64,000 bases of DNA from Rhodovulum sulfidophilum DSM 1374 (GTDB lineage: Bacteria > Pseudomonadota > Alphaproteobacteria > Rhodobacterales > Rhodobacteraceae). Below the pieces are notes generated by a model that saw only the letters and a list, made by a program, of their open reading frames with translations, did not search any database and was not told the origin of the DNA. Positions 1 through 64,000 of this stretch are shown here, in pieces. Where the stretch lies: positions 901,501 to 965,500 of the forward strand of contig NZ_CP015418.1 in NCBI RefSeq assembly GCF_001633165.1, written 5' to 3'. The position numbers and the translations under genes are program-made. The number at the start of each line of letters is the position of its first letter. The first letter of the stretch is position 1.

Positions 1-525
1 GCCTATGACGAGGGCCCGATCTCGCTGCGCTATCCGCGCGGCGAGGGGATCGGCGTCGAGATGCCCGAGCGCGGGCAGATCCTGGAAATCGGCAAGGGCC
101 GTGTCGTGCGCGAGGGCAGCAAGGTCGCGCTTCTGTCCTTCGGGGCGCCGCTGGTCGATTGTCTGGCCGCGGCCGATGCGCTCGAGGCGCGCGGGGTGTC
201 GGTCACCGTCGCCGATGCCCGCTTTGCCAAGCCCCTCGATACCGATCTGATCGCCCGGCTGGTGAAAGAGCACGAGGCGCTGATCACCGTCGAGCATGGT
301 GCCGAGGGCGGCTTCGGCGCGCTGGTCCTGCACTGGCTGGCCCGGACCGGGCGGCTCGATGGTGGGGTCTCGGTGCGCACCATGACGCTGCCCGATGCCT
401 TCATCGAACAGGCGAGCCCGGCCGAGATGTATGCCGAGGCCGGGTTGACTGCGCAGGACATTGCCGCGACCGCGCTTCAGGCGCTGGGGGTCGCGCCGGC
501 CCAGTTCGGCCAGGCCAGCGCCTGA
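1..525 (+). CDS. dxs: 1-deoxy-D-xylulose-5-phosphate synthase, C-terminal part (5' end outside window)
   Basis: The open frame runs in from the left edge without a start and ends at a TGA. The roughly 174 visible residues match the end of the transketolase-like enzyme that condenses pyruvate and glyceraldehyde 3-phosphate in the MEP isoprenoid pathway. Visible family features are SLRYPRG at the end of the pyrimidine-binding domain, then the C-terminal transketolase domain with [18 protein letters not shown] and a [10 protein letters not shown] stretch (usually VEEGxxGGFG). The ThDP and catalytic regions lie outside the window. A hairpin terminator follows. Identity is firm although only about a quarter of the protein is seen. 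Confidence 0.93.
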
Positions 526-541
526 GGCCAAAGCTCTCCGC

Positions 542-584
542 GAAGGGGCCTCGTCCGGGAAGCCGGGCGGGGCCCTTCCCTTTT
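542..584 (+). terminator. Rho-independent terminator after dxs
   Basis: GAAGGGGCC (542-550) can pair with GGCCCTTC (571-578), with one bulged G in the left arm, across an internally structured loop. A T-rich CCTTTT run follows at 579-584. It lies 17 bases after the dxs stop. Confidence 0.6.
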
Positions 585-621
585 CGAGCGGCCCTTTTCG
601 ACCGGTCTCTTTCGAAACGGA

Positions 622-810
622 TCAGCGGCCGCGGGCCAGGGCCAGGGCCTCGGTCAGGGCCTCGCGGTCGCCGACATGATTGGCGAGGATCAGGATCAGC
701 CGCGCGTTCAGCGCCTGGCTTTCGGGATCGGACAGCCCGCGATGGGCGGCCAGCAATTCGGCATAGAACCCGTCGGGATCGGGCAGGTTAGGATCGGTGA
801 TCAGCTTCAT
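622..810 (-). CDS. DUF2783 domain small protein
   Basis: This 62-residue protein starts MKLITDPNLPDPDGFYAELL and has the short helical, acidic and leucine-rich composition of DUF2783 proteins. Its ATG overlaps the stop of the upstream FAD monooxygenase gene in an ATGA junction (807-810), so the two are translationally coupled. The usual genomic partner of the family is a flavoprotein hydroxylase, as here. A role as a small accessory subunit or stability partner is inference; no catalytic residues are evident. Confidence 0.8.
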   Translation of the reverse strand: MKLITDPNLPDPDGFYAELLAAHRGLSDPESQALNARLILILANHVGDREALTEALALARGR

Positions 811-2360
811 TCCCGTCCCTCCCACATCGCCCGCAGCGCGGCGGTGATATCGCGGGGCTCGGCCATGATCCAGCGCGCCGCCACTACCCGGTCGGGCCGG
901 ATCAGGTAAAGCGCCCGTTCGGCATCGCCCAGATAGCGCGCCCTGAGCGTCGGGTCGGCCCGAAGCGCCAGCGCCGGAACCGGCAGGCCTTCGGGCGCGG
1001 CGCAGTTGATCGCCAGCACCATCGGTCCGGTCCCCAGCTCGTCCAGCAGCCAGCCATTGCCGATCCGCGCTTCGGGCGCGACCGCGCCGGCGCGGGCATC
1101 GGCGGGCAGCAGCGTGTCGTCGGGCGCGCCGGTCCGATAGATGCAGGGCACGGCCAGCCGCCCGGCATTGACCCATTCTCGGGCAAAGGCGGTCTTGCGC
1201 GCAAGCGCCAGAACCTGGTCCCGGAACAGGCGCTCGACCCCGGGGGCGGGCGAGATGAAATCGGCCGACCGGGCGGAATCGCGCAGGTTCTCGTCGGCGG
1301 CCTGCAGCCGCTCGCGGTTGTAGCTGTCCAGCAGCCCCTCATCGGCCCGGCCCTCGAGAACGGCCGCCAGTTTCCAGCCCAGATTCTCGACGTCCCGCAG
1401 CCCGGCATTGGCGCCCCGGGCCGAGAAGGGCGGCACCAGATGCGCGGCATCGCCGAGGAAGATCACCCGGCCATGGACGAACTCGGCCAGCCTGCGGCTC
1501 TGGAAGGTGTAGACGCTGACCCATTCGAGGTCGAAATCGGGACCGACCACGGCCTGGATCCGCGGGATCACCCGGTCCGGCCGGACCTCCTCGGCGACAT
1601 TGGCATCGCGGCCGAGCTGCAGGTCGATGCGGTAGATATTGTCGGCCTGCGGCATCAGCATCGCCGACTGGCCGGAATGGAAGGAGGGGTCGAACCAGAA
1701 CCAGCGCTCGGCCGGGAAATCGGCCTCCATCTCGATATCGGCGACCATGAAGCGCTCTTCGTGGAAGGCGCCGTCCTCCAGATCCAGATCCAGCAGCGCC
1801 CGGGTCAGCGAGCGGGCGCCGTCGCAGGCCAGCAGATAATCGGCGGTCAGCCGGTAGGAGCCATCCGGCGTCTTGACCGACAGCTCGACCCCGTCGCCGG
1901 TCTGATCGACGCCGGTCAGCCGGTTGCGGAAGCGCAGGTCGATCAGCGGCTCGGCCAGGGCGCGCTCGATCAGGATGTCCTCGACATGGTATTGCTGCAG
2001 ATTGGCGAAGGGCGGGAACCGGTCGGCATCGGTCCCGGCCATGTCCATGCTGAAGATCTCGACATCGCCATGGCTGATTCGCCCGATGCTCCAGGGCACG
2101 GCCTGCGCCATGATCCGGTCGGCGATGCCGAGCCGGGCGAAGAATTGCAGGCTTCGCTGCGACCAGACAATGGCGCGCGAGCCGACCGTGATCGCGGATT
2201 TGTCCTCCAGCACCACCGAGGCGATGCCGAGCCGCGCGAGGTTCAGCGCCATCGTCAGCCCGACCGGTCCCGCGCCCACCACCACGACGCGGTGACGCGG
2301 CTCGGGCCCGCTCAGGCCGGGCGCTGCGGAATAGGGAAGAGGCTTGTCGTCATAGGCCAT
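807..2360 (-). CDS. FAD-dependent aromatic-type monooxygenase (MhpA/PheA group)
   Basis: This 517-residue class A flavoprotein hydroxylase has an N-terminal Rossmann motif VVVVGAGPVGL at residues 25-35, a CDGARS (DG) motif mid-protein, and the FAD ribityl-binding GDAAHLVPPFSARGANAG motif near residue 300. A C-terminal thioredoxin-like region follows. The family uses NAD(P)H and O2 to hydroxylate phenolic acids; MhpA acts on 3-(3-hydroxyphenyl)propionate. The start at 2360 was chosen over an upstream frame extension because GGAGG lies 6 bases before this ATG. It forms an operon with the DUF2783 gene and diverges from a beta-ketothiolase, which suggests an aromatic or ring-derived catabolic role. 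The actual substrate cannot be read from the sequence. Confidence 0.87.
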   Translation of the reverse strand: MAYDDKPLPYSAAPGLSGPEPRHRVVVVGAGPVGLTMALNLARLGIASVVLEDKSAITVGSRAIVWSQRSLQFFARLGIADRIMAQAVPWSIGRISHGDVEIFSMDMAGTDADRFPPFANLQQYHVEDILIERALAEPLIDLRFRNRLTGVDQTGDGVELSVKTPDGSYRLTADYLLACDGARSLTRALLDLDLEDGAFHEERFMVADIEMEADFPAERWFWFDPSFHSGQSAMLMPQADNIYRIDLQLGRDANVAEEVRPDRVIPRIQAVVGPDFDLEWVSVYTFQSRRLAEFVHGRVIFLGDAAHLVPPFSARGANAGLRDVENLGWKLAAVLEGRADEGLLDSYNRERLQAADENLRDSARSADFISPAPGVERLFRDQVLALARKTAFAREWVNAGRLAVPCIYRTGAPDDTLLPADARAGAVAPEARIGNGWLLDELGTGPMVLAINCAAPEGLPVPALALRADPTLRARYLGDAERALYLIRPDRVVAARWIMAEPRDITAALRAMWEGRE

Positions 2361-2697
2361 CACGCATCCTCCAGCGGCGGCCCGTTGCGGGGCAGGACCG
2401 GGTCGGCGCGTCGGCGGATCTGCCTGATCTGGAGGCACGGAAGCACGATAATCCCGGCGCGACCCGCAGGTCGCCGCGGACGGCCCCTCTCCTCATCGCA
2501 GTCTCCCACACCGGTTCTTGTTCTTGTCCGCTGTTCAGGGGGTAACCTCTGCTACTCGACAGGGCTCTGCAACCGGTTTTTTCAGACTGGATTTACGGCC
2601 CCGCCGGGGTCAGGCTGACGCTTGTGGAGCGCCGGAGCGCCGCGCGTGCAGCCCGGGGAGGCGGCCCGCTGGCGGATCATGTGGGAGGAGCTTGAAG
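2361..2697. other. Divergent intergenic region, monooxygenase/thiolase
   Basis: This 337-bp region separates two divergent genes and should hold both promoters. It contains two ACCGGTT sites (near 2511 and 2571), a short direct repeat TTCTTG at 2515-2526, and a more AT-rich patch around 2571-2594. I see no convincing -35/-10 pair and no coding frame, and no regulator gene is adjacent. Confidence 0.4.
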
Positions 2698-3873
2698 ATG
2701 AGCGGAGTAGTGATCCTTGGAGCGGCGCGGACCGCGATCGGCACCTTCGGAGGCAGCCTTGCGGGCGTGCCGCCGATCGCGCTGGGCGCGACGGTGTCGA
2801 AGGCCGCGCTGGCGCGGGCCAGGCTTCCGGCCGACCGGGTCGGGCAGGTGGCCTTCGGCCATGTCATCAATACCGAGCCGCGCGACATGTATCTCGGACG
2901 GGTCGCGGCGATGGAGGCGGGTGTGCCCGACACGGTGCCCGCGATGAATGTCAACCGGCTCTGCGGGTCAGGGGCGCAGGCCATCGTGTCGGTGATGCAG
3001 GCGCTGATCCTGAACGAGGCCGATTTCGGGCTGGCGGGCGGTGCCGAATGCATGAGCCGGTCGCCCCATATCCTGGCCGATGCGCGCTGGGGCCGGAAGA
3101 TGGGCGACACGCCCGCGGCCGACATGATGCTGGGCGCGCTGACCTGTCCGTTCGGGTCCGGCCATATGGGTGTGACCGCCGAGAATGTGGCCGAGGCCCA
3201 TGGCGTGTCGCGGGCCGATCAGGACGCCTTCGCGATGCAGAGCCAGGAGCGCGCGGCCTGGGCCATCGCCGAGGGCCGCTTCGACGACCAGATCGTTCCG
3301 GTCGAGGTGCAGCATCGGCGCGAGACCGTCGCCTTCCGGGTCGACGAGCATCCGAAGGCCACGACCCTTGATGGCCTGGCCGGGCTCCGGCCAGCCTTCC
3401 GCAAGGACGGCTCGGTCACGGCGGGCAATGCCAGCGGCATCAACGATGGTGCGGCTGCCGTGGTTCTGGCCCGCGAGGAGGCGGCCGAGGCGGCCGATCT
3501 GGTGCCGCTGGCCCGGATCCTCGGCTATGCCCATGCCGGGGTGGCGCCCGAGGTGATGGGGATCGGGCCGGTGCCCGCGGTCGAGGCGCTCTGCGCGCGG
3601 ACCGGGCTGACGGTCGACGATTTCGACGTGATCGAAAGCAACGAGGCTTTCGCCGCGCAGGCGCTGGCGGTCAGCCGGATGCTGGGGTTTGATCCGGCGA
3701 AGGTGAACCCCAATGGCGGCGCCATCGCGCTTGGCCATCCGGTCGGGGCGACCGGGGCGATCCTGACGGTGAAGGCGCTTTACGAGCTGCAACGCACGGG
3801 TGGCCGCCGCGCACTGGTGACCATGTGCATCGGCGGCGGTCAGGGGATCGCGCTGGCACTGGAGCGGATCTAG
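2698..3873 (+). CDS. Acetyl-CoA C-acyltransferase (beta-ketothiolase, BktB-like)
   Basis: This 391-residue thiolase has normal family length. The nucleophile is Cys89 in NRLCGSGAQA, with His347 in ALGHPVG and Cys377 in MCIGGGQG completing the Claisen-condensation/thiolysis triad. It also carries NAEAF-like NEAFAAQAL and NASGINDGAAA. It cleaves or forms beta-ketoacyl-CoA, either as the last step of a beta-oxidation-like route or for acetoacetyl-CoA synthesis. The ATG at 2698 follows GGGAGGAG, and the frame extension upstream of it has no such site. It diverges from the FAD monooxygenase. Chain-length preference is not deducible, so no phaA/bktB symbol is given. Confidence 0.92.
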   Translation: MSGVVILGAARTAIGTFGGSLAGVPPIALGATVSKAALARARLPADRVGQVAFGHVINTEPRDMYLGRVAAMEAGVPDTVPAMNVNRLCGSGAQAIVSVMQALILNEADFGLAGGAECMSRSPHILADARWGRKMGDTPAADMMLGALTCPFGSGHMGVTAENVAEAHGVSRADQDAFAMQSQERAAWAIAEGRFDDQIVPVEVQHRRETVAFRVDEHPKATTLDGLAGLRPAFRKDGSVTAGNASGINDGAAAVVLAREEAAEAADLVPLARILGYAHAGVAPEVMGIGPVPAVEALCARTGLTVDDFDVIESNEAFAAQALAVSRMLGFDPAKVNPNGGAIALGHPVGATGAILTVKALYELQRTGGRRALVTMCIGGGQGIALALERI

Positions 3874-3883
3874 CCCGGCGCGG

Positions 3884-3911
3884 CGGTGGCCCCTTGCGGG
3901 GCCGCTGTTTT
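3884..3911 (+). terminator. Rho-independent terminator after the thiolase gene
   Basis: A ten-pair stem (including wobbles) around GGCCCC-TTGC-GGGGCC closes with a TTGC tetraloop and is followed by TTTT at 908-911 of this kilobase. It starts 10 bases after the stop. A second perfect inverted repeat, GCCGTTTC (3937-3944) with GAAACGGC (3963-3970), lies between it and the convergent pbpC and may serve the opposite strand. Confidence 0.75.
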
Positions 3912-3983
3912 ACTGGGGCGCGCCCCTGCCGGGCGCGCCGTTTCGGGTATTTCTGCCAAGAAGAAACGGCAAGTTCGGTTGTG

Positions 3984-6017
3984 TCAGTCGATCAGGTGCA
4001 GGCGCGCGCGGGCGGCATGTCCGGTGGCGTCGATGGCCGAAAGGGTGACGAAGCCCGGGCCCGGTGCGGGCAGCGCGGCGGTTCGGTGGCGCAGGCCGGT
4101 CGCGATCGGTCGGCCATCGGCCAGCAGGGTGAAGGGGGGCGTGCCGCCCGCGAGCTTGACCGTGAGGGTCGCGCCGTCGAGGGCCAGATCGGCGCCGTCG
4201 GGCGGGAAGGCCAGCCGCAGCGGGTCGGTGCCCTGGCTCGCGCCCGGTCGGGCGAAGCGGCGCAGCGGCGCGGACAGGGCGTTGTTCGTCGCGATCAGCG
4301 TGCCGGGCGGGGGCGGCGGAAGCGCCTCGGGCGGGCCGAGCCGGGCGAAGGCGTCGAACAGGAGCGGTGCTGCGCGGTCGGCGCCGAAGGCGCCCGGCAC
4401 CGGGGTGCCGTCGGCGCGGCCGATCCAGACCGCCACGACATGGCGTCCGTCGAACCCCACCGCCCAAGCGTCGCGATGGCCGTAGGAGGTGCCGGTCTTG
4501 AAGGCGATCCGGCCCTGGGGCGCGCTGGCGGGCGCGGGCACGCCGCGCAGGATGTCGCCGACCTGCCAGGCGGCTTCGGGGGGCAGGACCGGGGCGCCCT
4601 CGGCCACGGGGGCCGCGCCGATGCGCCAGTGAAGCGGCACCGGGCGCCCGCCCTCGGCCAGCGCGGCATAGAGCCGGGCGAGGTCTTCGAGCGTCAGGCC
4701 GAGCCCGCCCAGCGCGATGGCAAGCCCGGGCGGGCCGTCGGGCAGGGCCGGCCTTGCGCCCGCGCGTTTCAGCCTTGCCAGCAGCCGGGCCGGGCCAAGT
4801 GCCTCGGTCAGGGCCACGGCGGGGATGTTGAGCGAGGCCTGAAGCGCGGCGCGGACCGGCAGGGTGCCGCGGAAGCGGCCGTCGAAATTCGACGGGCGAT
4901 AGGTGCCGAAGGCGGTCGGGCGGTCCTCGATCAATGTTTCGGGATGGGCGAGCCCCTCGGCGAAGGCGAGACCGTAGATCAGCGGTTTCAGGGTCGAGCC
5001 GGGCGAGCGCGGCGCCCGCGCCATGTCGACGAAGCCGTCGCGGGCGGTATCGGTGTAATCGGGGCTGCCGATCTCGGCCAGGATCTCGCCGCTTTGGTGA
5101 TCGGCCACGATCAGCGCCGCCGAGAGCCGCGCGCCCATCGGGCGGACGGTGTCGCGGACAAGCGTTTCAAGCCGCGCCTGCAGGCCTGCATCGAGGGTCA
5201 GGCGATGGAGGCGCGCCCCCGGCTCGGCGGCGCGGGCGCGGTCGGCCAGATGGGGCGCCAGCTCGGGGAAGGGACGGCGGGTTTCGGGCACCGGGCTTCG
5301 GGCGGCGCGGGCGGCGGTCTCGGGCTCGAGAACGCCCGCCTCTGCCATCCGCGCCAGCACCCGGTCGCGGGCGGCCCGGGCGGCATCGGCCGCGCGGTCG
5401 GGGCGGCGGGTTTCGGGCGATTGCGGCAGCGCCACCAGAAGCGCGGCTTCGGCCGGGCTCAGGCGCGCGGGCGGCTTGCCGAACCAGGCGAGGCTGCCTG
5501 CCGCGATGCCTTCAAGATTGCCGCCGAAGGGCGCGCGGGCGAGGTAAAGCGCAAGGATGCCGTCCTTCCCGATCCGCCGTTCCAGCGCCAGCGCCACCCG
5601 CATCTGCCGGAGCTTGCCCGCCCAGTGCCCGGTGCCGCTGTCTTCCAGAAGCCGCGCCGTCTGCATCGACAGCGTCGAGCCGCCCGAGACGATCCGTCCA
5701 TGGGCCAGCGCCTGGCCCGCCGCCCGCAAAAGCGCGAGCGCGTCGATGCCGGGATGGGACCCGAACCGGCGGTCCTCATAGGCGACGAGCATCCTCAGAT
5801 AAAGCGGATCGACCCGGTCGGGGCTGGCCGCCAGCCGCCAGCGGCCGTCCTCGACGGTATAGGCACGCAGCAGCGTGCCATGCCGGTCGAGCACCTCGAC
5901 CGAGGTCTCGGCAGCCAGCGGCGGCAGTATCGTCGCGTCGATCCAGGCGTCGGCCGCATCGCGCGCGGCGGCGCCGAGGAACAGCACCGCCGCCAGAGCG
6001 GGCAGAAGCGCCCTCAT
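3984..6017 (-). CDS. pbpC: Penicillin-binding protein 1C (glycosyltransferase/transpeptidase)
   Basis: This 677-residue bifunctional class A PBP begins with a hydrophobic signal anchor (MRALLPALAAVLFLGAAA). The glycosyltransferase domain has Glu81 in EDRRFGSHPG and GGSTLSMQTARLL. The transpeptidase domain has Ser341 in SPGSTLKP, SLN in QASLNIPAV, and KTGTSYGHRD. A C-terminal BiPBP-type beta domain follows. It polymerises and cross-links peptidoglycan in the periplasm. Its ATG overlaps the stop of the alpha-2-macroglobulin gene by four bases, the arrangement known from the E. coli yfhM-pbpC pair. The coupling suggests a periplasmic defence and wall-repair unit. Confidence 0.93.
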   Translation of the reverse strand: MRALLPALAAVLFLGAAARDAADAWIDATILPPLAAETSVEVLDRHGTLLRAYTVEDGRWRLAASPDRVDPLYLRMLVAYEDRRFGSHPGIDALALLRAAGQALAHGRIVSGGSTLSMQTARLLEDSGTGHWAGKLRQMRVALALERRIGKDGILALYLARAPFGGNLEGIAAGSLAWFGKPPARLSPAEAALLVALPQSPETRRPDRAADAARAARDRVLARMAEAGVLEPETAARAARSPVPETRRPFPELAPHLADRARAAEPGARLHRLTLDAGLQARLETLVRDTVRPMGARLSAALIVADHQSGEILAEIGSPDYTDTARDGFVDMARAPRSPGSTLKPLIYGLAFAEGLAHPETLIEDRPTAFGTYRPSNFDGRFRGTLPVRAALQASLNIPAVALTEALGPARLLARLKRAGARPALPDGPPGLAIALGGLGLTLEDLARLYAALAEGGRPVPLHWRIGAAPVAEGAPVLPPEAAWQVGDILRGVPAPASAPQGRIAFKTGTSYGHRDAWAVGFDGRHVVAVWIGRADGTPVPGAFGADRAAPLLFDAFARLGPPEALPPPPPGTLIATNNALSAPLRRFARPGASQGTDPLRLAFPPDGADLALDGATLTVKLAGGTPPFTLLADGRPIATGLRHRTAALPAPGPGFVTLSAIDATGHAARARLHLID

Positions 6018-9000
6018 GGCGTGACGCTGGCGCGGCTCGTATCGCTCCAGGCGCGGCGGTCGGGGCGGTACATGTCCTCGACGCTGGCAGCGGGGGCGCG
6101 GTAGCTGCCGGGGGCCGTGGCGCGCAGGATATAGGCCAGCCGGAACGGATCGCTCGAACCCCAGTCGATGGCGGCGAGGAACCGGTCCTGCCTTGCCTCG
6201 CTGTGGCGGACCTCGGCGGTGGTGCCAAGCCAGTCGAGGGCCCGGATGTCGCCCGCCCTGAGCAGGTTCGGATTGTCGATCTCGAAGCCCGCCGGGATCG
6301 GGTCGGCGACCATCAGCCTTGCCCGGTCGTCCGAGAATGGCGTGACCTCCAGCACCGTCACGATCCGGGTGCCCTGCGGCACGGCGTCGAGCGTGACCGG
6401 ATCGCCCTCCAGCGTGTAGTGGCGGCGCGAGATGGCATAGCCGTTGCCGCCCGCGGGGCCGGGCATTTCGGGCACGCCGAAGCTGGTGACGGTCAGCGTC
6501 TCGGGGCGGCCGCTGTCATTGCCCAGCACGGCCGGGCCGTCGCCGGGGGCCAACAGCCGGACCAGAGGTCCGGTCAGGGGCGCGCCGTTCAGGGTGAAGC
6601 CCCCGCCTCCGGTCGCGGTCCCGGGCCGGTCGATCAGCTCATGGGTGGCCAAGAGCATCCAGCTGGCCTCCTGGGTCGATAGGGGCCGGTCGGTCGCCGC
6701 CAGATAGCCGGTCAGCGCGTCGCGGTCGACGACGGAGCTGCCCGCCGCGACGGCCAGCGTCAGAAGCCCCGCCGCGTCGCGCAGGTCGGTGCCGTAATCG
6801 CTCCGCCAGACCGGTGGTTCGTCCCGGCCCATCCGCCCGGCCATCATCCGGGCCGCGCGGGCGAACATCCTGTCGGCCCGCGTCGGGGCGCCATAGGCGG
6901 CCAGCGCCGCGCCAAGCTGCCCGGCGGCCAGCGGCGTCGCGAAGGCCCCGGCCCTGGTGTCGGCATAATAACGCAGGTCGGCCATCGCGGCCCTGCCCTC
7001 GCGCGCCAGCACCATCAGCGCATAGGCGATATCCTCGCCGCCGCTGTCGAAATCGGGCGCGTAATTGACCCGGTTCCGGAGGTTGTCGAGCGCCATCCCG
7101 AAGGCCCGGTCGGGCACCGCCACGCCCTGTGCGCGGGCCCGCGACAGGAAATCGGTGACATAGGCATCGAGCCAGAAATCGCCCGAGCCCGGCGCCCAGA
7201 GCCCGAACCCGCCCGAGGGAGACTGGTTCGCCAGCACCTCGGTCACGGCCCGGTCCAGACGGTCGGCCAGATGCGCGCGGGTGCCGAGCCCCAGCGCCTC
7301 GGCCAGCTGGTCGAGATAGAGCAGCGGCAGCGCCTGCGACGTCACCTGCTCGGTGCAGCCATAGGGATAGCGGTCGAGGCTTGCCAGCAGCCCCGCCGCA
7401 TCGAGCCGCGCGACCGGGCCGAGCGCCAGCGTCGCCCTTCCGGTGCCGGGCCGCATGTCGGCGAACAGCGCGTCATCGGCGGTGAAGCTCTGCCCGTCGG
7501 CAAGGGTAAAGCGCGATCTGCGCATGATCTCGGGATCGGTGACCTCGACCGGCAGGGTCAGGGTCCGGGTCAGCCGCTTGCCGTCGGGCGTGCTCAGCGC
7601 GACCTTTACATGCTGCACCCCCGGCGCGCCCGCGGTGATCGGGATCGACAGCGCGGTCTTGCCGCCCCGGGCCAGCTCGACCGCCTCGGGGATCGTGGCC
7701 GGATCGAGGGTGACGCCCTCGGCGGTGACGCTCAGCGGCATCCGGCCCGCCGGGCCCTCGGCATGGACAAGCTCCAGCAGCAGGCGGCTTTCATCGCCGG
7801 GCGCAAGGAAGCGCGGCAGGCTGGCCGTCACCACCACTGGATCGCGGATCAGGATATCGGCCTCGGCCTGGCCGACCCCGGTCGGCGACCAGGCGACGGC
7901 CATCAGCCGGAGCGTGCCGTTGAAGGCGGGGATGTCGAGGCGGGCATGGGCGATCCCGTCTTCGCCCACCGTCACCGGCCCCGAGAACAGCGCGACCAGC
8001 TCTTCGGTCGGGGGCGGCGCCTGACGGCGCATCCCGGCCGTGCTGTCGCCGCCCGAGCGCACCGTGCCCATGGCGCCGTTCAGCCCGTCGATGAGCCGCC
8101 CGTAGACGTCGCGCAGCCCCATTCCCAGCTTTCTCTGCCCGAAATAATGCCCGTCGGGGTCGGGGCTGGCAAAGCCGGTGACGTTCAGGATGCCCAGATC
8201 GACCGCGGCGATGGTGGCATATGCCGTCTCGCCGGGGGCGATGCCCCCGACCTTCAGCGCGATGTCGAGCGGCTGGCGCGGCCCGGCCTCGGCCGGGACC
8301 TCGAAGGCGGCCGACAGCCGGTGCGGGCCGGGATCGACCGTGGCATGCGCAAGCCCCAGCGCCCGGGTGGGGTTGTGGCCCGCTGGCAGGTCCATCGGCC
8401 GGATCAGCGTCGCGGCGACATAGGCCCCCGCGCCCCAGTCATCGGTCACCGGCAGGCGGATGACATTCTCGCCCTCGGTCAGATCGACCGGCACCATGTC
8501 GATCAGCCGGTTCGACATCACCGTGACCAGCCCCTTGCCGGGCTGGCGCGGCACGATCCTCAGCGTCGCGGTCTCGCCGGGGCGATAGGCGGGCTTGTCG
8601 AGCGACAGTTCCAGCATGTCGGGCGTGGTGCTGGCATCGGCGGGCGCGTACCAGCCGGCCTCGAAGGCGACCGCCGCCTCGGCCCAGGCGCCCTCGCGAC
8701 GCTCGGCCACCAGCTCGTAGCGGCCCCAGCGCACCGGCACCGCGATCGAGGCGCGGCCATCCTCGGGCCGGGTCTCGCCCTCGGAGATGCGCTCGCGGCT
8801 GGTGATCGGCTCCCACTTCCAGTCGTCATCGACGCGGTACCATTGATAGCGGGTCTCGACCCGGTTCAGCGCCCAGTGCAGCGGCGTGTTCTCGGGCTGT
8901 CCGTCGGCGCCGAGCGCGATCAGATCGAACCCGGCCTCGGCGCCCTCGGGCAGGTCGCCGTCAAAGCGCGGCTTGATCCCGACCATCGGGCCCGAGGGCT

Positions 9001-11494
9001 TGACTGGCCGGGTGAGGCTGCGTTCGACCGGGCGGCCCGAGCCTTCGGACAGGCGCAGGGTGATCCGGGCCTCGACCGGCTTGCCCTCGGCCTTGAGGGC
9101 GGGCAGCGTCAGCCCGATCTGGGCCTGGCCCGCCGCATCGGTGCGGCCCGCGCCCACGATCAGGGCCATTGCGGGTGCTATCTCGGTATCGTAGCGGCCG
9201 AAGACGAAGCCGGGATAGTCGGGCAGACCGGCGGCGGCGGCCAGTCGCACCTCGCCCTCGATGGGCAGATCGGCCCCCGGCGCTCCGAACAGATAGCGTG
9301 CCTCGACCGACAGAAGCGGCGGGGCGGCGGGGTCGATGGGTGCCTCGGGCAGGCCGAGCTCGAAGTCGATCCGTTCGGGCAGGAAATCCTCGACCAGGAT
9401 CCTGGCCGAGGCCAGCGCGGGGGCCTCGGGATCGGCATATAGATCGAGCGTCCAGGTGCCGCGCGGTGCGGTTCCGGCGATGTCGAGGTCGAAGACATGG
9501 CCGCCCGCGATGCCGCCCGGCGACAGCTGGCGGGCATGTTCCAGCCCGTCGGGGCGCGACAGGATCGCGGTCAGCGGCAGATCGGCGATGGCCTCGGCGC
9601 GGTCGTCGCGGGCCAGCGCGGTCGCATGAACGGTCTCGCCGGTGCGGTAGGCGCCGCGATCGGTGGTCAGGAAGACATCGATGGGCGGCGCGGGCTCGCG
9701 GCCCTCGACGCCCCGGTCCGAGAGGTCGAATTCGGGATCGGTCAGCGACAGGAAGGCGATGTCTTCGGTTCCGTCCTCGGCGGTCAGCATGGCGGGGGCG
9801 GCGCCCGCGCGTCCGCGCGTGAGCCCGGGTTCGAACCGGGCATAGCCCTGCGCGTCGGTCATCGCGGTGCCCAGCACCGCATTCGCGCGGGACAGAAGCG
9901 AGACCTTGATCCCGGCCTTCGGTTCGGCACTGCCAAGCGCGCGCACGAAGACATGCAGCCCGTCGGTGCCGCTCATGCTGGCAAGCCCCAGATCGGACAG
10001 CACGAACCACTGGGTCGCGGCGGGCATCTCATAGGGGTCCTCGCCCGGGATCGCGGCGCTCAGCGCGTAAACCCCGGCCGGCTGGCCCGCCAGCGCCTCG
10101 TTCAGCGGCAGCCGGGTGGTCACGTCGCGGTTCAGATCGCTCCCGACCTCGGCATGGCCCGACCAGACCTTCCGGGCCAGATCGGTCGAGACGGCCTCTT
10201 CCTGCCAGGGCGAGATCGCCTGTCCGAAATAGCCGTCCTGCACCGACCGCAGCAGGTTCCGGTCGGACATCCGGTAAAGCGTCAGATCGAGCCGGTCGGA
10301 ATTGACGGTCACGACCGGCAGCGCGGTGCCGCCAGCCTTCGGCAGCACATAGGCGCGGCCCGGGAACCGCACCGAGGGGCTGCGGTCGCGTACATACTGG
10401 GTCAGCGTCACCGGCTTTGCCAGCGTCTCGCCGCTTGCGGCGGGCAGCCCGCTGCGCAAGGTCAGCCGGTAGCTTTCGCCATGGCTCAGCCCCTCGACGC
10501 AAAGCCGCCGGTCCTCGACGGTGACGGCCAGGCCCGGGTCGGGCAATTGCACGAAGGGGGCGTAGTCGGTCCCGGCCTTGACCAGATCCTCGGAGAATTC
10601 GGCGCAGATCCGGGGCCGGGCGGCATCGCTTTCGACCACGGTGTCGGTGATCCGGAAGCCGTATTTGCCGATGGCGTCCTCCAGCCGCGCCTGCAAACCG
10701 TCCCGGGGCGCGAGGGTCTGTGCCAGCCGCAGCGCCGGGATCATGTCGCGGCCACGGCCCAGATCCTCGAGCGCGCCCGCCATCACCCCGAGCGCGCGGG
10801 CGCGGAGCGCCGGGGTCCCGCCGCGCAGATAGGCGTTGACCGACGCCGACAGCGCCGCGGCGCGGGCCCGTCGCCGGGCAGCCCTGTCCTCGGGCGAGAG
10901 CGCGGCGGTGGCGGCGGCATAGTCCGCCCAAGCGGCGGCATCGTCGCTCAGCGCGACCGCGGCGCCCAGCAGTCGGCGCGCCTCGGCCGGCCGGTTCGCG
11001 GCGCGGGCAGAGGCTGCCGCGCGGTGCAGCTCGTCGAGGGTGGCGCCGTCGACCGGATGGTCCTGCGGAAGCTTCTCGGCCTGCGCGCGGGCCTCGGCCA
11101 GATCGCGGTCGCGCAAGAAGTCGAGCTCGGCGGCGCGTGTCGGGGCGGCGGCGAGGGTCGCCGGGTCGGTCGCCACGATCCGGGCCGAGACGGCGCCGGC
11201 ATAGGGCGTGGGGGCCTCGGCCCGGGCCTTGGGGAAACAGGCGCTCGAGCGGGCGTTGAAGGTGAAGGCGGCGCAGCGCGTGTCGCTCAGGCAGGCCCTC
11301 AGGCAGCCGGGCAGGTCGGTATCGAGCAGGGTCCTGAGGTCGCCGCCCGGAAAATCCATGTCGCGCCAGAGCACCGCGCGCCGGTCGGGCAGCGGGTTGT
11401 CGGCGGAGGCGGCTACCGATTGCGCCGCGGCGCCGCCTGCCAGGGTCGCAAGGACGGTGATGGCAAGGGCCATGAGGGCGGCGGAACGGGCCAT
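6014..11494 (-). CDS. Alpha-2-macroglobulin family protein with thioester and N-terminal PAN domain
   Basis: This 1826-residue exported protein has a cleavable signal (MARSAALMALAITVLATLAGGAAA). A Cys-rich PAN/Apple-like module follows at about residues 38-100 (CLRACLSDTRCAAF, ACFPKA), then a helical segment, serial MG beta-sandwich domains, a bait region and the thioester domain. The thioester motif is intact: YGCTEQ with Cys1380 and Gln1383. Bacterial members trap attacking proteases in the periplasm. Family members often lack the signal-peptide lipobox; none is obvious here. The ATG at 11494 follows GGAGG. It is coupled to pbpC downstream. It is longer than E. coli YfhM (about 1650 residues), mainly because of the N-terminal PAN and helical part. 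Confidence 0.92.
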   Translation of the reverse strand: MARSAALMALAITVLATLAGGAAAQSVAASADNPLPDRRAVLWRDMDFPGGDLRTLLDTDLPGCLRACLSDTRCAAFTFNARSSACFPKARAEAPTPYAGAVSARIVATDPATLAAAPTRAAELDFLRDRDLAEARAQAEKLPQDHPVDGATLDELHRAAASARAANRPAEARRLLGAAVALSDDAAAWADYAAATAALSPEDRAARRRARAAALSASVNAYLRGGTPALRARALGVMAGALEDLGRGRDMIPALRLAQTLAPRDGLQARLEDAIGKYGFRITDTVVESDAARPRICAEFSEDLVKAGTDYAPFVQLPDPGLAVTVEDRRLCVEGLSHGESYRLTLRSGLPAASGETLAKPVTLTQYVRDRSPSVRFPGRAYVLPKAGGTALPVVTVNSDRLDLTLYRMSDRNLLRSVQDGYFGQAISPWQEEAVSTDLARKVWSGHAEVGSDLNRDVTTRLPLNEALAGQPAGVYALSAAIPGEDPYEMPAATQWFVLSDLGLASMSGTDGLHVFVRALGSAEPKAGIKVSLLSRANAVLGTAMTDAQGYARFEPGLTRGRAGAAPAMLTAEDGTEDIAFLSLTDPEFDLSDRGVEGREPAPPIDVFLTTDRGAYRTGETVHATALARDDRAEAIADLPLTAILSRPDGLEHARQLSPGGIAGGHVFDLDIAGTAPRGTWTLDLYADPEAPALASARILVEDFLPERIDFELGLPEAPIDPAAPPLLSVEARYLFGAPGADLPIEGEVRLAAAAGLPDYPGFVFGRYDTEIAPAMALIVGAGRTDAAGQAQIGLTLPALKAEGKPVEARITLRLSEGSGRPVERSLTRPVKPSGPMVGIKPRFDGDLPEGAEAGFDLIALGADGQPENTPLHWALNRVETRYQWYRVDDDWKWEPITSRERISEGETRPEDGRASIAVPVRWGRYELVAERREGAWAEAAVAFEAGWYAPADASTTPDMLELSLDKPAYRPGETATLRIVPRQPGKGLVTVMSNRLIDMVPVDLTEGENVIRLPVTDDWGAGAYVAATLIRPMDLPAGHNPTRALGLAHATVDPGPHRLSAAFEVPAEAGPRQPLDIALKVGGIAPGETAYATIAAVDLGILNVTGFASPDPDGHYFGQRKLGMGLRDVYGRLIDGLNGAMGTVRSGGDSTAGMRRQAPPPTEELVALFSGPVTVGEDGIAHARLDIPAFNGTLRLMAVAWSPTGVGQAEADILIRDPVVVTASLPRFLAPGDESRLLLELVHAEGPAGRMPLSVTAEGVTLDPATIPEAVELARGGKTALSIPITAGAPGVQHVKVALSTPDGKRLTRTLTLPVEVTDPEIMRRSRFTLADGQSFTADDALFADMRPGTGRATLALGPVARLDAAGLLASLDRYPYGCTEQVTSQALPLLYLDQLAEALGLGTRAHLADRLDRAVTEVLANQSPSGGFGLWAPGSGDFWLDAYVTDFLSRARAQGVAVPDRAFGMALDNLRNRVNYAPDFDSGGEDIAYALMVLAREGRAAMADLRYYADTRAGAFATPLAAGQLGAALAAYGAPTRADRMFARAARMMAGRMGRDEPPVWRSDYGTDLRDAAGLLTLAVAAGSSVVDRDALTGYLAATDRPLSTQEASWMLLATHELIDRPGTATGGGGFTLNGAPLTGPLVRLLAPGDGPAVLGNDSGRPETLTVTSFGVPEMPGPAGGNGYAISRRHYTLEGDPVTLDAVPQGTRIVTVLEVTPFSDDRARLMVADPIPAGFEIDNPNLLRAGDIRALDWLGTTAEVRHSEARQDRFLAAIDWGSSDPFRLAYILRATAPGSYRAPAASVEDMYRPDRRAWSDTSRASVTP

Positions 11495-11631
11495 CTTGGC
11501 CTCCTTGTCAGGCTGAAATCATGCGGATGCTGGCACGTCCTGCGCGCAGTTTGCAAGGATTCCCGCCCGCGTTAATCGCCTGTTCATGCTGGCGCGGCCA
11601 ATACCGGAGAAACGGGATCAGGGGGTCCGGA

Positions 11632-14187
11632 ATGGATCTTCACGACAAGCTGGCCAGAGAGCGTCGCGCCCGCCTGGCGGCAGAACGTCTGCTGGAACGC
11701 AAAAGCCGCGAGCTGTTCGACGCGAACCGCAGGCTCGCGCTGCAGGCCCGTGCCCTGTCCGAAGAGGTCGACCAGACCCGCCAGGCCGCCGACGAGCTGC
11801 GCGGCTGCAATGACAAGGTGATGACCGAGCTGGCCGAGGTCTCGAAGGCCTTCACCGTCGCCAAGCAGCGGCTCTGGGACTCGCTTGAAACCGTCAGGGA
11901 CGGCTTTGCGCTGTTCGGTGCAGACGACCGGCTGGTGATCGGCAACAAGGCCTTCTTCGATCTGTTCGAGGGGCTCGAGGAGGTCATCCCCGGCATCCGC
12001 TATGACGAGATCATCCGGCTGGCGGTCGAGGAGGGGGTGTTCGACATCGGCCAGGAACGGCCACAGGAATATGCCGAGACCCTGCTGTCGCGCTGGCATC
12101 TCGATCCGGTGCCCCCGCGCGTGGTCCGGCTCTGGACCGGCGAATATCTCAAGCTGACCGACCGCCGCACGCCCTCGGGCGACATGGTCTGTCTTGCGAT
12201 CAACATCACCGACATGATGCGGATGTGGGCCGCGCTCGAGGCGATCCCCGACGCCTTCGTGCTGTACGATGCCGAGGACCGTCTGGTGATGTGCAACGAC
12301 CGCTACCGCGAGTTCTATGCCGAAAGCGCCCAGGCGATGGTTCCGGGCGCGCGGTTCGAGGACATCCTGCGCCAGGGGCTGGCAAATGGTCAGTATCCCG
12401 AGGCGGTCGGGCGCGAGGAAGACTGGCTGACCGAACGGCTGGTCAACCACCAGAAGGCCAGCAGCCCGGTCGAGCAACGCCTTGCCGACGGGCGCTGGCT
12501 GCGCATCTTCGAACAGCGCACCCCCGATGGCGGCATCGTCGGGCTCCGGGTCGACATCACCGAGCAGAAGCGTCAGCAGGAGGCGCTTGAACAGGCCCGT
12601 GTCGCCGCCGAGGCCGCGAACCGTGCCAAGTCGGCCTTCCTGGCCAATATGAGCCACGAGCTGCGCACGCCGATGAACGGGGTCGTCGGCATGGCCGAGA
12701 TCCTGTGCGAGACCGAGATGTCCGAGGAACAGCGGCTTTACGCCCATACCATCCGCGAATCGGGCGAGGCGCTGCTGGGGCTTCTCAACGATGTGCTCGA
12801 CTATTCGAAGATCGAGGCCGACAAGCTGACCCTGAACCCCGCCCCCTTCGATCTGGAACGGATCATCCATGAGGTGGTCACGCTGTTGCAGGCCCCGGCG
12901 CGGGACAAGCGGCTCGACATGCTGATCGACTACGACATCTTCCTGCCGACCCGCTTCATCGGCGACGGGGCGCGGCTGCGTCAGATCCTGACCAATCTCG
13001 TCGGCAATGCGGTCAAGTTCACCGAAGAGGGCCATGTGCTGGTGCGGGTGGTCGGTTTCGAGGATGCGTCGGGCCGCTACCAGATTCACCTGATCGTCGA
13101 GGATAGCGGGATCGGCATCGCGCCTGACCTGCAGGAGCATATCTTCGGCGAGTTCAACCAGGTCGACGACCAGGAGAACCGCAAGTTCGAGGGGACCGGG
13201 CTGGGGCTGGCCATCACCAAGCGGCTGATCGAGATGATGGAGGGAGAGATCTGGCTGGTCTCCGGAAAGGGCGAGGGCGCCTGTTTCGGCATCCGCCTGA
13301 CGCTGCCGGTCTGCGAGGAGGCCGACGCGCTTCCGGCCGCGCCCGCGACCCGTGCCCGGCGCGTTCTGGTCGTCGACGATCAGGAGGTGAACCGCACCAT
13401 TCTCGAACGTCAGCTCGGCCAGCTCGGGCTGGAGGTCGTCAGCCATATCTGCGGCGAGCTGGCGCTGCAGGAGACAGGACGCTTCGATCTAGTGGTCACC
13501 GATCACCGCATGCCCGGCATGGACGGCATGTCCCTGGCCCGTGCCCTGCGCGATGGCGGCTATGACGGCCCGATCCTGATGCTGTCCTCGAACCCGACGC
13601 GGATGCGGGCGGCCGACGATCCGGTCGCCAGCGGGGTCGATCTCGTGCTGCAGAAGCCGCTCCTGCGCCGGGCGCTCTACGAGGCGGTGGCCCAGCTCGC
13701 GCCGCCCGCGGCGGGGCAACCGGCCCGGCTGCCTGCCCCTCCGGCCCCGGCCGGGGCGCCGGTCGCCCCTGACGCGGTCCCGATGCGGATTCTGGCGGCG
13801 GAGGACAACCGCACCAACCGGCTGGTCCTAGAAAAGATGCTGGACGGGCTCGCGCTCGACATCCGCTTCGTGAAGGATGGCGACGAGGCGGTGGCGGCCT
13901 TCTCCGAAGCCCGGCCCGACCTGATCCTGATGGATATCTCGATGCCCGGCTGCGACGGCAAGGAGGCGACCCGCCGGATCCGCGCGCTCGAGGCCGGATC
14001 GGATCTCGCCCCGGTGCCGGTGGTGGCGCTGACCGCGCATGCGATGATCGACGATGTCGACGCGATCCTCGCGGCCGGGCTGAACGGCTGTTTGACCAAG
14101 CCGCTGCGCAAGGCCGAGATCGTCGAGACGCTAGAGGCCTACCGCCCCGATGGCTGCCTGCCGATCCGGATGGCGGGCACGGGCTGA
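11632..14187 (+). CDS. Hybrid sensor histidine kinase with two PAS-type and two receiver domains
   Basis: The protein has 851 residues. An N-terminal charged coiled coil (about 1-70) is followed by two PAS-like domains (about 85-200 and 205-310). The HisKA dimerisation helix has His342 in FLANMSHELRTPMNG. The HATPase domain has GNAVKFT, DSGIGIAP and FEGTGLGLAI. Receiver 1 has DD...TDHRMPG with Asp624, and receiver 2 has ED...MDISMPG with Asp768. No transmembrane segment is evident, so it is probably a cytoplasmic sensor. No response regulator gene or Hpt protein adjoins it, so its output partner is elsewhere. The ATG at 11632 was chosen because the family begins with this coiled coil; the 37 codons upstream are not family-like. 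Confidence 0.9.
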   Translation: MDLHDKLARERRARLAAERLLERKSRELFDANRRLALQARALSEEVDQTRQAADELRGCNDKVMTELAEVSKAFTVAKQRLWDSLETVRDGFALFGADDRLVIGNKAFFDLFEGLEEVIPGIRYDEIIRLAVEEGVFDIGQERPQEYAETLLSRWHLDPVPPRVVRLWTGEYLKLTDRRTPSGDMVCLAINITDMMRMWAALEAIPDAFVLYDAEDRLVMCNDRYREFYAESAQAMVPGARFEDILRQGLANGQYPEAVGREEDWLTERLVNHQKASSPVEQRLADGRWLRIFEQRTPDGGIVGLRVDITEQKRQQEALEQARVAAEAANRAKSAFLANMSHELRTPMNGVVGMAEILCETEMSEEQRLYAHTIRESGEALLGLLNDVLDYSKIEADKLTLNPAPFDLERIIHEVVTLLQAPARDKRLDMLIDYDIFLPTRFIGDGARLRQILTNLVGNAVKFTEEGHVLVRVVGFEDASGRYQIHLIVEDSGIGIAPDLQEHIFGEFNQVDDQENRKFEGTGLGLAITKRLIEMMEGEIWLVSGKGEGACFGIRLTLPVCEEADALPAAPATRARRVLVVDDQEVNRTILERQLGQLGLEVVSHICGELALQETGRFDLVVTDHRMPGMDGMSLARALRDGGYDGPILMLSSNPTRMRAADDPVASGVDLVLQKPLLRRALYEAVAQLAPPAAGQPARLPAPPAPAGAPVAPDAVPMRILAAEDNRTNRLVLEKMLDGLALDIRFVKDGDEAVAAFSEARPDLILMDISMPGCDGKEATRRIRALEAGSDLAPVPVVALTAHAMIDDVDAILAAGLNGCLTKPLRKAEIVETLEAYRPDGCLPIRMAGTG

Positions 14188-14210
14188 GCCCCGGCGCGCC
14201 CGGGGCTCAG
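14184..14210. terminator. Bidirectional hairpin shared by two convergent stop codons
   Basis: CTGAGCCCCGG (14184-14194) and CCGGGGCTCAG (14200-14210) form a perfect 11-bp inverted repeat with a 5-base loop. The kinase TGA (14185-14187) lies in the left arm and the yaaA stop (TCA on this strand, 14207-14209) in the right arm. There is no T-run on either side, so termination may need Rho or may be weak. Confidence 0.55.
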
Positions 14211-14986
14211 TCCGCGTCGCTGCCGCGCAGGAAGACCAGGCTGCTCTCATCCGACACGTCGGGCCGGAACCGGTAGCCGCCCGCGTCGAACTCCTTCAGC
14301 GCCTCGGGATCGGTCAGGCCATGTTCGACGATGAAGCGCGCCATCGCGCCGCGCGCCTTCTTGGCGTAGAAGCTGACGATCTTGGGACCCGAGGGCCGTT
14401 CCTCGAAAAACACGGGCGTGACGACCTTGGGTTTCAGCGCGGCCCGGTCGGCGGCGGTGAAATATTCCTTGCTGGCGCAGTTGACCAGAATGTCCGTGCC
14501 CGCTGCCTCGGCCGCGCGGTTCAGCGCCTCGGCGACCCGGTCGCCCCAGAAATCGTACAGGCAGCTGCCGTGCTCGGTCGCCAGACGGCTGCCCATTTCC
14601 AGCCGGTGCGGCTGGATCGCATCGAGCGGGCGCAAGAGCCCGTAAAGCCCCGACAGGATGCGCAGATGGCTCTGGGCAAAGCGCAGGGCGTCGGCATCGA
14701 GCGAGGCGGCGTCGAGCCCGGCATAGGTGTCGCCGTCGAAAAGATGGACGGCCGGTTTCACCGCCTCGGGCGCGGGATCGGCCTGAAACCCCGCGAAGCG
14801 GGCGGCATTGAGGCTGGCGAGGCTGTCGCTGATATGCATGAGCCGCTTGAGCGCGTCGGGCGACAGCTGTGCCGCGACCCCGGCCAGCTGGGTGGCCTCG
14901 GCCTGGAACTCGGGCCGCGTCGTCCCGGCCATCTCGGGGCCGGGCTTTTCGTCAAGCCGTTTGGCGGGCGAAATCACCACAAGCAT
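14207..14986 (-). CDS. yaaA: Peroxide stress protein YaaA
   Basis: The 259 residues show the full-length UPF0246/YaaA pattern: N-terminal MLVVISPAKRLD, central YGLLRPLD and LEMGSR, NCASKEYF, and a late VSFYAKKARGAMARF. In E. coli the OxyR-regulated protein limits intracellular free iron and protects DNA during peroxide stress. It is convergent with the hybrid kinase, and the start lies in a short spacer before the recQ stop. No OxyR site could be identified by eye. Confidence 0.95.
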   Translation of the reverse strand: MLVVISPAKRLDEKPGPEMAGTTRPEFQAEATQLAGVAAQLSPDALKRLMHISDSLASLNAARFAGFQADPAPEAVKPAVHLFDGDTYAGLDAASLDADALRFAQSHLRILSGLYGLLRPLDAIQPHRLEMGSRLATEHGSCLYDFWGDRVAEALNRAAEAAGTDILVNCASKEYFTAADRAALKPKVVTPVFFEERPSGPKIVSFYAKKARGAMARFIVEHGLTDPEALKEFDAGGYRFRPDVSDESSLVFLRGSDAD

Positions 14987-15056
14987 CGGGAACCTCCTGC
15001 ATGTTCGGGGGACTGATAGCAGCCCTGCGGCCGGGGTAAAGGCCCGGGCGGGCCTG

Positions 15057-17144
<2,088 letters not shown>

Positions 17145-17211
17145 CCCACACTAACTGCGGGGGAACAACCCTCGGGGCCCCGCCACCGGAGCCCCGCAAG
17201 CCGTCAGCCCG

Positions 17212-17499
17212 TCAGACGAAGGCCATCATGTTGTTGGCGATGATGATCCGGAGCGCATAGATCGCGATCAGCACGATCAGCGGCGCCAGATCGAGCCCGC
17301 CGGTATCGGGCAGGATGCGGCGCACCGGCGAATAGAGCGGCTCGAGCAGCCGGTTCAGGCCGGACCAGATCTGGCGCACCAGCGGCTGGTAGATGTTGAG
17401 CACGTTGAAGCTGATCAGCCAGGACATGATGATCTGGACGATGATGATGAACCAGACGATGTCGAGGATCAGCAGGAGGATCTGGAACAGAGACAGCAT
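17212..17499 (-). CDS. YggT family membrane protein
   Basis: The 95-residue protein has two hydrophobic segments (about 4-29 and 71-92) flanking the conserved LLEPLYSPVRRILPDTGGLDL region typical of YggT. Family members are small inner-membrane proteins linked to osmotic tolerance or to membrane organisation near division genes. The ATG at 17499 follows an AGGAAAGG-like site. It lies downstream of a divergent thioesterase gene and upstream of recQ on the same strand, with a 67-bp gap. Confidence 0.9.
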   Translation of the reverse strand: MLSLFQILLLILDIVWFIIIVQIIMSWLISFNVLNIYQPLVRQIWSGLNRLLEPLYSPVRRILPDTGGLDLAPLIVLIAIYALRIIIANNMMAFV

Positions 17500-17650
17500 G
17501 GGCAGGCCTTTCCTGGGGCGGTTGCCCCAGAGGTAGGCGGACAGGCGCCCGCGCGCAACGGGCTTTCGGTCACGCTTTCCGTCAGGGGAGACTTGACCCG
17601 GGGTCCGTGTCGCGCGACGCAGGGCTGCCCCAAGCGCGATGGAGCCGCCG

Positions 17651-18184
17651 ATGTATCCGTTCTTCCGCCTCGCCAAGGAACTCTACCTGCACCGCAAGGC
17701 CGAGCCGCTGCCGCTCGACGGCATCCATGTCTCGCGCCATGTCTGCTGGCCCTGGGATCTCGACATGTGGATGGAGCTGAATAACGGGCGCACGCTGACC
17801 CTGCTGGATCTGGGGCGGCTGCCGCTGGCGCAGCGGGTCGGTCTGATCGGCGTGCTGAAACGCGAGCGCTGGGCGCTGACCATGGCCGGGGTCTCGGTGC
17901 GCTACCGCCGCCGGGTGAAGATGTTCGACAGCTTCGAGATCCGCAGCCGCTGCGTCGGCTGGGATGACAAGTTCCTTTATATCGAGCAGGGCATGTGGCG
18001 GCATGGCGACTGCGCCAATCATGCGCTTTACCGCGCGGCGGTGACCGACCGGAACGGCATCGTGCCGACGGCGCGGATGATGGCGGCGATGGGGCTCGCG
18101 CCCGAGACGCCGCCGCTGCCGGGCTGGGTGCAGGCCTGGATCGCGGCCGAGGCAGAGCGGCCCTGGCCGCCGATGACCGACTGA
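17651..18184 (+). CDS. Acyl-CoA thioesterase-like hot-dog protein
   Basis: This roughly 177-residue protein starts MYPFFRLAKELYLHRK and contains the WDLDMWMELNNGRTLTLLDLGR stretch typical of the 4HBT_2/THEM6-like thioesterases annotated in Rhodobacterales. The aspartate in DLDMWMELNNG occupies the hot-dog helix region where catalysis occurs. The start at 17651 is preferred because GGAG lies 6 bases before it; an in-frame ATG at 17639 would add four residues. The substrate is unknown. It is followed by an MFS gene about 110 bp downstream. Confidence 0.8.
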   Translation: MYPFFRLAKELYLHRKAEPLPLDGIHVSRHVCWPWDLDMWMELNNGRTLTLLDLGRLPLAQRVGLIGVLKRERWALTMAGVSVRYRRRVKMFDSFEIRSRCVGWDDKFLYIEQGMWRHGDCANHALYRAAVTDRNGIVPTARMMAAMGLAPETPPLPGWVQAWIAAEAERPWPPMTD

Positions 18185-18292
18185 GCCGGACGCGCCGCCG
18201 GAGACCGGCGAAGACCGGGCGAAGACAGATTGCGGCCGGGGCCGAAAGCCTGTCAGATGCGCGGGTTTCGGGATGGCGCGGGCGGAGAGGCG

Positions 18293-19657
18293 ATGACAGC
18301 GGTGACAGAGGCTGCGGCAGAGCGGCGGATCCGGGGCTGGTGGTTCTATGACTGGGCCAGCCAGCCCTATGCGACGCTTCTGCTGACCTTCATCTTCGCG
18401 CCCTATGTCAAGGACCTGCTGGGCGACGGCTCGGCCGCGCAGGCGGCCTGGGGCTATGGCGTCGGCGCGGCGGGGCTGGTCGTGGCGCTGCTGGCGCCGG
18501 CGCTGGGCGCGGTCGCCGATCGCAGCGGCTACCGGATGCGCTGGATCGTGCTGTTCTCGGGGCTTTACGTGATCGGCGCGGCCGGGCTCTGGTGCGCCGA
18601 TCCGACCGGTTTCAGCCTGCCGCTGGTGCTGTGCTTCTTCGGGCTCGGGCTGGTCGGCATGGAATTCTCGGCGATCTTCGTCAATGCGATGCTGCCCGAG
18701 CTTGGTCCGCGCGCCGAGCTGGGGCGGATCTCGGGCTCGGGCTGGGCCTTCGGCTATGTCGGCGGGCTGATCGCGCTGGTGATCACGCTGGCCTTTCTGG
18801 CCGAGAACGAGACCGGGCGCACGCTGATCGGCCAGCCGCCGGTCTTCGGGCTCGACCCTGCCACCCGCGAGGGCACGCGGGCGGTCGGCCCGTTCGTGGC
18901 CATATGGTACGCGGTCTCGATGATCCCCTTCTTCCTCTGGCTGCGGCTGCCGCGCCGTCCCAGAACCGCGACCGTGGGCCGGGCGCTGGCCGAGGCCCTG
19001 CCCGAGCTAGGCCGGACCCTGAGGCGGCTGCCGCGCACGCCCAGCCTGCTGGCCTATCTGATGTCCTCGATGTTCTACCGCGACGCGCTGAACGGGATGT
19101 ATGTGTTCGGCGGCATCTATGCCGCGGGCGTGCTGGGCTGGTCGGTGGTCGATGTCGGCGTCTTTGGCATCCTCGCGGTGATCGCCGCGGCGGTCTTCGC
19201 CTGGCTCGGTGGCCGGGCCGACCGCCGTTTCGGCCCGAAGCCGGTGATCGCGGTCTGCCTGGTGACGCTGATCGCGGCGGCGGTGCTGGCGATCTCGATC
19301 TCGCGCGAGGCGGTGCTGTGGCTGCCGGTCGCCCCGGGCTCGGCCCTGCCAGACATCGCCTATTACGCGGTCGGCGCGATCATCGGCGCGGCCGGCGGCG
19401 CGATGCAGAGCGCGAGCCGCACGATGATGGTGCGCCAGGCCAACCCCGCGCGGATGACCGAGAGCTTCGGGCTTTACGCGCTGTCGGGAAAGGCGACGAG
19501 CTTTCTCGCGCCGATGTCGATCGGGCTGGTGACCGATCTGAGCGGCTCTCAGCCCGCGGGGATTGTGCCTCTGGTTGTGCTTTTCCTGCTGGGGCTGGGT
19601 CTGCTAGGCTTCGTCCGGGCAGAGGGAGAACGGACGGAACGATGGCACGCACCCTGA
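18293..19657 (+). CDS. MFS transporter of the UMF1/Atg22-like family
   Basis: The 454-residue integral membrane protein has about 12 hydrophobic segments. Its opening RRIRGWWFYDWASQPYATLLLTFIFAPY is the signature of the UMF1 (Atg22-like) branch. ADRSGYRMR between early helices is the MFS loop 2-3 motif. GGRADRRFGPKPV is the equivalent in the second half. The substrate is unknown; eukaryotic relatives export amino acids from vacuoles. The ATG at 18293 has GGAGAGG just upstream. Its 3' end overlaps the mepA start by 16 bases. Confidence 0.88.
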   Translation: MTAVTEAAAERRIRGWWFYDWASQPYATLLLTFIFAPYVKDLLGDGSAAQAAWGYGVGAAGLVVALLAPALGAVADRSGYRMRWIVLFSGLYVIGAAGLWCADPTGFSLPLVLCFFGLGLVGMEFSAIFVNAMLPELGPRAELGRISGSGWAFGYVGGLIALVITLAFLAENETGRTLIGQPPVFGLDPATREGTRAVGPFVAIWYAVSMIPFFLWLRLPRRPRTATVGRALAEALPELGRTLRRLPRTPSLLAYLMSSMFYRDALNGMYVFGGIYAAGVLGWSVVDVGVFGILAVIAAAVFAWLGGRADRRFGPKPVIAVCLVTLIAAAVLAISISREAVLWLPVAPGSALPDIAYYAVGAIIGAAGGAMQSASRTMMVRQANPARMTESFGLYALSGKATSFLAPMSIGLVTDLSGSQPAGIVPLVVLFLLGLGLLGFVRAEGERTERWHAP

Positions 19658-20553
19658 TCGGAACCTGTCTGGCCGTCCTGCTGGCGGTGTCGCTGGCGGC
19701 CCCCGCCCTTGCAGAGCCGACGGCGGCCTCGCTGTTCGGGGCCGAAAAGCGGGGCTCGCGGCAGGCGCCCCAACCCATCGGCACCTATGCCAGGGGCTGC
19801 GCCGCCGGGCTGGTGCAACTGCCCGAGACCGGCCCGACCTGGCAGGCGATGCGGCTGTCGCGAAACCGCAACTGGGGCCATCCCGAGACGATCGCCTTCA
19901 TCCAGCGGCTGGGTGCCCGCGCCGCCGCCATCGGCTGGAAGGGCATCTATGTCGGCGATATCAGCCAGCCGCGCGGCGGGCCGATGACCAGCGGGCATGC
20001 CTCGCACCAGATCGGGCTCGATGTCGATATCTGGATGCTGCCGCCCAAGCGACTGACGCTGAGCCGGGCCGAACGCGAGTCGATCTCGTCGATTTCGGTG
20101 CGCTCGGCCGACCAGCGCCGGGTGAACGGCAATTATACCACCGCCCATGCCGCGCTGCTGCGTGCCGCGGCGATGGACCCGGCGGTCGACCGGATCTTCG
20201 TCACCGCCCCGGTCAAGGTCGAGATGTGCAGGCGCGCGACCCGGGCCGACCGCGACTGGCTGCAGAAGATCCGCCCGTATTACGGCCATCATTATCATTT
20301 CCATGTGCGGCTGAAATGTCCGCGCGGCGCGCGCAATTGTGTGACCCAGCGGCCGACGGTGGCCGAGCTGTCGAAGGGCGGCGATGGCTGCGACGAGACG
20401 CTGAACTGGTGGGTGACCGATTATCTCGACCCGCCGAAAAAGGCGGCCCGTCCGAAGCCGCCGGCCAAGCCCGCGCCGAAAAAGCGCGGCGCCCGCGACT
20501 ACACCATGGACGACCTGCCGCGCGAATGCCGCAGGGTGCTGGCGGCCGACTGA
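19642..20553 (+). CDS. mepA: Penicillin-insensitive murein endopeptidase MepA
   Basis: This 303-residue exported LAS-type metallopeptidase cleaves D-Ala-mDAP cross-links in peptidoglycan. It has a signal peptide (to about residue 25, ALA-EPT). The zinc motifs GHASHQIGLDVDIW (HxxxxxxxD) and HYHFHVR (HxH) are intact, and paired cysteines typical of the family are present. A lysine/proline-rich linker (PKKAARPKPPAKPAPKKR) precedes a short C-terminal tail. It overlaps the MFS gene and may be translated from the same message. Confidence 0.93.
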   Translation: MARTLIGTCLAVLLAVSLAAPALAEPTAASLFGAEKRGSRQAPQPIGTYARGCAAGLVQLPETGPTWQAMRLSRNRNWGHPETIAFIQRLGARAAAIGWKGIYVGDISQPRGGPMTSGHASHQIGLDVDIWMLPPKRLTLSRAERESISSISVRSADQRRVNGNYTTAHAALLRAAAMDPAVDRIFVTAPVKVEMCRRATRADRDWLQKIRPYYGHHYHFHVRLKCPRGARNCVTQRPTVAELSKGGDGCDETLNWWVTDYLDPPKKAARPKPPAKPAPKKRGARDYTMDDLPRECRRVLAAD

Positions 20554-20603
20554 GCGCTATTCGGGACTTGTCAGGCCGGGGCCTGGGCAGTAGGAAACCG
20601 CGT

Positions 20604-20626
20604 CCCGCGGGTGCACCCCGTGCGGG
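20604..20626 (+). promoter_or_regulatory. Hairpin in the leader of the queuosine-precursor transporter
   Basis: CCCGC (20604-20608) pairs with GCGGG (20622-20626). The 10 bases inside, GGGTGCACCC, are themselves a perfect palindrome. It lies 39 bases before the transporter ATG. The position would suit a riboswitch-like or translational control element, but I do not see the A-rich tail expected of a preQ1-I aptamer, so only the hairpin itself is claimed. Confidence 0.3.
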
Positions 20627-20664
20627 CCAAGTCTCCGCGACCTTGCCAAAACGGAACCCGCAGC

Positions 20665-21285
20665 ATGACCCGTCTTCTTCCCGGCATCCTTGCCATGGCC
20701 GCCATCGTTGTGGCCTCGAACATCCTCGTTCAGTTCCTGTTCGGCCAATGGCTGACCTGGGGCGCCTTCACCTATCCGCTTGCCTTTCTCGTGACCGATG
20801 TCATGAACCGCGTCTATGGCGTGGCCGCCGCCCGCCGCGTGGTGCTGGCGGGCTTCGTGGTGGGGGTGATCTGTTCCTTCATCGGCACCCAGATCCAGGG
20901 CGAGTTCGGCCCGCTTGTCACCCTGCGTATCGCGCTGGGCTCGGGGCTGGCCTTCCTCGGTGCGCAACTTCTGGACGTGGCGGTGTTCGACCGGCTGCGC
21001 GCCGGACGCTGGTGGCGGGCGCCGCTGGCCTCGACCCTGATCGGGTCGAGCGTCGATACGCTGGTCTTCTTCACGGTTGCCTTCTCCGGCACGCTGAGCG
21101 TGCTCGATCCCGGCAATGACGTCTCCTGGGCGGGCGAGATGTTGCCGCTGCTGGGGGTGGGGCCGCAGGTGCCGCTTTGGGTGTCGCTTGCTCTGGCGGA
21201 TTGGAGTGTGAAACTTGCCCTCTCCTTGATCGCGCTTGTTCCGTTCCGCCTAATTGTCAGGCGTCTCACCGCACAGCTTGCGTAA
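20665..21285 (+). CDS. Queuosine precursor transporter (VUT/YhhQ family)
   Basis: The 206-residue membrane protein has about six hydrophobic helices and the family pattern YPLAFLVTDVMNRVYG near residue 40, with later GSSVDTLVFF. The ECF/VUT family imports 7-cyano- or 7-aminomethyl-7-deazaguanine for tRNA queuosine synthesis. The ATG at 20665 lacks a strong ribosome site (ACGGAA upstream). It stands alone between mepA and the tiny leader-like gene. YhhQ is the E. coli counterpart; the symbol is withheld because preQ0 and preQ1 specificity cannot be told apart. Confidence 0.87.
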   Translation: MTRLLPGILAMAAIVVASNILVQFLFGQWLTWGAFTYPLAFLVTDVMNRVYGVAAARRVVLAGFVVGVICSFIGTQIQGEFGPLVTLRIALGSGLAFLGAQLLDVAVFDRLRAGRWWRAPLASTLIGSSVDTLVFFTVAFSGTLSVLDPGNDVSWAGEMLPLLGVGPQVPLWVSLALADWSVKLALSLIALVPFRLIVRRLTAQLA

Positions 21286-21354
21286 ATTAACTTTACATAT
21301 ACCAAATCTGTGTCACGCTGAGATCAACGGCAACAGCAGAAAGGAGGTGGTCCA

Positions 21355-21411
21355 GTGTCTAGAGTGATATTGGAGACGGGTCTTGGAACAGTCAGGGGGG
21401 CCGTGGTCTGA
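21355..21411 (+). CDS. Possible 18-residue peptide ORF with ideal ribosome site
   Basis: A GTG at 21355 follows a perfect AAGGAGGT Shine-Dalgarno (21341-21348) by six bases and encodes MSRVILETGLGTVRGAVV before a TGA. About 70 bases later comes a strong terminator. An AT-rich stretch before it (21283-21310) is the most promoter-like DNA in the area. Together they form a free-standing transcription unit of roughly 170-200 nt. The peptide matches nothing I can name. It could be a leader peptide, a small protein, or the translated part of a dual-function small RNA. Confidence 0.5.
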   Translation: MSRVILETGLGTVRGAVV

Positions 21412-21443
21412 GGGCAACCCCAAGGACTGTAAACCTTTGATTG

Positions 21444-21464
21444 GGCCCATGCTCTAACCGGGCC
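21444..21464 (+). promoter_or_regulatory. Small hairpin between the peptide ORF and its terminator
   Basis: GGCCC (21444-21448) pairs with GGGCC (21460-21464) around an 11-base loop. It is short, but together with the terminator it gives the 3' part of this transcript a two-hairpin structure like that of many small RNAs. Confidence 0.3.
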
Positions 21465-21480
21465 ATCTCCGTAGCTCTCG

Positions 21481-21505
21481 GGGCCGTTCGCAAGAACGGC
21501 CCTTT
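21481..21505 (+). terminator. Strong terminator ending the tiny transcription unit
   Basis: GGGCCGTTC (21481-21489) and GAACGGCCC (21494-21502) form a perfect 9-bp stem closed by the GNRA tetraloop GCAA, followed by TTT. It separates the tiny ORF from arfB, which begins 120 bp further on. Confidence 0.8.
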
Positions 21506-21626
21506 CCGTTCCGGGCCCTCTTCGGGCCTGTCCTGCCCGTTTTCCCTCCCGCGTCTTTGTCATGGCCGCGCCGGACCGGTCTTGCGGGCCCTTGCGCCCG
21601 GCGCCCGCCACGATAGGTTTTGGCCC

Positions 21627-22049
21627 ATGCTGCGCATCACCGATACACTCGCGCTCGAGGATTGGGAAATCACCGAGGTCTTCTCGCGCTCCTCCGGCCC
21701 GGGCGGGCAGAATGTCAACAAGGTCTCGACCGCGGTCGACCTGCGCTTCGAGGCCGAGCGCTCGCCCAGCCTGCCCGGCCCGGTCAAGGCCCGGCTCAAG
21801 CGGCTGGCGGGACGGCGCTGGACCCAGGAGGGGGCGGTGCTGATCCGGGTCGAGGAGACCCGCAGCCAGGCCCGCAACCGCGAGATCGCGCGCGAGCGGC
21901 TGGCCGAGCTGATCCGGAAGGCGCTGGAAAAACCCAAGCGGCGGGTGCCGACCCGGCCGACGCTGGGCTCGCAGCGCCGAAGGATTGCCGCCAAGAAGGA
22001 ACGCGGCGCGGTCAAGGCCTTGCGCGGCCCGGTCGGCGAGACCGACTAG
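21627..22049 (+). CDS. arfB: Ribosome rescue peptidyl-tRNA hydrolase ArfB (YaeJ)
   Basis: The 140-residue protein has the release-factor GGQ motif in SRSSGPGGQNVNK (Gly26-Gly27-Gln28). Its basic tail (RRRIAAKKERGAVKALRG) would thread into the empty mRNA channel of stalled ribosomes. It hydrolyses peptidyl-tRNA on non-stop ribosomes as a backup to trans-translation. The stop TAG shares the tetranucleotide CTAG (22046-22049) with the stop of convergent serB, so the two genes overlap by four bases and have no space for a terminator. Confidence 0.94.
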   Translation: MLRITDTLALEDWEITEVFSRSSGPGGQNVNKVSTAVDLRFEAERSPSLPGPVKARLKRLAGRRWTQEGAVLIRVEETRSQARNREIARERLAELIRKALEKPKRRVPTRPTLGSQRRRIAAKKERGAVKALRGPVGETD

Positions 22050-22924
22050 GCGTCGACGAAGTCGTTCCGGGTGTAGCCCTGCAGGTAAAGCAGCGCGGTC
22101 AGGTCGCCGTGATTGACCCGCAACTCGCATTCGGCCGCGACCGAGGGCTTGGCATGCAGCGCGACGCCCGCCCCGGCCAGCCCCAGCATGCCCAGATCGT
22201 TCGCGCCGTCGCCGACCGCCAATGCGTCCTCAAGCCCGATGCCCAGCCGCTCCGTCACCTCGCGCAGCGCCTCGACCTTGGCCTCGCGGCCCAGAATCGG
22301 CTCGGCCACGGTGCCGGTCAGGCGCCCGTCCTCGATCAGGAGGGTATTGGCGCGATATTCGTCAAAGCCGAGCGCGGCCCCGACCTTGGCGGCGAAATTG
22401 GTGAACCCGCCCGAGACCAGAAGCGCATGGGCGCCGTTGGCCTTCATCGTCGCAACCAGCGTGCGGCCGCCCGGCATGAAGCTGATCCGCTCGGCCAGAA
22501 CCTTGTCGATCACGTGCGCGTCGAGCCCCGCCAGCAGCCCGACCCGTTCGCGCAGCGCGCCGTGGAAGTCGAGCTCGCCATTCATGGCCCGGGCGGTGAT
22601 CTCGGCCACGCGCGGGCCGACCCCGGCCTCGGCGGCCAGTTCGTCGATGCATTCCTGCCGGATCATGGTCGAATCCATGTCGGCGATCAGCAGCCGCTTG
22701 CGGCGGCCCTCGGCCGGCTGCGCGGCAAGGTCGATCCCGAGCGTTTGCAGATCGGACCAGACCTCGCGGAAATTGCCGGGCAGGGAGGCCACCGGAAACT
22801 CGGCGGCGATGCCGGGCGCCAGCCACACCGCCTCGCCGCCGCCCCAGGCGTCGCGAAGCGATTCGACGGTGCCGCGCTCCAGCATGGGCTGCGCGGGGCT
22901 GGTGAGCAGGGTGACGACAAACAT
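22046..22924 (-). CDS. serB: Phosphoserine phosphatase SerB
   Basis: The 292-residue HAD-family enzyme completes L-serine synthesis. The N-terminal roughly 70 residues resemble a degenerate ACT-like domain. The catalytic motif I is DMDST with Asp82 and Asp84. Motif II Ser lies in LLVSGGFTNF, and motif III/IV in VGDGANDLGML. The family length is normal. It is convergent with arfB. The serC-serA genes that often sit beside serB in related genomes are not in the upstream 1 kb; a gene-poor spacer is found there instead. Confidence 0.95.
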   Translation of the reverse strand: MFVVTLLTSPAQPMLERGTVESLRDAWGGGEAVWLAPGIAAEFPVASLPGNFREVWSDLQTLGIDLAAQPAEGRRKRLLIADMDSTMIRQECIDELAAEAGVGPRVAEITARAMNGELDFHGALRERVGLLAGLDAHVIDKVLAERISFMPGGRTLVATMKANGAHALLVSGGFTNFAAKVGAALGFDEYRANTLLIEDGRLTGTVAEPILGREAKVEALREVTERLGIGLEDALAVGDGANDLGMLGLAGAGVALHAKPSVAAECELRVNHGDLTALLYLQGYTRNDFVDA

Positions 22925-23904
22925 GGGGCAGTTCCGATCGGCTAGGTGGCCGCAAGAGGCCGGTCAGGGGTCGCAATAGCCGAGCTTTCCCTCTTGCGCC
23001 AGAGCGGGGGGCGGCGGGACGTCTCTCCCCGAAAGGACAGAGGTTGATGCCGTATCTTTCATTTCGTTGCATGGCAGTCTGCCGGTTTAGGTCGGTGCGG
23101 GGCTCTGTGACGGAAGGCGCCTCGGGCGCGGTCCGGGCATGGCCGGGGGTCTGCCTATGTTGCGGTCCAGGTCGAGATTGGAGGGCACGTTGCCTTGGGG
23201 GCAGCGAATGTGCCGCCTCGGCGTGGCAGGGGGGCCAAAGCTCCGGACCTCGCAAAACGGCATCCGTCCCAGCGGGTCGCGCACTGTATGTTCGGGCGTC
23301 TCGATCGGCATTCCGGGCAGGCTCCGCAGCACCGGCCTTCCGAATTGCAGCGCGACATCCAGCGGCGGTCGGCCGAGCGCGGCAGCAGTCCGGTGGCGCG
23401 GTTGAGATGCGGAGGAACGGGTTCGAAATCCACTCGTGCGTCAATGCCTTGAGAGGATCGTCGAAGCTTCTTCGGATCCCGGGCGGCCGCGCCATGAATG
23501 GCGCGGGGCGACAAGGCAGTCGAACCGGTGCCGACCGTCTCGCGCCGACAGGGGCTGGCGTTGGCCCGGCGGCAGCGATGCGGCCGAGAAGGGGGGCGGA
23601 CCGGGGTCTGTGCCCCCGGGCTTCGAAACCGGACAGGGAAGGTATCGGAGAGGCCCGGTTGGCCGGGCGCTGACATGGCCGGGCGAAGCGTTGTCCGCAT
23701 TTCTGATCCCGGCAGCCATGCCGTTCGGGTTCGCGCGGCTTTGACTGTTTGCCTCTGCGCCGGATTTCTGTATGCGAAAGGCGTCCCGCCCCGGGCCCGG
23801 CCCTCTGCCGGGTGGTGGCTTTCAGCGCCAATCTTCCGGAACACCCACAATCCAGACCGCCGCGCCCCTTGCCGGAGCGTCGACGGCCCGCCCCAGGAGT
23901 GATC
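22925..23904. other. 980-bp region with no recognisable gene
   Basis: This spacer lies between divergent serB and sulP. Both strands are open in several frames, as expected of GC-rich DNA, but none of the translations resembles a known protein, has a convincing start with ribosome site, or has a typical composition (they are rich in Arg, Pro and Cys). No tRNA, terminal inverted repeat or transposase motif was found. The last 180 bases must carry the sulP promoter. It may be decayed DNA from a past insertion. Confidence 0.5.
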
Positions 23905-25389
23905 ATGACCGCGCTCTACGCCTATCGTGACCAGTGGATCGGAAACGTCCGCGGCGACATCCTCGCCGGGCTGGTCGTGGCGCTGGCCCTGATCCCCGAG
24001 GCCATCGCGTTCTCGATCATCGCCGGCGTCGACCCCAAGGTGGGGCTTTACGCGTCCTTCTCGATCGCGGTGATCGTGGCCATCACCGGCGGACGGCCCG
24101 GCATGATCTCGGCCGCGACAGCGGCAACGGCCGTCCTGATGGTGACCCTGGTCAAGGAGCACGGGCTGCAATACCTGCTGGCCGCAACCGTGCTGGCGGG
24201 GCTGATCCAGATCGGAGCGGGGCTGGCCAGGCTTGGCCACCTGATGCGCTTCGTCTCGCGCTCGGTCATCACCGGCTTCGTCAATGCGCTGGCGATCCTG
24301 ATCTTCCTCGCGCAGGTGCCCGAGCTGATCGGCGTGACCTGGGTGACCTATGTCATGGTGGCCGCGGGGCTTGCGATCATCTACCTCTTCCCGCTGCTGA
24401 CGACCGCCGTGCCCTCGCCCCTGGTCACGATCGTCGTTCTGACGGCGGTGACGATGGCCTTCGGGATCGATGTCCGCAGCGTGTCGGACATGGGCGCGCT
24501 GCCCGACACGCTGCCGATCTTCCTGATCCCCGACATCCCGCTGAACCTCGAGACGCTGAAGATCATCCTGCCCTATTCGGTCGGGGTGGCCGCGGTGGGC
24601 CTGCTGGAAAGCCTGATGACGCAGACCATCGTCGATGACCTGACCGACACGTCCAGCGACCGGAACCAGGAATGCATCGGCCAGGGCATCGCCAATACCT
24701 GCACCGGCTTCATCGGCGGCATGGCGGGTTGCGCGATGATCGGCCAGTCGATGATCAACGTGAAATCGGGTGGGCGCGGACGGCTGTCGACCTTCACCGC
24801 GGGGGCGATGCTTCTGTTCCTGATCGTCGTGCTGGGCGATCTGGTGGGGCAGATCCCGATGCCGGCGCTGGTGGCGATCATGATCATGGTCTCGATCGGG
24901 ACCTTCTCGTGGTCGTCGATCCGGAACCTGCGCGACCATCCCCGCTCGTCCTCGATCGTGATGCTGGCGACGGTGTTCTTCGTGGTCTACACCCATAACC
25001 TGGCCATCGGCGTCCTGGTGGGCGTGCTGCTTTCGGGCATCTTCTTTTCCGCCAAGATCGCGCAGCTGTTCAAGGTCCGCTCCGAGATCTCGCCCGACGG
25101 GCGCGAACGCACCTATGTGGTCGAGGGTCAGCTTTTCTTTGCCTCGACAGAGGATTTCATGCGCTCCTTCGACTTCAAGGAGGCGCTGGAGCGCGTCACC
25201 ATCGATGTCAGCCGCGCCCATATCTGGGACGTCTCGTCCGTTGCGGCGCTGGACATGGCTGTGCTCAAGTTCCGCCGAGAGGGTGCAGAGGTCGAGATCG
25301 AGGGCATGAACGCAGCATCGGAGACCATCGTCGACAAGCTGGCCGTCCATGACAAACCCGGCGCGATGGACGATCTGCTGGGCCACTGA
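23905..25389 (+). CDS. SulP family anion transporter with STAS domain
   Basis: The 494-residue SLC26/SulP protein starts [33 protein letters not shown], where the family signature for the first helix occurs. It has 10-12 hydrophobic helices to about residue 385 and a C-terminal STAS domain (about 395-490, VEGQLFF...[16 protein letters not shown]). Family members import sulfate or bicarbonate, often with Na+. The ATG at 23905 follows AGGAG. A universal stress gene starts 15 bases downstream and is very likely co-transcribed. The anion is undetermined. Confidence 0.92.
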
Positions 25390-25404
25390 AGGGGAGATGT
25401 GACG

Positions 25405-26259
25405 ATGACAGCTATGCTGATGGCCCTGGTCGATGGCTCGGCCTATTCCGAAAGCGTGTGCCGCCACGCGGCCTGGATCGCGAAGCGCACCGGGGCGCAG
25501 GTCAAGCTCTACCACGTGCTCGACCCGCGCCGGGCGCAGGGGCGGCGCGATCTGTCCGGCTCGATCCGGCTGGGCGCGCGATCGCGGCTGATGGAACAGC
25601 TCAGCGATCTGGACGAGCAGCATGCCAAGCTTTCGCAGGCCCAGGGGCGCGCGATCCTCGAGGATGCCAGGGCCCTGATCGAGGGCGAAGGCGTTGCCGA
25701 TGTCATCACCCGGCTGCGCCAGGACGACATCGTCAACACGGTCGAGCAGAAAGAGGCGGCGGCCGAGATGATCGTGATCGGCAAGCGGGGCGAGGCCGCC
25801 GGGCTGGAAAGCCCGCATCTCGGCTCGAATTTCGAGCGGATCGTGCGCGCCAGCCAGAAGCCGGTCTTCGTCTCCAACCGCAGCTTCGCGCCGATAGACC
25901 GGGTGCTGATCGCCTATGACGGGGGTGTCTCCTCGATGAAGGCGGTCGATTATGTCGCCCGCGACCCGATGTTTGCCGGGCTGAAGGTGATCGTGGCCAC
26001 CGCCGGTCAGGAGACGGCCGACATGCGCCGCGCGCTGGAGAATGCGCGCGCCACGCTGAATGCGGGCGGTCACGAAGCGGAAGCGAAGATCCTGAAAGGC
26101 GCGCCGGGCAAGGCTCTGGCCGACCTGGTCGAAACTGACGGCATCGACCTTCTGGTCATGGGCGCCTACGGGCATTCCCGCATCAGGACCCTGGTCATCG
26201 GCTCGACCACCACCGAGATGATCCGTTCCTGCAAGGTTCCGGTCGTTCTCATGCGCTAG
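25405..26259 (+). CDS. Tandem-domain universal stress protein
   Basis: The 284-residue protein contains two UspA domains (about 1-155 and 160-284). The second has an intact ATP-binding signature GAYGHSRIRTLVIGST (G-2x-G-9x-G-S/T), while the first is degenerate (GKRGEAAGLES). The ATG at 25405 is preferred to the GTG at 25399 because GGGGAG lies 8 bases upstream of the ATG. Pairing with a SulP transporter is common, and the protein may sense nucleotide state for that transporter; this is inference. Confidence 0.9.
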   Translation: MTAMLMALVDGSAYSESVCRHAAWIAKRTGAQVKLYHVLDPRRAQGRRDLSGSIRLGARSRLMEQLSDLDEQHAKLSQAQGRAILEDARALIEGEGVADVITRLRQDDIVNTVEQKEAAAEMIVIGKRGEAAGLESPHLGSNFERIVRASQKPVFVSNRSFAPIDRVLIAYDGGVSSMKAVDYVARDPMFAGLKVIVATAGQETADMRRALENARATLNAGGHEAEAKILKGAPGKALADLVETDGIDLLVMGAYGHSRIRTLVIGSTTTEMIRSCKVPVVLMR

Positions 26260-26488
26260 ATTGCGTCGGGGGCTTGCGGGCGGTTCGGACAGGCGCCGTT
26301 CCGGTTTGCATCTTGCCGCCCGTCGGTTCTGTTCCCTGCGCAGGGAAGTTTCGTTGCGATGGACCGCAACGCAGTGGCCGTAGGGCGACAATGGGCATGC
26401 TCGTGGTCGGGAGTTGCGCGCCGTGCCGGGGCGGCTGGCCTCCGAGGCCTGATCCGGGCCCGGATTGCCGCCTTGGATTGGCCGAAAC

Positions 26489-26514
26489 GCGCCGTGTCAG
26501 GGCGCCGTGTCAGG
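26489..26514. repeat. Perfect two-copy 13-bp tandem repeat
   Basis: GCGCCGTGTCAGG occurs twice head to tail at 26489-26501 and 26502-26514, in non-coding DNA. It is probably a replication slippage product. Confidence 0.6.
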
Positions 26515-26594
26515 GGCCGTGACGACTTGTGCCGCCATAAGCCGCACCGGCATCCGGGACAGGCGCCTGCCGGGCCGGATCTCTCAAGATGAAA

Positions 26595-26619
26595 CGGGCC
26601 CGGTCTTGCCCCGGGCCCG
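26595..26619 (-). terminator. Terminator of the leftward TRAP operon
   Basis: CGGGCCCGG and CCGGGCCCG form a perfect 9-bp stem with a 7-base loop. On the minus strand it is followed by TTTC, 43 bases past the dctP stop. It may also block rightward read-through from the usp gene. Confidence 0.7.
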
Positions 26620-26661
26620 TCCGATTGCCTCAGCCCCGGCAGCGGGGCGCCGGGCGGTGTT

Positions 26662-27666
26662 TTACTGCGCCGCGATGGCGTCGTTCATGATCCCGGTGGC
26701 CTCTTCGACCCAGGCGGCACCGCCGATGTCATCGGCGAAACCGGGCCAGAGCGCCTTCGCCGCTTCCTGCCATTTCGCTTCGTCCTCGGGCGCGCCGGTG
26801 AGGGTCATGCCCAGCTCGACGAGCTTCTTCTTGGCGGCTTCGGTTTCCTCGGCCGAGACCTGACGTTCGTATTGCGCGGCCTCTTCGCCCGCCCGGTCGA
26901 GCGCCTGTTGCAGATCCTCGGGCAGCCCCTGATAGAACCGCTCGGAAACGATGATCGGACCCGACCAGATCAGGTAGTGGATCTCGGTGATGTATTTCTG
27001 GACCTCGTAGAATTTCGAGGAGATCGCCGTGGTATAGGGGTTCTCCTGGCCGTCGATCACGCCCTGCTGCAGCGCCGGGAACACCTCGGCCCAGGCCATC
27101 GGGATCGGGTCGAGCCCCCAGGACTTGAAGGTGTCGATGGCGATGTTGTTCTTCGAGACCCGGATCTTGAGCCCCTGCAGATCGTCCAGCGTCTTGACCT
27201 CGCGCCGGTCATTCGTCAGCACGCGGAAGCCCTTTTCGAAATAGCCCAGAACCCGCACCCCGGCCTCTTTCGGCAGGCGTTCGTTCAGCGGGCCCTTCAG
27301 CGCATCCATGGCGGCATGCGCCTCCTCGTTCGAGGTGAAGGCATAGGGCAGCATCATCACGCCGACCGAGGGCGCCAGCGGCACGAGGTTGCCGGTATAG
27401 AGGATCTCGGATTCGATCGAGCCCATGCGCAGCGCCTGCGCCACTTCCTGTTCCGAGCCAAGCTGGTTCGACGGGAAGATCTGCACCTCGATCCGGCCGT
27501 CGGAATACTTCTCGACCAGCTCCTGGAACCGGAGCGCGCCCTTGTGGGTCGGGTTGTTCTCGTTGTCGCCATGGCTGAGGCGCATGGTATAGTCGGCGGC
27601 GGCTGCGGGCAGCGCGACGCACATGGCCAGCGCGGCGGTGGCAAGGGTTCTGATGAACGGTTTCAA
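26662..27666 (-). CDS. TRAP transporter solute-binding protein (DctP family), system 1
   Basis: The 334-residue periplasmic receptor has a signal peptide (to about residue 23, AAA-DYT). The DctP fold is shown by the usual GLKIRV segment, whose arginine binds the substrate carboxylate. A later AWAEVFPALQQGVIDGQENP segment is also typical. It is last in an operon with DctQ, DctM, a mannitol/mannonate-type dehydrogenase and an idonate-type dehydrogenase. Those neighbours point to a sugar acid or related polyol-derived carboxylate, but the ligand is unproven. Confidence 0.92.
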   Translation of the reverse strand: MKPFIRTLATAALAMCVALPAAAADYTMRLSHGDNENNPTHKGALRFQELVEKYSDGRIEVQIFPSNQLGSEQEVAQALRMGSIESEILYTGNLVPLAPSVGVMMLPYAFTSNEEAHAAMDALKGPLNERLPKEAGVRVLGYFEKGFRVLTNDRREVKTLDDLQGLKIRVSKNNIAIDTFKSWGLDPIPMAWAEVFPALQQGVIDGQENPYTTAISSKFYEVQKYITEIHYLIWSGPIIVSERFYQGLPEDLQQALDRAGEEAAQYERQVSAEETEAAKKKLVELGMTLTGAPEDEAKWQEAAKALWPGFADDIGGAAWVEEATGIMNDAIAAQ

Positions 27667-27688
27667 GATGGTCTCCTCCGGTTGAAAC

Positions 27689-28981
27689 TCAGTTTACGAA
27701 GCCCAGCAAGCCGGGCAGCCAAAGCGTCAGCTGGGGCACGAAGGCCACCAGCGCCATCACGGCGATTTCGGCGAACAGGAACGGGATCGAGGCCTTAGAC
27801 ACCTTCTCGACCGTGGTTTCCCCGATCTCGGAGGCGACGAAGAGATTCACCCCGAGCGGTGGCGTCGAATAGCCGATCTCGCAGGCGATCACGAAGATGA
27901 TGCCGAACTGGATCGGGTCGATCCCGACATTGGCCACCACCGGCAGAAGCAGCGGGGTCAGGATGATGATCTGGGTCAGCGTCTCCATCCACATGCCGAT
28001 GAAGACCAGCATCAGAAGGACGAGGACGATCAGCATGATCGGGTCGGAGACCGTCTCGATCAGGAAGCCCGAGACCAGCTGCGGCACCTGGAACATCGAC
28101 AGCATCCGGCCGATGATCCGCCCGGTGACCAGCACCAGCATCACGGTGCCGGTGATGCGCACCGCATAGACCACCGCATCGATGAAGACGGGCACCCGGA
28201 TCTCGCGATAGACGAAGATGCCGACGAACAGGGCGTAAAGCACCGCCACGACCGAGGCCTCGGTGACGGTGAAGACGCCGCTGTAGATGCCGCCCAGGAT
28301 CAGGACCGGCGCGGCCAGCGCCCATTTCGCCTCGAGCGCGGCGCGGCCGATATTGCGCAGGCTTCGGGGCTCGACATCGCCCGAGCTGTAGCCGCGCCGG
28401 ACCGAGATGAACCGGCTGGTGAGCCAGAGCACCACCGCCAGCAACAGCCCCGGCACCACGCCCGCGACGAAGAGGGCGCTGATCGAGGTCTCGGAGGTGA
28501 TGCCGTAGATGATCATCGGGATCGAGGGCGGGATCACCACGCCGATGCCCCCCGCCGACGAGGTGATCGCGGCGCCGAAGCCCCTGTCATAGCCGTCGCG
28601 GATCATCGCCGGGATCATGATCGAGCCGATCGCCGCGGTGGTTGCGGGGCCCGAGCCCGAGATCGCGGCGAAGAAGGTGCAGGCGACGATGGTCACGGTG
28701 GCCAGCCCACCCGGCGACGGCCCGACGATGGCCCGCGAGAAGCCGATCAGCCGCCGGGTCAGCCCGCCTTTCTCCATCAGCGTGCCGGCCAGGATGAACA
28801 TCGGCACGGCGATGATGGTGAACTCGTCGACCGCCGAATAGGCCGTCTGCACGAGATAGGACATCGGCATGTTGGCGCTGGTCATCGCCAGCACCGCGGC
28901 AAGCCCCATCGAGATGCCGACCGGCACGCCGATCAGCAGCAGCAGGACGAAGGACAGCGCCATCAGAAGGGTCGGATCCAT
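27689..28981 (-). CDS. TRAP transporter large permease (DctM family), system 1
   Basis: The 430-residue, highly hydrophobic membrane protein has about 12 helices. It starts MDPTLLMALSFVLLLLIGVPVGISMG and contains ISGSGPATTAAIGSIMIPAM, the family-conserved segment near the Na+ and substrate site. It catalyses sodium-coupled import together with the binding protein and DctQ. Its ATG lies four bases after the DctQ stop, so it is part of one operon. Confidence 0.95.
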   Translation of the reverse strand: MDPTLLMALSFVLLLLIGVPVGISMGLAAVLAMTSANMPMSYLVQTAYSAVDEFTIIAVPMFILAGTLMEKGGLTRRLIGFSRAIVGPSPGGLATVTIVACTFFAAISGSGPATTAAIGSIMIPAMIRDGYDRGFGAAITSSAGGIGVVIPPSIPMIIYGITSETSISALFVAGVVPGLLLAVVLWLTSRFISVRRGYSSGDVEPRSLRNIGRAALEAKWALAAPVLILGGIYSGVFTVTEASVVAVLYALFVGIFVYREIRVPVFIDAVVYAVRITGTVMLVLVTGRIIGRMLSMFQVPQLVSGFLIETVSDPIMLIVLVLLMLVFIGMWMETLTQIIILTPLLLPVVANVGIDPIQFGIIFVIACEIGYSTPPLGVNLFVASEIGETTVEKVSKASIPFLFAEIAVMALVAFVPQLTLWLPGLLGFVN

Positions 28982-28985
28982 GGCC

Positions 28986-29483
28986 TCAGTCTCCGATCCG
29001 GGCGTCGGCCGGGCCTTCGCCGGTCTGCCAGCGGCGGACCATCACCTGAAGGATGCGGATCGACATGAAGGCAAATCCGAGCGGCACGATCATCTGCACC
29101 CAGACCAGGTTGATGCCCGTGGTCTGCGAGATGTAGGGGAATTCGAACATCGAGACGGTGAACTGGTAGCCGTACCAGATGACGACGGCGTTGAAGCCGA
29201 GCCAGAGCAGATCGGCCAGCGTCAGCATGCAAAGCCGCAGCTTCGTCGGCAGCAGACCGAGATGCAGCGAGACGCGGATATGCCGGTCGCCCTCGGCCGC
29301 GATGACAAAGCCGAAATAGACCGCCCAGACGAAGGCGAAGCGGCTGACTTCCTCCAGCCAGCTGAAGGACCGCCCCATGCCGAAGCGGGCGACGACCTGA
29401 AAGCCCAGAAGGGCCACCACGGTCGTCATCAGGATCGCGCCCAGCCATTCTTCCGGCGTGCGGCCTCCGAGGAATTTACGCAT
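28986..29483 (-). CDS. TRAP transporter small permease (DctQ family), system 1
   Basis: The 165-residue four-helix membrane subunit has the typical SWLEEVSRFAFVWAVYFG segment (E-E/x-x-R in helix 2) and a charged DRHIRVSLHLG loop. It bridges receptor and DctM. Its start overlaps the 3' end of the mannitol-type dehydrogenase by 8 bases. An upstream frame extension overlaps that gene and is a shadow. Confidence 0.92.
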   Translation of the reverse strand: MRKFLGGRTPEEWLGAILMTTVVALLGFQVVARFGMGRSFSWLEEVSRFAFVWAVYFGFVIAAEGDRHIRVSLHLGLLPTKLRLCMLTLADLLWLGFNAVVIWYGYQFTVSMFEFPYISQTTGINLVWVQMIVPLGFAFMSIRILQVMVRRWQTGEGPADARIGD

Positions 29484-30900
29484 TCGCCCTCTCCCGTACG
29501 AAATCGTCGATCTGCGCCCGGCGCTGCCTGGGATCGCCCTGCGCGAAGGCGCGAAGCCAGCGCGCCATGTCGGCGACAAAGCCCGCATCCTGCCCCAGCC
29601 GCGCGGGCCAGAGCGGCAGCGCCAGCACCTCGCGCGCGAAACCGGCCGCATCGCGGGCGGCTGCGCGGCGGCGGGACATCTCTTCGCCCATCGGGTCCCG
29701 GGTCGGGACGCCGGTGCTGTCGGGCCTCGTGTCGCCCGCCTGCAGCGCCCAGCCCGCCAGCACCATGGCCTGGAGCTCGGCCGAGGCTTCCCGCGCCAGC
29801 CGTTCGGCGGCCGGGGCCGCGATGCGCTGCGGCAGCTTGAAGCTCGCATCGCTCGCGATCTGGTTCAGCGGGTGATGGATGGTCGGGTTCTGCAGCCGCG
29901 CCAGGCTGGTCCGGCCATAGGCCTTAAGATCCTCGCCTTCGGGGCAGGCGAGCGTCTCGGCCTGCGCCCGGAGGAAAAGCCCGGCCCAGTCCGACAGCAC
30001 CGGGTCGGTCGCCGCATCATGGCTGCTTTCATGCCCGCACAGGCGTCCCAGCTCGGCATAGGCCGATTGCAGGCCGTTCAGAAGCCTGTGCTTCATGTGC
30101 TCATGGGGCGCCAGGTCGTCGACGATCTGGACCCCGGCCCGTTCCAGCCGGGGGCGCGGCCCGGCGAAGCGGTTCTCGATCACCCATTGGCGGAACGGTT
30201 CGGCGACCACGCCCAGGGCGTCCGGCCCGCCGCAGGCCGCCTCGAGCCGGGCGCGGCTGGAAGCCGACATCGCGGGCACGATCCGGTCGACCATCGAGGT
30301 CGGGAAGGCAACGTTCCGGTCGAGCCAGTCGGGCAGGCCGGGGAAGGCGCGGGCCGCATAATCGCGCAGGACACCGCCCAGAAGCCTGCCGTTATCGGCG
30401 ACATTGTCGCAACTGGCGAGCGTGATCGGCCCGCCCCCGGCCCGGCGGCGCCGCTCGAGCATCCAGGCGAGATAGCCGATGGCGGTGACCGGGGCCTCGG
30501 GGGCGGCAAGATCGGCCGCGACCGCCGCCGGGTCCAGCTCGAAGCTGCCCGAGCGGTGGCAATAGCCCTTTTCGGTGATGGTCAGCGTGGCGAAATCAAT
30601 CCCGGACCAGTCGACATCCGGGGCGCTGCGGGCGTCATGCAGGCCGATCAGGGTGCCGATGCCGCGACAGGCGCGGGCCTGCCCGTCATCGGTCAGCACC
30701 GCATAAATCCCGTTCTGGGCCGCATGGGCCGCGGCAAGATCGGGCGGGGTCAGGTTGATGCCGACAACGCCCCAATCGCCGCCCGCGCGGGCCAGATCGT
30801 CGTAATAGCTTTGCTGATGGGCCCGGTGAAACGCCCCCACCCCGAGATGCGCCGCCCGCGGGCGCAGCGCGCCGGGCGTGTAGGTCAGGGCCGGCTTCAT
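29476..30900 (-). CDS. Mannitol/mannonate-type long-chain dehydrogenase (UxuB-like), variant active site
   Basis: The 474-residue protein belongs to the polyol-specific long-chain dehydrogenase family (fructuronate/mannonate reductase, mannitol 2-dehydrogenase). It has an N-terminal NAD-binding half and TSMVDRIVPA at residues 201-210. The catalytic helix is KHRLLNGLQSA with Lys270 and Asn275. The family motif K-x4-N-x2-H ends in His; here it is Gln278 (codon CAA at 30069-30067). It may therefore be specialised or impaired. It forms four-base and eight-base overlaps with the idonate-type gene and dctQ, so it is in one operon with a TRAP importer. The probable role is oxidation or reduction of an imported hexonate or polyol. 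Confidence 0.85.
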   Translation of the reverse strand: MKPALTYTPGALRPRAAHLGVGAFHRAHQQSYYDDLARAGGDWGVVGINLTPPDLAAAHAAQNGIYAVLTDDGQARACRGIGTLIGLHDARSAPDVDWSGIDFATLTITEKGYCHRSGSFELDPAAVAADLAAPEAPVTAIGYLAWMLERRRRAGGGPITLASCDNVADNGRLLGGVLRDYAARAFPGLPDWLDRNVAFPTSMVDRIVPAMSASSRARLEAACGGPDALGVVAEPFRQWVIENRFAGPRPRLERAGVQIVDDLAPHEHMKHRLLNGLQSAYAELGRLCGHESSHDAATDPVLSDWAGLFLRAQAETLACPEGEDLKAYGRTSLARLQNPTIHHPLNQIASDASFKLPQRIAAPAAERLAREASAELQAMVLAGWALQAGDTRPDSTGVPTRDPMGEEMSRRRAAARDAAGFAREVLALPLWPARLGQDAGFVADMARWLRAFAQGDPRQRRAQIDDFVRERANA

Positions 30901-31928
30901 GGAAAATGCACCATCACCTTCAGCGCCGCGGTCTTGTCGAGCGCCCGGGCAAAGGCCTCTTCGGGCCGGTCGAGCGGCATGTCGGCCGAAATCATCGGAC
31001 GCAGGTCGACCTCGCCCTCGACGATCTGGCGTACGGCTTCGGCGAATTCATCGATGAAGCGATAGGTGCCGACCAGCCGGATCTCGCGGGTCAGCAGCTT
31101 TGCCAGATCGACCGGTGCCTTTGGCGGCAGGAAGCCCACCTGCACCACGGTGCCGCGGGGCTTCGCGGCGGCGATGGCGGTGCCAAGCGCCGGGGCCGCG
31201 CCCGAGGCCTCGAAGACCGCGTCGCAGCGGGGGCTGTCGGTCAGGGCCGCCATCGCCGCCGGATCGCCCGCGTCGAAGACCTCGTCGACGCCCAGTTCGC
31301 GGGCCCGTGCCAGCGCGGCGGGGGCGATATCGCTCATCAATATGCGGGCGGCGCCGGCGGTCCGCGCCGCGGTCGCGCACATCTGGCCGATGACGCCCGC
31401 GCCGGTGACAAGCACGGTCGCGCCGGTCAGATCGCCCGCCATCGCCGCGGCATGCAGCGCGACGGCATAGGGTTCGGCCATGGCGACATGGCGCAGATCG
31501 GCCTCTTGCGGCAGGCGGATGCATTGCCGGGCCTCGACCACCAGTTCGCTGGCAAAGCCGCCATCGCAATGCGGGAAGCGCGCGGCGCTGCCCATGAAGG
31601 CCATGTCGGTGCAGAGATTGGTAAGACCCCGTCGGCACTGATCGCAGCTCAGGCAGGGCCGGGCCGGTGTCACCGCCACCTTGTCGCCGGGCGCGAAGCC
31701 CTCGACACCCTCGCCCGGCAGATCGACCACGGCCGAGAATTCATGGCCCAGCACCATCGGGCCGCGCAGGATCGAATCGCCGACCCGCCCATGCTGGAAA
31801 TAATGGATGTCCGACCCGCAGATGCCGCCGAAGGCAAAGCGCAGGCGGATCTGTCCGCGGGCAGGGGCCGGACGCGGTGCCTCTTCGATGAGCACGCGCT
31901 CGGCACCATGGATGACACAAGCTTTCAC
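30897..31928 (-). CDS. Zinc-dependent alcohol dehydrogenase, L-idonate 5-dehydrogenase-like
   Basis: The 343-residue MDR enzyme has catalytic zinc ligands Cys37 (GGICGSDIHYF) and His62-Glu63 (LGHEFSAV). A full structural zinc cluster is present (CLSCDQCRRGLTNLC), as is a Rossmann fold with VTGAGVIGQM. The fold and the SDIHYFQHG segment resemble L-idonate 5-dehydrogenase and sorbitol dehydrogenase. The GTG at 31928 follows GGGAGGAGGGG at ideal spacing. It is the first gene of the operon leading to TRAP system 1, read from the promoter region shared with the RpiR-type regulator. Confidence 0.85.
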   Translation of the reverse strand: MKACVIHGAERVLIEEAPRPAPARGQIRLRFAFGGICGSDIHYFQHGRVGDSILRGPMVLGHEFSAVVDLPGEGVEGFAPGDKVAVTPARPCLSCDQCRRGLTNLCTDMAFMGSAARFPHCDGGFASELVVEARQCIRLPQEADLRHVAMAEPYAVALHAAAMAGDLTGATVLVTGAGVIGQMCATAARTAGAARILMSDIAPAALARARELGVDEVFDAGDPAAMAALTDSPRCDAVFEASGAAPALGTAIAAAKPRGTVVQVGFLPPKAPVDLAKLLTREIRLVGTYRFIDEFAEAVRQIVEGEVDLRPMISADMPLDRPEEAFARALDKTAALKVMVHFP

Positions 31929-31971
31929 GGTCCCCTCCTCCCTGAGGCGCAAGAAGTTTGCACTTGATGCG

Positions 31972-31996
31972 GTGAATTTTAGAACATAGCATTCAC
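31972..31996. promoter_or_regulatory. Inverted repeat GTGAAT-N13-ATTCAC in the divergent promoter region
   Basis: Perfect 6-bp arms at 31972-31977 and 31991-31996 lie in AT-rich DNA 44 bases before the idonate-type dehydrogenase start. It may be an operator or overlap the leftward promoter. It does not resemble the adjacent GGAA-N6-TTCC site, so it could bind a different factor. Confidence 0.35.
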
Positions 31997-32009
31997 ACGC
32001 CAGTCAAGA

Positions 32010-32025
32010 TGGAATATTTTTTCCA
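32010..32025. promoter_or_regulatory. Putative IolR-type operator TGGAA-N6-TTCCA
   Basis: A perfect dyad TGGAA (32010-32014), TATTTT, TTCCA (32021-32025) sits between the divergent RpiR-type regulator/iolC genes and the TRAP operon. GGAA-N6-TTCC is the site reported for the RpiR-family IolR of rhizobia. Its location 29 bases before the regulator GTG suggests autoregulation and perhaps joint control of the leftward operon. Confidence 0.6.
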
Positions 32026-32054
32026 AAAATGACGTCGAGCCGGTGGAGGAGACC

Positions 32055-32942
32055 GTGTCGCAAAGAGATGGACGGGGAGCGCAGGCCATGACCACCGACG
32101 GCGAGGATCCGGCGCCTGCGGTCGATTTCGACAGTTTGCGCGAAGCCATTGCGGACGCCCATGGCGATCTTAGCAAGAGGTTGAAACTCATCGCGGATTT
32201 TGTCCTCCGCGATCCCTCCTCGGTGGCGTTCCGTACCGCCGCCACGCTGGCCGAGGAGATCGGCGTCGCGCCCTCGGCCATCGTCCGCTTCGCCCAGCAT
32301 TTCGGCTATTCCGGCTTCTCCGAGATGCAGGCCGTGTTCCGGGCGCAGCTGCAGGCCAGTTCCACGCCCTATCAGCAGCGCATCCGCGATCTGGCCAAAA
32401 GCGGCGCCGCGCGCGACACCGCCGAGATGACCGACCGCTTCGTCGAGGCGGGCATCGCCTCGCTGCGCGCGCTGCGCCAGGGCGCCCCGGTCGAGCGGGT
32501 CGAGGCCGCCGCCCGGATGCTGGCCGAGGCGCGGATCGTCCATGTGATGGCCCACAAGCGCACCTTCACCGCCGCGACCTATCTTGCCTACAACCTCTCG
32601 CGGCTCGAGGTGCCGACCAATCTGCTCGACGGCAGCGGCGGCACGCTCGACCAGCAGATGGCCATGGTCTCGCCCGAGGACACCTTCGTCGCCTTCTCGT
32701 TCAATCCCAGCGCCGAAGAGACCGTGCGGACCTTCGAGCGGGCCCGTGCCACCGGCGCGCGAACCATTGCCATCACCGACCTGGCCCGCGCCCCCTTCAT
32801 TCATGCCGATTGCTGGTTCCAGCTTTCGGAGGCCAGCGTCGACGGGTTCCGCTCGCTCAACGCGACCATCTCACTGGCGCTGATCCTGGCCATCCGGGCC
32901 GGGACGCTCTGCGCCGAATTGCGATCCGACAACGAAGACTGA
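32055..32942 (+). CDS. iolR: MurR/RpiR family transcriptional regulator (IolR-like)
   Basis: The 295-residue protein has an N-terminal RpiR helix-turn-helix (about 30-105: LKLIADFVLRDPSS, TLAEEIGVAPSAIVRFAQHFGYSGFSEMQ). A C-terminal SIS sugar-phosphate-binding domain follows (about 140-290). The GTG at 32055 is favoured by GGAGGAG just upstream; other in-frame starts are GTG 32043 and ATG 32088. It is followed nine bases later by iolC and preceded by a GGAA-N6-TTCC dyad, which supports an IolR role (repressor relieved by a deoxygluconate-phosphate intermediate). The symbol rests on context as well as fold. Confidence 0.8.
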   Translation: MSQRDGRGAQAMTTDGEDPAPAVDFDSLREAIADAHGDLSKRLKLIADFVLRDPSSVAFRTAATLAEEIGVAPSAIVRFAQHFGYSGFSEMQAVFRAQLQASSTPYQQRIRDLAKSGAARDTAEMTDRFVEAGIASLRALRQGAPVERVEAAARMLAEARIVHVMAHKRTFTAATYLAYNLSRLEVPTNLLDGSGGTLDQQMAMVSPEDTFVAFSFNPSAEETVRTFERARATGARTIAITDLARAPFIHADCWFQLSEASVDGFRSLNATISLALILAIRAGTLCAELRSDNED

Positions 32943-32951
32943 GGAAGTCCC

Positions 32952-34871
32952 ATGTCCAGTCAGCCCTCTCCGATCTACGACATCATCACCATTGGCCGGA
33001 CCTGCGCGGATCTTTACGCCGATCAGGTCGGCTGCAGCATGGAAGATGCCCGGAGCTTCTCGAAATATGTCGGCGGCTGCCCGACCAATATCGCGATCGG
33101 CGGGGCCCGGCTCGGGCTGAAGACCGCGCTTCTGAGCCGGGTCGGCAATGACCAGATGGGCCGCTTCGTGCGCCAGACGCTGGAGGCCGAGAGCGTCGAG
33201 ACAGGCGGCCTTGCGACCGATCCCGAGCGGCTGACGGCGCTGGCCTTTCTCGGGCTCGAGGACGACCGGAACTTCCCGCTGCTTTTCGTGCGCACCGATT
33301 GCGCGGATGCGGCGCTGAGCGAGGCCGATATCGACCCCGATTTCATCCGCTCGGCCGCCGCCATCGTCGTCACCGGCACGCATTTCTCGAAGCCCCATCT
33401 CGAGGCCGCCTCGTTCAAGGCGATGCGGATCGCGCGCGAGGCCGGGCGCAAGGTGGTCTTCGACATCGATTACCGCCCCAATCTCTGGGGGCTGCTGGGC
33501 GCGGGCGACGGCGATATCCGCTTTGTCGCCGACGCGGCGGTCACGGCACGGGTCCAGAGCATTCTGCCCGGCTGCGATGTGGTCGTCGGCACCGATGACG
33601 AGGTGCGCATCGCCGGCGGCTCGACCGATACCCGCGAGGCGCTGGTCAATATCCGCAAGGTCACGGCGGCGATGATCGTGCTCAAGACCGGGCCGAAGGG
33701 CTGTCTCGTCTTCCCCGGGCCGATTCCCGAGGATCTCGAGGAGGGCATTTCCTCGCAGGGCTTCCCGGTCGAGGTCTTCAACGTGCTGGGCGCCGGCGAC
33801 GGATTCATGGCGGGCTTCCTGCGCGGTTATGTGCGCGGCCTGCCGCTGGAGGAATGCTGCCGTATCGCCAATGCCTGCGGTGCCTTCGCGGTGTCGCGGC
33901 ATGGCTGCGCGCCCGCCTATCCCAGCTGGGAGGAACTGCAGTTCTTCCTCGACCGCGGCGTGGTCAACCCGCGGCTGCGCGAGGATGCCGATCTGGAACA
34001 TGTCCATTGGGCGACCACGCGGCGCGGCCACTGGGACAATGTCTGTGCCTTCGCCATCGACCATCGCGTCCAGCTCGAGGACATGGCCGCGCAATGCGGC
34101 GCCGATCCGGCGCGGATCGCCCGGCTCAAGGATCTCGCGCTTGACGCGATGCTGGCCGCGCGCCGTCCGGAGATCATGCTGGGCACGCTGCTCGACAGCA
34201 CCCATGGGCGGCAGGCGCTGTTCCGGGCCGAAAAGGAAGCGCTCTGGATCGGCCGCCCGGTCGAGCTGCCCGGCTCGCGCCCGCTGAAATTCGAGGGCGC
34301 GCCCTCGCTTGGCGCCGAGGTCGCCTCCTGGCCCCGTGATCACGTCATCAAATGCCTCGTCTTCTACAATCCCGACGATCCCGAGGCCCTGCGCCGGACC
34401 CAGCTCGACCAGCTGCACCGGCTGGCCTCGGCCGCGCGGCTCAGCCGTCATGAATATCTGATCGAGGTGATCGGCACGGCCGATGGCAAGCGCGGCGAGA
34501 CCGCCACCGCCGAGGCGATGCAGCAGATCTATGACGAGGGCATCCGCCCCGACTGGTGGAAGCTGCCCGACCAGAGCGCGGCCGGATGGGCCGAGGTCAG
34601 CGCGGTGATCGAGCGCAACGACCGCTGGTGTCGGGGCGTGCTGTTGCTGGGCCTAGATGCCCCGGCCGAGGTCCTGACCCGGAGCATCGCCCGCGCCGCC
34701 GCCTGCGCGCATGTGCGCGGCTTCGCGGTCGGGCGCACCATCTTCGGTGACGTGGCCCGGTCCTGGCTGGCGGGCGACATCGACGACGCCGCCGCGACAG
34801 ACCGGATGCAAGCCCGGTTCGAGCAGCTCATCGACTGCTGGCAGGCCGCGCGTCAGGCAAAAGCCGCCTGA
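32952..34871 (+). CDS. iolC: Bifunctional 5-dehydro-2-deoxygluconokinase / DUF2090 (aldolase-like) protein
   Basis: The 639-residue fusion contains a PfkB kinase (about 8-325) with GGCPTNIAIGGARLG and the catalytic NVLGAGDGFMAGF. A DUF2090 domain follows (about 340-635), proposed to act as the 5-dehydro-2-deoxyphosphogluconate aldolase of myo-inositol breakdown. This fused IolC form is typical of rhizobia and Rhodobacterales. It follows the IolR-like gene by nine bases. The rest of the usual operon (iolD, iolE, iolB) is absent; IS3-type debris begins within about 70 bases of the stop, so the operon may have been cut here or the genes moved. Confidence 0.93.
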   Translation: MSSQPSPIYDIITIGRTCADLYADQVGCSMEDARSFSKYVGGCPTNIAIGGARLGLKTALLSRVGNDQMGRFVRQTLEAESVETGGLATDPERLTALAFLGLEDDRNFPLLFVRTDCADAALSEADIDPDFIRSAAAIVVTGTHFSKPHLEAASFKAMRIAREAGRKVVFDIDYRPNLWGLLGAGDGDIRFVADAAVTARVQSILPGCDVVVGTDDEVRIAGGSTDTREALVNIRKVTAAMIVLKTGPKGCLVFPGPIPEDLEEGISSQGFPVEVFNVLGAGDGFMAGFLRGYVRGLPLEECCRIANACGAFAVSRHGCAPAYPSWEELQFFLDRGVVNPRLREDADLEHVHWATTRRGHWDNVCAFAIDHRVQLEDMAAQCGADPARIARLKDLALDAMLAARRPEIMLGTLLDSTHGRQALFRAEKEALWIGRPVELPGSRPLKFEGAPSLGAEVASWPRDHVIKCLVFYNPDDPEALRRTQLDQLHRLASAARLSRHEYLIEVIGTADGKRGETATAEAMQQIYDEGIRPDWWKLPDQSAAGWAEVSAVIERNDRWCRGVLLLGLDAPAEVLTRSIARAAACAHVRGFAVGRTIFGDVARSWLAGDIDDAAATDRMQARFEQLIDCWQAARQAKAA

Positions 34872-35826
34872 GCTTTCGGCAATGGCGGAAGCCGAGCCCC
34901 TGTGCGTATATCGGGCAGGGGCTGGCGTGATGCAGGCGACGCGTTGCCCTTGGTGATCGGGTTGGTTGCAGAAGGTCGTCCATTTTCGGATCGCGGCCTT
35001 CGTATCCGAACCCGCCTCCCGAACCTAGGGCCGGACACGCGCGCATGTCAGGGGCCGCCACAGCCGCTGGGTGAATATGCGGTTCAGGAAGCGATCCTTG
35101 CCGTCCACCGCGATGCGGATGCCGGACCGGCGCAGCCGTTAGGTTCGCGCAAGGGACGTCAACCGGCTGCCCTGATCGGGTTGCATGATCCCGGGTGGGC
35201 CGAGCGGCTGATACCTTCTTCGCTTCGGCGTGGAGCCTGGTGCTCCGACAGCACGGAAGCGCCATGCCCCTTGGGCTGCGCCTGATGGTTCCGGCGCGAC
35301 CTTTTCCGGGTGGTTCAGTCAGGCATCCTCGGGCGTTGCGGCTCCTCTAGCTGTGAAATCTCCGAAGGTTGTTCATCCGCTGCGGGGGTAGGCTGCAACC
35401 GCCAAACTCCAGCTCGGGCCTCGCAAGGATGAACAACCCGCATCAGAATGGTCGTCTCCTGATCCTCGTCGATCGCCGACCTCCATGCACGGGTATCTGT
35501 GGGTCTCGGCGATTCGGTTCCGGGGTGACACGGAGTCCGAAGCCCCAGGTCTTCTTCGCGGTCGTGAGCCAGACGAGCAGGTTGGTGATCTCCTCGTCCA
35601 GCTTCGTGCTGTATCGGTCGCACATCGTGATGACGTCGAACCTCCGGTACGCCAGCGCGATGAAAGCCGACGCGGTTCCCGGGCGGCCCATGCATGGAGA
35701 TGAGCGGGTCCGTAGGGCCGTCACCGGGGGGCGGTCGCCGCGAGGATGCGATCTCGGTGCTCCGCGGCGCCGGCCTGCCCCTGCCGGGCGCCGCCTCCGG
35801 GAGCGACGGGCGATGTGACTGGCGGT
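34872..35826 (-). pseudogene. Degenerate IS3-family transposase fragments
   Basis: No intact gene lies in this 955-bp stretch. On the minus strand, about 35120-34930 reads VDGKDRFLNRIFTQRLW, a stop, then AAIRKWTTFCN and QPDHQGQRVA. These match the DDE-domain end of IS3-type OrfB (MDGKGRFLDNIFIERLW..., IRKWMTFYN..., QPDQQVQRVA), with an internal deletion. At about 35640-35540 a second fragment reads LVWLTTAKKTWGFG, as in the N-terminal part of IS407-like OrfB. Between them I recognise nothing. Terminal repeats were not found. The element is broken and sits directly after iolC. Confidence 0.72.
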
Positions 35827-37356
35827 TCAGTCGCCGGAGGGGGTGCTGCCGGGACCGTCCTTGTCGCCATCGGGTTCGAGTTCGGCGCGGAGCGCCTTGC
35901 GGCGGATCTTGCCGAAGCCGTCGCGGGGCAGCGTGCGGCGCAGTTCGAAGCGCTTGGGGACCTCGGCCGGGGCCAGATGGGCGGCGCAGAAATCGTGCAG
36001 CGCCGCCGGATCGGGGCTGAAGCCCTCGGCGGGCACGATGCAGGCCAGCACGCGCTGGCCCCAGTCGCGGTCCGAGATGCCCAGCACCACTGCGTCGACC
36101 ACCTGCGGATGACGCAGCAATTCGGCCTCAACCACCTCGGGATGGACCTTGACCCCGCCGGTATTGATCACGTCATCCGACCGGCCCGCCAGATAGAGAT
36201 AACCCTCGTCGTCGAGCCAGCCCATGTCGCCGATGCTCTGGAACCCGTCCGCATCGCGGCGGGGCCGGGGCGCCTCGGGGCCCAGATAGCGGCTGCGGCC
36301 GGACAGGTCCTCGGGCCGCATGAAGATCTCGCCGCGCGCGCGGGGACCCAGCCGCGCGCCGTCCGGGCCATAGATCCGGATCTCGGTTTCGAAGCCGCGT
36401 CCGACCGTGCCCTTGCGCGCCAGCCATTCGGGGCCGGCGAGGACGGTCTGCCCGGTATTCTCGCCCGAGCCGTACATCTCGAAGACGCGGTCAGGCCCCA
36501 GCCGCTCGATCCAGGCGGACTTGAGCCAGGCCGGGCAGGGCGCGCCGGTGTGATAGAAGGCATGCAGGCTGTCGAGGCGCGCGCCGGTGGCCTCGAGCCG
36601 GTCGAGCATCCGCACCATCATCGTCGGCACCACCATGGCAAAGCCGACCCGGAAGCGGTCGATTGCCAGCAGCGCCCGGTCGGCGTCGAACTTCTCCATC
36701 AGGATCAGCCGGTTGCCCTCGAACAGCCCGTTCTGCGCCCAGGTCTGCGGCGCGTTATGGGCAAGCGCCCCGGCCACCAGCTGCACCTGATCGGCGCGAA
36801 AGCCCAGCGCAGGTGCGATCCGGCCCCAGCTGGCGCCGGGGATGCGCGTATAGGGCCGGTCATCGGCCATCATCTTGGGCAGCCCGGTCGAGCCGCCCGA
36901 GAGCACGATCTTGCCCGGGCAGGAGACCGCGTCCGCGACCGGCGTGGCGGGCGCGAAGGCGGCCAGCCGTTCCAACCGGGCACGGTCGAGATCGCCGGAA
37001 CCGGGGGCCTCGGAGATCCAGAGCCGGGCGCCGATCCGGGCCTTCAGCGCGGCGGCAAGCTCGGGCGTCAGATGCGGGTCGGCGACCAGCGTCGTCGCCC
37101 CCAGCCGCCAGACCGCCAGCGAGGTGGCCAGATGGGTGGGCGTGTTGGCCAGCCCGATCCCCACCACATCGCCCCGGCCCACTCCTTGCGCCGCAAGAAC
37201 ATGCGCGATGCGGTCGACCGAAGCGTCAAGCGCGTCCCAGCCGATCGCCTCTTCCTGCCCGTCGGCCGCCAGGAACCGGACGGCCTCGGCCGCGCCGCGC
37301 TCGCGCGCGAGTTGGCGCAGACGGGCGCCGAAGGTGATGGGCCGGGGGTCTGTCAC
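35827..37356 (-). CDS. AMP-dependent acyl-CoA synthetase/ligase
   Basis: The 509-residue ANL-superfamily ligase has the P-loop IVLSGGSTGLPK (about 149-160), the adenine motif EMYGSGENTG and GDMGWLDDEGYLYLAGRSDD. The C-terminal catalytic lysine is in GFGKIRRK. It activates a carboxylic acid to its CoA thioester via an acyl-adenylate. It is the last gene of the operon DHDPS lyase - TRAP P, Q, M - DUF3830 - ligase, and its start overlaps the DUF3830 stop by four bases. It probably activates the solute imported by TRAP system 2 or a product of it. Confidence 0.9.
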   Translation of the reverse strand: MTDPRPITFGARLRQLARERGAAEAVRFLAADGQEEAIGWDALDASVDRIAHVLAAQGVGRGDVVGIGLANTPTHLATSLAVWRLGATTLVADPHLTPELAAALKARIGARLWISEAPGSGDLDRARLERLAAFAPATPVADAVSCPGKIVLSGGSTGLPKMMADDRPYTRIPGASWGRIAPALGFRADQVQLVAGALAHNAPQTWAQNGLFEGNRLILMEKFDADRALLAIDRFRVGFAMVVPTMMVRMLDRLEATGARLDSLHAFYHTGAPCPAWLKSAWIERLGPDRVFEMYGSGENTGQTVLAGPEWLARKGTVGRGFETEIRIYGPDGARLGPRARGEIFMRPEDLSGRSRYLGPEAPRPRRDADGFQSIGDMGWLDDEGYLYLAGRSDDVINTGGVKVHPEVVEAELLRHPQVVDAVVLGISDRDWGQRVLACIVPAEGFSPDPAALHDFCAAHLAPAEVPKRFELRRTLPRDGFGKIRRKALRAELEPDGDKDGPGSTPSGD

Positions 37357-37769
37357 GCGTCGACCTCTTCGAACAGGATCTCCTGGGCGCCTTCATAGAG
37401 CACCCTGGGCCCCAGCTCCGCCAGCTTGTCGGTATTCGAGGTCAGGGTGATGAAATGGTTGCCGGCAAGCTGGCCGAGCTTCGAGGCGAAATGCACGCCG
37501 CCATAGGCCAGCAGGATCTCGGTCTCGCTGATGCCGCCGGGATAGAGGATGATCTGGCCGGGGGCGGGGTAGCTGGTATGGTTCTCGTAGCCGAGGCCGA
37601 AATCGGTTTCGCCCAGCGGAATCCAGACGCCCTCGCCCGACCAGCGGACATGCACGACCTTGCCCTTGAACGGCATCTTCGCGCGGAAGGCGGCGACGGT
37701 CTGCGGCGCGGCATCCTCGAAACGGGCGTCGAATTCGATCCCGGCAATGGTGACCTTGAGTTTCGTCAT
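37353..37769 (-). CDS. DUF3830 family cyclophilin-like protein
   Basis: This 138-residue cytosolic protein has the DUF3830 pattern: KAKVTIAGI-like start, W-x-G-E-G-x-W-I-P and YPAPGQIILYPGG. The family has a cyclophilin-like beta-barrel fold and recurs beside TRAP transporters, hydantoinases and racemases; no function is established. The ATG follows AAGGAG. It lies between dctM and the CoA ligase, overlapping the latter, which argues for a dedicated role in the same pathway. Confidence 0.85.
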   Translation of the reverse strand: MTKLKVTIAGIEFDARFEDAAPQTVAAFRAKMPFKGKVVHVRWSGEGVWIPLGETDFGLGYENHTSYPAPGQIILYPGGISETEILLAYGGVHFASKLGQLAGNHFITLTSNTDKLAELGPRVLYEGAQEILFEEVDA

Positions 37770-37780
37770 GGCAGTCTCCT

Positions 37781-39067
37781 TCAGTCGATGAGGCCGGCAA
37801 GGCGCGGCAGGAAAAGCGGAAGATCGGGAAGCAGCGTCACCGCGATCAGGACGGCGAACAGCCCGGCCAGCGGCAGCGCGAGCTTCTTCGCGACCGACAG
37901 AACCGGCCGCCCGGCGACGCTGGAGGCGACGAAAAGCGAGACGCCATAGGGCGGCGTCACCGTGCCGATGGCGCAGTTCAGGATGATCAGCAGCGAGAAG
38001 TGGATCGGGTCCACCCCCATCTGTGCGGCGATGGGCGACAAGACCGGCACGATGATCAGGATCGCGGCGATGGTCTCGAGGAACATGCCCACGAACAGGA
38101 ACAGGACATTCGCGATCAGCAGGAACATCAGCTGTGAAGACGACACGCCGGCGATCCAGTTGCCCAGCAGCTGCGGCACGTTGGCATTGGCGATCAGCCA
38201 GGAAAAGACGCTGGCGGTGCCGATGATCAGCATCACCGCCGAAGACAGCGACACGGTTCTCAGGATCAGGTCGGGCAGGCGCTTCAGATCGAGATCGCGG
38301 TAGAGGAAGGCGCCGACAAGCAGACCGTAAAAGCCCGAGACGGCCGCCGCCTCGGTCGGGGTGAAGACCCCGCCGAGAATGCCGCCGAGGATCAGCACCG
38401 GCATGCCTGCCGCGGGCAGCGCGGCCCAGCCGGTGCGGAGCAGCCGGGCGAAGGTGAAGGGCTCGGCCTCGCGATAGGCCGGGCCGCCCCTCTTCGCGTG
38501 GACATAGGCGATGATCATCAGGATCGCGATGCACATCAGCCCCGGCACCACGCCCGACAGGAACAGCGCCCCGATCGAGACATTCGACACGACGGCGAGG
38601 ATCACCATGGTCAGGCTGGGCGGGATCACCTGGGCGATGGACCCGGCCGAGGCGATGATCGCGGCGCCGAAATCGACATCATAGCCGCGGCGCCGCAGCT
38701 GCGGCTGCATGATCGCCGAAATCGCCGCGGTGTCGGCCGAGCCCGAGCCCGAGATCGCGGCAAGCCCGGCGGCGGCCAGGCAGGAGACCTGCAAAAGGCT
38801 GCCGACCACCCAGCCGATGACGGCCGAGGCGAACTCGACGATCCGGCGCGAGATCCCGCCCGCATCCATGATCACGCCCGCGAAGACGAAGAACGGGATC
38901 GACATCAGGGTGAAGGTGTTCAGCCCGGCAAAGACCCTCTGGCTGACGATGGCGACGGGCACGTCGGTCGTGGTCACCAGTGCCAGCACCGCCGAGGCGC
39001 CAAGCACGAAGACGACCGGCACGCCCGCCAGCAGCAGCAGGACGAAGGCAACGGCAATCACCAGCAT
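37781..39067 (-). CDS. TRAP transporter large permease (DctM family), system 2
   Basis: The 428-residue polytopic protein starts MLVIAVAFVLLLLAGVPVVFVLG and has the conserved ISGSGSADTAAISAIM segment. It is the Na+-coupled import channel for the solute delivered by the binding protein at 39653-40627. Its start overlaps the DctQ stop by one base (TGATG). Confidence 0.95.
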   Translation of the reverse strand: MLVIAVAFVLLLLAGVPVVFVLGASAVLALVTTTDVPVAIVSQRVFAGLNTFTLMSIPFFVFAGVIMDAGGISRRIVEFASAVIGWVVGSLLQVSCLAAAGLAAISGSGSADTAAISAIMQPQLRRRGYDVDFGAAIIASAGSIAQVIPPSLTMVILAVVSNVSIGALFLSGVVPGLMCIAILMIIAYVHAKRGGPAYREAEPFTFARLLRTGWAALPAAGMPVLILGGILGGVFTPTEAAAVSGFYGLLVGAFLYRDLDLKRLPDLILRTVSLSSAVMLIIGTASVFSWLIANANVPQLLGNWIAGVSSSQLMFLLIANVLFLFVGMFLETIAAILIIVPVLSPIAAQMGVDPIHFSLLIILNCAIGTVTPPYGVSLFVASSVAGRPVLSVAKKLALPLAGLFAVLIAVTLLPDLPLFLPRLAGLID

Positions 39068-39582
39068 CAGATCGCCTCCTCTTCATGATCGAGGCTTGGC
39101 GGCGGGAACGGGTCGTTCCAGCGCAGGATCACCGACAGCAGCAGTTCCAGCGCGATATAGGCCGCGCCCACCGGCAGGCAGAGATACATCCAGGCCATCG
39201 GCATCTGCAGCGAAGGCGAGGTCTGGAACGCGCCCATGCGCAGCAGCGGCTGGCTGCCCCAGGCAAGAACGGCAAGGAAGGCGGCCGAGACAAGGGCGAT
39301 GAAGATCAGCGCGGCCCGCGCCCAGGGCAGCGAAAACCGCGCGGGCACCATGTCGATGGCGACATGCTGGCCGCGGGCCATGGCGACGCCTGCCCCCAGC
39401 AGCACCAGCCAGATCTGGCAGAAGGTCGCGATCTCGGAGGCCTGGGCGATGGAATAGTTGAAGATGTAGCGCCCGGCGATCTGGATCAGGACGGCCGCCA
39501 TCATCACCGAGAACAACAGGATCACCACGGCCGAAACGAGCCGGCGCAGCATGAGAAGGGCGCGTTCTATCAGTGGCAACAT
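39067..39582 (-). CDS. TRAP transporter small permease (DctQ family), system 2
   Basis: The 171-residue four-helix subunit has the family pattern RYIFNYSIAQASEIATFCQIWLVLLGAG followed by GQHVAIDMVPARF. It lies between dctP and dctM of system 2. The resemblance to the DctQ of system 3 (RYVFNYSIAWSEETATF) suggests that the two systems are related by duplication or common family. Confidence 0.93.
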   Translation of the reverse strand: MLPLIERALLMLRRLVSAVVILLFSVMMAAVLIQIAGRYIFNYSIAQASEIATFCQIWLVLLGAGVAMARGQHVAIDMVPARFSLPWARAALIFIALVSAAFLAVLAWGSQPLLRMGAFQTSPSLQMPMAWMYLCLPVGAAYIALELLLSVILRWNDPFPPPSLDHEEEAI

Positions 39583-39652
39583 GGCGGTCCTCCGGGAAAA
39601 ACGGGAAAAGGCCCGGCCGCAGAGGGCGGCCGGGAGGTCAGGGAGGTCGGGC

Positions 39653-40627
39653 TCAGTTCACCGCCTGCAGCAGCTCGAACAGCTCTTTCTGCGCATCGGT
39701 CCGGATGTATTTGTCCTGGATCGGCGCTGCGGCGGCGCGGAAGGGGGCATCGTCGGGATGCGAGATGTTGACGCCCACCGCCTCGAGATCGGCAAAGCGC
39801 GCGGCGTCGCTGTCGCGATAGGTCTTGCGCTGGAACCGGCCCGCCTCGGTCCCGGCCTCGTCCAGCGCGGCCTGCACATCGGCGGGCAGCGCCTGATAGG
39901 CGGCCTCGCCCATGATCACCGGCGCCACCAGCTCGAGCCAGCCGATCACCGCCCAGTCGGGGGACACCTCGTAGAATTTCTTGGCGTAGTAATTGGTGTT
40001 CGCGGCCTCGGCCCCGTCGACCACGCCGGTCTCGAGCGCGCCGTAAAGCTCGGTATAGGCCAGCGGCGTCGGGTTGGCGCCGAAGGCCTTGAAGGTGTCG
40101 ACATGGGCCGGGTTCTGCATGGTGCGGATCTTCAGCCCCGCCAGGTCGTCCAGGGTCTCGATCGGGGTCTTGGTCATGATGTGACGGGTGCCCGCCGAGA
40201 AGAAGCTGACGAGGTGAAAGCCCTTCTGGTTCAGGATCTCCTGCGCCTTGGCGATGACCGCCGGATCGCTCAGCGCGCGGTCCATCTGGTCGGCATCCCT
40301 GAACAGGAAGGGCAGGCTGAACACGGCGAGGTCGGGCACGAAATTGGCCAGCGTGTCGTTCGCGGTCACGGCCAGGCCGACCGTGCCCATCTGGGTGCCC
40401 TGGATGCTTTCCATCTCGTCGCCGAGCTGGGCATTGTCGAAGACCTGGATGGTGGCCTTGCCGCCGGTCCTGTCTTCGAGGATCTCGGCCATCTTGCGCA
40501 TGCCGACGCCATAGGGCTCTTCGGCATTGGCGTTATGGCTGGCCTTCAGCACGATCTCCTGGGCGAAGGCGGGCAGCGCGGCCGAGGCGCCGAGGGCCAA
40601 GCAGAGCGCGAGATTGGTCAGTTTCAT
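39653..40627 (-). CDS. TRAP transporter solute-binding protein (DctP family), system 2
   Basis: The 324-residue periplasmic receptor has a signal peptide (to about residue 22, AFA-QEI). GLKIRTMQNPAHVDTF carries the substrate-binding arginine, and TELYGALETGVVDGAEAANTNY is the conserved helix. Close similarity in these motifs to the receptor of system 3 suggests related ligands. It lies between a DHDPS-family lyase and dctQ on the same strand. Confidence 0.94.
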   Translation of the reverse strand: MKLTNLALCLALGASAALPAFAQEIVLKASHNANAEEPYGVGMRKMAEILEDRTGGKATIQVFDNAQLGDEMESIQGTQMGTVGLAVTANDTLANFVPDLAVFSLPFLFRDADQMDRALSDPAVIAKAQEILNQKGFHLVSFFSAGTRHIMTKTPIETLDDLAGLKIRTMQNPAHVDTFKAFGANPTPLAYTELYGALETGVVDGAEAANTNYYAKKFYEVSPDWAVIGWLELVAPVIMGEAAYQALPADVQAALDEAGTEAGRFQRKTYRDSDAARFADLEAVGVNISHPDDAPFRAAAAPIQDKYIRTDAQKELFELLQAVN

Positions 40628-40694
40628 GGGGCGTTTCCTTTCGGGGTCTCTCTGTTGGGACGGATGTTCGAGCGGGGCTTCTGGCGGCCCCGTC

Positions 40695-41576
40695 TCAGGC
40701 TTCCGCCAGAAGCCCGAGATCGTCGAGGATGCGGCGCAGCTCGTGCTGCCTGTCCTGCGGCAGCGGCAGCCTGGGCGGGCGCGGGTCGCCCATCGGCCGC
40801 CCGATCATCTTCATCGCCGCCTTGGTGGCCGAGACGTAGAGATCGCCCGCCAGCGCGTTGATCAGCGGCAGGCATTTCACGTAGATCTCGCGGCCCTTGG
40901 CGGCATCGCCGTCGAGGGTTTCGGTGAACATCTGGGCCGAGAGCCGCGGCGAGATATTGGCCATGACCGAGCTGTAGCCCTGGGCCCCGCAGCGGTAGCT
41001 TTCCCAAGGGTAATAGCCCGCGAAGACCGTCAGCCGGTCGCCGCACAGCTCGATCAGCTCGGTCACCCGGTGGACAGTCTTCGAGGTGTCCTTGATCGCG
41101 ACGATATTGTCGATTTCCGACAGCCGCGCGACCAGTGGCGCGGTCAGATCGACATTGGCGGTGAAGGGGTTGTTATACAGCATGACCGGGATCGAGAGCG
41201 CTTCGGCCACCCGGCGGAAATGGGTGAACAGCTCGTCATCGGTCGGCGAGGAATAATAGGGCGGCACCAGCATCACCCCGTCGGCGCCCAGGGCTTCGGC
41301 GTCCCTGGACAGCGCGATTGCCTCTTCGGTCCATTCGGCGGCGGTGCCGATCAGGACCGGCACCCGGCCCGCGGCCTGTCCGATCACCGCCTCGGCGATC
41401 TGCCCCCGTTCCTCGCGGGTCAGCGACAGGAACTCGCCGGTCGAGCCCAGCGGCACCAGCCCGTGCGCGCCCTCGGCGATCTGCCATTCGGTATAGCTGC
41501 GCATGGCGGGCAGGTCGATCCGACCCTCGTCGTCAAAGGCCGTGACGCAGACCGTGTAGCTTCCCCTGAATTTCAT
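40695..41576 (-). CDS. DHDPS/N-acetylneuraminate lyase family enzyme
   Basis: The 293-residue class I aldolase-like protein keeps the full family active site: GSTGEF phosphate/carboxylate loop at 44-49, Tyr134 in YNNP, and Schiff-base Lys162 in VAIKDTS. The family joins or splits pyruvate (or another 2-oxoacid) and an aldehyde, or dehydrates sugar acids. It is the first gene of the TRAP-2/DUF3830/ligase operon. It is therefore unlikely to be the housekeeping dapA and more likely a catabolic lyase. The ATG at 41576 was chosen; another in-frame ATG at 41588 has no ribosome site. Confidence 0.87.
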   Translation of the reverse strand: MKFRGSYTVCVTAFDDEGRIDLPAMRSYTEWQIAEGAHGLVPLGSTGEFLSLTREERGQIAEAVIGQAAGRVPVLIGTAAEWTEEAIALSRDAEALGADGVMLVPPYYSSPTDDELFTHFRRVAEALSIPVMLYNNPFTANVDLTAPLVARLSEIDNIVAIKDTSKTVHRVTELIELCGDRLTVFAGYYPWESYRCGAQGYSSVMANISPRLSAQMFTETLDGDAAKGREIYVKCLPLINALAGDLYVSATKAAMKMIGRPMGDPRPPRLPLPQDRQHELRRILDDLGLLAEA

Positions 41577-41617
41577 CCCGAGTCCCATTTTAGATCGTAA
41601 ACTGTTTCTTGCAGAAT

Positions 41618-41628
41618 TGATCTGATCA
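41618..41628. promoter_or_regulatory. Palindrome TGATC-T-GATCA in the divergent promoter region
   Basis: A perfect 11-bp palindrome lies in AT-rich DNA between the TRAP-2 operon and the tautomerase/acyl-CoA dehydrogenase unit. A second TGATCAT occurs near 42087, just before the acyl-CoA dehydrogenase gene. The nearby FCD-type GntR regulator could use such sites; no footprint data are implied. Confidence 0.4.
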
Positions 41629-41693
41629 TGTATCCGGTCAATATCCGGCCCCGCTCCGGGTGCCGGCCGACCCCGTCCCGACAGGAGATCGCC

Positions 41694-42059
41694 ATGCCCT
41701 TCATCGAAGTCTTCGACCGCGAACCCGTGCAGGAAACACGGGCAGTTGCCACCTCCCTGATGACCGATGGTCTCTGCGCAGCATTCGGAATCAAGCCGGA
41801 AATCGTCACCGTCTATTATTTTTCGACCCCCGAAAATTCCTATGGCCATGCCGGAAAATATGGCGAAAACGCTGAAATATTCCGCATTTTCGCAAAGGTT
41901 CATGCCTTCCCCAGATCGGCCGAGGCCAAGGCCGAGGCGGCGCGCGCCCTGACCGGGGCGCTTTGCCGGGCCTATGGCGCGCAACCCAGGGACGTCATCG
42001 TCTACTTCTTCGACCGCGATCCGGGCGACGCCTTCCATGGCGGTGTCGCTTCGGCTTGA
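41694..42059 (+). CDS. Tautomerase superfamily protein (Pro-1 type)
   Basis: The 121-residue protein starts MPFIEVFDRE, leaving the catalytic amino-terminal proline after Met removal. The second half (RDVIVYFFDRDPGD) repeats the beta-strand pattern of 4-oxalocrotonate tautomerase/CHMI folds. It would isomerise an enol or unsaturated keto acid. The ATG has AGGAG upstream. It is the first gene of the rightward unit with acyl-CoA dehydrogenase, MaoC and GntR genes, which suggests an enolic intermediate in the pathway. Confidence 0.82.
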   Translation: MPFIEVFDREPVQETRAVATSLMTDGLCAAFGIKPEIVTVYYFSTPENSYGHAGKYGENAEIFRIFAKVHAFPRSAEAKAEAARALTGALCRAYGAQPRDVIVYFFDRDPGDAFHGGVASA

Positions 42060-42126
42060 CCCGGGCCTGTCGGCGCGGAATGTTTGTGATCATATTTATA
42101 CGGATAGGCTCCAAAGGAGATCGCTC

Positions 42127-43269
42127 TTGGATCAGTTCTTCACCGAAGAGCAGCGCATGGTGCGCGACACCGCGCGCAAGCTCGGCGATCAGGTGATCGC
42201 GCCCGCCGCCGCCGCCATCGACCGCGACGACGTCTTTCCCCGCGCCATCTACGAAACCCTTGCCGAGCAGGGGCTGTTCGGCGTCGCCCTGCCCGAAGAG
42301 GCGGGGGGTGTCGGGCTCGACGCCATGGCTGCCTGCATCGTGATGGAGGAAATCGCGCGCGGCTCGGGCGCGGTCGGCAATGCCTTCGCGATTCCGGTCG
42401 AAGCGGCGCTGTTCCTGAACCACCATGGCAGCGAAGAGACCCGCAAATGGATCCCCGGCATCGTCGAGGGCCGGGTCATTCCCGCCACCGCCGTCACCGA
42501 ACCCGATTGCGGCTCGGACGTTGCCGCGATGAAGACCACGGCCCGGCGCGACGGCGACGACTATGTCATCAAGGGCACCAAGGCCTGGGTCACCTTCGGC
42601 GAGATCGCCGATGTCGTCATGGTCTTCGCCAAGACCGATCCCGAGGCCGGGCATCGCGGCATTTCCTGCATCCTGGTCGAGACCGACCGTCCCGGCGTCC
42701 ATCGTGGCAAGTCCGAGGATTTGCTTGGGATGCATGGCCTTGCCGATTGCATGCTCAGCTTTGACGAGGTGCGGGTGCCGGTCGCGAACCGCATCGGGCC
42801 CGAGCATGGGGCCTTCAAGATGGCGATGGAGAATTTCAACTTCTCGCGGCTGATGATGTCCTCGATGGCGCTGGGCATGGCCCAGGCCGCGATGGAGGAT
42901 GCCGTCGCCTATGCCAATGACCGGCGGCAGTTCGGCAAGCCGATCTTCGATTTCCAGGCGATCCAGTTCATGATCGCCGACATGTCGAAGGACATCGCCG
43001 CCGCGCGCCTGCTGATCCATCACGCGGCAAAGCTTTACGATGCGGGCCACCCCATCGCGCTGGAGGCCGCGCAGGCCAAGCTGTTCACCACCGACATGGC
43101 GCAGGTCCATATCTCGAACGCGCTGCAGATCCATGGGGGCAACGGCTATTCCCGCGAGTTCCGGATCGAGCGTCTGTTCCGCGACGTGCGGCTCAGCCAG
43201 ATCTACGAGGGCACCAACCAGATCCAGCGCATGATCATCGCCCGCCAGGTGCAGAAGACCTGCGCATGA
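42127..43269 (+). CDS. Acyl-CoA dehydrogenase
   Basis: The 380-residue FAD enzyme has ATAVTEPDCGSD (FAD/substrate loop), the RRQFGKPIFDFQAIQF helix, and canonical catalytic Glu361 in IYEGTNQIQRM. It forms a 2,3-enoyl-CoA from an acyl-CoA. The start is TTG at 42127, the only start with a proper ribosome site (AAAGGAG, 7-base spacing); family alignment also begins at LDQFFTEEQ. Its stop overlaps the MaoC start by four bases, so dehydrogenation and hydration are coupled. Confidence 0.92.
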   Translation: MDQFFTEEQRMVRDTARKLGDQVIAPAAAAIDRDDVFPRAIYETLAEQGLFGVALPEEAGGVGLDAMAACIVMEEIARGSGAVGNAFAIPVEAALFLNHHGSEETRKWIPGIVEGRVIPATAVTEPDCGSDVAAMKTTARRDGDDYVIKGTKAWVTFGEIADVVMVFAKTDPEAGHRGISCILVETDRPGVHRGKSEDLLGMHGLADCMLSFDEVRVPVANRIGPEHGAFKMAMENFNFSRLMMSSMALGMAQAAMEDAVAYANDRRQFGKPIFDFQAIQFMIADMSKDIAAARLLIHHAAKLYDAGHPIALEAAQAKLFTTDMAQVHISNALQIHGGNGYSREFRIERLFRDVRLSQIYEGTNQIQRMIIARQVQKTCA

Positions 43270-43709
43270 GCCTGTATTACGAGGATATCGAGATTGGGGC
43301 GCGCTTCACCACCGCGTCCCATGTCATCACCGAAGCTGACATCGCCGATTTCTGCCGGCTGACGCGGGACCATCACCCGCTGCATACCGACGCGGCCTAT
43401 GCAAGGCAGGCCGGGTTCGACGGCATCATCGCGCATGGGCTTTACGGGCTGGCGCTGATGGAGGGTCTGAAGACCGGGCTGAAGCTTTACGAGGACAGCT
43501 CCATCGCCTCGCTCGGGTGGAACGCGGTGCGCTTCGTGCGTCCGATGGTGGCGGGCGACGAGGTGCATGTCGAGATGGCCTTCACCGACCGGCGCGAAAG
43601 CCGGTCGCGGCCTGCCGGTGTCGTCACCGAGGCCGTCGACCTGATCCTGGCCGATGGCAGCCCCGCGATCACCGCCGAACATGTCTCGTTGATCCGCAAG
43701 CGGGGCTAG
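43266..43709 (+). CDS. MaoC family enoyl-CoA hydratase
   Basis: The 147-residue hot-dog protein has the hydratase dyad Asp35/His40 in LTRDHHPLHTD. The Gly that usually precedes Asp is Arg here. It would hydrate the product of the upstream acyl-CoA dehydrogenase to a 3-hydroxyacyl-CoA, with R stereochemistry typical of the family. Start and stop couple it to the acyl-CoA dehydrogenase (overlap) and the GntR gene (3-base gap). Confidence 0.9.
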   Translation: MSLYYEDIEIGARFTTASHVITEADIADFCRLTRDHHPLHTDAAYARQAGFDGIIAHGLYGLALMEGLKTGLKLYEDSSIASLGWNAVRFVRPMVAGDEVHVEMAFTDRRESRSRPAGVVTEAVDLILADGSPAITAEHVSLIRKRG

Positions 43710-43712
43710 GCC

Positions 43713-44411
43713 ATGGTCGCGCCCGGACCCGGATCGCTGAAGGACAGAAAACTGGAACCCGCTGCCAATTCGGTCGATCAGGCCACCCGTCAGATCCGCG
43801 AGGCGATCCTCGCGGGCCGTTTCGCGCCGGGCGAACGGCTGAAGGTGGCCGAGCTGGCGGCCTCGCTGGGCTTCTCGACCATGCCGCTGCGCGAGGCGCT
43901 GCGAAAGCTCGAGGGCGAGGGGCTGGTCGAGATCGAGCCCAATCGCGGCGCCACGGTGCGCAGGCTCGACCGCGCCTATATCTCGGATCTGTTCGAGCTG
44001 AATACCGAGCTGCGGATCTTCGCGCTCCGGCGGGGGATGCGGAACCTGACGCTCGAGCGGCTGAAGGAACTCGAGGCGCTGGCCGAGACCTATGCCGCGC
44101 ATCTGGCGACGGGCGCCGAGGTCGAGGCGCTGGAGATCAACCGCCGCTTCAATGCCCGGCTGGTCGAGTTCGGCGGCAATCGCGAGGCGCTGCGGATGTT
44201 CCTGCGCGGATGGGAGCTGATCTTCGCCTTCCGCCGCAGCTTCGGCTACGGGCAGGGACGGCAGGCGGTGCTGGCCGAGGAAATGACGCTGATGGTCGAG
44301 GCGCTCAGGCGGCAGGATCTGCGCGCGGCCGAGGCGATCCTGCGGATGCAGAACGCGGCGATGATGGAAGATCTCGCCGCGCGGGTCGATCCGGATGGCA
44401 GCCGGGCCTGA
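43713..44411 (+). CDS. GntR family regulator, FCD (FadR/VanR) subfamily
   Basis: The 232-residue protein has a winged helix (about 18-90: ATRQIREAILAGRFAPGERLKVAELAASLGFSTMPLREALRKLEGEGLV). The C-terminal all-helical FCD ligand domain (about 95-220) carries metal-ligand-type Asp/His positions that are partly degenerate. It ends the tautomerase/dehydrogenase/MaoC unit. It probably controls this unit and the divergent TRAP-2 operon through sites such as the TGATC-T-GATCA palindrome. Confidence 0.9.
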   Translation: MVAPGPGSLKDRKLEPAANSVDQATRQIREAILAGRFAPGERLKVAELAASLGFSTMPLREALRKLEGEGLVEIEPNRGATVRRLDRAYISDLFELNTELRIFALRRGMRNLTLERLKELEALAETYAAHLATGAEVEALEINRRFNARLVEFGGNREALRMFLRGWELIFAFRRSFGYGQGRQAVLAEEMTLMVEALRRQDLRAAEAILRMQNAAMMEDLAARVDPDGSRA

Positions 44412-44443
44412 ACCCCGCCGCCATCGGGTCTTTCCTGCCCGGA

Positions 44444-45865
44444 TCAGCCGGGAAAGGCTTCGCCGCTGATCTTGCGGGGCAGGTATTGGCCGTCTGCGGC
44501 GCTGCCGGTGACTTCGAAATCGGCGGCCACGGTCCTGCCGCGCAGGATCGTCCGGACCGGCCAGCCCTTCACCGCCATCCCCTCATAGGGGGTGTAGTCG
44601 CAGCCGTGATGCATCTTGGCCTGGGTGATGGTGGTCTCGATCTCGGGATCCCACAGCGCGATATCGGCATCCGAGCCGATCGCGATCGTGCCCTTCTTCG
44701 GATAAAGCCCGTAAAGCTTGGCCGGATTGCTCGCGGTCAGCGCCACGAAGCGTTCGGCCGAAATCCGGCCCTTCGACACGCCCTCGGAGAACAGAACCGG
44801 CAGCCGCGCGGCGACGCCCGGGATGCCGTTCGGCACCCATTTGAACGAGGTCCGCGCGCCCTTCACATCCTTGCCCGCCGGGTCTTCATAGCGGAACGGG
44901 CAGTGATCGGAGGAGAAGATGTCGAAGGTGCCGTCCCGCAGCCCTTCCCAGATCGCGGCCTGGCTGTCGGTGTCGCGCGGCGGCGGCGAGCAGACATATT
45001 TGGCGCCCGAGAAATCCATGTTCAGTCCCTTCAGGTCGTCCCGGGTGAGCGCGATATATTGCGGGCAGGTCTCGGCGAAGATCCTGCGGCCGCGGCGCTT
45101 GGCCCACTGGATCTGCTCCATCGGCTCGCGGCCCGAGACATGGACGATCACGATCGGCACATCGGTCAGCTCGGCATGGCTGATGGCGCGGTGGGTGGCC
45201 TCGCGCTCGGCCACGGCGGAATGCGAGATCGCGTGGTAATAGGGTGCGGTCCTGCCGGCCTCTTCCAGCTTGCGGGTCATGAACTTGATGGCGTCATGGC
45301 CCTCGGCATGGACCATCACCAGCGCCTTCTCGCGCTGGGCGGTATCGAACACCTCCAGCAGCTCGGCATCGTTCAGGATCATGTCGTCATAGGTCATGAA
45401 GACCTTGAACGAGGTATAGCCGTCCTTGATCAGCGCGGGCAGTTCCTGGCCCAGCACCTGCGGCGTCGGGTCGGTGATGATCAGGTGGAAGGACACGTCG
45501 ACATGGCACTTGCCCTCGGCTGACGCGTGATAGGCCTGCACCGCCTCGCGCAGCGTCTGGCCCTTCTGTTGCAGCGCGAAGGGCAGGACGGTGGTGTTGC
45601 CGCCCGCCGCGGCCGAGCGGGTGCCGGTCTCGAAATCGTCGGCCATGACCACGCCGCCGCCCTGGGGCTGGGCCAGATGGACATGGGCGTCGATGCCGCC
45701 GGGCATGGCCCAGAGGCCGGTCGCGTCGATCTCTTCGCGGGCCTCGCCCACGCGTTCGGCGATTTCGACGATGCGGCCGTCCCGGATGCCGATATCGGCG
45801 ACATAGCGGTCGGCGGCGGTGACGATCTGGGCGTTTCTGATGGCGAGGTCGAGCATGGCAGGCAT
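44444..45865 (-). CDS. Dihydropyrimidinase / hydantoinase family cyclic amidohydrolase
   Basis: The 473-residue amidohydrolase has the binuclear metal site: DAHVH, carboxylated lysine in SFKVFMTYDD, VHAEGHD, VHVSGREP and SSDHCPF. SPPPRDTDSQAA and NGIPGVAARLP place it in the D-hydantoinase/dihydropyrimidinase group. It opens cyclic ureides or imides to N-carbamoyl acids. It follows TRAP system 3 in one operon, so the transporter probably imports a cyclic amide or its acid. No carbamoylase gene is nearby. ATGs at 45865 and 45856 are both possible. Confidence 0.92.
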   Translation of the reverse strand: MPAMLDLAIRNAQIVTAADRYVADIGIRDGRIVEIAERVGEAREEIDATGLWAMPGGIDAHVHLAQPQGGGVVMADDFETGTRSAAAGGNTTVLPFALQQKGQTLREAVQAYHASAEGKCHVDVSFHLIITDPTPQVLGQELPALIKDGYTSFKVFMTYDDMILNDAELLEVFDTAQREKALVMVHAEGHDAIKFMTRKLEEAGRTAPYYHAISHSAVAEREATHRAISHAELTDVPIVIVHVSGREPMEQIQWAKRRGRRIFAETCPQYIALTRDDLKGLNMDFSGAKYVCSPPPRDTDSQAAIWEGLRDGTFDIFSSDHCPFRYEDPAGKDVKGARTSFKWVPNGIPGVAARLPVLFSEGVSKGRISAERFVALTASNPAKLYGLYPKKGTIAIGSDADIALWDPEIETTITQAKMHHGCDYTPYEGMAVKGWPVRTILRGRTVAADFEVTGSAADGQYLPRKISGEAFPG

Positions 45866-45936
45866 TGCTTCTTCTGTTGGAAAAGAGGATGCCGCGGCCC
45901 CGAACAGGGCCGCGGCAGGGCAGGCAGGGCGGGGCC

Positions 45937-46902
45937 TTAATTCCCGGTCAGGGCCTCGAGCAGGGCTTTCTGTCCGGGTGTCGTCAGCTCGCTTTCGTAA
46001 AGCGGCAGCGAGGCCTCGCGGAAGGGCTCGGTATCGGGGGTGGTGATGGTCACGCCCTCGGCCTCGAAGCCCTCGAGCAGCGGCTTTTCCTGAGCCTCGA
46101 CATAGCCCCGTTGCCATTGGGCGGCTTCCTGGCCCGCCTCCATCAGCGCGGTCCGGATGTTTTCCGGCAAGGCGTCGAAGGCCGCCTTCTGCATCACCAC
46201 CGGCGCGGTCATGTTCAGCCAGCCGACGAGGGCGAAATCGGGCGCGACCTCGTAGAATTTCATGCCGTCATAGCCGGTCGAGGCGGCCTCGGCCCCGTCC
46301 ACCACGCCCGATTGCAGCGCGCCGTAAAGCTCGGAATAGGTCATCGGCGTCGGGTTGGCGCCATAGGCGCGCCAGGCCTCGACATGAACCGGGTTCTGCA
46401 TGGTGCGGATTTTCAGCCCCGCGACATCCTCGATGCTCTCGACCGGCTTCGAGGTCATCAGATGGCGGATGCCCGAGGAGAACACGCCCAGCAGCTGGAA
46501 GCCCGAACCGTTGGCGGTGTCTTCCATCAGTTCCCAGTTGGCGTCGATCTTCTCGCCCAGGGCCGAGATCGAGGGGAAGAGGAAGGGCATGTCGAAGACG
46601 CGGAAATCCTCGATGTAATTCGACAGAAGCGAGTTCGAGGTCATGGACATGTCGAGTGAGCCCAGCATGACCCCCTCGATGCTCTGCGCCTCGTCGCCGA
46701 GCTGGCCGCTCGGATAGATCTCCAGCGTGGCGGCGCCGTCGGTCTTCTCTTCCAGCAGGTCGCGCATCTTCTGCAGACCCTTGTCCTGGACCTCGTCGGC
46801 GGCATTGGTATGGGCCACCTGGAAGGTGAAATCGGCGGCCAGCGCCGGCAGGCCGGTCAGCATGGCCATAAGGGCGATGGCGGGGAGGGCTCTGTTGGAC
46901 AT
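45937..46902 (-). CDS. TRAP transporter solute-binding protein (DctP family), system 3
   Basis: The 321-residue receptor has a signal peptide (to about residue 22, ALA-ADF) and GLKIRTMQNPVHVEAW with the substrate arginine. SELYGALQSGVVDGAEAASTGY follows. It lies between dctM and the hydantoinase gene; 71 bases separate it from the latter. It resembles the system 2 receptor in the ligand-binding helix. Confidence 0.94.
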   Translation of the reverse strand: MSNRALPAIALMAMLTGLPALAADFTFQVAHTNAADEVQDKGLQKMRDLLEEKTDGAATLEIYPSGQLGDEAQSIEGVMLGSLDMSMTSNSLLSNYIEDFRVFDMPFLFPSISALGEKIDANWELMEDTANGSGFQLLGVFSSGIRHLMTSKPVESIEDVAGLKIRTMQNPVHVEAWRAYGANPTPMTYSELYGALQSGVVDGAEAASTGYDGMKFYEVAPDFALVGWLNMTAPVVMQKAAFDALPENIRTALMEAGQEAAQWQRGYVEAQEKPLLEGFEAEGVTITTPDTEPFREASLPLYESELTTPGQKALLEALTGN

Positions 46903-46938
46903 CAGGGGATTTTCCTTTTTTATATGGACGAAGTCGGG

Positions 46939-48219
46939 TCAGTTCATCATCAGCGCGGGCAGCCACAGCGAGACGGCCGGCACGAAGGTCACCAGCATCA
47001 GCGCGACCAGCATGCACAGGAAGGGCAGCCAGATCCGGCGCGAGACCTGCTCGATCCGCCGTCCGGCCACCGAGGCGGCGACGTAGAGGCAGATGCCGTA
47101 GGGCGGCGTGATCAGCCCGATCGAGAGGTTCAGCGCGGTGATGATGCCGAATTGCACCGGGTCGATGCCGTAGCTGCGCGCGATGGGCAGCAGGATCGGC
47201 AACAGGATCAGGACCGCCGAGATGCTTTCCATGAACATGCCGACGACCAGCAGCAGCAGGTTGACGATCAGCAGGAAGGCAATGGGGTTGTCGGTGATGC
47301 CGGTCAGCCAGCCGCTCAGCATCGCCGGCAGGCCCTCGGTCGCGATGATCCAGGTGAAGACGGAGGCTGTCGCGATGACGATCAGCACCGTCGCCGACAG
47401 GCTGATCGCCTTCAGCAGGATCCGCGGCAGATCGCGGGGTTTCAGCTCCTTGTAGATGAACATGGTCACGATCAGGGTGGTGAAGAGCGCCACGCAGGCG
47501 GCCTCGGTCGCGGTGAAGACGCCGCCGACGATGCCGCCGATGATGACCACGGGCACGATCATGCCGGGGGCCGCGTCGCGGAAGGCATGGGCAAGCCGGG
47601 CGAAGGTGAAGGGCGCGCCGTCGCGATAGGCCTCGCCGCCGCGCCGGGCGAAGAGCCAGGCGCCCAGCATCAGCCCGACCATGACGATCAGGCCCGGGAC
47701 GATGCCGCCGAGGAACATCGCGCCGATCGACTGGCTCGAGGTGACGGCGATCACGATCATCACGATCGAGGGCGGGATGATCGAGGCCAGCGAGCCCGAG
47801 GCGGCGATGATCGCCGCCGCCAGGTCGATGTCGTAGCGGCGCTTCTTCATCTCGGGCACCATCACCGCGCTGATCGCGGCGGTATCGGCCGAGCCCGAGC
47901 CCGAGATCGCGGCCAGCCCGGTGCCGGTGACGACCGAGACCATGTAGAGGCTGCCGGTGATCCAGCCGACCATGGCGCCCGCCAGATTGACGAAGCGCCG
48001 GGCGATGCCGCCGGCCTCCATCAGCAGGCCCGAGGCCACGAAGAAGGGAATGGCCATCAGGGTGAAGGACTGGATGCCGCCATAGACGCGCTGGGCCACG
48101 ATCGAGATCGGCGCGGAGGTCGACAGCTCGATCGCCGCCAGCGCCGCGATGCCGAGGGCCAGCACGATCGGAATGCCCGAGATCAGAAGCAGGAGAAAAC
48201 CACCGACGGCCCAGATCAT
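46939..48219 (-). CDS. TRAP transporter large permease (DctM family), system 3
   Basis: The 426-residue membrane protein starts MIWAVGGFLLLLISGIPIVLALG and has ISGSGSADTAAISAVM, nearly the same as in system 2. Its ATG overlaps the DctQ stop by four bases. It provides Na+-driven uptake with the adjacent receptor. Confidence 0.95.
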   Translation of the reverse strand: MIWAVGGFLLLLISGIPIVLALGIAALAAIELSTSAPISIVAQRVYGGIQSFTLMAIPFFVASGLLMEAGGIARRFVNLAGAMVGWITGSLYMVSVVTGTGLAAISGSGSADTAAISAVMVPEMKKRRYDIDLAAAIIAASGSLASIIPPSIVMIVIAVTSSQSIGAMFLGGIVPGLIVMVGLMLGAWLFARRGGEAYRDGAPFTFARLAHAFRDAAPGMIVPVVIIGGIVGGVFTATEAACVALFTTLIVTMFIYKELKPRDLPRILLKAISLSATVLIVIATASVFTWIIATEGLPAMLSGWLTGITDNPIAFLLIVNLLLLVVGMFMESISAVLILLPILLPIARSYGIDPVQFGIITALNLSIGLITPPYGICLYVAASVAGRRIEQVSRRIWLPFLCMLVALMLVTFVPAVSLWLPALMMN

Positions 48220-48773
48220 ATGCCGGTCTCCTCGAGCGGGTCATGGCCGGGCCTCAGGATGCGCGGCAGGCTGGAAAGGGCGAATTCGAGCAGGAAATAG
48301 GCAAAGCCCACCGGCAGCGCCGAATAGGGAATGGCCATCGGCATGCGCAGCGCGGGCGATTTGACGATCAGGCCGATGCCCACCATCGAGACCGAGCCCA
48401 CCACGACGACACCGAGAAACCAGGCGCCCAGCGCGAAAGCCGCGAGGTTGAACACCCGCTGCACCTGCAGCGGCGCCTTCAGGATCAGGAAATCGACGCC
48501 CACATGCTGGTTGTGGCGCATCGCGATCCCCGCCCCCAGCAGGGCCAGCCAGATCTGCGCGAAGGTGGCGGTCTCCTCGCTCCAGGCGATGGAATAGTTG
48601 AAGACATAACGCCCGATGATCTGCACCAGGACCGCCAGCGCCATGTATCCCAGAAGCAGCAGCGCCGCGCCGTCGACGAGGCGTCGCAATGCCCGGAGCG
48701 CGGCCGAAAGGGCTTTCGGGACGGGGCCGCGAAGGGCCGAAAAGGGGGGCTGTCCGCCCGGTCGGTCTGGCAC
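48216..48773 (-). CDS. TRAP transporter small permease (DctQ family), system 3
   Basis: The 185-residue four-helix subunit has RYVFNYSIAWSEETATFAQIWLALLGAG followed by NQHVGVDFL. A GTG start at 48773 follows AAAGGAG by 9 bases. It is the first gene of the TRAP-3/hydantoinase operon, whose promoter lies in the 238-bp divergent spacer to the right. Confidence 0.92.
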   Translation of the reverse strand: MPDRPGGQPPFSALRGPVPKALSAALRALRRLVDGAALLLLGYMALAVLVQIIGRYVFNYSIAWSEETATFAQIWLALLGAGIAMRHNQHVGVDFLILKAPLQVQRVFNLAAFALGAWFLGVVVVGSVSMVGIGLIVKSPALRMPMAIPYSALPVGFAYFLLEFALSSLPRILRPGHDPLEETGI

Positions 48774-48894
48774 CGGCGCATCTCCTTTCGTCGCTGGCAG
48801 CGGTCCAAAACCCGCCGCGCATCTGGCTGATGCGATCAGGTTATCCGTAAAGATCTGTGACGAAAGGAAGGGATCTATTATTAAAGTGATGGGT

Positions 48895-48924
48895 AGTATT
48901 CGTTCCTGCGTTTTTGCGAATACT
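48895..48924. promoter_or_regulatory. Inverted repeat AGTATTCG-N14-CGAATACT between TRAP-3 and aldolase genes
   Basis: Two perfect 8-bp arms (48895-48902, 48917-48924) sit in the AT-rich middle of the divergent spacer, 122 bases from the dctQ start and 88 from the aldolase start. Size and symmetry suit a dimeric regulator. The GntR (43713) and LysR (50694) proteins are the local candidates. Confidence 0.5.
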
Positions 48925-49011
48925 CATCTGCATTTCACGGTAGGATTGGCGGGGCCAAAACATGAACCGTGCAGTTCGCGTGCAGCCGGTTCGCCGCAAG
49001 GGATAATATCT

Positions 49012-49773
49012 GTGCAGTCGAAAAACGCCGCTTCTCCTGAAATCGGACTGGCATTCTGCCTTGCGGGGCGTGCCGAGGCCGTACTTCTCGCCAAAGGTGC
49101 AGGATTCGATTTCGCGGTGATGGACATGGAGCATGGGCCCATCGGTCTGTCCGAGCTGGGGCAGGCGGCCGCGGTCGGCCAGGCGGCCGGATTTCCGGTC
49201 CATGCCAGGGTCACGGGGCCGGGCTCGCCCGATCTGGCGCGGGCGCTCGATTGCGGCGCGGCGGGGGTGATCGTGCCCCATGTCGACAGCGCCGACGAGG
49301 CCCGCAGGGTGGTCCGGGCCTGCCGCTTCGCGCCGGTCGGACGGCGGGCGCTGCCGGGGCCGCTGCCGGTTGCCGATTATGTGCCGCTGCCCGCCGATGC
49401 GCTGGTCGGGGCGGCCGGGGGCGGGAAGGTGATGGCGATGATCGAAAGCGCCGAGGCGCTGGCCGCGGTCGAGGAAATCGCCGCCGTCCCCGGGCTCGAT
49501 GCGCTGATCGTCGGGACCAACGATCTAGCCGACGGGATGGGGCTGCGCGGGCGGGTCGGTCACCCCGAAATCCAGGCCGCCTTCGGCCGGATCGCGGCGG
49601 CCGCACGGGCTCGCGGGCTGGCCTTTGGGGCGATGGGGCTGCCGCCCGAGCTGGTCGAAAGCCATGCGCTGGCGCTGGGCGCAAGTATTCTCGTGGCGAC
49701 CAACGAGACCAATCTCATCGTCGAGGGCGGCGCCGCCCTGCTGGCCGCCTTGCGCGGCCCGGCCGGGTCATGA
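49012..49773 (+). CDS. HpcH/HpaI family class II aldolase
   Basis: The 253-residue TIM-barrel enzyme has VMDMEHGP (active-site His), HARV (Arg), GAAGVIVPHVDSADEA, MIESAEA (metal Glu) and VGTNDLADGMG (metal Asp). Relatives cleave 4-hydroxy-2-oxo acids to pyruvate (or oxaloacetate) and an aldehyde, using Mg2+ or Co2+. The GTG at 49012 follows AAGGGA; the earlier frame is non-family sequence. It diverges from TRAP-3 and is convergent with the LysR gene, overlapping it by six bases. Confidence 0.87.
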   Translation: MQSKNAASPEIGLAFCLAGRAEAVLLAKGAGFDFAVMDMEHGPIGLSELGQAAAVGQAAGFPVHARVTGPGSPDLARALDCGAAGVIVPHVDSADEARRVVRACRFAPVGRRALPGPLPVADYVPLPADALVGAAGGGKVMAMIESAEALAAVEEIAAVPGLDALIVGTNDLADGMGLRGRVGHPEIQAAFGRIAAAARARGLAFGAMGLPPELVESHALALGASILVATNETNLIVEGGAALLAALRGPAGS

Positions 49774-50694
49774 CGGATCGCGCCGGGCCTCGGCCCGCAC
49801 CTCGGCGATCTGGGCGCGCACCTTCTCGGCGAAGGCGGTGATCAGGCGGCGGGTCTGGCGCGAGGTGGTCTTGGCGCGCGAGGTTGCGGCCGTCAGCTCG
49901 AAGCTCAGCGCGGGTTCGTAGGCGCGCACCACCAGCCCCGGGCGCAGCACGGTATGGGCGGATAACTCGTCGATCAGGGTCACGCCGCAGCCTTCGCGCA
50001 CCACACGCGCGGCGGCATTCATGAAGCGGGTCTCGATCGCGGGACTGTAGACATGGCCGCTGGCGCGGAAGCTGTCGGCGATCATCAGCCCGATCCGGTT
50101 CGAGACCTGCGGACCGACCATCTGCCGCCCGATCAGGTCGCGCGGCGTCACCGCTTCGAGCCGGGCCAGCGGGTCGTCGGCGGGGCACAGGCAGACCGCG
50201 CGCAGTTCGACCAGGGTTTCGTAATCGAGCGCCTGGCGCTCATAGGCGGCGATGACGAAGGCGACATCGGCCAGCCCGTTCTCGACCACCTGCAGCACCC
50301 CGTCCAGCGGCCGGGTTTCCAGCGAGATCTGCACCTTGGGATAGGCGCCCGCGTAATCGGCGATGACGCCGGGCAGAACCGCCTCGGACAGTTCCGCGGT
50401 CGAGGCGATCCGGATCCGGCCGATCCGCCCGCGCCTGAGATCGGCGGCGCGCTGGTTCACCGCGTCGCGCAGCAGGAACAGGGGTTCCGCCTCTTCCAGC
50501 AGGATCAGCGCCTCTTCGGTCGGCACCAGCCGGTTCGAGACCCGCTCGAACAGCGGAAAGCCCAGAACCGTCTCGATATGGCGGATGGTGTTCGAGACCG
50601 AGGGCTGGGACATGCCCAGCCGTTCGGCGGCGCCCACGGTGGTGCGATACTGCACCACCGCACGCAGGATCTCGAGCTGTCGCAGGTTCAGCAT
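49768..50694 (-). CDS. LysR family transcriptional regulator
   Basis: The 308-residue protein has the N-terminal winged helix (MLNLRQLEILRAVVQYRTTVGAAERLGMSQPSVSNTIRHIE) and a periplasmic-binding-like effector domain (about 90-295). It follows the CoA-transferase operon on the same strand, 29 bases after the EthD-like gene, and probably belongs to it. It is convergent with the HpcH-type aldolase. Its likely effector is a pathway intermediate. Confidence 0.92.
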   Translation of the reverse strand: MLNLRQLEILRAVVQYRTTVGAAERLGMSQPSVSNTIRHIETVLGFPLFERVSNRLVPTEEALILLEEAEPLFLLRDAVNQRAADLRRGRIGRIRIASTAELSEAVLPGVIADYAGAYPKVQISLETRPLDGVLQVVENGLADVAFVIAAYERQALDYETLVELRAVCLCPADDPLARLEAVTPRDLIGRQMVGPQVSNRIGLMIADSFRASGHVYSPAIETRFMNAAARVVREGCGVTLIDELSAHTVLRPGLVVRAYEPALSFELTAATSRAKTTSRQTRRLITAFAEKVRAQIAEVRAEARRDPS

Positions 50695-50723
50695 CGGTCG
50701 GGCGGTCCCTCCTGCGGGCACGC

Positions 50724-51014
50724 TCAGCTTTTCGTCAGACGCACCCGCCGGAAGTTGCGGATCTTGTCGGTGAACGGCCCGAAGCCCTTGATAGCGTCGA
50801 ACTCGGGGGTTTCATAGGCTTCGGGGCCGGTAATCGTGTAGATCGCGACATGGCGCGGCCCGCCTTCGATGCATTTCTCGCGCCGGGCCTCCAGCCAGCC
50901 GGGGCAGGCGAGGATCTGGGGCAGGTGGGTGTTGTCGTACCAGTCGTCGAAGGCGGCCTCTTCCTCGGGGTCGATATCGACGAAGACCATGTGGGTCTGG
51001 CGGGGCTCAGTCAT
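50724..51014 (-). CDS. EthD-like dimeric alpha/beta-barrel protein
   Basis: The 96-residue protein has the pattern FDDWYDNTHLPQILACPGW, typical of small ferredoxin-fold EthD/DUF4286-like proteins. Related dimeric barrels act as accessory enzymes or isomerases in degradation pathways. It overlaps the upstream DHDPS paralogue by eight bases. The reaction is unknown. Confidence 0.78.
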   Translation of the reverse strand: MTEPRQTHMVFVDIDPEEEAAFDDWYDNTHLPQILACPGWLEARREKCIEGGPRHVAIYTITGPEAYETPEFDAIKGFGPFTDKIRNFRRVRLTKS

Positions 51015-51933
51015 CTCCGGGCTCCAGGCAGGGGGCAAGCGCCGCGGCCAGACGCTCGGCTTCGGCCGGGTCGATGGGCGGCGTGGGGGCGCGGCAGGCC
51101 GGGCTGTCGATGCGGCCGAGCCGGGCGAGGCAGGCCTTGAGCCGGGCGGCGGCCAGATGGCCGGGCCGGGCATAGATCGCCCTGGCCAGCGGATAGAGCT
51201 TGCGGTGGATCGCCAGCGCGGCGTCGGTCTCGCCCGCGCGCACATGGGTGTCGAGCGCCACGATCAGGTCGGGCACAAGCGCGGCGAGGCTGACCGCGGA
51301 CCCGTCGCTGCCAAGCTGAAAACAGGCGAAGAGATGTTCGTCGCCCGAGGCCATCACCGCCACATCGGGCCGAAGCGCGCGGGTCTGGCGCAGCGTGTCC
51401 TCATAGGCTCGGGTCTCCCACGAGCCTTCCTTGATGCCGACCACCGCCTCGATGTCCAGAAGGGCGGCCAGCGTGTCGGGCGCGTAATGCAGCCCGCCCG
51501 AGCCGACCGAACCCTGAAACAGGTAGACCGGTCCTTCGGCGGCCTCGGCGATGCCCTTGTGATGGGCGAGGATGGCGCGCGGATCGGCGCCGAGCGCCCA
51601 GGAGAAGGGGGCGAAGACCATGATCCCGTCGGCCCCGGCCGCCCGCGCGGCGCGGGCATCGGCGGCGGCTTCGGCGGTCGCCTCGGCGCTGACCGCCGCC
51701 AGCACCCGTTTGGCGGGGGCGATGGTCTTGGCATGGCGCACCACGGTCGCGGCCTCGTCGCGGGTCAGGAAGATCCCTTCGCCCGCATGGCCGTTCAGCA
51801 GCAGGCCGTCGAGCCCTTCTGTCGCCAGAACGGCCGAGAAATGCGCCTCGAGGCTGTCGAGATCCAGCGCGCCGTCCGCGCGCATCGGGCAGATGGTGGC
51901 GGCATAGAGCCCGCCATGGGGATGCGCGGCCAT
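51007..51933 (-). CDS. DHDPS-family protein, paralogue lacking the YNNP tyrosine (copy 1)
   Basis: The 308-residue TIM-barrel protein has a NGHAGEG loop in place of GTTGE and Schiff-base Lys168 in VGIKEGSWE. The second-shell Tyr of the YNNP motif is replaced by a YLFQGS segment (Phe139-Gln140). It retains imine chemistry but not the usual proton relay. It is coupled to copy 2 by a TGATG overlap. It may form a hetero-oligomer with copy 2 or act on a different substrate. Confidence 0.83.
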   Translation of the reverse strand: MAAHPHGGLYAATICPMRADGALDLDSLEAHFSAVLATEGLDGLLLNGHAGEGIFLTRDEAATVVRHAKTIAPAKRVLAAVSAEATAEAAADARAARAAGADGIMVFAPFSWALGADPRAILAHHKGIAEAAEGPVYLFQGSVGSGGLHYAPDTLAALLDIEAVVGIKEGSWETRAYEDTLRQTRALRPDVAVMASGDEHLFACFQLGSDGSAVSLAALVPDLIVALDTHVRAGETDAALAIHRKLYPLARAIYARPGHLAAARLKACLARLGRIDSPACRAPTPPIDPAEAERLAAALAPCLEPGDD

Positions 51934-52862
51934 CACAGCAACTCCGCCTCGATCAGCGCCCGGCGGACGCCTTCGACGACGGCCCCCGATGGCGGCAGGA
52001 GCGGCAGGCGCGGGGTTGCGCATTTGATCAGGCCCATCATCTTCAGCCCGTCCTTCATCCGGGTATGCATGTCGACGACCGGCGCCGGGCCGTAGATCGC
52101 GCGCACCACCGGGTAGAGCCGGTCGTTGATCGCGCGCATCCGCGCCAGGTCCTGCGCCTCGGAGGCCCGCCACAGCTCGGCCAGCAGGCCCGGCGTCAGC
52201 GAGGCGAGCCCCGACAGGATGCCGTCGCCGCCCAGCGCCAGTTGCGGCAAGAACCAGTGGAAGTTCGAGGGCAGGATCGCGACATCGGGTGCCGCGGCCT
52301 TCACCGCGCGGCGGTTCTCGTCATAGGCCAGCATCGTGGCCGAGCCTTCCTTGATCGCGACGATGCCGGGGATCTGCGCGATCTCGGCCAGCGCCTCCGT
52401 CGAATAGCCGAAGCCCGAGGCGATCGGGAACTGGAAGACCGAGATCGGCATCGCCAGTTCGCGGGCGAGCTTTTCCATGAAGGCCACCGGCGCCTTCGTT
52501 GCGGCATTGCCGCCGCCCAGCGCCTCGGGCGGGAAGATCACGGCGACATCGGCCCCGGCCTCGCGGGCGGCCTCGGCCTGCATGACGGCGTCCGGATAGC
52601 CGGTGGGCACCACGCCCGCCAGCAGCAGCCGGTCCTTGCCGATCTGATCGCGGGTCCGGCGGATCACCTCGTCGCGCTCGGCCCCGGTCAGGGCCGTCGC
52701 CTCGCCCGCATGGCCGTTGACGAAGACGCAATCGGTCGTCTCGGGCCGGGTGCAATGCTCCAGGACGGCGGCGTAGCCTTCCCAGTCGATGGCGCCGGTC
52801 TCGTCGAAGGGCAGAACGGTCGCGACCGTGATGCCGCGCAGGTCTTTTCCGGTCAGGCTCAT
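51933..52862 (-). CDS. DHDPS-family protein, paralogue with Phe at the YNNP tyrosine (copy 2)
   Basis: The 309-residue protein has NGHAGEA in the carboxylate loop and Lys171 in VAIKEGSAT. VFQFP stands in place of the YNNP motif, so Phe143 occupies the Tyr position (28 residues before Lys, as in the canonical homologue at 40695). It shares the GHAGE loop and the FQ motif with copy 1, so they are tandem paralogues. The operon places both after two hydratase subunits, which suggests cleavage of a hydroxylated intermediate. Confidence 0.85.
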   Translation of the reverse strand: MSLTGKDLRGITVATVLPFDETGAIDWEGYAAVLEHCTRPETTDCVFVNGHAGEATALTGAERDEVIRRTRDQIGKDRLLLAGVVPTGYPDAVMQAEAAREAGADVAVIFPPEALGGGNAATKAPVAFMEKLARELAMPISVFQFPIASGFGYSTEALAEIAQIPGIVAIKEGSATMLAYDENRRAVKAAAPDVAILPSNFHWFLPQLALGGDGILSGLASLTPGLLAELWRASEAQDLARMRAINDRLYPVVRAIYGPAPVVDMHTRMKDGLKMMGLIKCATPRLPLLPPSGAVVEGVRRALIEAELL

Positions 52863-53296
52863 GCAGTCACCTTCTTCTTGCGGGGGAATTTCAGGGAGGC
52901 GTCGACCTTCAGGACCTCGGTGCCTTCCTCGTTCCGGGCCGAGGCCTGCCAGTCGACGGTGCGGTTTTCCTCGTCCTTGGCGCTGATCCAGATCTCGAAG
53001 GTCAGGGTGTCGCCGTAACGGACCGCGCCGGTGAACCAGAAGCTGTCGCGGATCGAGACGCCAAGCGTGCCCACCAGTTCGGCGGTCAGGACCGAGGTGC
53101 AGATGCCCGCGACCAGGATGCCGGGGGCGAGACGCTCGCCGAAGCGGGTTCCCGAGGCATAATCCTCGTCGACATGGACCGGGCCGAAATCGCCGGTGGC
53201 GGCGATATACATGGCGCCATCGGCCTCGGTGACGGTCTTGGTGACGCTGATGCGGTCGCCCACGCTCAGCTCGTCGATCTGGCGGATGTCGTACAT
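52859..53296 (-). CDS. MaoC family hydratase subunit with intact Asp/His dyad
   Basis: The 145-residue hot-dog protein has the classical ATGDFGPVHVDEDYA motif with Asp36 and His41. It would hydrate a 2-enoyl-CoA. Its start is 6 bases after the stop of a second, degenerate hot-dog gene, and its stop overlaps the DHDPS copy 2 start by four bases. It is likely the catalytic half of a two-subunit hydratase. Confidence 0.88.
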   Translation of the reverse strand: MYDIRQIDELSVGDRISVTKTVTEADGAMYIAATGDFGPVHVDEDYASGTRFGERLAPGILVAGICTSVLTAELVGTLGVSIRDSFWFTGAVRYGDTLTFEIWISAKDEENRTVDWQASARNEEGTEVLKVDASLKFPRKKKVTA

Positions 53297-53302
53297 CTGG
53301 GC

Positions 53303-53692
53303 TCAGCTTTCCCTTGGGACGAGCACCGCCTCGCCGGTCACGACGGTCTGGCCGTCGATCTCGCCCGCGAGATGGCAGATCAGCGACTTGCCCTCGGGGC
53401 CGCCGCTGGTGGCGGTGGCGGCAAGCGTTTCGCCGACCGTCACGGCACGGTGGAACGAGAAGGAAATCGCGCCGATCCGGTAGTCGGGACCCGCAAGCCG
53501 CGACAGCGCGGTCGAGAACAGCGCGCCCGCCGCCAGCTCGAAGACGGCCATGTCGGGCAGGCCCATGGCCCGTGCCTTCACCCTGTCGACATGGGCCGCC
53601 CCCAGATTGCCCGAGATGCCGGTGAAGAAACCCTGTTCGGCCACGGTCAGGGTCTTGCGGAAGGTGACCGACTGGCCCCGTTCGATGGTCAT
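53303..53692 (-). CDS. Hot-dog protein with degenerate MaoC motif
   Basis: The 129-residue protein has the hydratase motif as SGNLGAAHVD: the catalytic Asp is Asn29 while His34 remains. It is shorter than its neighbour and aligns along the hot-dog fold (ISFSFHRAVTVGE). Heteromeric R-hydratases often pair one active and one inactive hot-dog chain, so it may be the partner of the 145-residue protein. The ATG at 53692 has GGAGAG just before it; ATG 53704 is the alternative. Confidence 0.8.
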   Translation of the reverse strand: MTIERGQSVTFRKTLTVAEQGFFTGISGNLGAAHVDRVKARAMGLPDMAVFELAAGALFSTALSRLAGPDYRIGAISFSFHRAVTVGETLAATATSGGPEGKSLICHLAGEIDGQTVVTGEAVLVPRES

Positions 53693-53708
53693 CGCGCTCT
53701 CCATCCGC

Positions 53709-54869
53709 TCAGAGGGTCAGGCCGCGCTTGATCACCGAGCGGGCGATCAGCATGCGGTGGATTTCCGAGGTGCCGTCATAGATCCGGGTCACCCGCGCAT
53801 CGCGATAGATCCGTTCCAGCGGCAGTTCCTTGGTGAAGCCGTAGCCGCCGAAGGTCTGGATGCCGCGATCGGCGACCCGGCCCAGCATCTCCGAGGCCTG
53901 CACCTTGACCATCGAGACCTTGTCGCGCGGGTCCAGCCCCCGGTCGATCTCCCAGGCGGTGTTCAGCACCATCATCCGGGTCGCGAAGATTTCCATCGCG
54001 CTGTCGGCGATCATCTGCTGGACCATCTGGAACTCGCCGATGGGCTGGCCGAACTGGTTCCGCGTGGCGGCATGCTCGCGCATCATTTCCAACACGCGCG
54101 AGGCCATGCCGACCGCCCGCGCGCCGATATGGCCAAGGCGGATGCCGCCGACATTGGCCATCATCACCCGAAAGCCCTCGCCGACCTCGCCGAGGATCTG
54201 CTCTTTCGGGACGCGCACGTCGTCGAAGGTCAGCTCGGCATGGCCATAGCCGCGATGGCCCATCATCGGCTGGTTTCGGGTGACCTTGAAGCCCGGCATG
54301 TCCTTGTCGACGATCAGAAGCGTGATGCCGCCGCGCGCGCGTTTCTCGGGGTCGGTCACCGCCATGACGATGATGTAATCGGCAATGTCGCCATCCGAGA
54401 TGAAATGCTTGGTGCCGTTCAGCACCCAGTGATCGCCCTCCGGCACCGCCCTCGTCCTGATCGCGGCCGCGTCCGAGCCCGCGCCCGGTTCGGTGATCGC
54501 CATGGCGCAGATCTTCTCGCCCCTGACGGTGGGATAAAGATATTTGTCGCGCAGATCGCCCTTGAACTGTTCGAGCATCGGATAGACCTGCCCGAAGATC
54601 CGCCGGATCAGCGCGTCCGAGGTCTGGCCCAGCTGTTCCTCGACAAGGCACATGTCGAGAATGCCCAGCCCGCCGCCGCCAACCTCTTCGGACATGTTCA
54701 GCGCGTAAAATCCCAGCGCCTGGGCCTCGGCCCGGACGGCGGCCAGCTTTTCGGGCGGGATTTGGGCATTGGCCTCGGTCTCCTGCTCCAGCGGCTGAAC
54801 CTTCTCGCGCACGAAGCGGCCTACCGCCTCGGTCACCATCTTCATCTCGTCGGAAATCGTGAAATCCAT
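53709..54869 (-). CDS. Acyl-CoA dehydrogenase with Asp at the catalytic-base position
   Basis: The 386-residue FAD enzyme has AMAITEPGAGSD, RNQFGQPIGEFQMVQQM and FGGYGF. The catalytic loop reads IYDGTSEIHRM, with Asp365 where most family members have Glu. Asp is seen in some ACAD10/11-like members, so activity is plausible but may be altered. It follows the CaiB/BaiF gene by five bases, so its substrate is likely the CoA ester made by that transferase. Confidence 0.9.
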   Translation of the reverse strand: MDFTISDEMKMVTEAVGRFVREKVQPLEQETEANAQIPPEKLAAVRAEAQALGFYALNMSEEVGGGGLGILDMCLVEEQLGQTSDALIRRIFGQVYPMLEQFKGDLRDKYLYPTVRGEKICAMAITEPGAGSDAAAIRTRAVPEGDHWVLNGTKHFISDGDIADYIIVMAVTDPEKRARGGITLLIVDKDMPGFKVTRNQPMMGHRGYGHAELTFDDVRVPKEQILGEVGEGFRVMMANVGGIRLGHIGARAVGMASRVLEMMREHAATRNQFGQPIGEFQMVQQMIADSAMEIFATRMMVLNTAWEIDRGLDPRDKVSMVKVQASEMLGRVADRGIQTFGGYGFTKELPLERIYRDARVTRIYDGTSEIHRMLIARSVIKRGLTL

Positions 54870-54874
54870 GTGCC

Positions 54875-56089
54875 TTACCCCCGCATCCGGTCGGTCTGTG
54901 CCGCGGCGCCCGCCTCGATGAGGGCGTCGATCTCGTCCTGGCCAAGGCCCGCCTCGGCCAGCAGCTCGCGGCTGTGTTGGCCCAGCGCGGGCGGCGTCAT
55001 CCGGATGGCGGGGGCCTCGCCGTCATAGCGGACCGGATGGGCCAGCATCACCATCGGCGCGCCGCCCCGGGTCTCGGCCTCGACGAAGGCGCCCAGATGT
55101 TTGACCTGCGGGTTCTCGGGCAGGGCGTCGTAATCCTCGACCGGGGTGTGCCAGACGCCCGCCGCCTCCAGCAGCGGCAGCGCCTCGGCCATGGTCAGGC
55201 GGGCCATGCCCTGCTGCACCAGCATCGCGACCTCGCCGCGCCTGGAAAAGCCGTCCTCCTCGGTGAAGGCGGCCAGCTCGGGCAGGTCCAGCGGACCGGC
55301 CAGATCGGCGGGCTTGCACATCGAGATCATGACATGCCCGTCCCTGACCGCATGGATCCCGTAGGGCGCCGGGCTGAACCAGTTGGCAAGCCCCGCCTCG
55401 CCGCGCGGGCCCTTGCGGTTGGCGCCGTTCATCCAGGCGGTGATCGACTCGCCCTGCAGATCGAGCGCGGCCTGCAGCATGTTGACCTCGACCTTGCGGG
55501 CGGTGCCTGTGCGCTCGCGCTCGAACAGGGCCGCGACGATGCCGCCTGCGGTCAGCGCCGCGGCATGGTGGTCGATCGGGACCGTGCCGATGGCGACCGG
55601 CCCGCCTTCGAGGCTGCCGGTATGGGCGGCAAGCCCGGTCATCGCCTGCAGCAGCACGTCCTGGCCGGGGCGTTTGGCATAGGGGCCGTCGGCGCCATAG
55701 CCGGTGGTCGCGGCATAGATGATGCGGGGATTGATCCGGCGCAGCTCGGCCTCGCCCAGCCCGAGCTTGTCCATAGTGCCGGGGCGGAAATTCTCCATCA
55801 CCACATCGGCGGTCGCGATCAGCCGCTTGACTGCATCCAGCGCTGCGGGCGCCTTCAGGTCCAGCGCGAGCGAGCGCTTGTTGCGGCCGGTGGTGATGTG
55901 GTTGACGCTGGTCTCGTCGACGAAGCGGTTGGCGACGGCCCAGTTGCGCTGGAAGGCGCCGCCGATGGGCTCGATGGCGATCACGTCGGCGCCCATATCG
56001 GCCAGATGCTGCGCCGCCGCAGGCCCCGAGAGAAAATGGTTGAAACTGAGAATCCGAATGCCGTCGAGCGCGCCCATATCTTTCCCCAT
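54875..56089 (-). CDS. CaiB/BaiF family CoA-transferase (class III)
   Basis: The 404-residue family III CoA-transferase has LSGPAAAQHLADMGADVIAIEP near the N-terminus and NEN-like VVMENFRPG. The probable catalytic Asp173 is in VPIDHHAAAL, and GSPAPY-like SPAPYGIHAV is present. It moves CoA between acids via an aspartyl anhydride. As the first gene of the leftward operon it would activate the pathway substrate, using a CoA donor such as a pathway product. A second in-frame ATG (MGALDG) lies four codons in. Confidence 0.92.
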   Translation of the reverse strand: MGKDMGALDGIRILSFNHFLSGPAAAQHLADMGADVIAIEPIGGAFQRNWAVANRFVDETSVNHITTGRNKRSLALDLKAPAALDAVKRLIATADVVMENFRPGTMDKLGLGEAELRRINPRIIYAATTGYGADGPYAKRPGQDVLLQAMTGLAAHTGSLEGGPVAIGTVPIDHHAAALTAGGIVAALFERERTGTARKVEVNMLQAALDLQGESITAWMNGANRKGPRGEAGLANWFSPAPYGIHAVRDGHVMISMCKPADLAGPLDLPELAAFTEEDGFSRRGEVAMLVQQGMARLTMAEALPLLEAAGVWHTPVEDYDALPENPQVKHLGAFVEAETRGGAPMVMLAHPVRYDGEAPAIRMTPPALGQHSRELLAEAGLGQDEIDALIEAGAAAQTDRMRG

Positions 56090-56304
56090 GCAAAAGCCGG
56101 GATCAGAGTAGCGCCCGGCCGGGGTCAGCCGGAATATGCGTTTCTATCGTATTTACCCGGAGGAAAATTCGAAAAGGCTATAGTTGGCCCGGGGCGGGGT
56201 GCGCGGCGCGGAGCAAAGCCCGGGCGAGCGGTCGTCAGGGGCCCTTGGGCAGGGTTGCGGCAATACCGGTGTTTTCGGGCCTGCGGGGGGATGCCGGGGG
56301 GCGG
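56090..56304. other. Promoter region of the CoA-transferase operon
   Basis: This 215-bp gap lies between the leftward CaiB/BaiF gene and the end of the MerR gene. An AT-rich patch at 56130-56180 contains AATATGCG and CGTATTT in opposite orientation 7 bases apart, an imperfect dyad that may be an operator for the LysR or GntR protein. No coding frame is supported. Confidence 0.35.
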
Positions 56305-56730
56305 TCAGGGAATGCGCGGATGGTCGGTGCTGCAAAGCGCGTGGTCGCCGATCGATTCCAGCACCCGGCATTCGGCCGCGCTGCCCCCGGCGCATTGCTC
56401 GATCATCCGTTCCAGTTCGGTCTTGAGCGCGGTCAGCCGGGCCAGCCGTGCCTCGACCGCGGTCAATTGTCGCCGGGCGACGGCATCGGCCGCCGCGCAG
56501 GGCTGCTCGGGATGGTCGGCAAGGTCGAGCAATTCGCGGATCGCGTCGAGCGGAAAGCCCAGTTCGCGTGCGTGGCGGATGAAGGCCAGCCGGTGCAGGG
56601 CGGCCTTCGGATAAAGCCTCTGATTGCCATTGCTGCGCTCGGGGGCAGCCAGCAGGCCGATCTGCTCGTAATAGCGGATCGTGGGCACCTTCACCCCCGC
56701 CGCCTTGCCGAGCTTGCCGATGGTCAGCAT
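56305..56730 (-). CDS. MerR family metal-responsive regulator (ZntR/CadR-like)
   Basis: The 141-residue protein has the MerR winged helix (MLTIGKLGKAAGVKVPTIRYYEQIGLL), a long dimer helix and metal-ligand cysteines. Cys78 (HPEQPC), Cys113 (EQCAGGS) and Cys121 (AECRV) match the ZntR/CadR arrangement. It is divergent from a ZntA-type ATPase, with a 19-bp-spaced promoter between them, so it should activate the exporter on zinc, cadmium or lead. It also has a late Cys133-His136 pair near the C-terminus. Confidence 0.9.
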   Translation of the reverse strand: MLTIGKLGKAAGVKVPTIRYYEQIGLLAAPERSNGNQRLYPKAALHRLAFIRHARELGFPLDAIRELLDLADHPEQPCAAADAVARRQLTAVEARLARLTALKTELERMIEQCAGGSAAECRVLESIGDHALCSTDHPRIP

Positions 56731-56741
56731 GAAAATACCTC

Positions 56742-56772
56742 TTGAAGCTATAGTTACTAGAGACATTAGGTT
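56742..56772 (+). promoter_or_regulatory. MerR-type promoter with 19-bp spacer and dyad
   Basis: The -35 TTGAAG (56742-56747) and -10 TAGGTT (56767-56772) are separated by 19 bp, the over-long spacing that MerR activators untwist. The spacer holds a near-perfect dyad CTATAG-TTA-CTAGAG (56748-56762). It drives the ATPase gene and starts 11 bases beyond the regulator start. Confidence 0.8.
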
Positions 56773-56832
56773 GCGAAACAGCAACGGGCAACAGGCTCGT
56801 CGCAGGTGTTTCAAATGTTTCGCGAGGCCGCC

Positions 56833-59076
<2,244 letters not shown>

Positions 59077-59166
59077 CGGCAGAAAGGCGCCTGTCGGCAC
59101 CGGCCGGACTTCCGTTCGGCCCGCGCGCCGGGCATAGTGCCGGCGCTTTCACGAAAGGACCTGCGA

Positions 59167-60060
59167 ATGTCTCTGCCCGAACTTCTTACTGCCCTCGTCG
59201 GCGGCAATCTCGTCGTCTTGCTGCTGGGCGGGCTGATCCTGCTGACGGTGTTCCTCGGGGTGCGGATCGTGCCGCAATCCGAGAAGCATGTGGTGGAAAG
59301 GTTCGGGCGGCTGCGTTCGGTCCTGGGGCCGGGCATCAACTTCATCGTGCCCTATCTCGACCGGGTCGCCCACAAGATCTCGATCCTCGAGCGGCAGCTT
59401 CCCAATGCCAGCCAGGACGCGATCACCGCCGACAACGTGCTGGTGCAGGTCGAGACCAGCGTCTTCTACCGCATCCTCGAGCCGGAAAAGACCGTCTACC
59501 GCATCCGTGACATCGACGCGGCCATCGCCACCACCGTGGCGGGCATCGTCCGGGCCGAGATCGGCAAGATGGAGCTCGACCAGGTGCAGTCGAACCGTTC
59601 CGAGCTGATCTCGACCATCAAGGAAAGCGTCGAGGATGCGGTGGTCAACTGGGGCATCGAGGTCACCCGCGCCGAGATCCTCGATGTCAATCTCGATGCC
59701 GCCACCCGCGAGGCGATGCTGCAGCAGCTCAATGCCGAGCGCGCCCGCCGCGCCCAGGTGACCGAGGCCGAAGGCACCAAGCGCGCGGTCGAGCTTCAGG
59801 CCGATGCCGAGCTTTACGCCGCCCGCCAGGCCGCCGAGGCGCGCCGCGTTTCGGCCGATGCCGAGGCCTATGCGACCGAGGTCGTGGCCAAGGCCATTGC
59901 CGAGAACGGGCTTGAGGCGGCGCAGTATCAGGTGGCGCTGAAACAGGTCGAGGCGCTGACCAAGGTCGGCGAGGGCGCCGGCAAGCAGACGATCATCCTG
60001 CCCGCCCATGCGATGGATGCCTTTGCCGATGCGTTCAAGATGCTGAAGGGGCGCGGCTGA
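59167..60060 (+). CDS. SPFH/stomatin-like membrane protein (QmcA type)
   Basis: The 297-residue protein has one N-terminal membrane segment (about 13-32). The SPFH band-7 domain follows (about 35-210: VVERFGRL, GPGINFIVPYLDRV, DNVLVQVETSVFYRI). A charged coiled-coil tail is rich in Ala/Glu (about 200-265). Such proteins assemble into cage-like membrane microdomain scaffolds. The ATG at 59167 has AAAGGA upstream. It overlaps the NfeD-like gene by one base, the standard partner pair. Confidence 0.93.
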   Translation: MSLPELLTALVGGNLVVLLLGGLILLTVFLGVRIVPQSEKHVVERFGRLRSVLGPGINFIVPYLDRVAHKISILERQLPNASQDAITADNVLVQVETSVFYRILEPEKTVYRIRDIDAAIATTVAGIVRAEIGKMELDQVQSNRSELISTIKESVEDAVVNWGIEVTRAEILDVNLDAATREAMLQQLNAERARRAQVTEAEGTKRAVELQADAELYAARQAAEARRVSADAEAYATEVVAKAIAENGLEAAQYQVALKQVEALTKVGEGAGKQTIILPAHAMDAFADAFKMLKGRG

Positions 60061-60326
60061 TGCTCGAGACCTGGTGGGTCTGGCTCGCGGGGGCGGCGGT
60101 TCTGGCGATCCTCGAGATTCTGGCCCCGGTCCAGGTCTTTTTCGGCGTCGCGGTCGGCGCGGCGGCGGTCGGCATCGCGCTCTGGCTGGGGCTGGCGGTG
60201 GCCTGGCCCTGGCTTCTCGTGATCTGGGGGCTGGTCGCGGGCCTGTCCTGGCTGGTGCTGCGCCGGGCGCTGGGCGTGAGAAAGGGCCAGGTCAGGATCT
60301 GGGATGACGACATCAACGAGGGATGA
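60060..60326 (+). CDS. NfeD-like small membrane protein
   Basis: The 88-residue protein has three hydrophobic helices (about 5-22, 24-44, 48-70) and a short soluble tail. It lacks the C-terminal OB-fold of full NfeD. It is translationally coupled to the SPFH gene (TGATG) and overlaps the NUDIX gene by 23 bases. It probably helps organise SPFH assemblies. Confidence 0.85.
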   Translation: MLETWWVWLAGAAVLAILEILAPVQVFFGVAVGAAAVGIALWLGLAVAWPWLLVIWGLVAGLSWLVLRRALGVRKGQVRIWDDDINEG

Positions 60327-60738
60327 GCCCTTCGGGGGCGCCAAGCTTGCGCTGCTGACCGGCCGCGGGCTGGTCTCGATCCTCAGGGACGATGTGCCCC
60401 ATATCGCCTGGCCCGGGCACTGGGATTTCGCCGGCGGCGCGCGCGAGGGGCGGGAAAGCCCGGCCGCCTGCGTGCTGCGCGAAACCCGCGAAGAGCTGGG
60501 GCTGGCGCTCGATCCTGCGCGGCTGATCTGGCGGCAGACCTATCCCAATCACCGCGGTCGGCCGGTCTGGTTCTTCGTGGCCCGGATCGGTGCGGACGAG
60601 ATCGCCAGGATCCGTTTCGGCGACGAGGGGCAGGGCTGGGCGGTGATGCCCGTGGGCGATTACCTGGCCCATCCGAAGGGGATCGGCCAGCTCAAGGAGC
60701 AGCTGGCCGAGTATCTTGCGGCGCGGCCCGGCGGCTGA
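60304..60738 (+). CDS. NUDIX hydrolase
   Basis: The 144-residue protein carries an intact Nudix box starting GGAREGRES and ending RETREELGL (about 45-67), which binds Mg2+ and a nucleoside diphosphate derivative. The residues around it (WPGHWDFAGG) resemble mutT/ADP-sugar-type members, but the substrate is unknown. The ATG at 60304 lies inside the end of the NfeD gene. It is convergent with pyrF, 9 bases away. Confidence 0.9.
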   Translation: MTTSTRDEPFGGAKLALLTGRGLVSILRDDVPHIAWPGHWDFAGGAREGRESPAACVLRETREELGLALDPARLIWRQTYPNHRGRPVWFFVARIGADEIARIRFGDEGQGWAVMPVGDYLAHPKGIGQLKEQLAEYLAARPGG

Positions 60739-60747
60739 GCCCGGCTG

Positions 60748-61458
60748 TCAGGCGCGCCCGGCTTCGGGCGAGGCCAGTTCGGCCTGAATGGCCAGAGCCG
60801 CGGCGCGCGGGTCCTCGGCCTGCCAGACCGGTCGTCCCACCACGATGTGATCGGCCCCGTCTGCAACCGCCCGGGCCGGGGTCGCGACCCGCTTCTGATC
60901 GCCAAGCGCCGCGCCCGCGGGCCGCACGCCCGGGGTGACGATGAGCTGGCCCGCCGCTTCGGGCAGGGCGCGGATCATCGCGGCCTCCTGCGGGCTGGCG
61001 ATCACCCCGTCGGCCCCGGCCCCGAAGGCGCGGCCGGCACGTTCTGCCACCAGATCGGGCAGATCGCCCGCGCGGATCAGGCTGGCATCCAGATCGGCGC
61101 GGTCAAGCGAGGTCAGGATCGTGACCGCGAGGATCTTCGTCCGCGACCCGGCCGCGCCCTCGCATGCCGCGCGCACCACATGGGGGTCGCCATGCACGGT
61201 CAGGAAATCCAGATCGAACCGGGCCAGCCCCCTGACCGCCGCCTCGACCGTGGCGCCGATGTCGAAGAGCTTCATGTCGAGGAAGATCCGCTTGCCGTGC
61301 TCGTCCTTCAGCTCGCGCGCCAGCGCCAGCCCGCCGCCGGTCAGCATTCCCAGCCCGATCTTGTAGAAGGCGGCGGCATCGCCGATCCGGGTGGCGAGCG
61401 TCAGCCCGGCATGGGCATCGGGGACGTCGAGGGCGACGATCAGGCGGTCATCGGTCAT
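60748..61458 (-). CDS. pyrF: Orotidine 5'-phosphate decarboxylase
   Basis: The 236-residue TIM-barrel enzyme of pyrimidine synthesis has LIVALDVPD near the start. The catalytic lysine array is FLDMKLFDIGATV (Asp61-Lys63-Asp66). TPGVRPAG and the phosphate-binding VGRPVWQAEDP motif follow. The ATG at 61458 has AAGGAG. It diverges from clpB across a 199-bp spacer. The length is that of the family. Confidence 0.96.
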   Translation of the reverse strand: MTDDRLIVALDVPDAHAGLTLATRIGDAAAFYKIGLGMLTGGGLALARELKDEHGKRIFLDMKLFDIGATVEAAVRGLARFDLDFLTVHGDPHVVRAACEGAAGSRTKILAVTILTSLDRADLDASLIRAGDLPDLVAERAGRAFGAGADGVIASPQEAAMIRALPEAAGQLIVTPGVRPAGAALGDQKRVATPARAVADGADHIVVGRPVWQAEDPRAAALAIQAELASPEAGRA

Positions 61459-61548
61459 GGGGGCGCTCCTTGGCGGCGGACGGGGGGTCGCGCCGGGTTC
61501 TAAGCGGCCGCGGAGGCTCCGTCCAGCGCGACAAAGCGCGGGCGCGGC

Positions 61549-61578
61549 CTTGCAACCGCAGGGGACGGCTCCCAAATT
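61549..61578 (+). promoter_or_regulatory. Candidate RpoH heat-shock promoter of clpB
   Basis: CTTGCAA (61549-61555) and CCCAAATT (61571-61578) are 15 bases apart, close to the CTTGAAA / CCCATNT pattern used by alphaproteobacterial RpoH. They are 79 bases before the clpB ATG. Confidence 0.5.
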
Positions 61579-61657
61579 GCGAGGCAAGGCCCGCGAAAGA
61601 GGATGCGCTGCGGAGCAGGCATCCCGGAGGCGGGCGCTTCTAGGAAAGGAGATCCCG

Positions 61658-64000
61658 ATGAACCTCGAGAAGTTCACGGAACGGTCGCGTGGCTTTCTGC
61701 AGGCCGCCCAGACCATCGCCATGCGGGAAAGCCACCAGCGGCTGGCGCCCGAACATCTTCTGAAAGCGCTGATGGACGATGAGGAGGGCATGGCCTCGAA
61801 CCTCATCCGCCGGGCGGGCGGTGCGCCCGACCGGGTGCTGGAGGCGGTCGAGGCCGCGCTGTCCAAGATGCCCAAGGTTACCGGCGATGCGGGCCAGGTC
61901 TATATGGATCAGGCCACCGGCCGGGTGCTGGACGAGGCCGAGAGCCTGGCCAAGAAGGCGGGCGACAGCTTCGTGCCGGTCGAACGGGTGCTGATGGCGC
62001 TGTGCATGGTGCCCTCGAAGGCCAAGGAGGCGCTCGATGCGGGCGCGGTGACGGCGCAGAACCTCAATGCCGCGATCAACGATATCCGCAAGGGCCGCAC
62101 CGCCGATACGGCCAGTGCCGAGGACGGCTATGAGGCGCTGAAGAAATATGCGCGCGATCTGACGGAGATGGCCGAAGAGGGCAGGATCGATCCGATCATC
62201 GGCCGCGACGAGGAAATCCGCCGCGCGATGCAGGTGCTGAGCCGCCGGACCAAGAACAACCCGGTCCTGATCGGTGAACCCGGCGTCGGCAAGACCGCCA
62301 TCGCCGAGGGTCTCGCGCTTCGGATCGTCAATGGCGACGTGCCCGAAAGCCTGAAGGACAAGCGGCTGATGGCGCTCGACATGGGCGCGCTGATCGCGGG
62401 CGCGAAATATCGCGGCGAGTTCGAGGAACGGCTGAAATCCATCCTGAACGAGATTTCGGCCGCGGCGGGCGAGGTGATCCTGTTCATCGACGAGATGCAC
62501 ACGCTGGTGGGCGCGGGCAAATCCGAAGGCGCGATGGATGCCGCGAACCTGATCAAGCCGGCGCTGGCGCGGGGCGAGCTGCATTGCATCGGCGCGACCA
62601 CGCTCGATGAATACCGCAAGCATGTCGAGAAGGACGCGGCGCTGGCGCGGCGGTTCCAGCCGGTCTTCGTCGAGGAACCGACGGTCGAGGACACCGTGTC
62701 GATCCTGCGCGGCATCAAGGAGAAATACGAGCTGCACCATGGCGTCCGGATCTCGGATGCGGCGCTGGTGGCGGCGGCGACGCTCAGCCATCGCTACATC
62801 ACCGACCGGTTCCTGCCCGACAAGGCCATCGACCTTGTCGACGAGGCCGCCAGCCGCCTGCGGATGGAGGTCGACAGCAAGCCCGAAGAGCTTGACGCGC
62901 TCGACCGCGACATCCTGCAGAAACAGATCGAGGCCGAGGCGCTGCGCAAGGAGGATGACGCGGCCTCGAAGGAACGGCTTGAGAAGCTCGAGGCCGAACT
63001 GGCCGAGATGCAGCAGCAATCGACCGAGATGACCGCCAAATGGCAGGCCGAACGCGACAAGCTGGATCGGTCCCGGCAGATCAAGGAGCAGCTCGACCGG
63101 GCCCGGGCCGAGCTTGACCAGGCCAAGCGCGAGGGCAATCTGGCCCGCGCGGGCGAGCTGTCCTACGGCATCATCCCGCAGTTTGAAAAGGCGCTGTCCG
63201 AGGCCGAGAGCCGCGAGGATGACGTGATGGTCGCGGAGGCGGTGCGCCCCGAGCAGATCGCCCAGGTCGTCGAACGCTGGACCGGCATTCCGACCTCGAA
63301 GATGCTGGAGGGCGAACGCGACAAGCTTCTGCGCATGGAAGAGGAGCTTGGCCGCCGGGTGATCGGTCAGACCGAGGCCGTGAAGGCCGTCGCCAATGCG
63401 GTGCGGCGGGCGCGGGCCGGGCTCAATGACGAGCATCGTCCGCTTGGGTCGTTCCTGTTCCTGGGGCCGACCGGTGTCGGCAAGACCGAGCTGACCAAGG
63501 CGGTGGCGGAATATCTCTTCGACGACGATCAGGCGATGGTCCGGATCGACATGTCGGAATTCATGGAGAAACACGCCGTCGCCCGGCTGATCGGGGCGCC
63601 GCCCGGCTATGTCGGCTATGATGAGGGCGGTGTTCTGACCGAGGCGGTCCGGCGCCGTCCCTATCAGGTGATCCTGTTCGACGAGGTCGAGAAGGCGCAT
63701 CCGGATGTCTTCAACGTGCTCTTGCAGGTTCTGGATGACGGGGTGCTGACCGACGGGCAGGGCCGCAGGGTCGACTTCAAGCAGACGCTGATCGTGCTGA
63801 CCTCCAACCTCGGATCCCAGGCGCTGAGCCAGCTTCCCGACGGGGCCGATGCCGAGTCGGCGCGGCGCGAGGTGATGGAGGCGGTGCGCGACCATTTCCG
63901 GCCGGAATTCCTGAACCGGCTGGACGAGACGGTGATCTTCCACCGGCTCACCCGCGAGGACATGGACGGCATCGTGACGATCCAGCTCCGGCAGCTGCAG
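61658..64000 (+). CDS. clpB: ATP-dependent disaggregase ClpB, N-terminal 781 residues (3' end outside window)
   Basis: The visible part has the Clp N domain ([18 protein letters not shown], 1-145) and AAA1 with Walker A GEPGVGKT at 206-213. The pore loop [11 protein letters not shown] and [11 protein letters not shown] follow. The coiled-coil M domain lies at about 400-520 ([14 protein letters not shown], long Glu/Lys-rich helices). AAA2 has GPTGVGKT at 603-610 and [29 protein letters not shown]. It works with DnaK to dissolve aggregates. The ATG has AAAGGAG. The frame is open at the right edge; about 90 residues are missing. Confidence 0.97.

Follow-up and report, generated by a model that had tools for sequence, protein, structure and literature searches.

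The window analysed here is a 64,000-nucleotide stretch of the genome of the purple photosynthetic bacterium Rhodovulum sulfidophilum DSM 1374, in which positions 35827–56089 hold 23 genes identified by Pfam and NCBIfam profile searches (Table 1). This conserved block seems to encode a putative CoA-dependent catabolic route for two related, probably nitrogen-containing acids. All the gene families named for this region by the first-pass annotation are present, together with a GntR and a LysR regulator that it did not list. Its description of two CoA-ester arms, similar in make-up and not duplicates of each other, is borne out; the gene content given for its units A and B also stands, but the two constitute one divergent module (arm A/B) and not separate units.

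Table 1. Genes of the block, with positions in the window.
Feature	Position	Strand	Profile evidence
AMP-forming acyl-CoA ligase, arm A/B activation	35827..37356	-	PF00501 132.9 bits, PF13193
DUF3830 protein	37353..37769	-	PF12903 105.6 bits
TRAP large permease DctM, system 1	37781..39067	-	PF06808; TIGR00786 above cut-off
TRAP small permease DctQ, system 1	39067..39552	-	PF04290
TRAP binding protein DctP, system 1	39653..40627	-	PF03480 247.2 bits; TIGR00787 above cut-off
DHDPS1, canonical active site GSTGE, Tyr134, Lys162	40695..41576	-	PF00701 239.6 bits
Tautomerase-superfamily-like protein, Pro right behind start Met	41694..42059	+	weak PF01361/PF14552
Acyl-CoA dehydrogenase 1 (ACAD1), catalytic-type Glu (YEGT), predicted TTG start	42127..43269	+	PF00441/PF02771/PF02770
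MaoC1 hydratase, D/H motif intact	43266..43709	+	PF01575 78.8 bits
GntR/FCD regulator, adjoins arm A/B	43713..44411	+	PF00392, PF07729
D-hydantoinase/dihydropyrimidinase	44444..45856	-	TIGR02033 517.4 bits, cut-off 393.25
TRAP binding protein DctP, system 2	45937..46902	-	PF03480 242.9 bits
TRAP large permease DctM, system 2	46939..48219	-	PF06808
TRAP small permease DctQ, system 2	48216..48689	-	PF04290
HpcH/HpaI-type aldolase (arm D)	49012..49773	+	PF03328 103.5 bits
LysR regulator, adjoins arm D	49768..50694	-	PF03466, PF00126
EthD-like dimeric alpha+beta-barrel protein, invariant His30	50724..51014	-	TIGR02118 below cut-off
DHDPS3, NGHAGE variant, Lys169 kept	51007..51936	-	PF00701 123.0 bits
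DHDPS2, NGHAGE variant, Phe-Gln for Tyr-Asn, Lys171 kept	51933..52862	-	PF00701 100.6 bits
MaoC2, hydratase subunit, D/H motif intact	52859..53296	-	PF01575 65.7 bits
MaoC3, hydratase-like subunit, degenerate motif (Asp to Asn)	53303..53704	-	PF01575 27.6 bits, cut-off 27
Acyl-CoA dehydrogenase 2 (ACAD2), Asp (YDGT) for Glu	53709..54869	-	PF00441/PF02770
CaiB-type (family III) CoA-transferase	54875..56089	-	PF02515 309.9 bits

In arm A/B, the Glu of the YEGT motif in ACAD1 (35/35 aligned sequences) and D35 and H40 of MaoC1 (46/46) are fully conserved. The best NCBIfam model for the ligase is BaiB, at 304 bits against a cut-off of 650, and in many relatives a type I CoA-transferase (PF01144) substitutes for this enzyme. 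The tautomerase-like protein retains its N-terminal proline in 38/38 aligned sequences, and its profile weakly matches many solved tautomerases without singling one out. In arm D, Asp173 of the CaiB-type transferase is found in 90/90 aligned rows, including tandem copies, and MaoC2 keeps D36 and H41 in 78/78. The HpcH/HpaI-type aldolase scores below the HpaI, GarL and RipC cut-offs. The small protein with an invariant His (78/78) has a predicted model (pLDDT 95.2) that matches the EthD-type fold, but it reaches only 23.8 bits with TIGR02118 (cut-off 30.5) and falls outside the EthD family, so "EthD-like" serves as a name only. Catalytic residues typical of the families are retained for activation, dehydrogenation, hydration and Schiff-base chemistry, except in ACAD2, where Asp replaces Glu in 74/74 aligned sequences. 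A candidate operator common to both arms, TTGATCTGATCA, was rejected: it occurs exactly only once, between DHDPS1 and the tautomerase gene, and its four matches with up to two mismatches are at chance level (26 of 100 shuffles reach four).

All 23 genes recur in the same order in three further genomes of the genus, and in another genus all 23 are present with the two halves exchanged; the block is therefore a real unit. A marker of arm A/B and a marker of arm D occur in the identical 5 genomes among the 390 sampled from the order and in the identical 2 among the 398 sampled from the phylum, with the best candidates per genome scored (4–5 for ACAD1) and kinship uncorrected. The conserved co-occurrence that the first-pass annotation had proposed to look for in Rhodobacterales is thus found there and beyond. 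A core cassette, comprising CaiB, an acyl-CoA dehydrogenase, a degenerate and an active MaoC subunit, the EthD-like protein and usually an NGHAGE-type DHDPS, was surveyed in the best 80 of 91 loci, chiefly alpha- and betaproteobacterial, with matches counted at ≥38% identity over ≥40% of the query. These loci were chosen by MaoC2, which is present in 80/80 by construction, and the cassette is collinear in 79 of them. By record title, 30 of the 80 belong to Bradyrhizobium, and 24 carry names that we take to be those of Rhodobacterales. Two or more A/B markers lie within at least 44 of the 80 loci, a lower bound because the 10-kb flanks clip arm A/B in several Rhodobacterales loci. Among the 49 genomes behind the non-Bradyrhizobium loci, 32 have an arm A/B marker and 17 have arm D without one, the latter weighing against two arms acting in parallel. 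In Thioclava, the A/B module and unit D reside on different plasmids. On the whole, the block is tentatively read as a single catabolic unit of patchy distribution whose two arms would work in parallel.

Transport genes bear on the number of substrates. Among 81 loci, 24 combine a single ABC permease and arm A/B with two binding proteins that are paralogues of each other; in all of these 24, one paralogue adjoins MaoC1 and its partner adjoins either EthD or the permease, and 12 such pairs are 41–49% identical. As judged from sequence, two receptors on one permease suggest two related substrates processed in parallel, and each receptor would then have its own ligand. HisJ-type receptors bind the ligand carboxylate through an Arg and its ammonium through an Asp. 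An alignment of 20 binding proteins retains the carboxylate-type Arg throughout and the ammonium-type Asp in some only, so no firm ligand class is assigned. PDB sequence searches with DctP, DHDPS and CaiB returned general family matches and no substrate pointer.

The hydantoinase and its TRAP system lie between the two arms, as first described, but are not a mere spacer. The enzyme scores above the D-hydantoinase cut-off of TIGR02033, reaches 739.6 bits with PRK13404 (cut-off 647) and has 1nfg as its closest solved structure. Among the best 80 of 91 loci, DHDPS3 is present in 32 of the 33 with a hydantoinase, and in four loci (L086, L114, L124 and L127) the hydantoinase joins unit D in one same-strand array; hence the enzyme, along with its TRAP system, belongs with the CaiB arm. 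The hydantoinase is missing from the stretches of the other 47 of these 80 loci, which counts against the proposed two-arm scheme. Six Burkholderiales loci carry a ureidoglycolate-lyase relative directly after EthD, five of them with a hydantoinase. DUF3830 has no credible solved relative in a PDB sequence search. Its neighbours were read in five plasmid regions from 38 matched records: one region contains allantoinase, a ring-opening amidohydrolase and formamidase, further ones contain hydA or amidohydrolase-family proteins, and the Thalassospira region has none of these. A cyclic-amide-type precursor is favoured only by such neighbours (hydantoinase, DUF3830 and ureidoglycolate lyase).

We tentatively propose that two parallel arms degrade two related, probably nitrogen-containing carboxylic acids and terminate in DHDPS-type lyases, a reading that is possible and somewhat short of probable. 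Each arm would take up its own acid, which would be converted to a CoA thioester through the CaiB transferase in arm D and, in arm A/B, through either the AMP-forming ligase or a type I transferase. The thioester would be desaturated by the acyl-CoA dehydrogenase of each arm and hydrated by a MaoC enzyme, in arm D probably by the active MaoC2 paired with the degenerate MaoC3. Subsequently, Lys-Schiff-base lyases of the DHDPS family may cleave the hydrated product, one fragment being a 2-oxo acid such as pyruvate and the other an aldehyde or a smaller CoA ester. A cyclic amide or ureide precursor, once opened by the hydantoinase, would enter arm D. Ordinary beta-oxidation employs a dehydrogenase and a thiolase at the step assigned here to the lyases. 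Pfam searches of the 23 genes reveal no 3-hydroxyacyl-CoA dehydrogenase, no crotonase family and no thiolase domain, and one thiolase query (E to 1e-10, approximately 10 kb on each side) has no match in the best 80 of 91 loci; pyruvate-type lyases seem to stand where fatty-acid breakdown has thiolase. Together with this lack of a thiolase match, the co-occurring markers, collinear cassette, conserved catalytic positions, paired receptors, hydantoinase–DHDPS3 linkage and the Burkholderiales ureidoglycolate-lyase neighbour argue for the two-arm proposal.

The same co-occurrence of the arms, in the order and phylum samples and in the 32 of 49 genomes, would also be expected of one linear pathway, with arm D and the hydantoinase as the upper part, arm A/B as the lower part, and the receptors importing the substrate and a common intermediate. 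Arm D standing alone in L078 and L080, from genomes without the A/B marker, fits such an upper pathway if the lower part is supplied elsewhere. We consider this arrangement rather unlikely, since the two arms are served by separate importer receptors and regulators, and one stretch that was read (G055) has a reduced A/B arm with DHDPS2 and no other D gene.

Terminal cleavage depends on the DHDPS proteins. All three belong to the DHDPS superfamily, exceeding the PF00701 cut-off of 22.1 bits, and with the DapA equivalog model TIGR00674 (cut-off 206.15) DHDPS1, DHDPS2 and DHDPS3 score 214.9, 102.9 and 106.3 bits, respectively. Since another locus of the genome matches PF00701 more strongly (301.2 bits), DHDPS1 is probably not the biosynthetic DapA. 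Every aligned sequence keeps the Schiff-base Lys (DHDPS1 40/40, DHDPS3 68/68, DHDPS2 76/76), and the canonical active-site residues of DHDPS1 are likewise invariant (40/40). Where DapA has GTTGE, DHDPS3 and DHDPS2 have NGHAGE (68/68 and 76/76), and DHDPS2 also carries Phe at the active-site Tyr position (76/76). Without the GTTGE signature, and in DHDPS2 without the Tyr, the reaction of these two proteins may differ, which weighs against lyases ending both arms. The DHDPS-family aldolases HOGA1, YagE/KDG aldolase and NahE have the same fold and Schiff-base Lys; DHDPS2 and DHDPS3 are set apart from them by NGHAGE, and DHDPS2 also by Phe-Gln. A class I pyruvate aldolase requires a 2-oxo acid, and no gene of the block obviously produces one, a further point against the proposal; amino-acid oxidases occur only in other clusters or versions.

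DHDPS2 and DHDPS3 could instead act on a cyclic imine or 2-oxo acid as dehydratases or deaminases, cleaving no C–C bond; both activities are known within the superfamily. The signature changes point this way, as do the three-part FAD amine oxidases adjoining DHDPS3 relatives in other species. The invariant Lys and the canonical DHDPS1 speak against this assignment. Sequence and fold comparison yields chiefly DHDPS, 4-hydroxy-2-oxoglutarate aldolase and YagE ranking lower, and does not decide the matter; fold searches with the EthD-like and DHDPS2 models identify the fold and not the reaction, and a family missing from their hits carries no weight. We regard the assignment as unlikely. That two unrelated operons travel together by chance is very improbable: the modules are separable, as on the Thioclava plasmids and in the 17 of 49 genomes, but both markers mark the identical 5 of 390 genomes, paralogous receptors share one permease, and DHDPS2 sits within the A/B cluster of G055.

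No paper on this gene set was found in the literature searched, which covered few subscription papers, in line with the earlier statement that no described pathway has it. Steroid side-chain removal (ChsE, ChsH1/ChsH2, Ltp2) combines an acyl-CoA dehydrogenase, a two-MaoC-subunit hydratase with one degenerate subunit and aldol cleavage in place of the thiolase step. The block has a comparable dehydrogenase, a putative MaoC-type pair (Asp in MaoC2 in 78/78, Asn in MaoC3 in 74/76 aligned) and a proposed aldol cleavage. The gene set differs, however, and a putative DHDPS-type Schiff-base enzyme stands in place of the thiolase-fold aldolase Ltp2, consistent with the missing thiolase domain. Itaconate degradation (RipABC / Ich-Ccl) also proceeds through CoA activation, a MaoC-type hydratase and a C–C lyase, but is not known to include a dehydrogenase step; the Rip pathway was rejected at 70.7 bits against 340 for RipB and 24 against 375 for RipC. 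The caiABCD-type carnitine/gamma-butyrobetaine pathway likewise uses a CaiB-type transferase and an acyl-CoA dehydrogenase, and in Rhizobium an ACAD2 relative (45.6% identity) adjoins carnitine genes. It was set aside at 186.5 and 168.5 bits with crotonobetainyl-CoA dehydrogenase PRK03354 (cut-off 540); to our knowledge, neither DHDPS nor a MaoC pair is part of it. In hydantoin utilisation, a hydantoinase adjoins an N-carbamoyl amino acid hydrolase (carbamoylase). The block also places a true D-hydantoinase beside an importer, but its 23 genes include no carbamoylase or amidase family (Pfam), which excludes such an operon. The iad pathway of indole-3-acetate degradation in Variovorax was considered because the taxa overlap and rejected because its gene set differs. 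According to PMC12633357, an AMP-forming ligase joins the side-chain acid to CoA, and the Rieske-type oxygenase IadCDE, thiolase IadG and alcohol dehydrogenase IadH described there are all families missing from the block; the ligase family recurs in arm A/B. Word searches of PMC9613470 and PMC10374108 returned no match for dipicolinate or MaoC.

A more specific and distinctly doubtful extension is a widespread and as yet undescribed CoA route for cyclic ureides or amides and the acids derived from them. Ring-opening by the hydantoinase would lead to a ureido- or amido-acyl-CoA, followed by desaturation, hydration at the N-bearing carbon and release of urea or amine (the ureidoglycolate-lyase relative in Burkholderiales). 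A new NGHAGE class of DHDPS lyase would then cleave the remaining oxo acid, replacing carbamoylase and thiolase.

If the two-arm proposal is right, many alpha- and betaproteobacteria would have a common catabolic route in which a Schiff-base lyase replaces thiolase. DUF3830, an EthD-like family and two DHDPS subfamilies that are still uncharacterised would gain functions, and with two receptors in each cluster there would be a direct and cheap handle on substrate identity.

The 4.35-Mb genome of DSM 1374, of which the window forms part, carries a block of 23 genes confirmed by a codon-usage gene call and family scans, and the family set described for this region by the first-pass annotation is thus present. 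The block consists of arm A/B (AMP-ligase to GntR), unit C (hydantoinase and TRAP system 2) and arm D (HpcH-type aldolase to CaiB transferase). Neither tRNA genes nor Rfam matches above the gathering score were found in the window. The region to the left, with the PfkB-DUF2090 fusion, is a second catabolic region, likely for a polyol. The sequence TTGATCTGATCA has similar counterparts in relatives and is a candidate GntR operator; the number of its copies with mismatches in the window is at chance level.

Features of the 23-gene block and its surroundings in the window
Feature	Position	Strand
Thiolase (Pfam-confirmed)	2710-3873	
Two long genes (677 and 1826 codons); DNA here very rich in GC	3984-11494	minus
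TRAP transporter, mannitol-dehydrogenase family protein, zinc alcohol dehydrogenase, RpiR regulator, PfkB-DUF2090 fusion (Pfam run on five genes)	26662-34871	
Block of 23 genes	35827-56089	
AMP-ligase, DUF3830, TRAP system 1, DHDPS1	left end of block, in this order	minus
TTGATCTGATCA, in the intergenic gap from which DHDPS1 and the tautomerase gene diverge	41617-41628	
Tautomerase-like protein, acyl-CoA dehydrogenase 1 (ACAD1), MaoC1, GntR regulator	after DHDPS1	plus
D-hydantoinase, TRAP system 2	after GntR	minus
HpcH-type aldolase	after TRAP system 2	plus
LysR, EthD-like, DHDPS3, DHDPS2, MaoC2, MaoC3, ACAD2, CaiB transferase	right end of block	minus
MerR regulator and heavy-metal P-type ATPase, flanking the block	56305-59076	

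DHDPS1 and DHDPS2 were each searched in 101 genomes, own genome included, and each was found in seven, six of them common to both (the own genome, three congeneric ones and two from other genera); the unshared genomes are G029 for DHDPS1 (50% identity) and G099 for DHDPS2 (34% identity only). The full 23-gene set is kept together and in order in three genomes of the same genus (G004, G014 and G015). The EthD-like gene of G004 (L032, G004:C23:52320-52605) gives a two-piece match with the pieces in different frames, a frameshift that is either genuine or derived from assembly. G054 holds all 23 genes with two blocks exchanged, the hydantoinase-to-CaiB part preceding the ligase-to-GntR part; this swap (L027/L028, G054:C62:72777-93184) is the order expected from a circular permutation. 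In G055, where the stretch was read, a reduced version comprises DUF3830, TRAP, MaoC1, DHDPS1, tautomerase, ACAD1, a type I CoA-transferase, DHDPS2 and GntR. Within the genus, DHDPS1 and DHDPS2 occur in 4/16 genomes, the flanking P-type ATPase in 5/16 and the left-hand PfkB-DUF2090 gene in 3/16 (both E to 1e-150), the latter two at varying distances; hence, the block is discrete and patchily distributed. Both MerR and the ATPase adjoin the block in G015, the ATPase lies approximately 8 kb off in G014, and only a fragment of it stands beside the block in G004. Judged from sequence comparison, the 23-gene block is one unit.

The conserved co-occurrence in Rhodobacterales that the first-pass annotation had proposed to look for was found. 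With MaoC2 as the marker of arm D (E to 1e-40) and ACAD1 as that of arm A/B (E to 1e-150), both occur in the same five of 390 genomes of the order, from three genera, and, with ACAD1 at 1e-140, in the same two of 398 genomes of the phylum sample, as raw counts uncorrected for kinship that include the own genome in both samples. A collection of genome contigs from 84,980 species was also scanned with four aligned MaoC2 proteins as query, and genes were tallied at identity of at least 38% in the best 80 of 91 loci, 30 of which are Bradyrhizobium. Judged by their record titles, they come from Rhodobacterales, Hyphomicrobiales, Acetobacteraceae and Burkholderiales, with one from Pseudomonas and a few from metagenome bins. 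In these best 80 of 91 loci, MaoC2 is present in 80 by construction, CaiB, ACAD2 and MaoC3 in 80 each, EthD-like in 79, DHDPS2 in 77 and DHDPS3 in 67, with CaiB-ACAD2-MaoC3-MaoC2 on the same strand and collinear in 79. Arm A/B is represented by MaoC1 (47), ACAD1 (42), DHDPS1 (39), tautomerase (37), GntR (18), DUF3830 (11) and the ligase (7), unit C by the hydantoinase (33) and TRAP-2 parts (25–27), and arm D further by LysR (48) and HpcH (31). The window thiolase, as single query, had no match in these loci at E to 1e-10. DHDPS1 accompanies arm D in 30/30 Bradyrhizobium loci and ACAD1 in 29/30, the exception lying at a contig end; among 49 of the 50 non-Bradyrhizobium genomes behind arm-D loci, ACAD1 (E to 1e-120) is present in 32 and absent in 17. 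In Allorhizobium borbori (L078), arm D stands with an amino-acid-type ABC importer in a genome without the A/B marker. Plasmid p2 of a Thioclava strain carries arm A/B and a further DHDPS protein. Plasmid p3 of the same strain carries arm D, accompanied by an AMP-ligase and by an FAD oxidase whose top model is L-pipecolate oxidase (274 bits vs 600 required).

Four loci (L086, L114, L124 from Chelativorans, and L127) contain one same-strand array of TRAP-2, a DUF6282 protein, hydantoinase, CaiB, ACAD2, MaoC3, MaoC2, DHDPS2, DHDPS3, EthD-like and LysR, joined by DUF3830 in all four and by HpcH in L086, L114 and L127. Arm A/B is in none of these arrays; ACAD1 lies elsewhere in the genomes of L086 and L124 and is absent from those of L114 and L127. 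Since, moreover, DHDPS3 is found in 32 of the 33 hydantoinase loci among the best 80 of 91, unit C belongs with arm D: the hydantoinase and its TRAP system do sit between the two modules, as originally described, but group with the second of them.

Residues at the positions that are catalytic in these families were aligned across the window, the best 80 of 91 loci and a small number of further mapped ones, for proteins of 0.75–1.35 times the length of the window's copy. DHDPS1 keeps GSTGE, Tyr134 and Lys162 (40/40), whereas DHDPS2 and DHDPS3 bear NGHAGE where the usual DHDPS has GTTGE, together with Phe143-Gln144 and Lys171 in DHDPS2 (76/76) and Lys169 in DHDPS3 (68/68), the Tyr position of the latter being Tyr in 36 and Phe in 32. 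The Glu of ACAD1 (35/35) is Asp in ACAD2 (74/74). MaoC2 retains Asp36 and His41 (78/78), and in MaoC3 the Asp is replaced by Asn (74/76) and the His by Tyr (53/76), a pattern that fits a putative active subunit paired with a degenerate one. CaiB Asp173 (90 rows) and the tautomerase Pro (n=38) are invariant.

Among 81 loci, 24, all with arm A/B, possess two family-3 binding proteins and a single permease, with one ATPase in 21 and two in 3. In all 24, one binding protein is next to MaoC1 and the other next to EthD or the permease; the pairs are 41–49% identical (12 of the 26 loci with two or more). Because two receptors share one permease in these loci and the window holds two complete TRAP systems, two related ligands handled in parallel appear favoured over one linear path.

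Steroid side-chain removal likewise pairs MaoC subunits with an aldol-type step, but the block is not a member of that system. The itaconate, carnitine and bile-acid model cut-offs were reached by none of the block proteins. As far as the portion available of PMC12633357 goes, the iad auxin route has the ligase family alone in common with the block. The single families are known; in agreement with the first-pass annotation, which knew of no described pathway with this set, our literature search found no description of the combination or of the two NGHAGE subfamilies.

By the family model, the hydantoinase of the block is a true D-hydantoinase. DUF3830 relatives were matched in 38 plasmid records, and of five regions whose neighbours were read, one has allantoinase, a ring-opening amidohydrolase and formamidase, two have hydA, one has amidohydrolase-family proteins and one has none of these; hydA is present in a sixth. 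A ureidoglycolate-lyase relative (PF04115, 207.8 bits) directly follows EthD in six loci (L088, L107, L110, L121, L129 and CP099604), five of them with a hydantoinase and L129 without. In Paraburkholderia, Pantoea and Acidisoma, a DHDPS3-like protein and hydA are found with an FAD amine oxidase in three parts and with an ABC importer of the amino-acid type. These genes make up a conserved cluster of their own (L044, L045 and L050), with hydA a few genes distant in L050 and DUF3830 included in L044. In a leaf Comamonadaceae, one plasmid super-cluster (L049, CP099604.1 150000-190000) brings the two arms together with allantoinase PuuE and two ureidoglycolate lyases; several DHDPS genes and a second hydA lie in it as well. 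The hydantoinase, DUF3830, ureidoglycolate-lyase and FAD amine oxidase contexts each suggest cyclic amides or ureides, as nitrogen-containing compounds, as candidate substrates.

The best-supported reading of these genes is that import would be followed by CoA activation, dehydrogenation, hydration and cleavage by a lyase. A pyruvate-type lyase requires a 2-oxo acid. In the boldest reading, hydration would take place at the nitrogen-bearing carbon, and loss of urea or an amine would leave a carbonyl, which would link the hydantoinase, the ureidoglycolate lyase and the DHDPS proteins.
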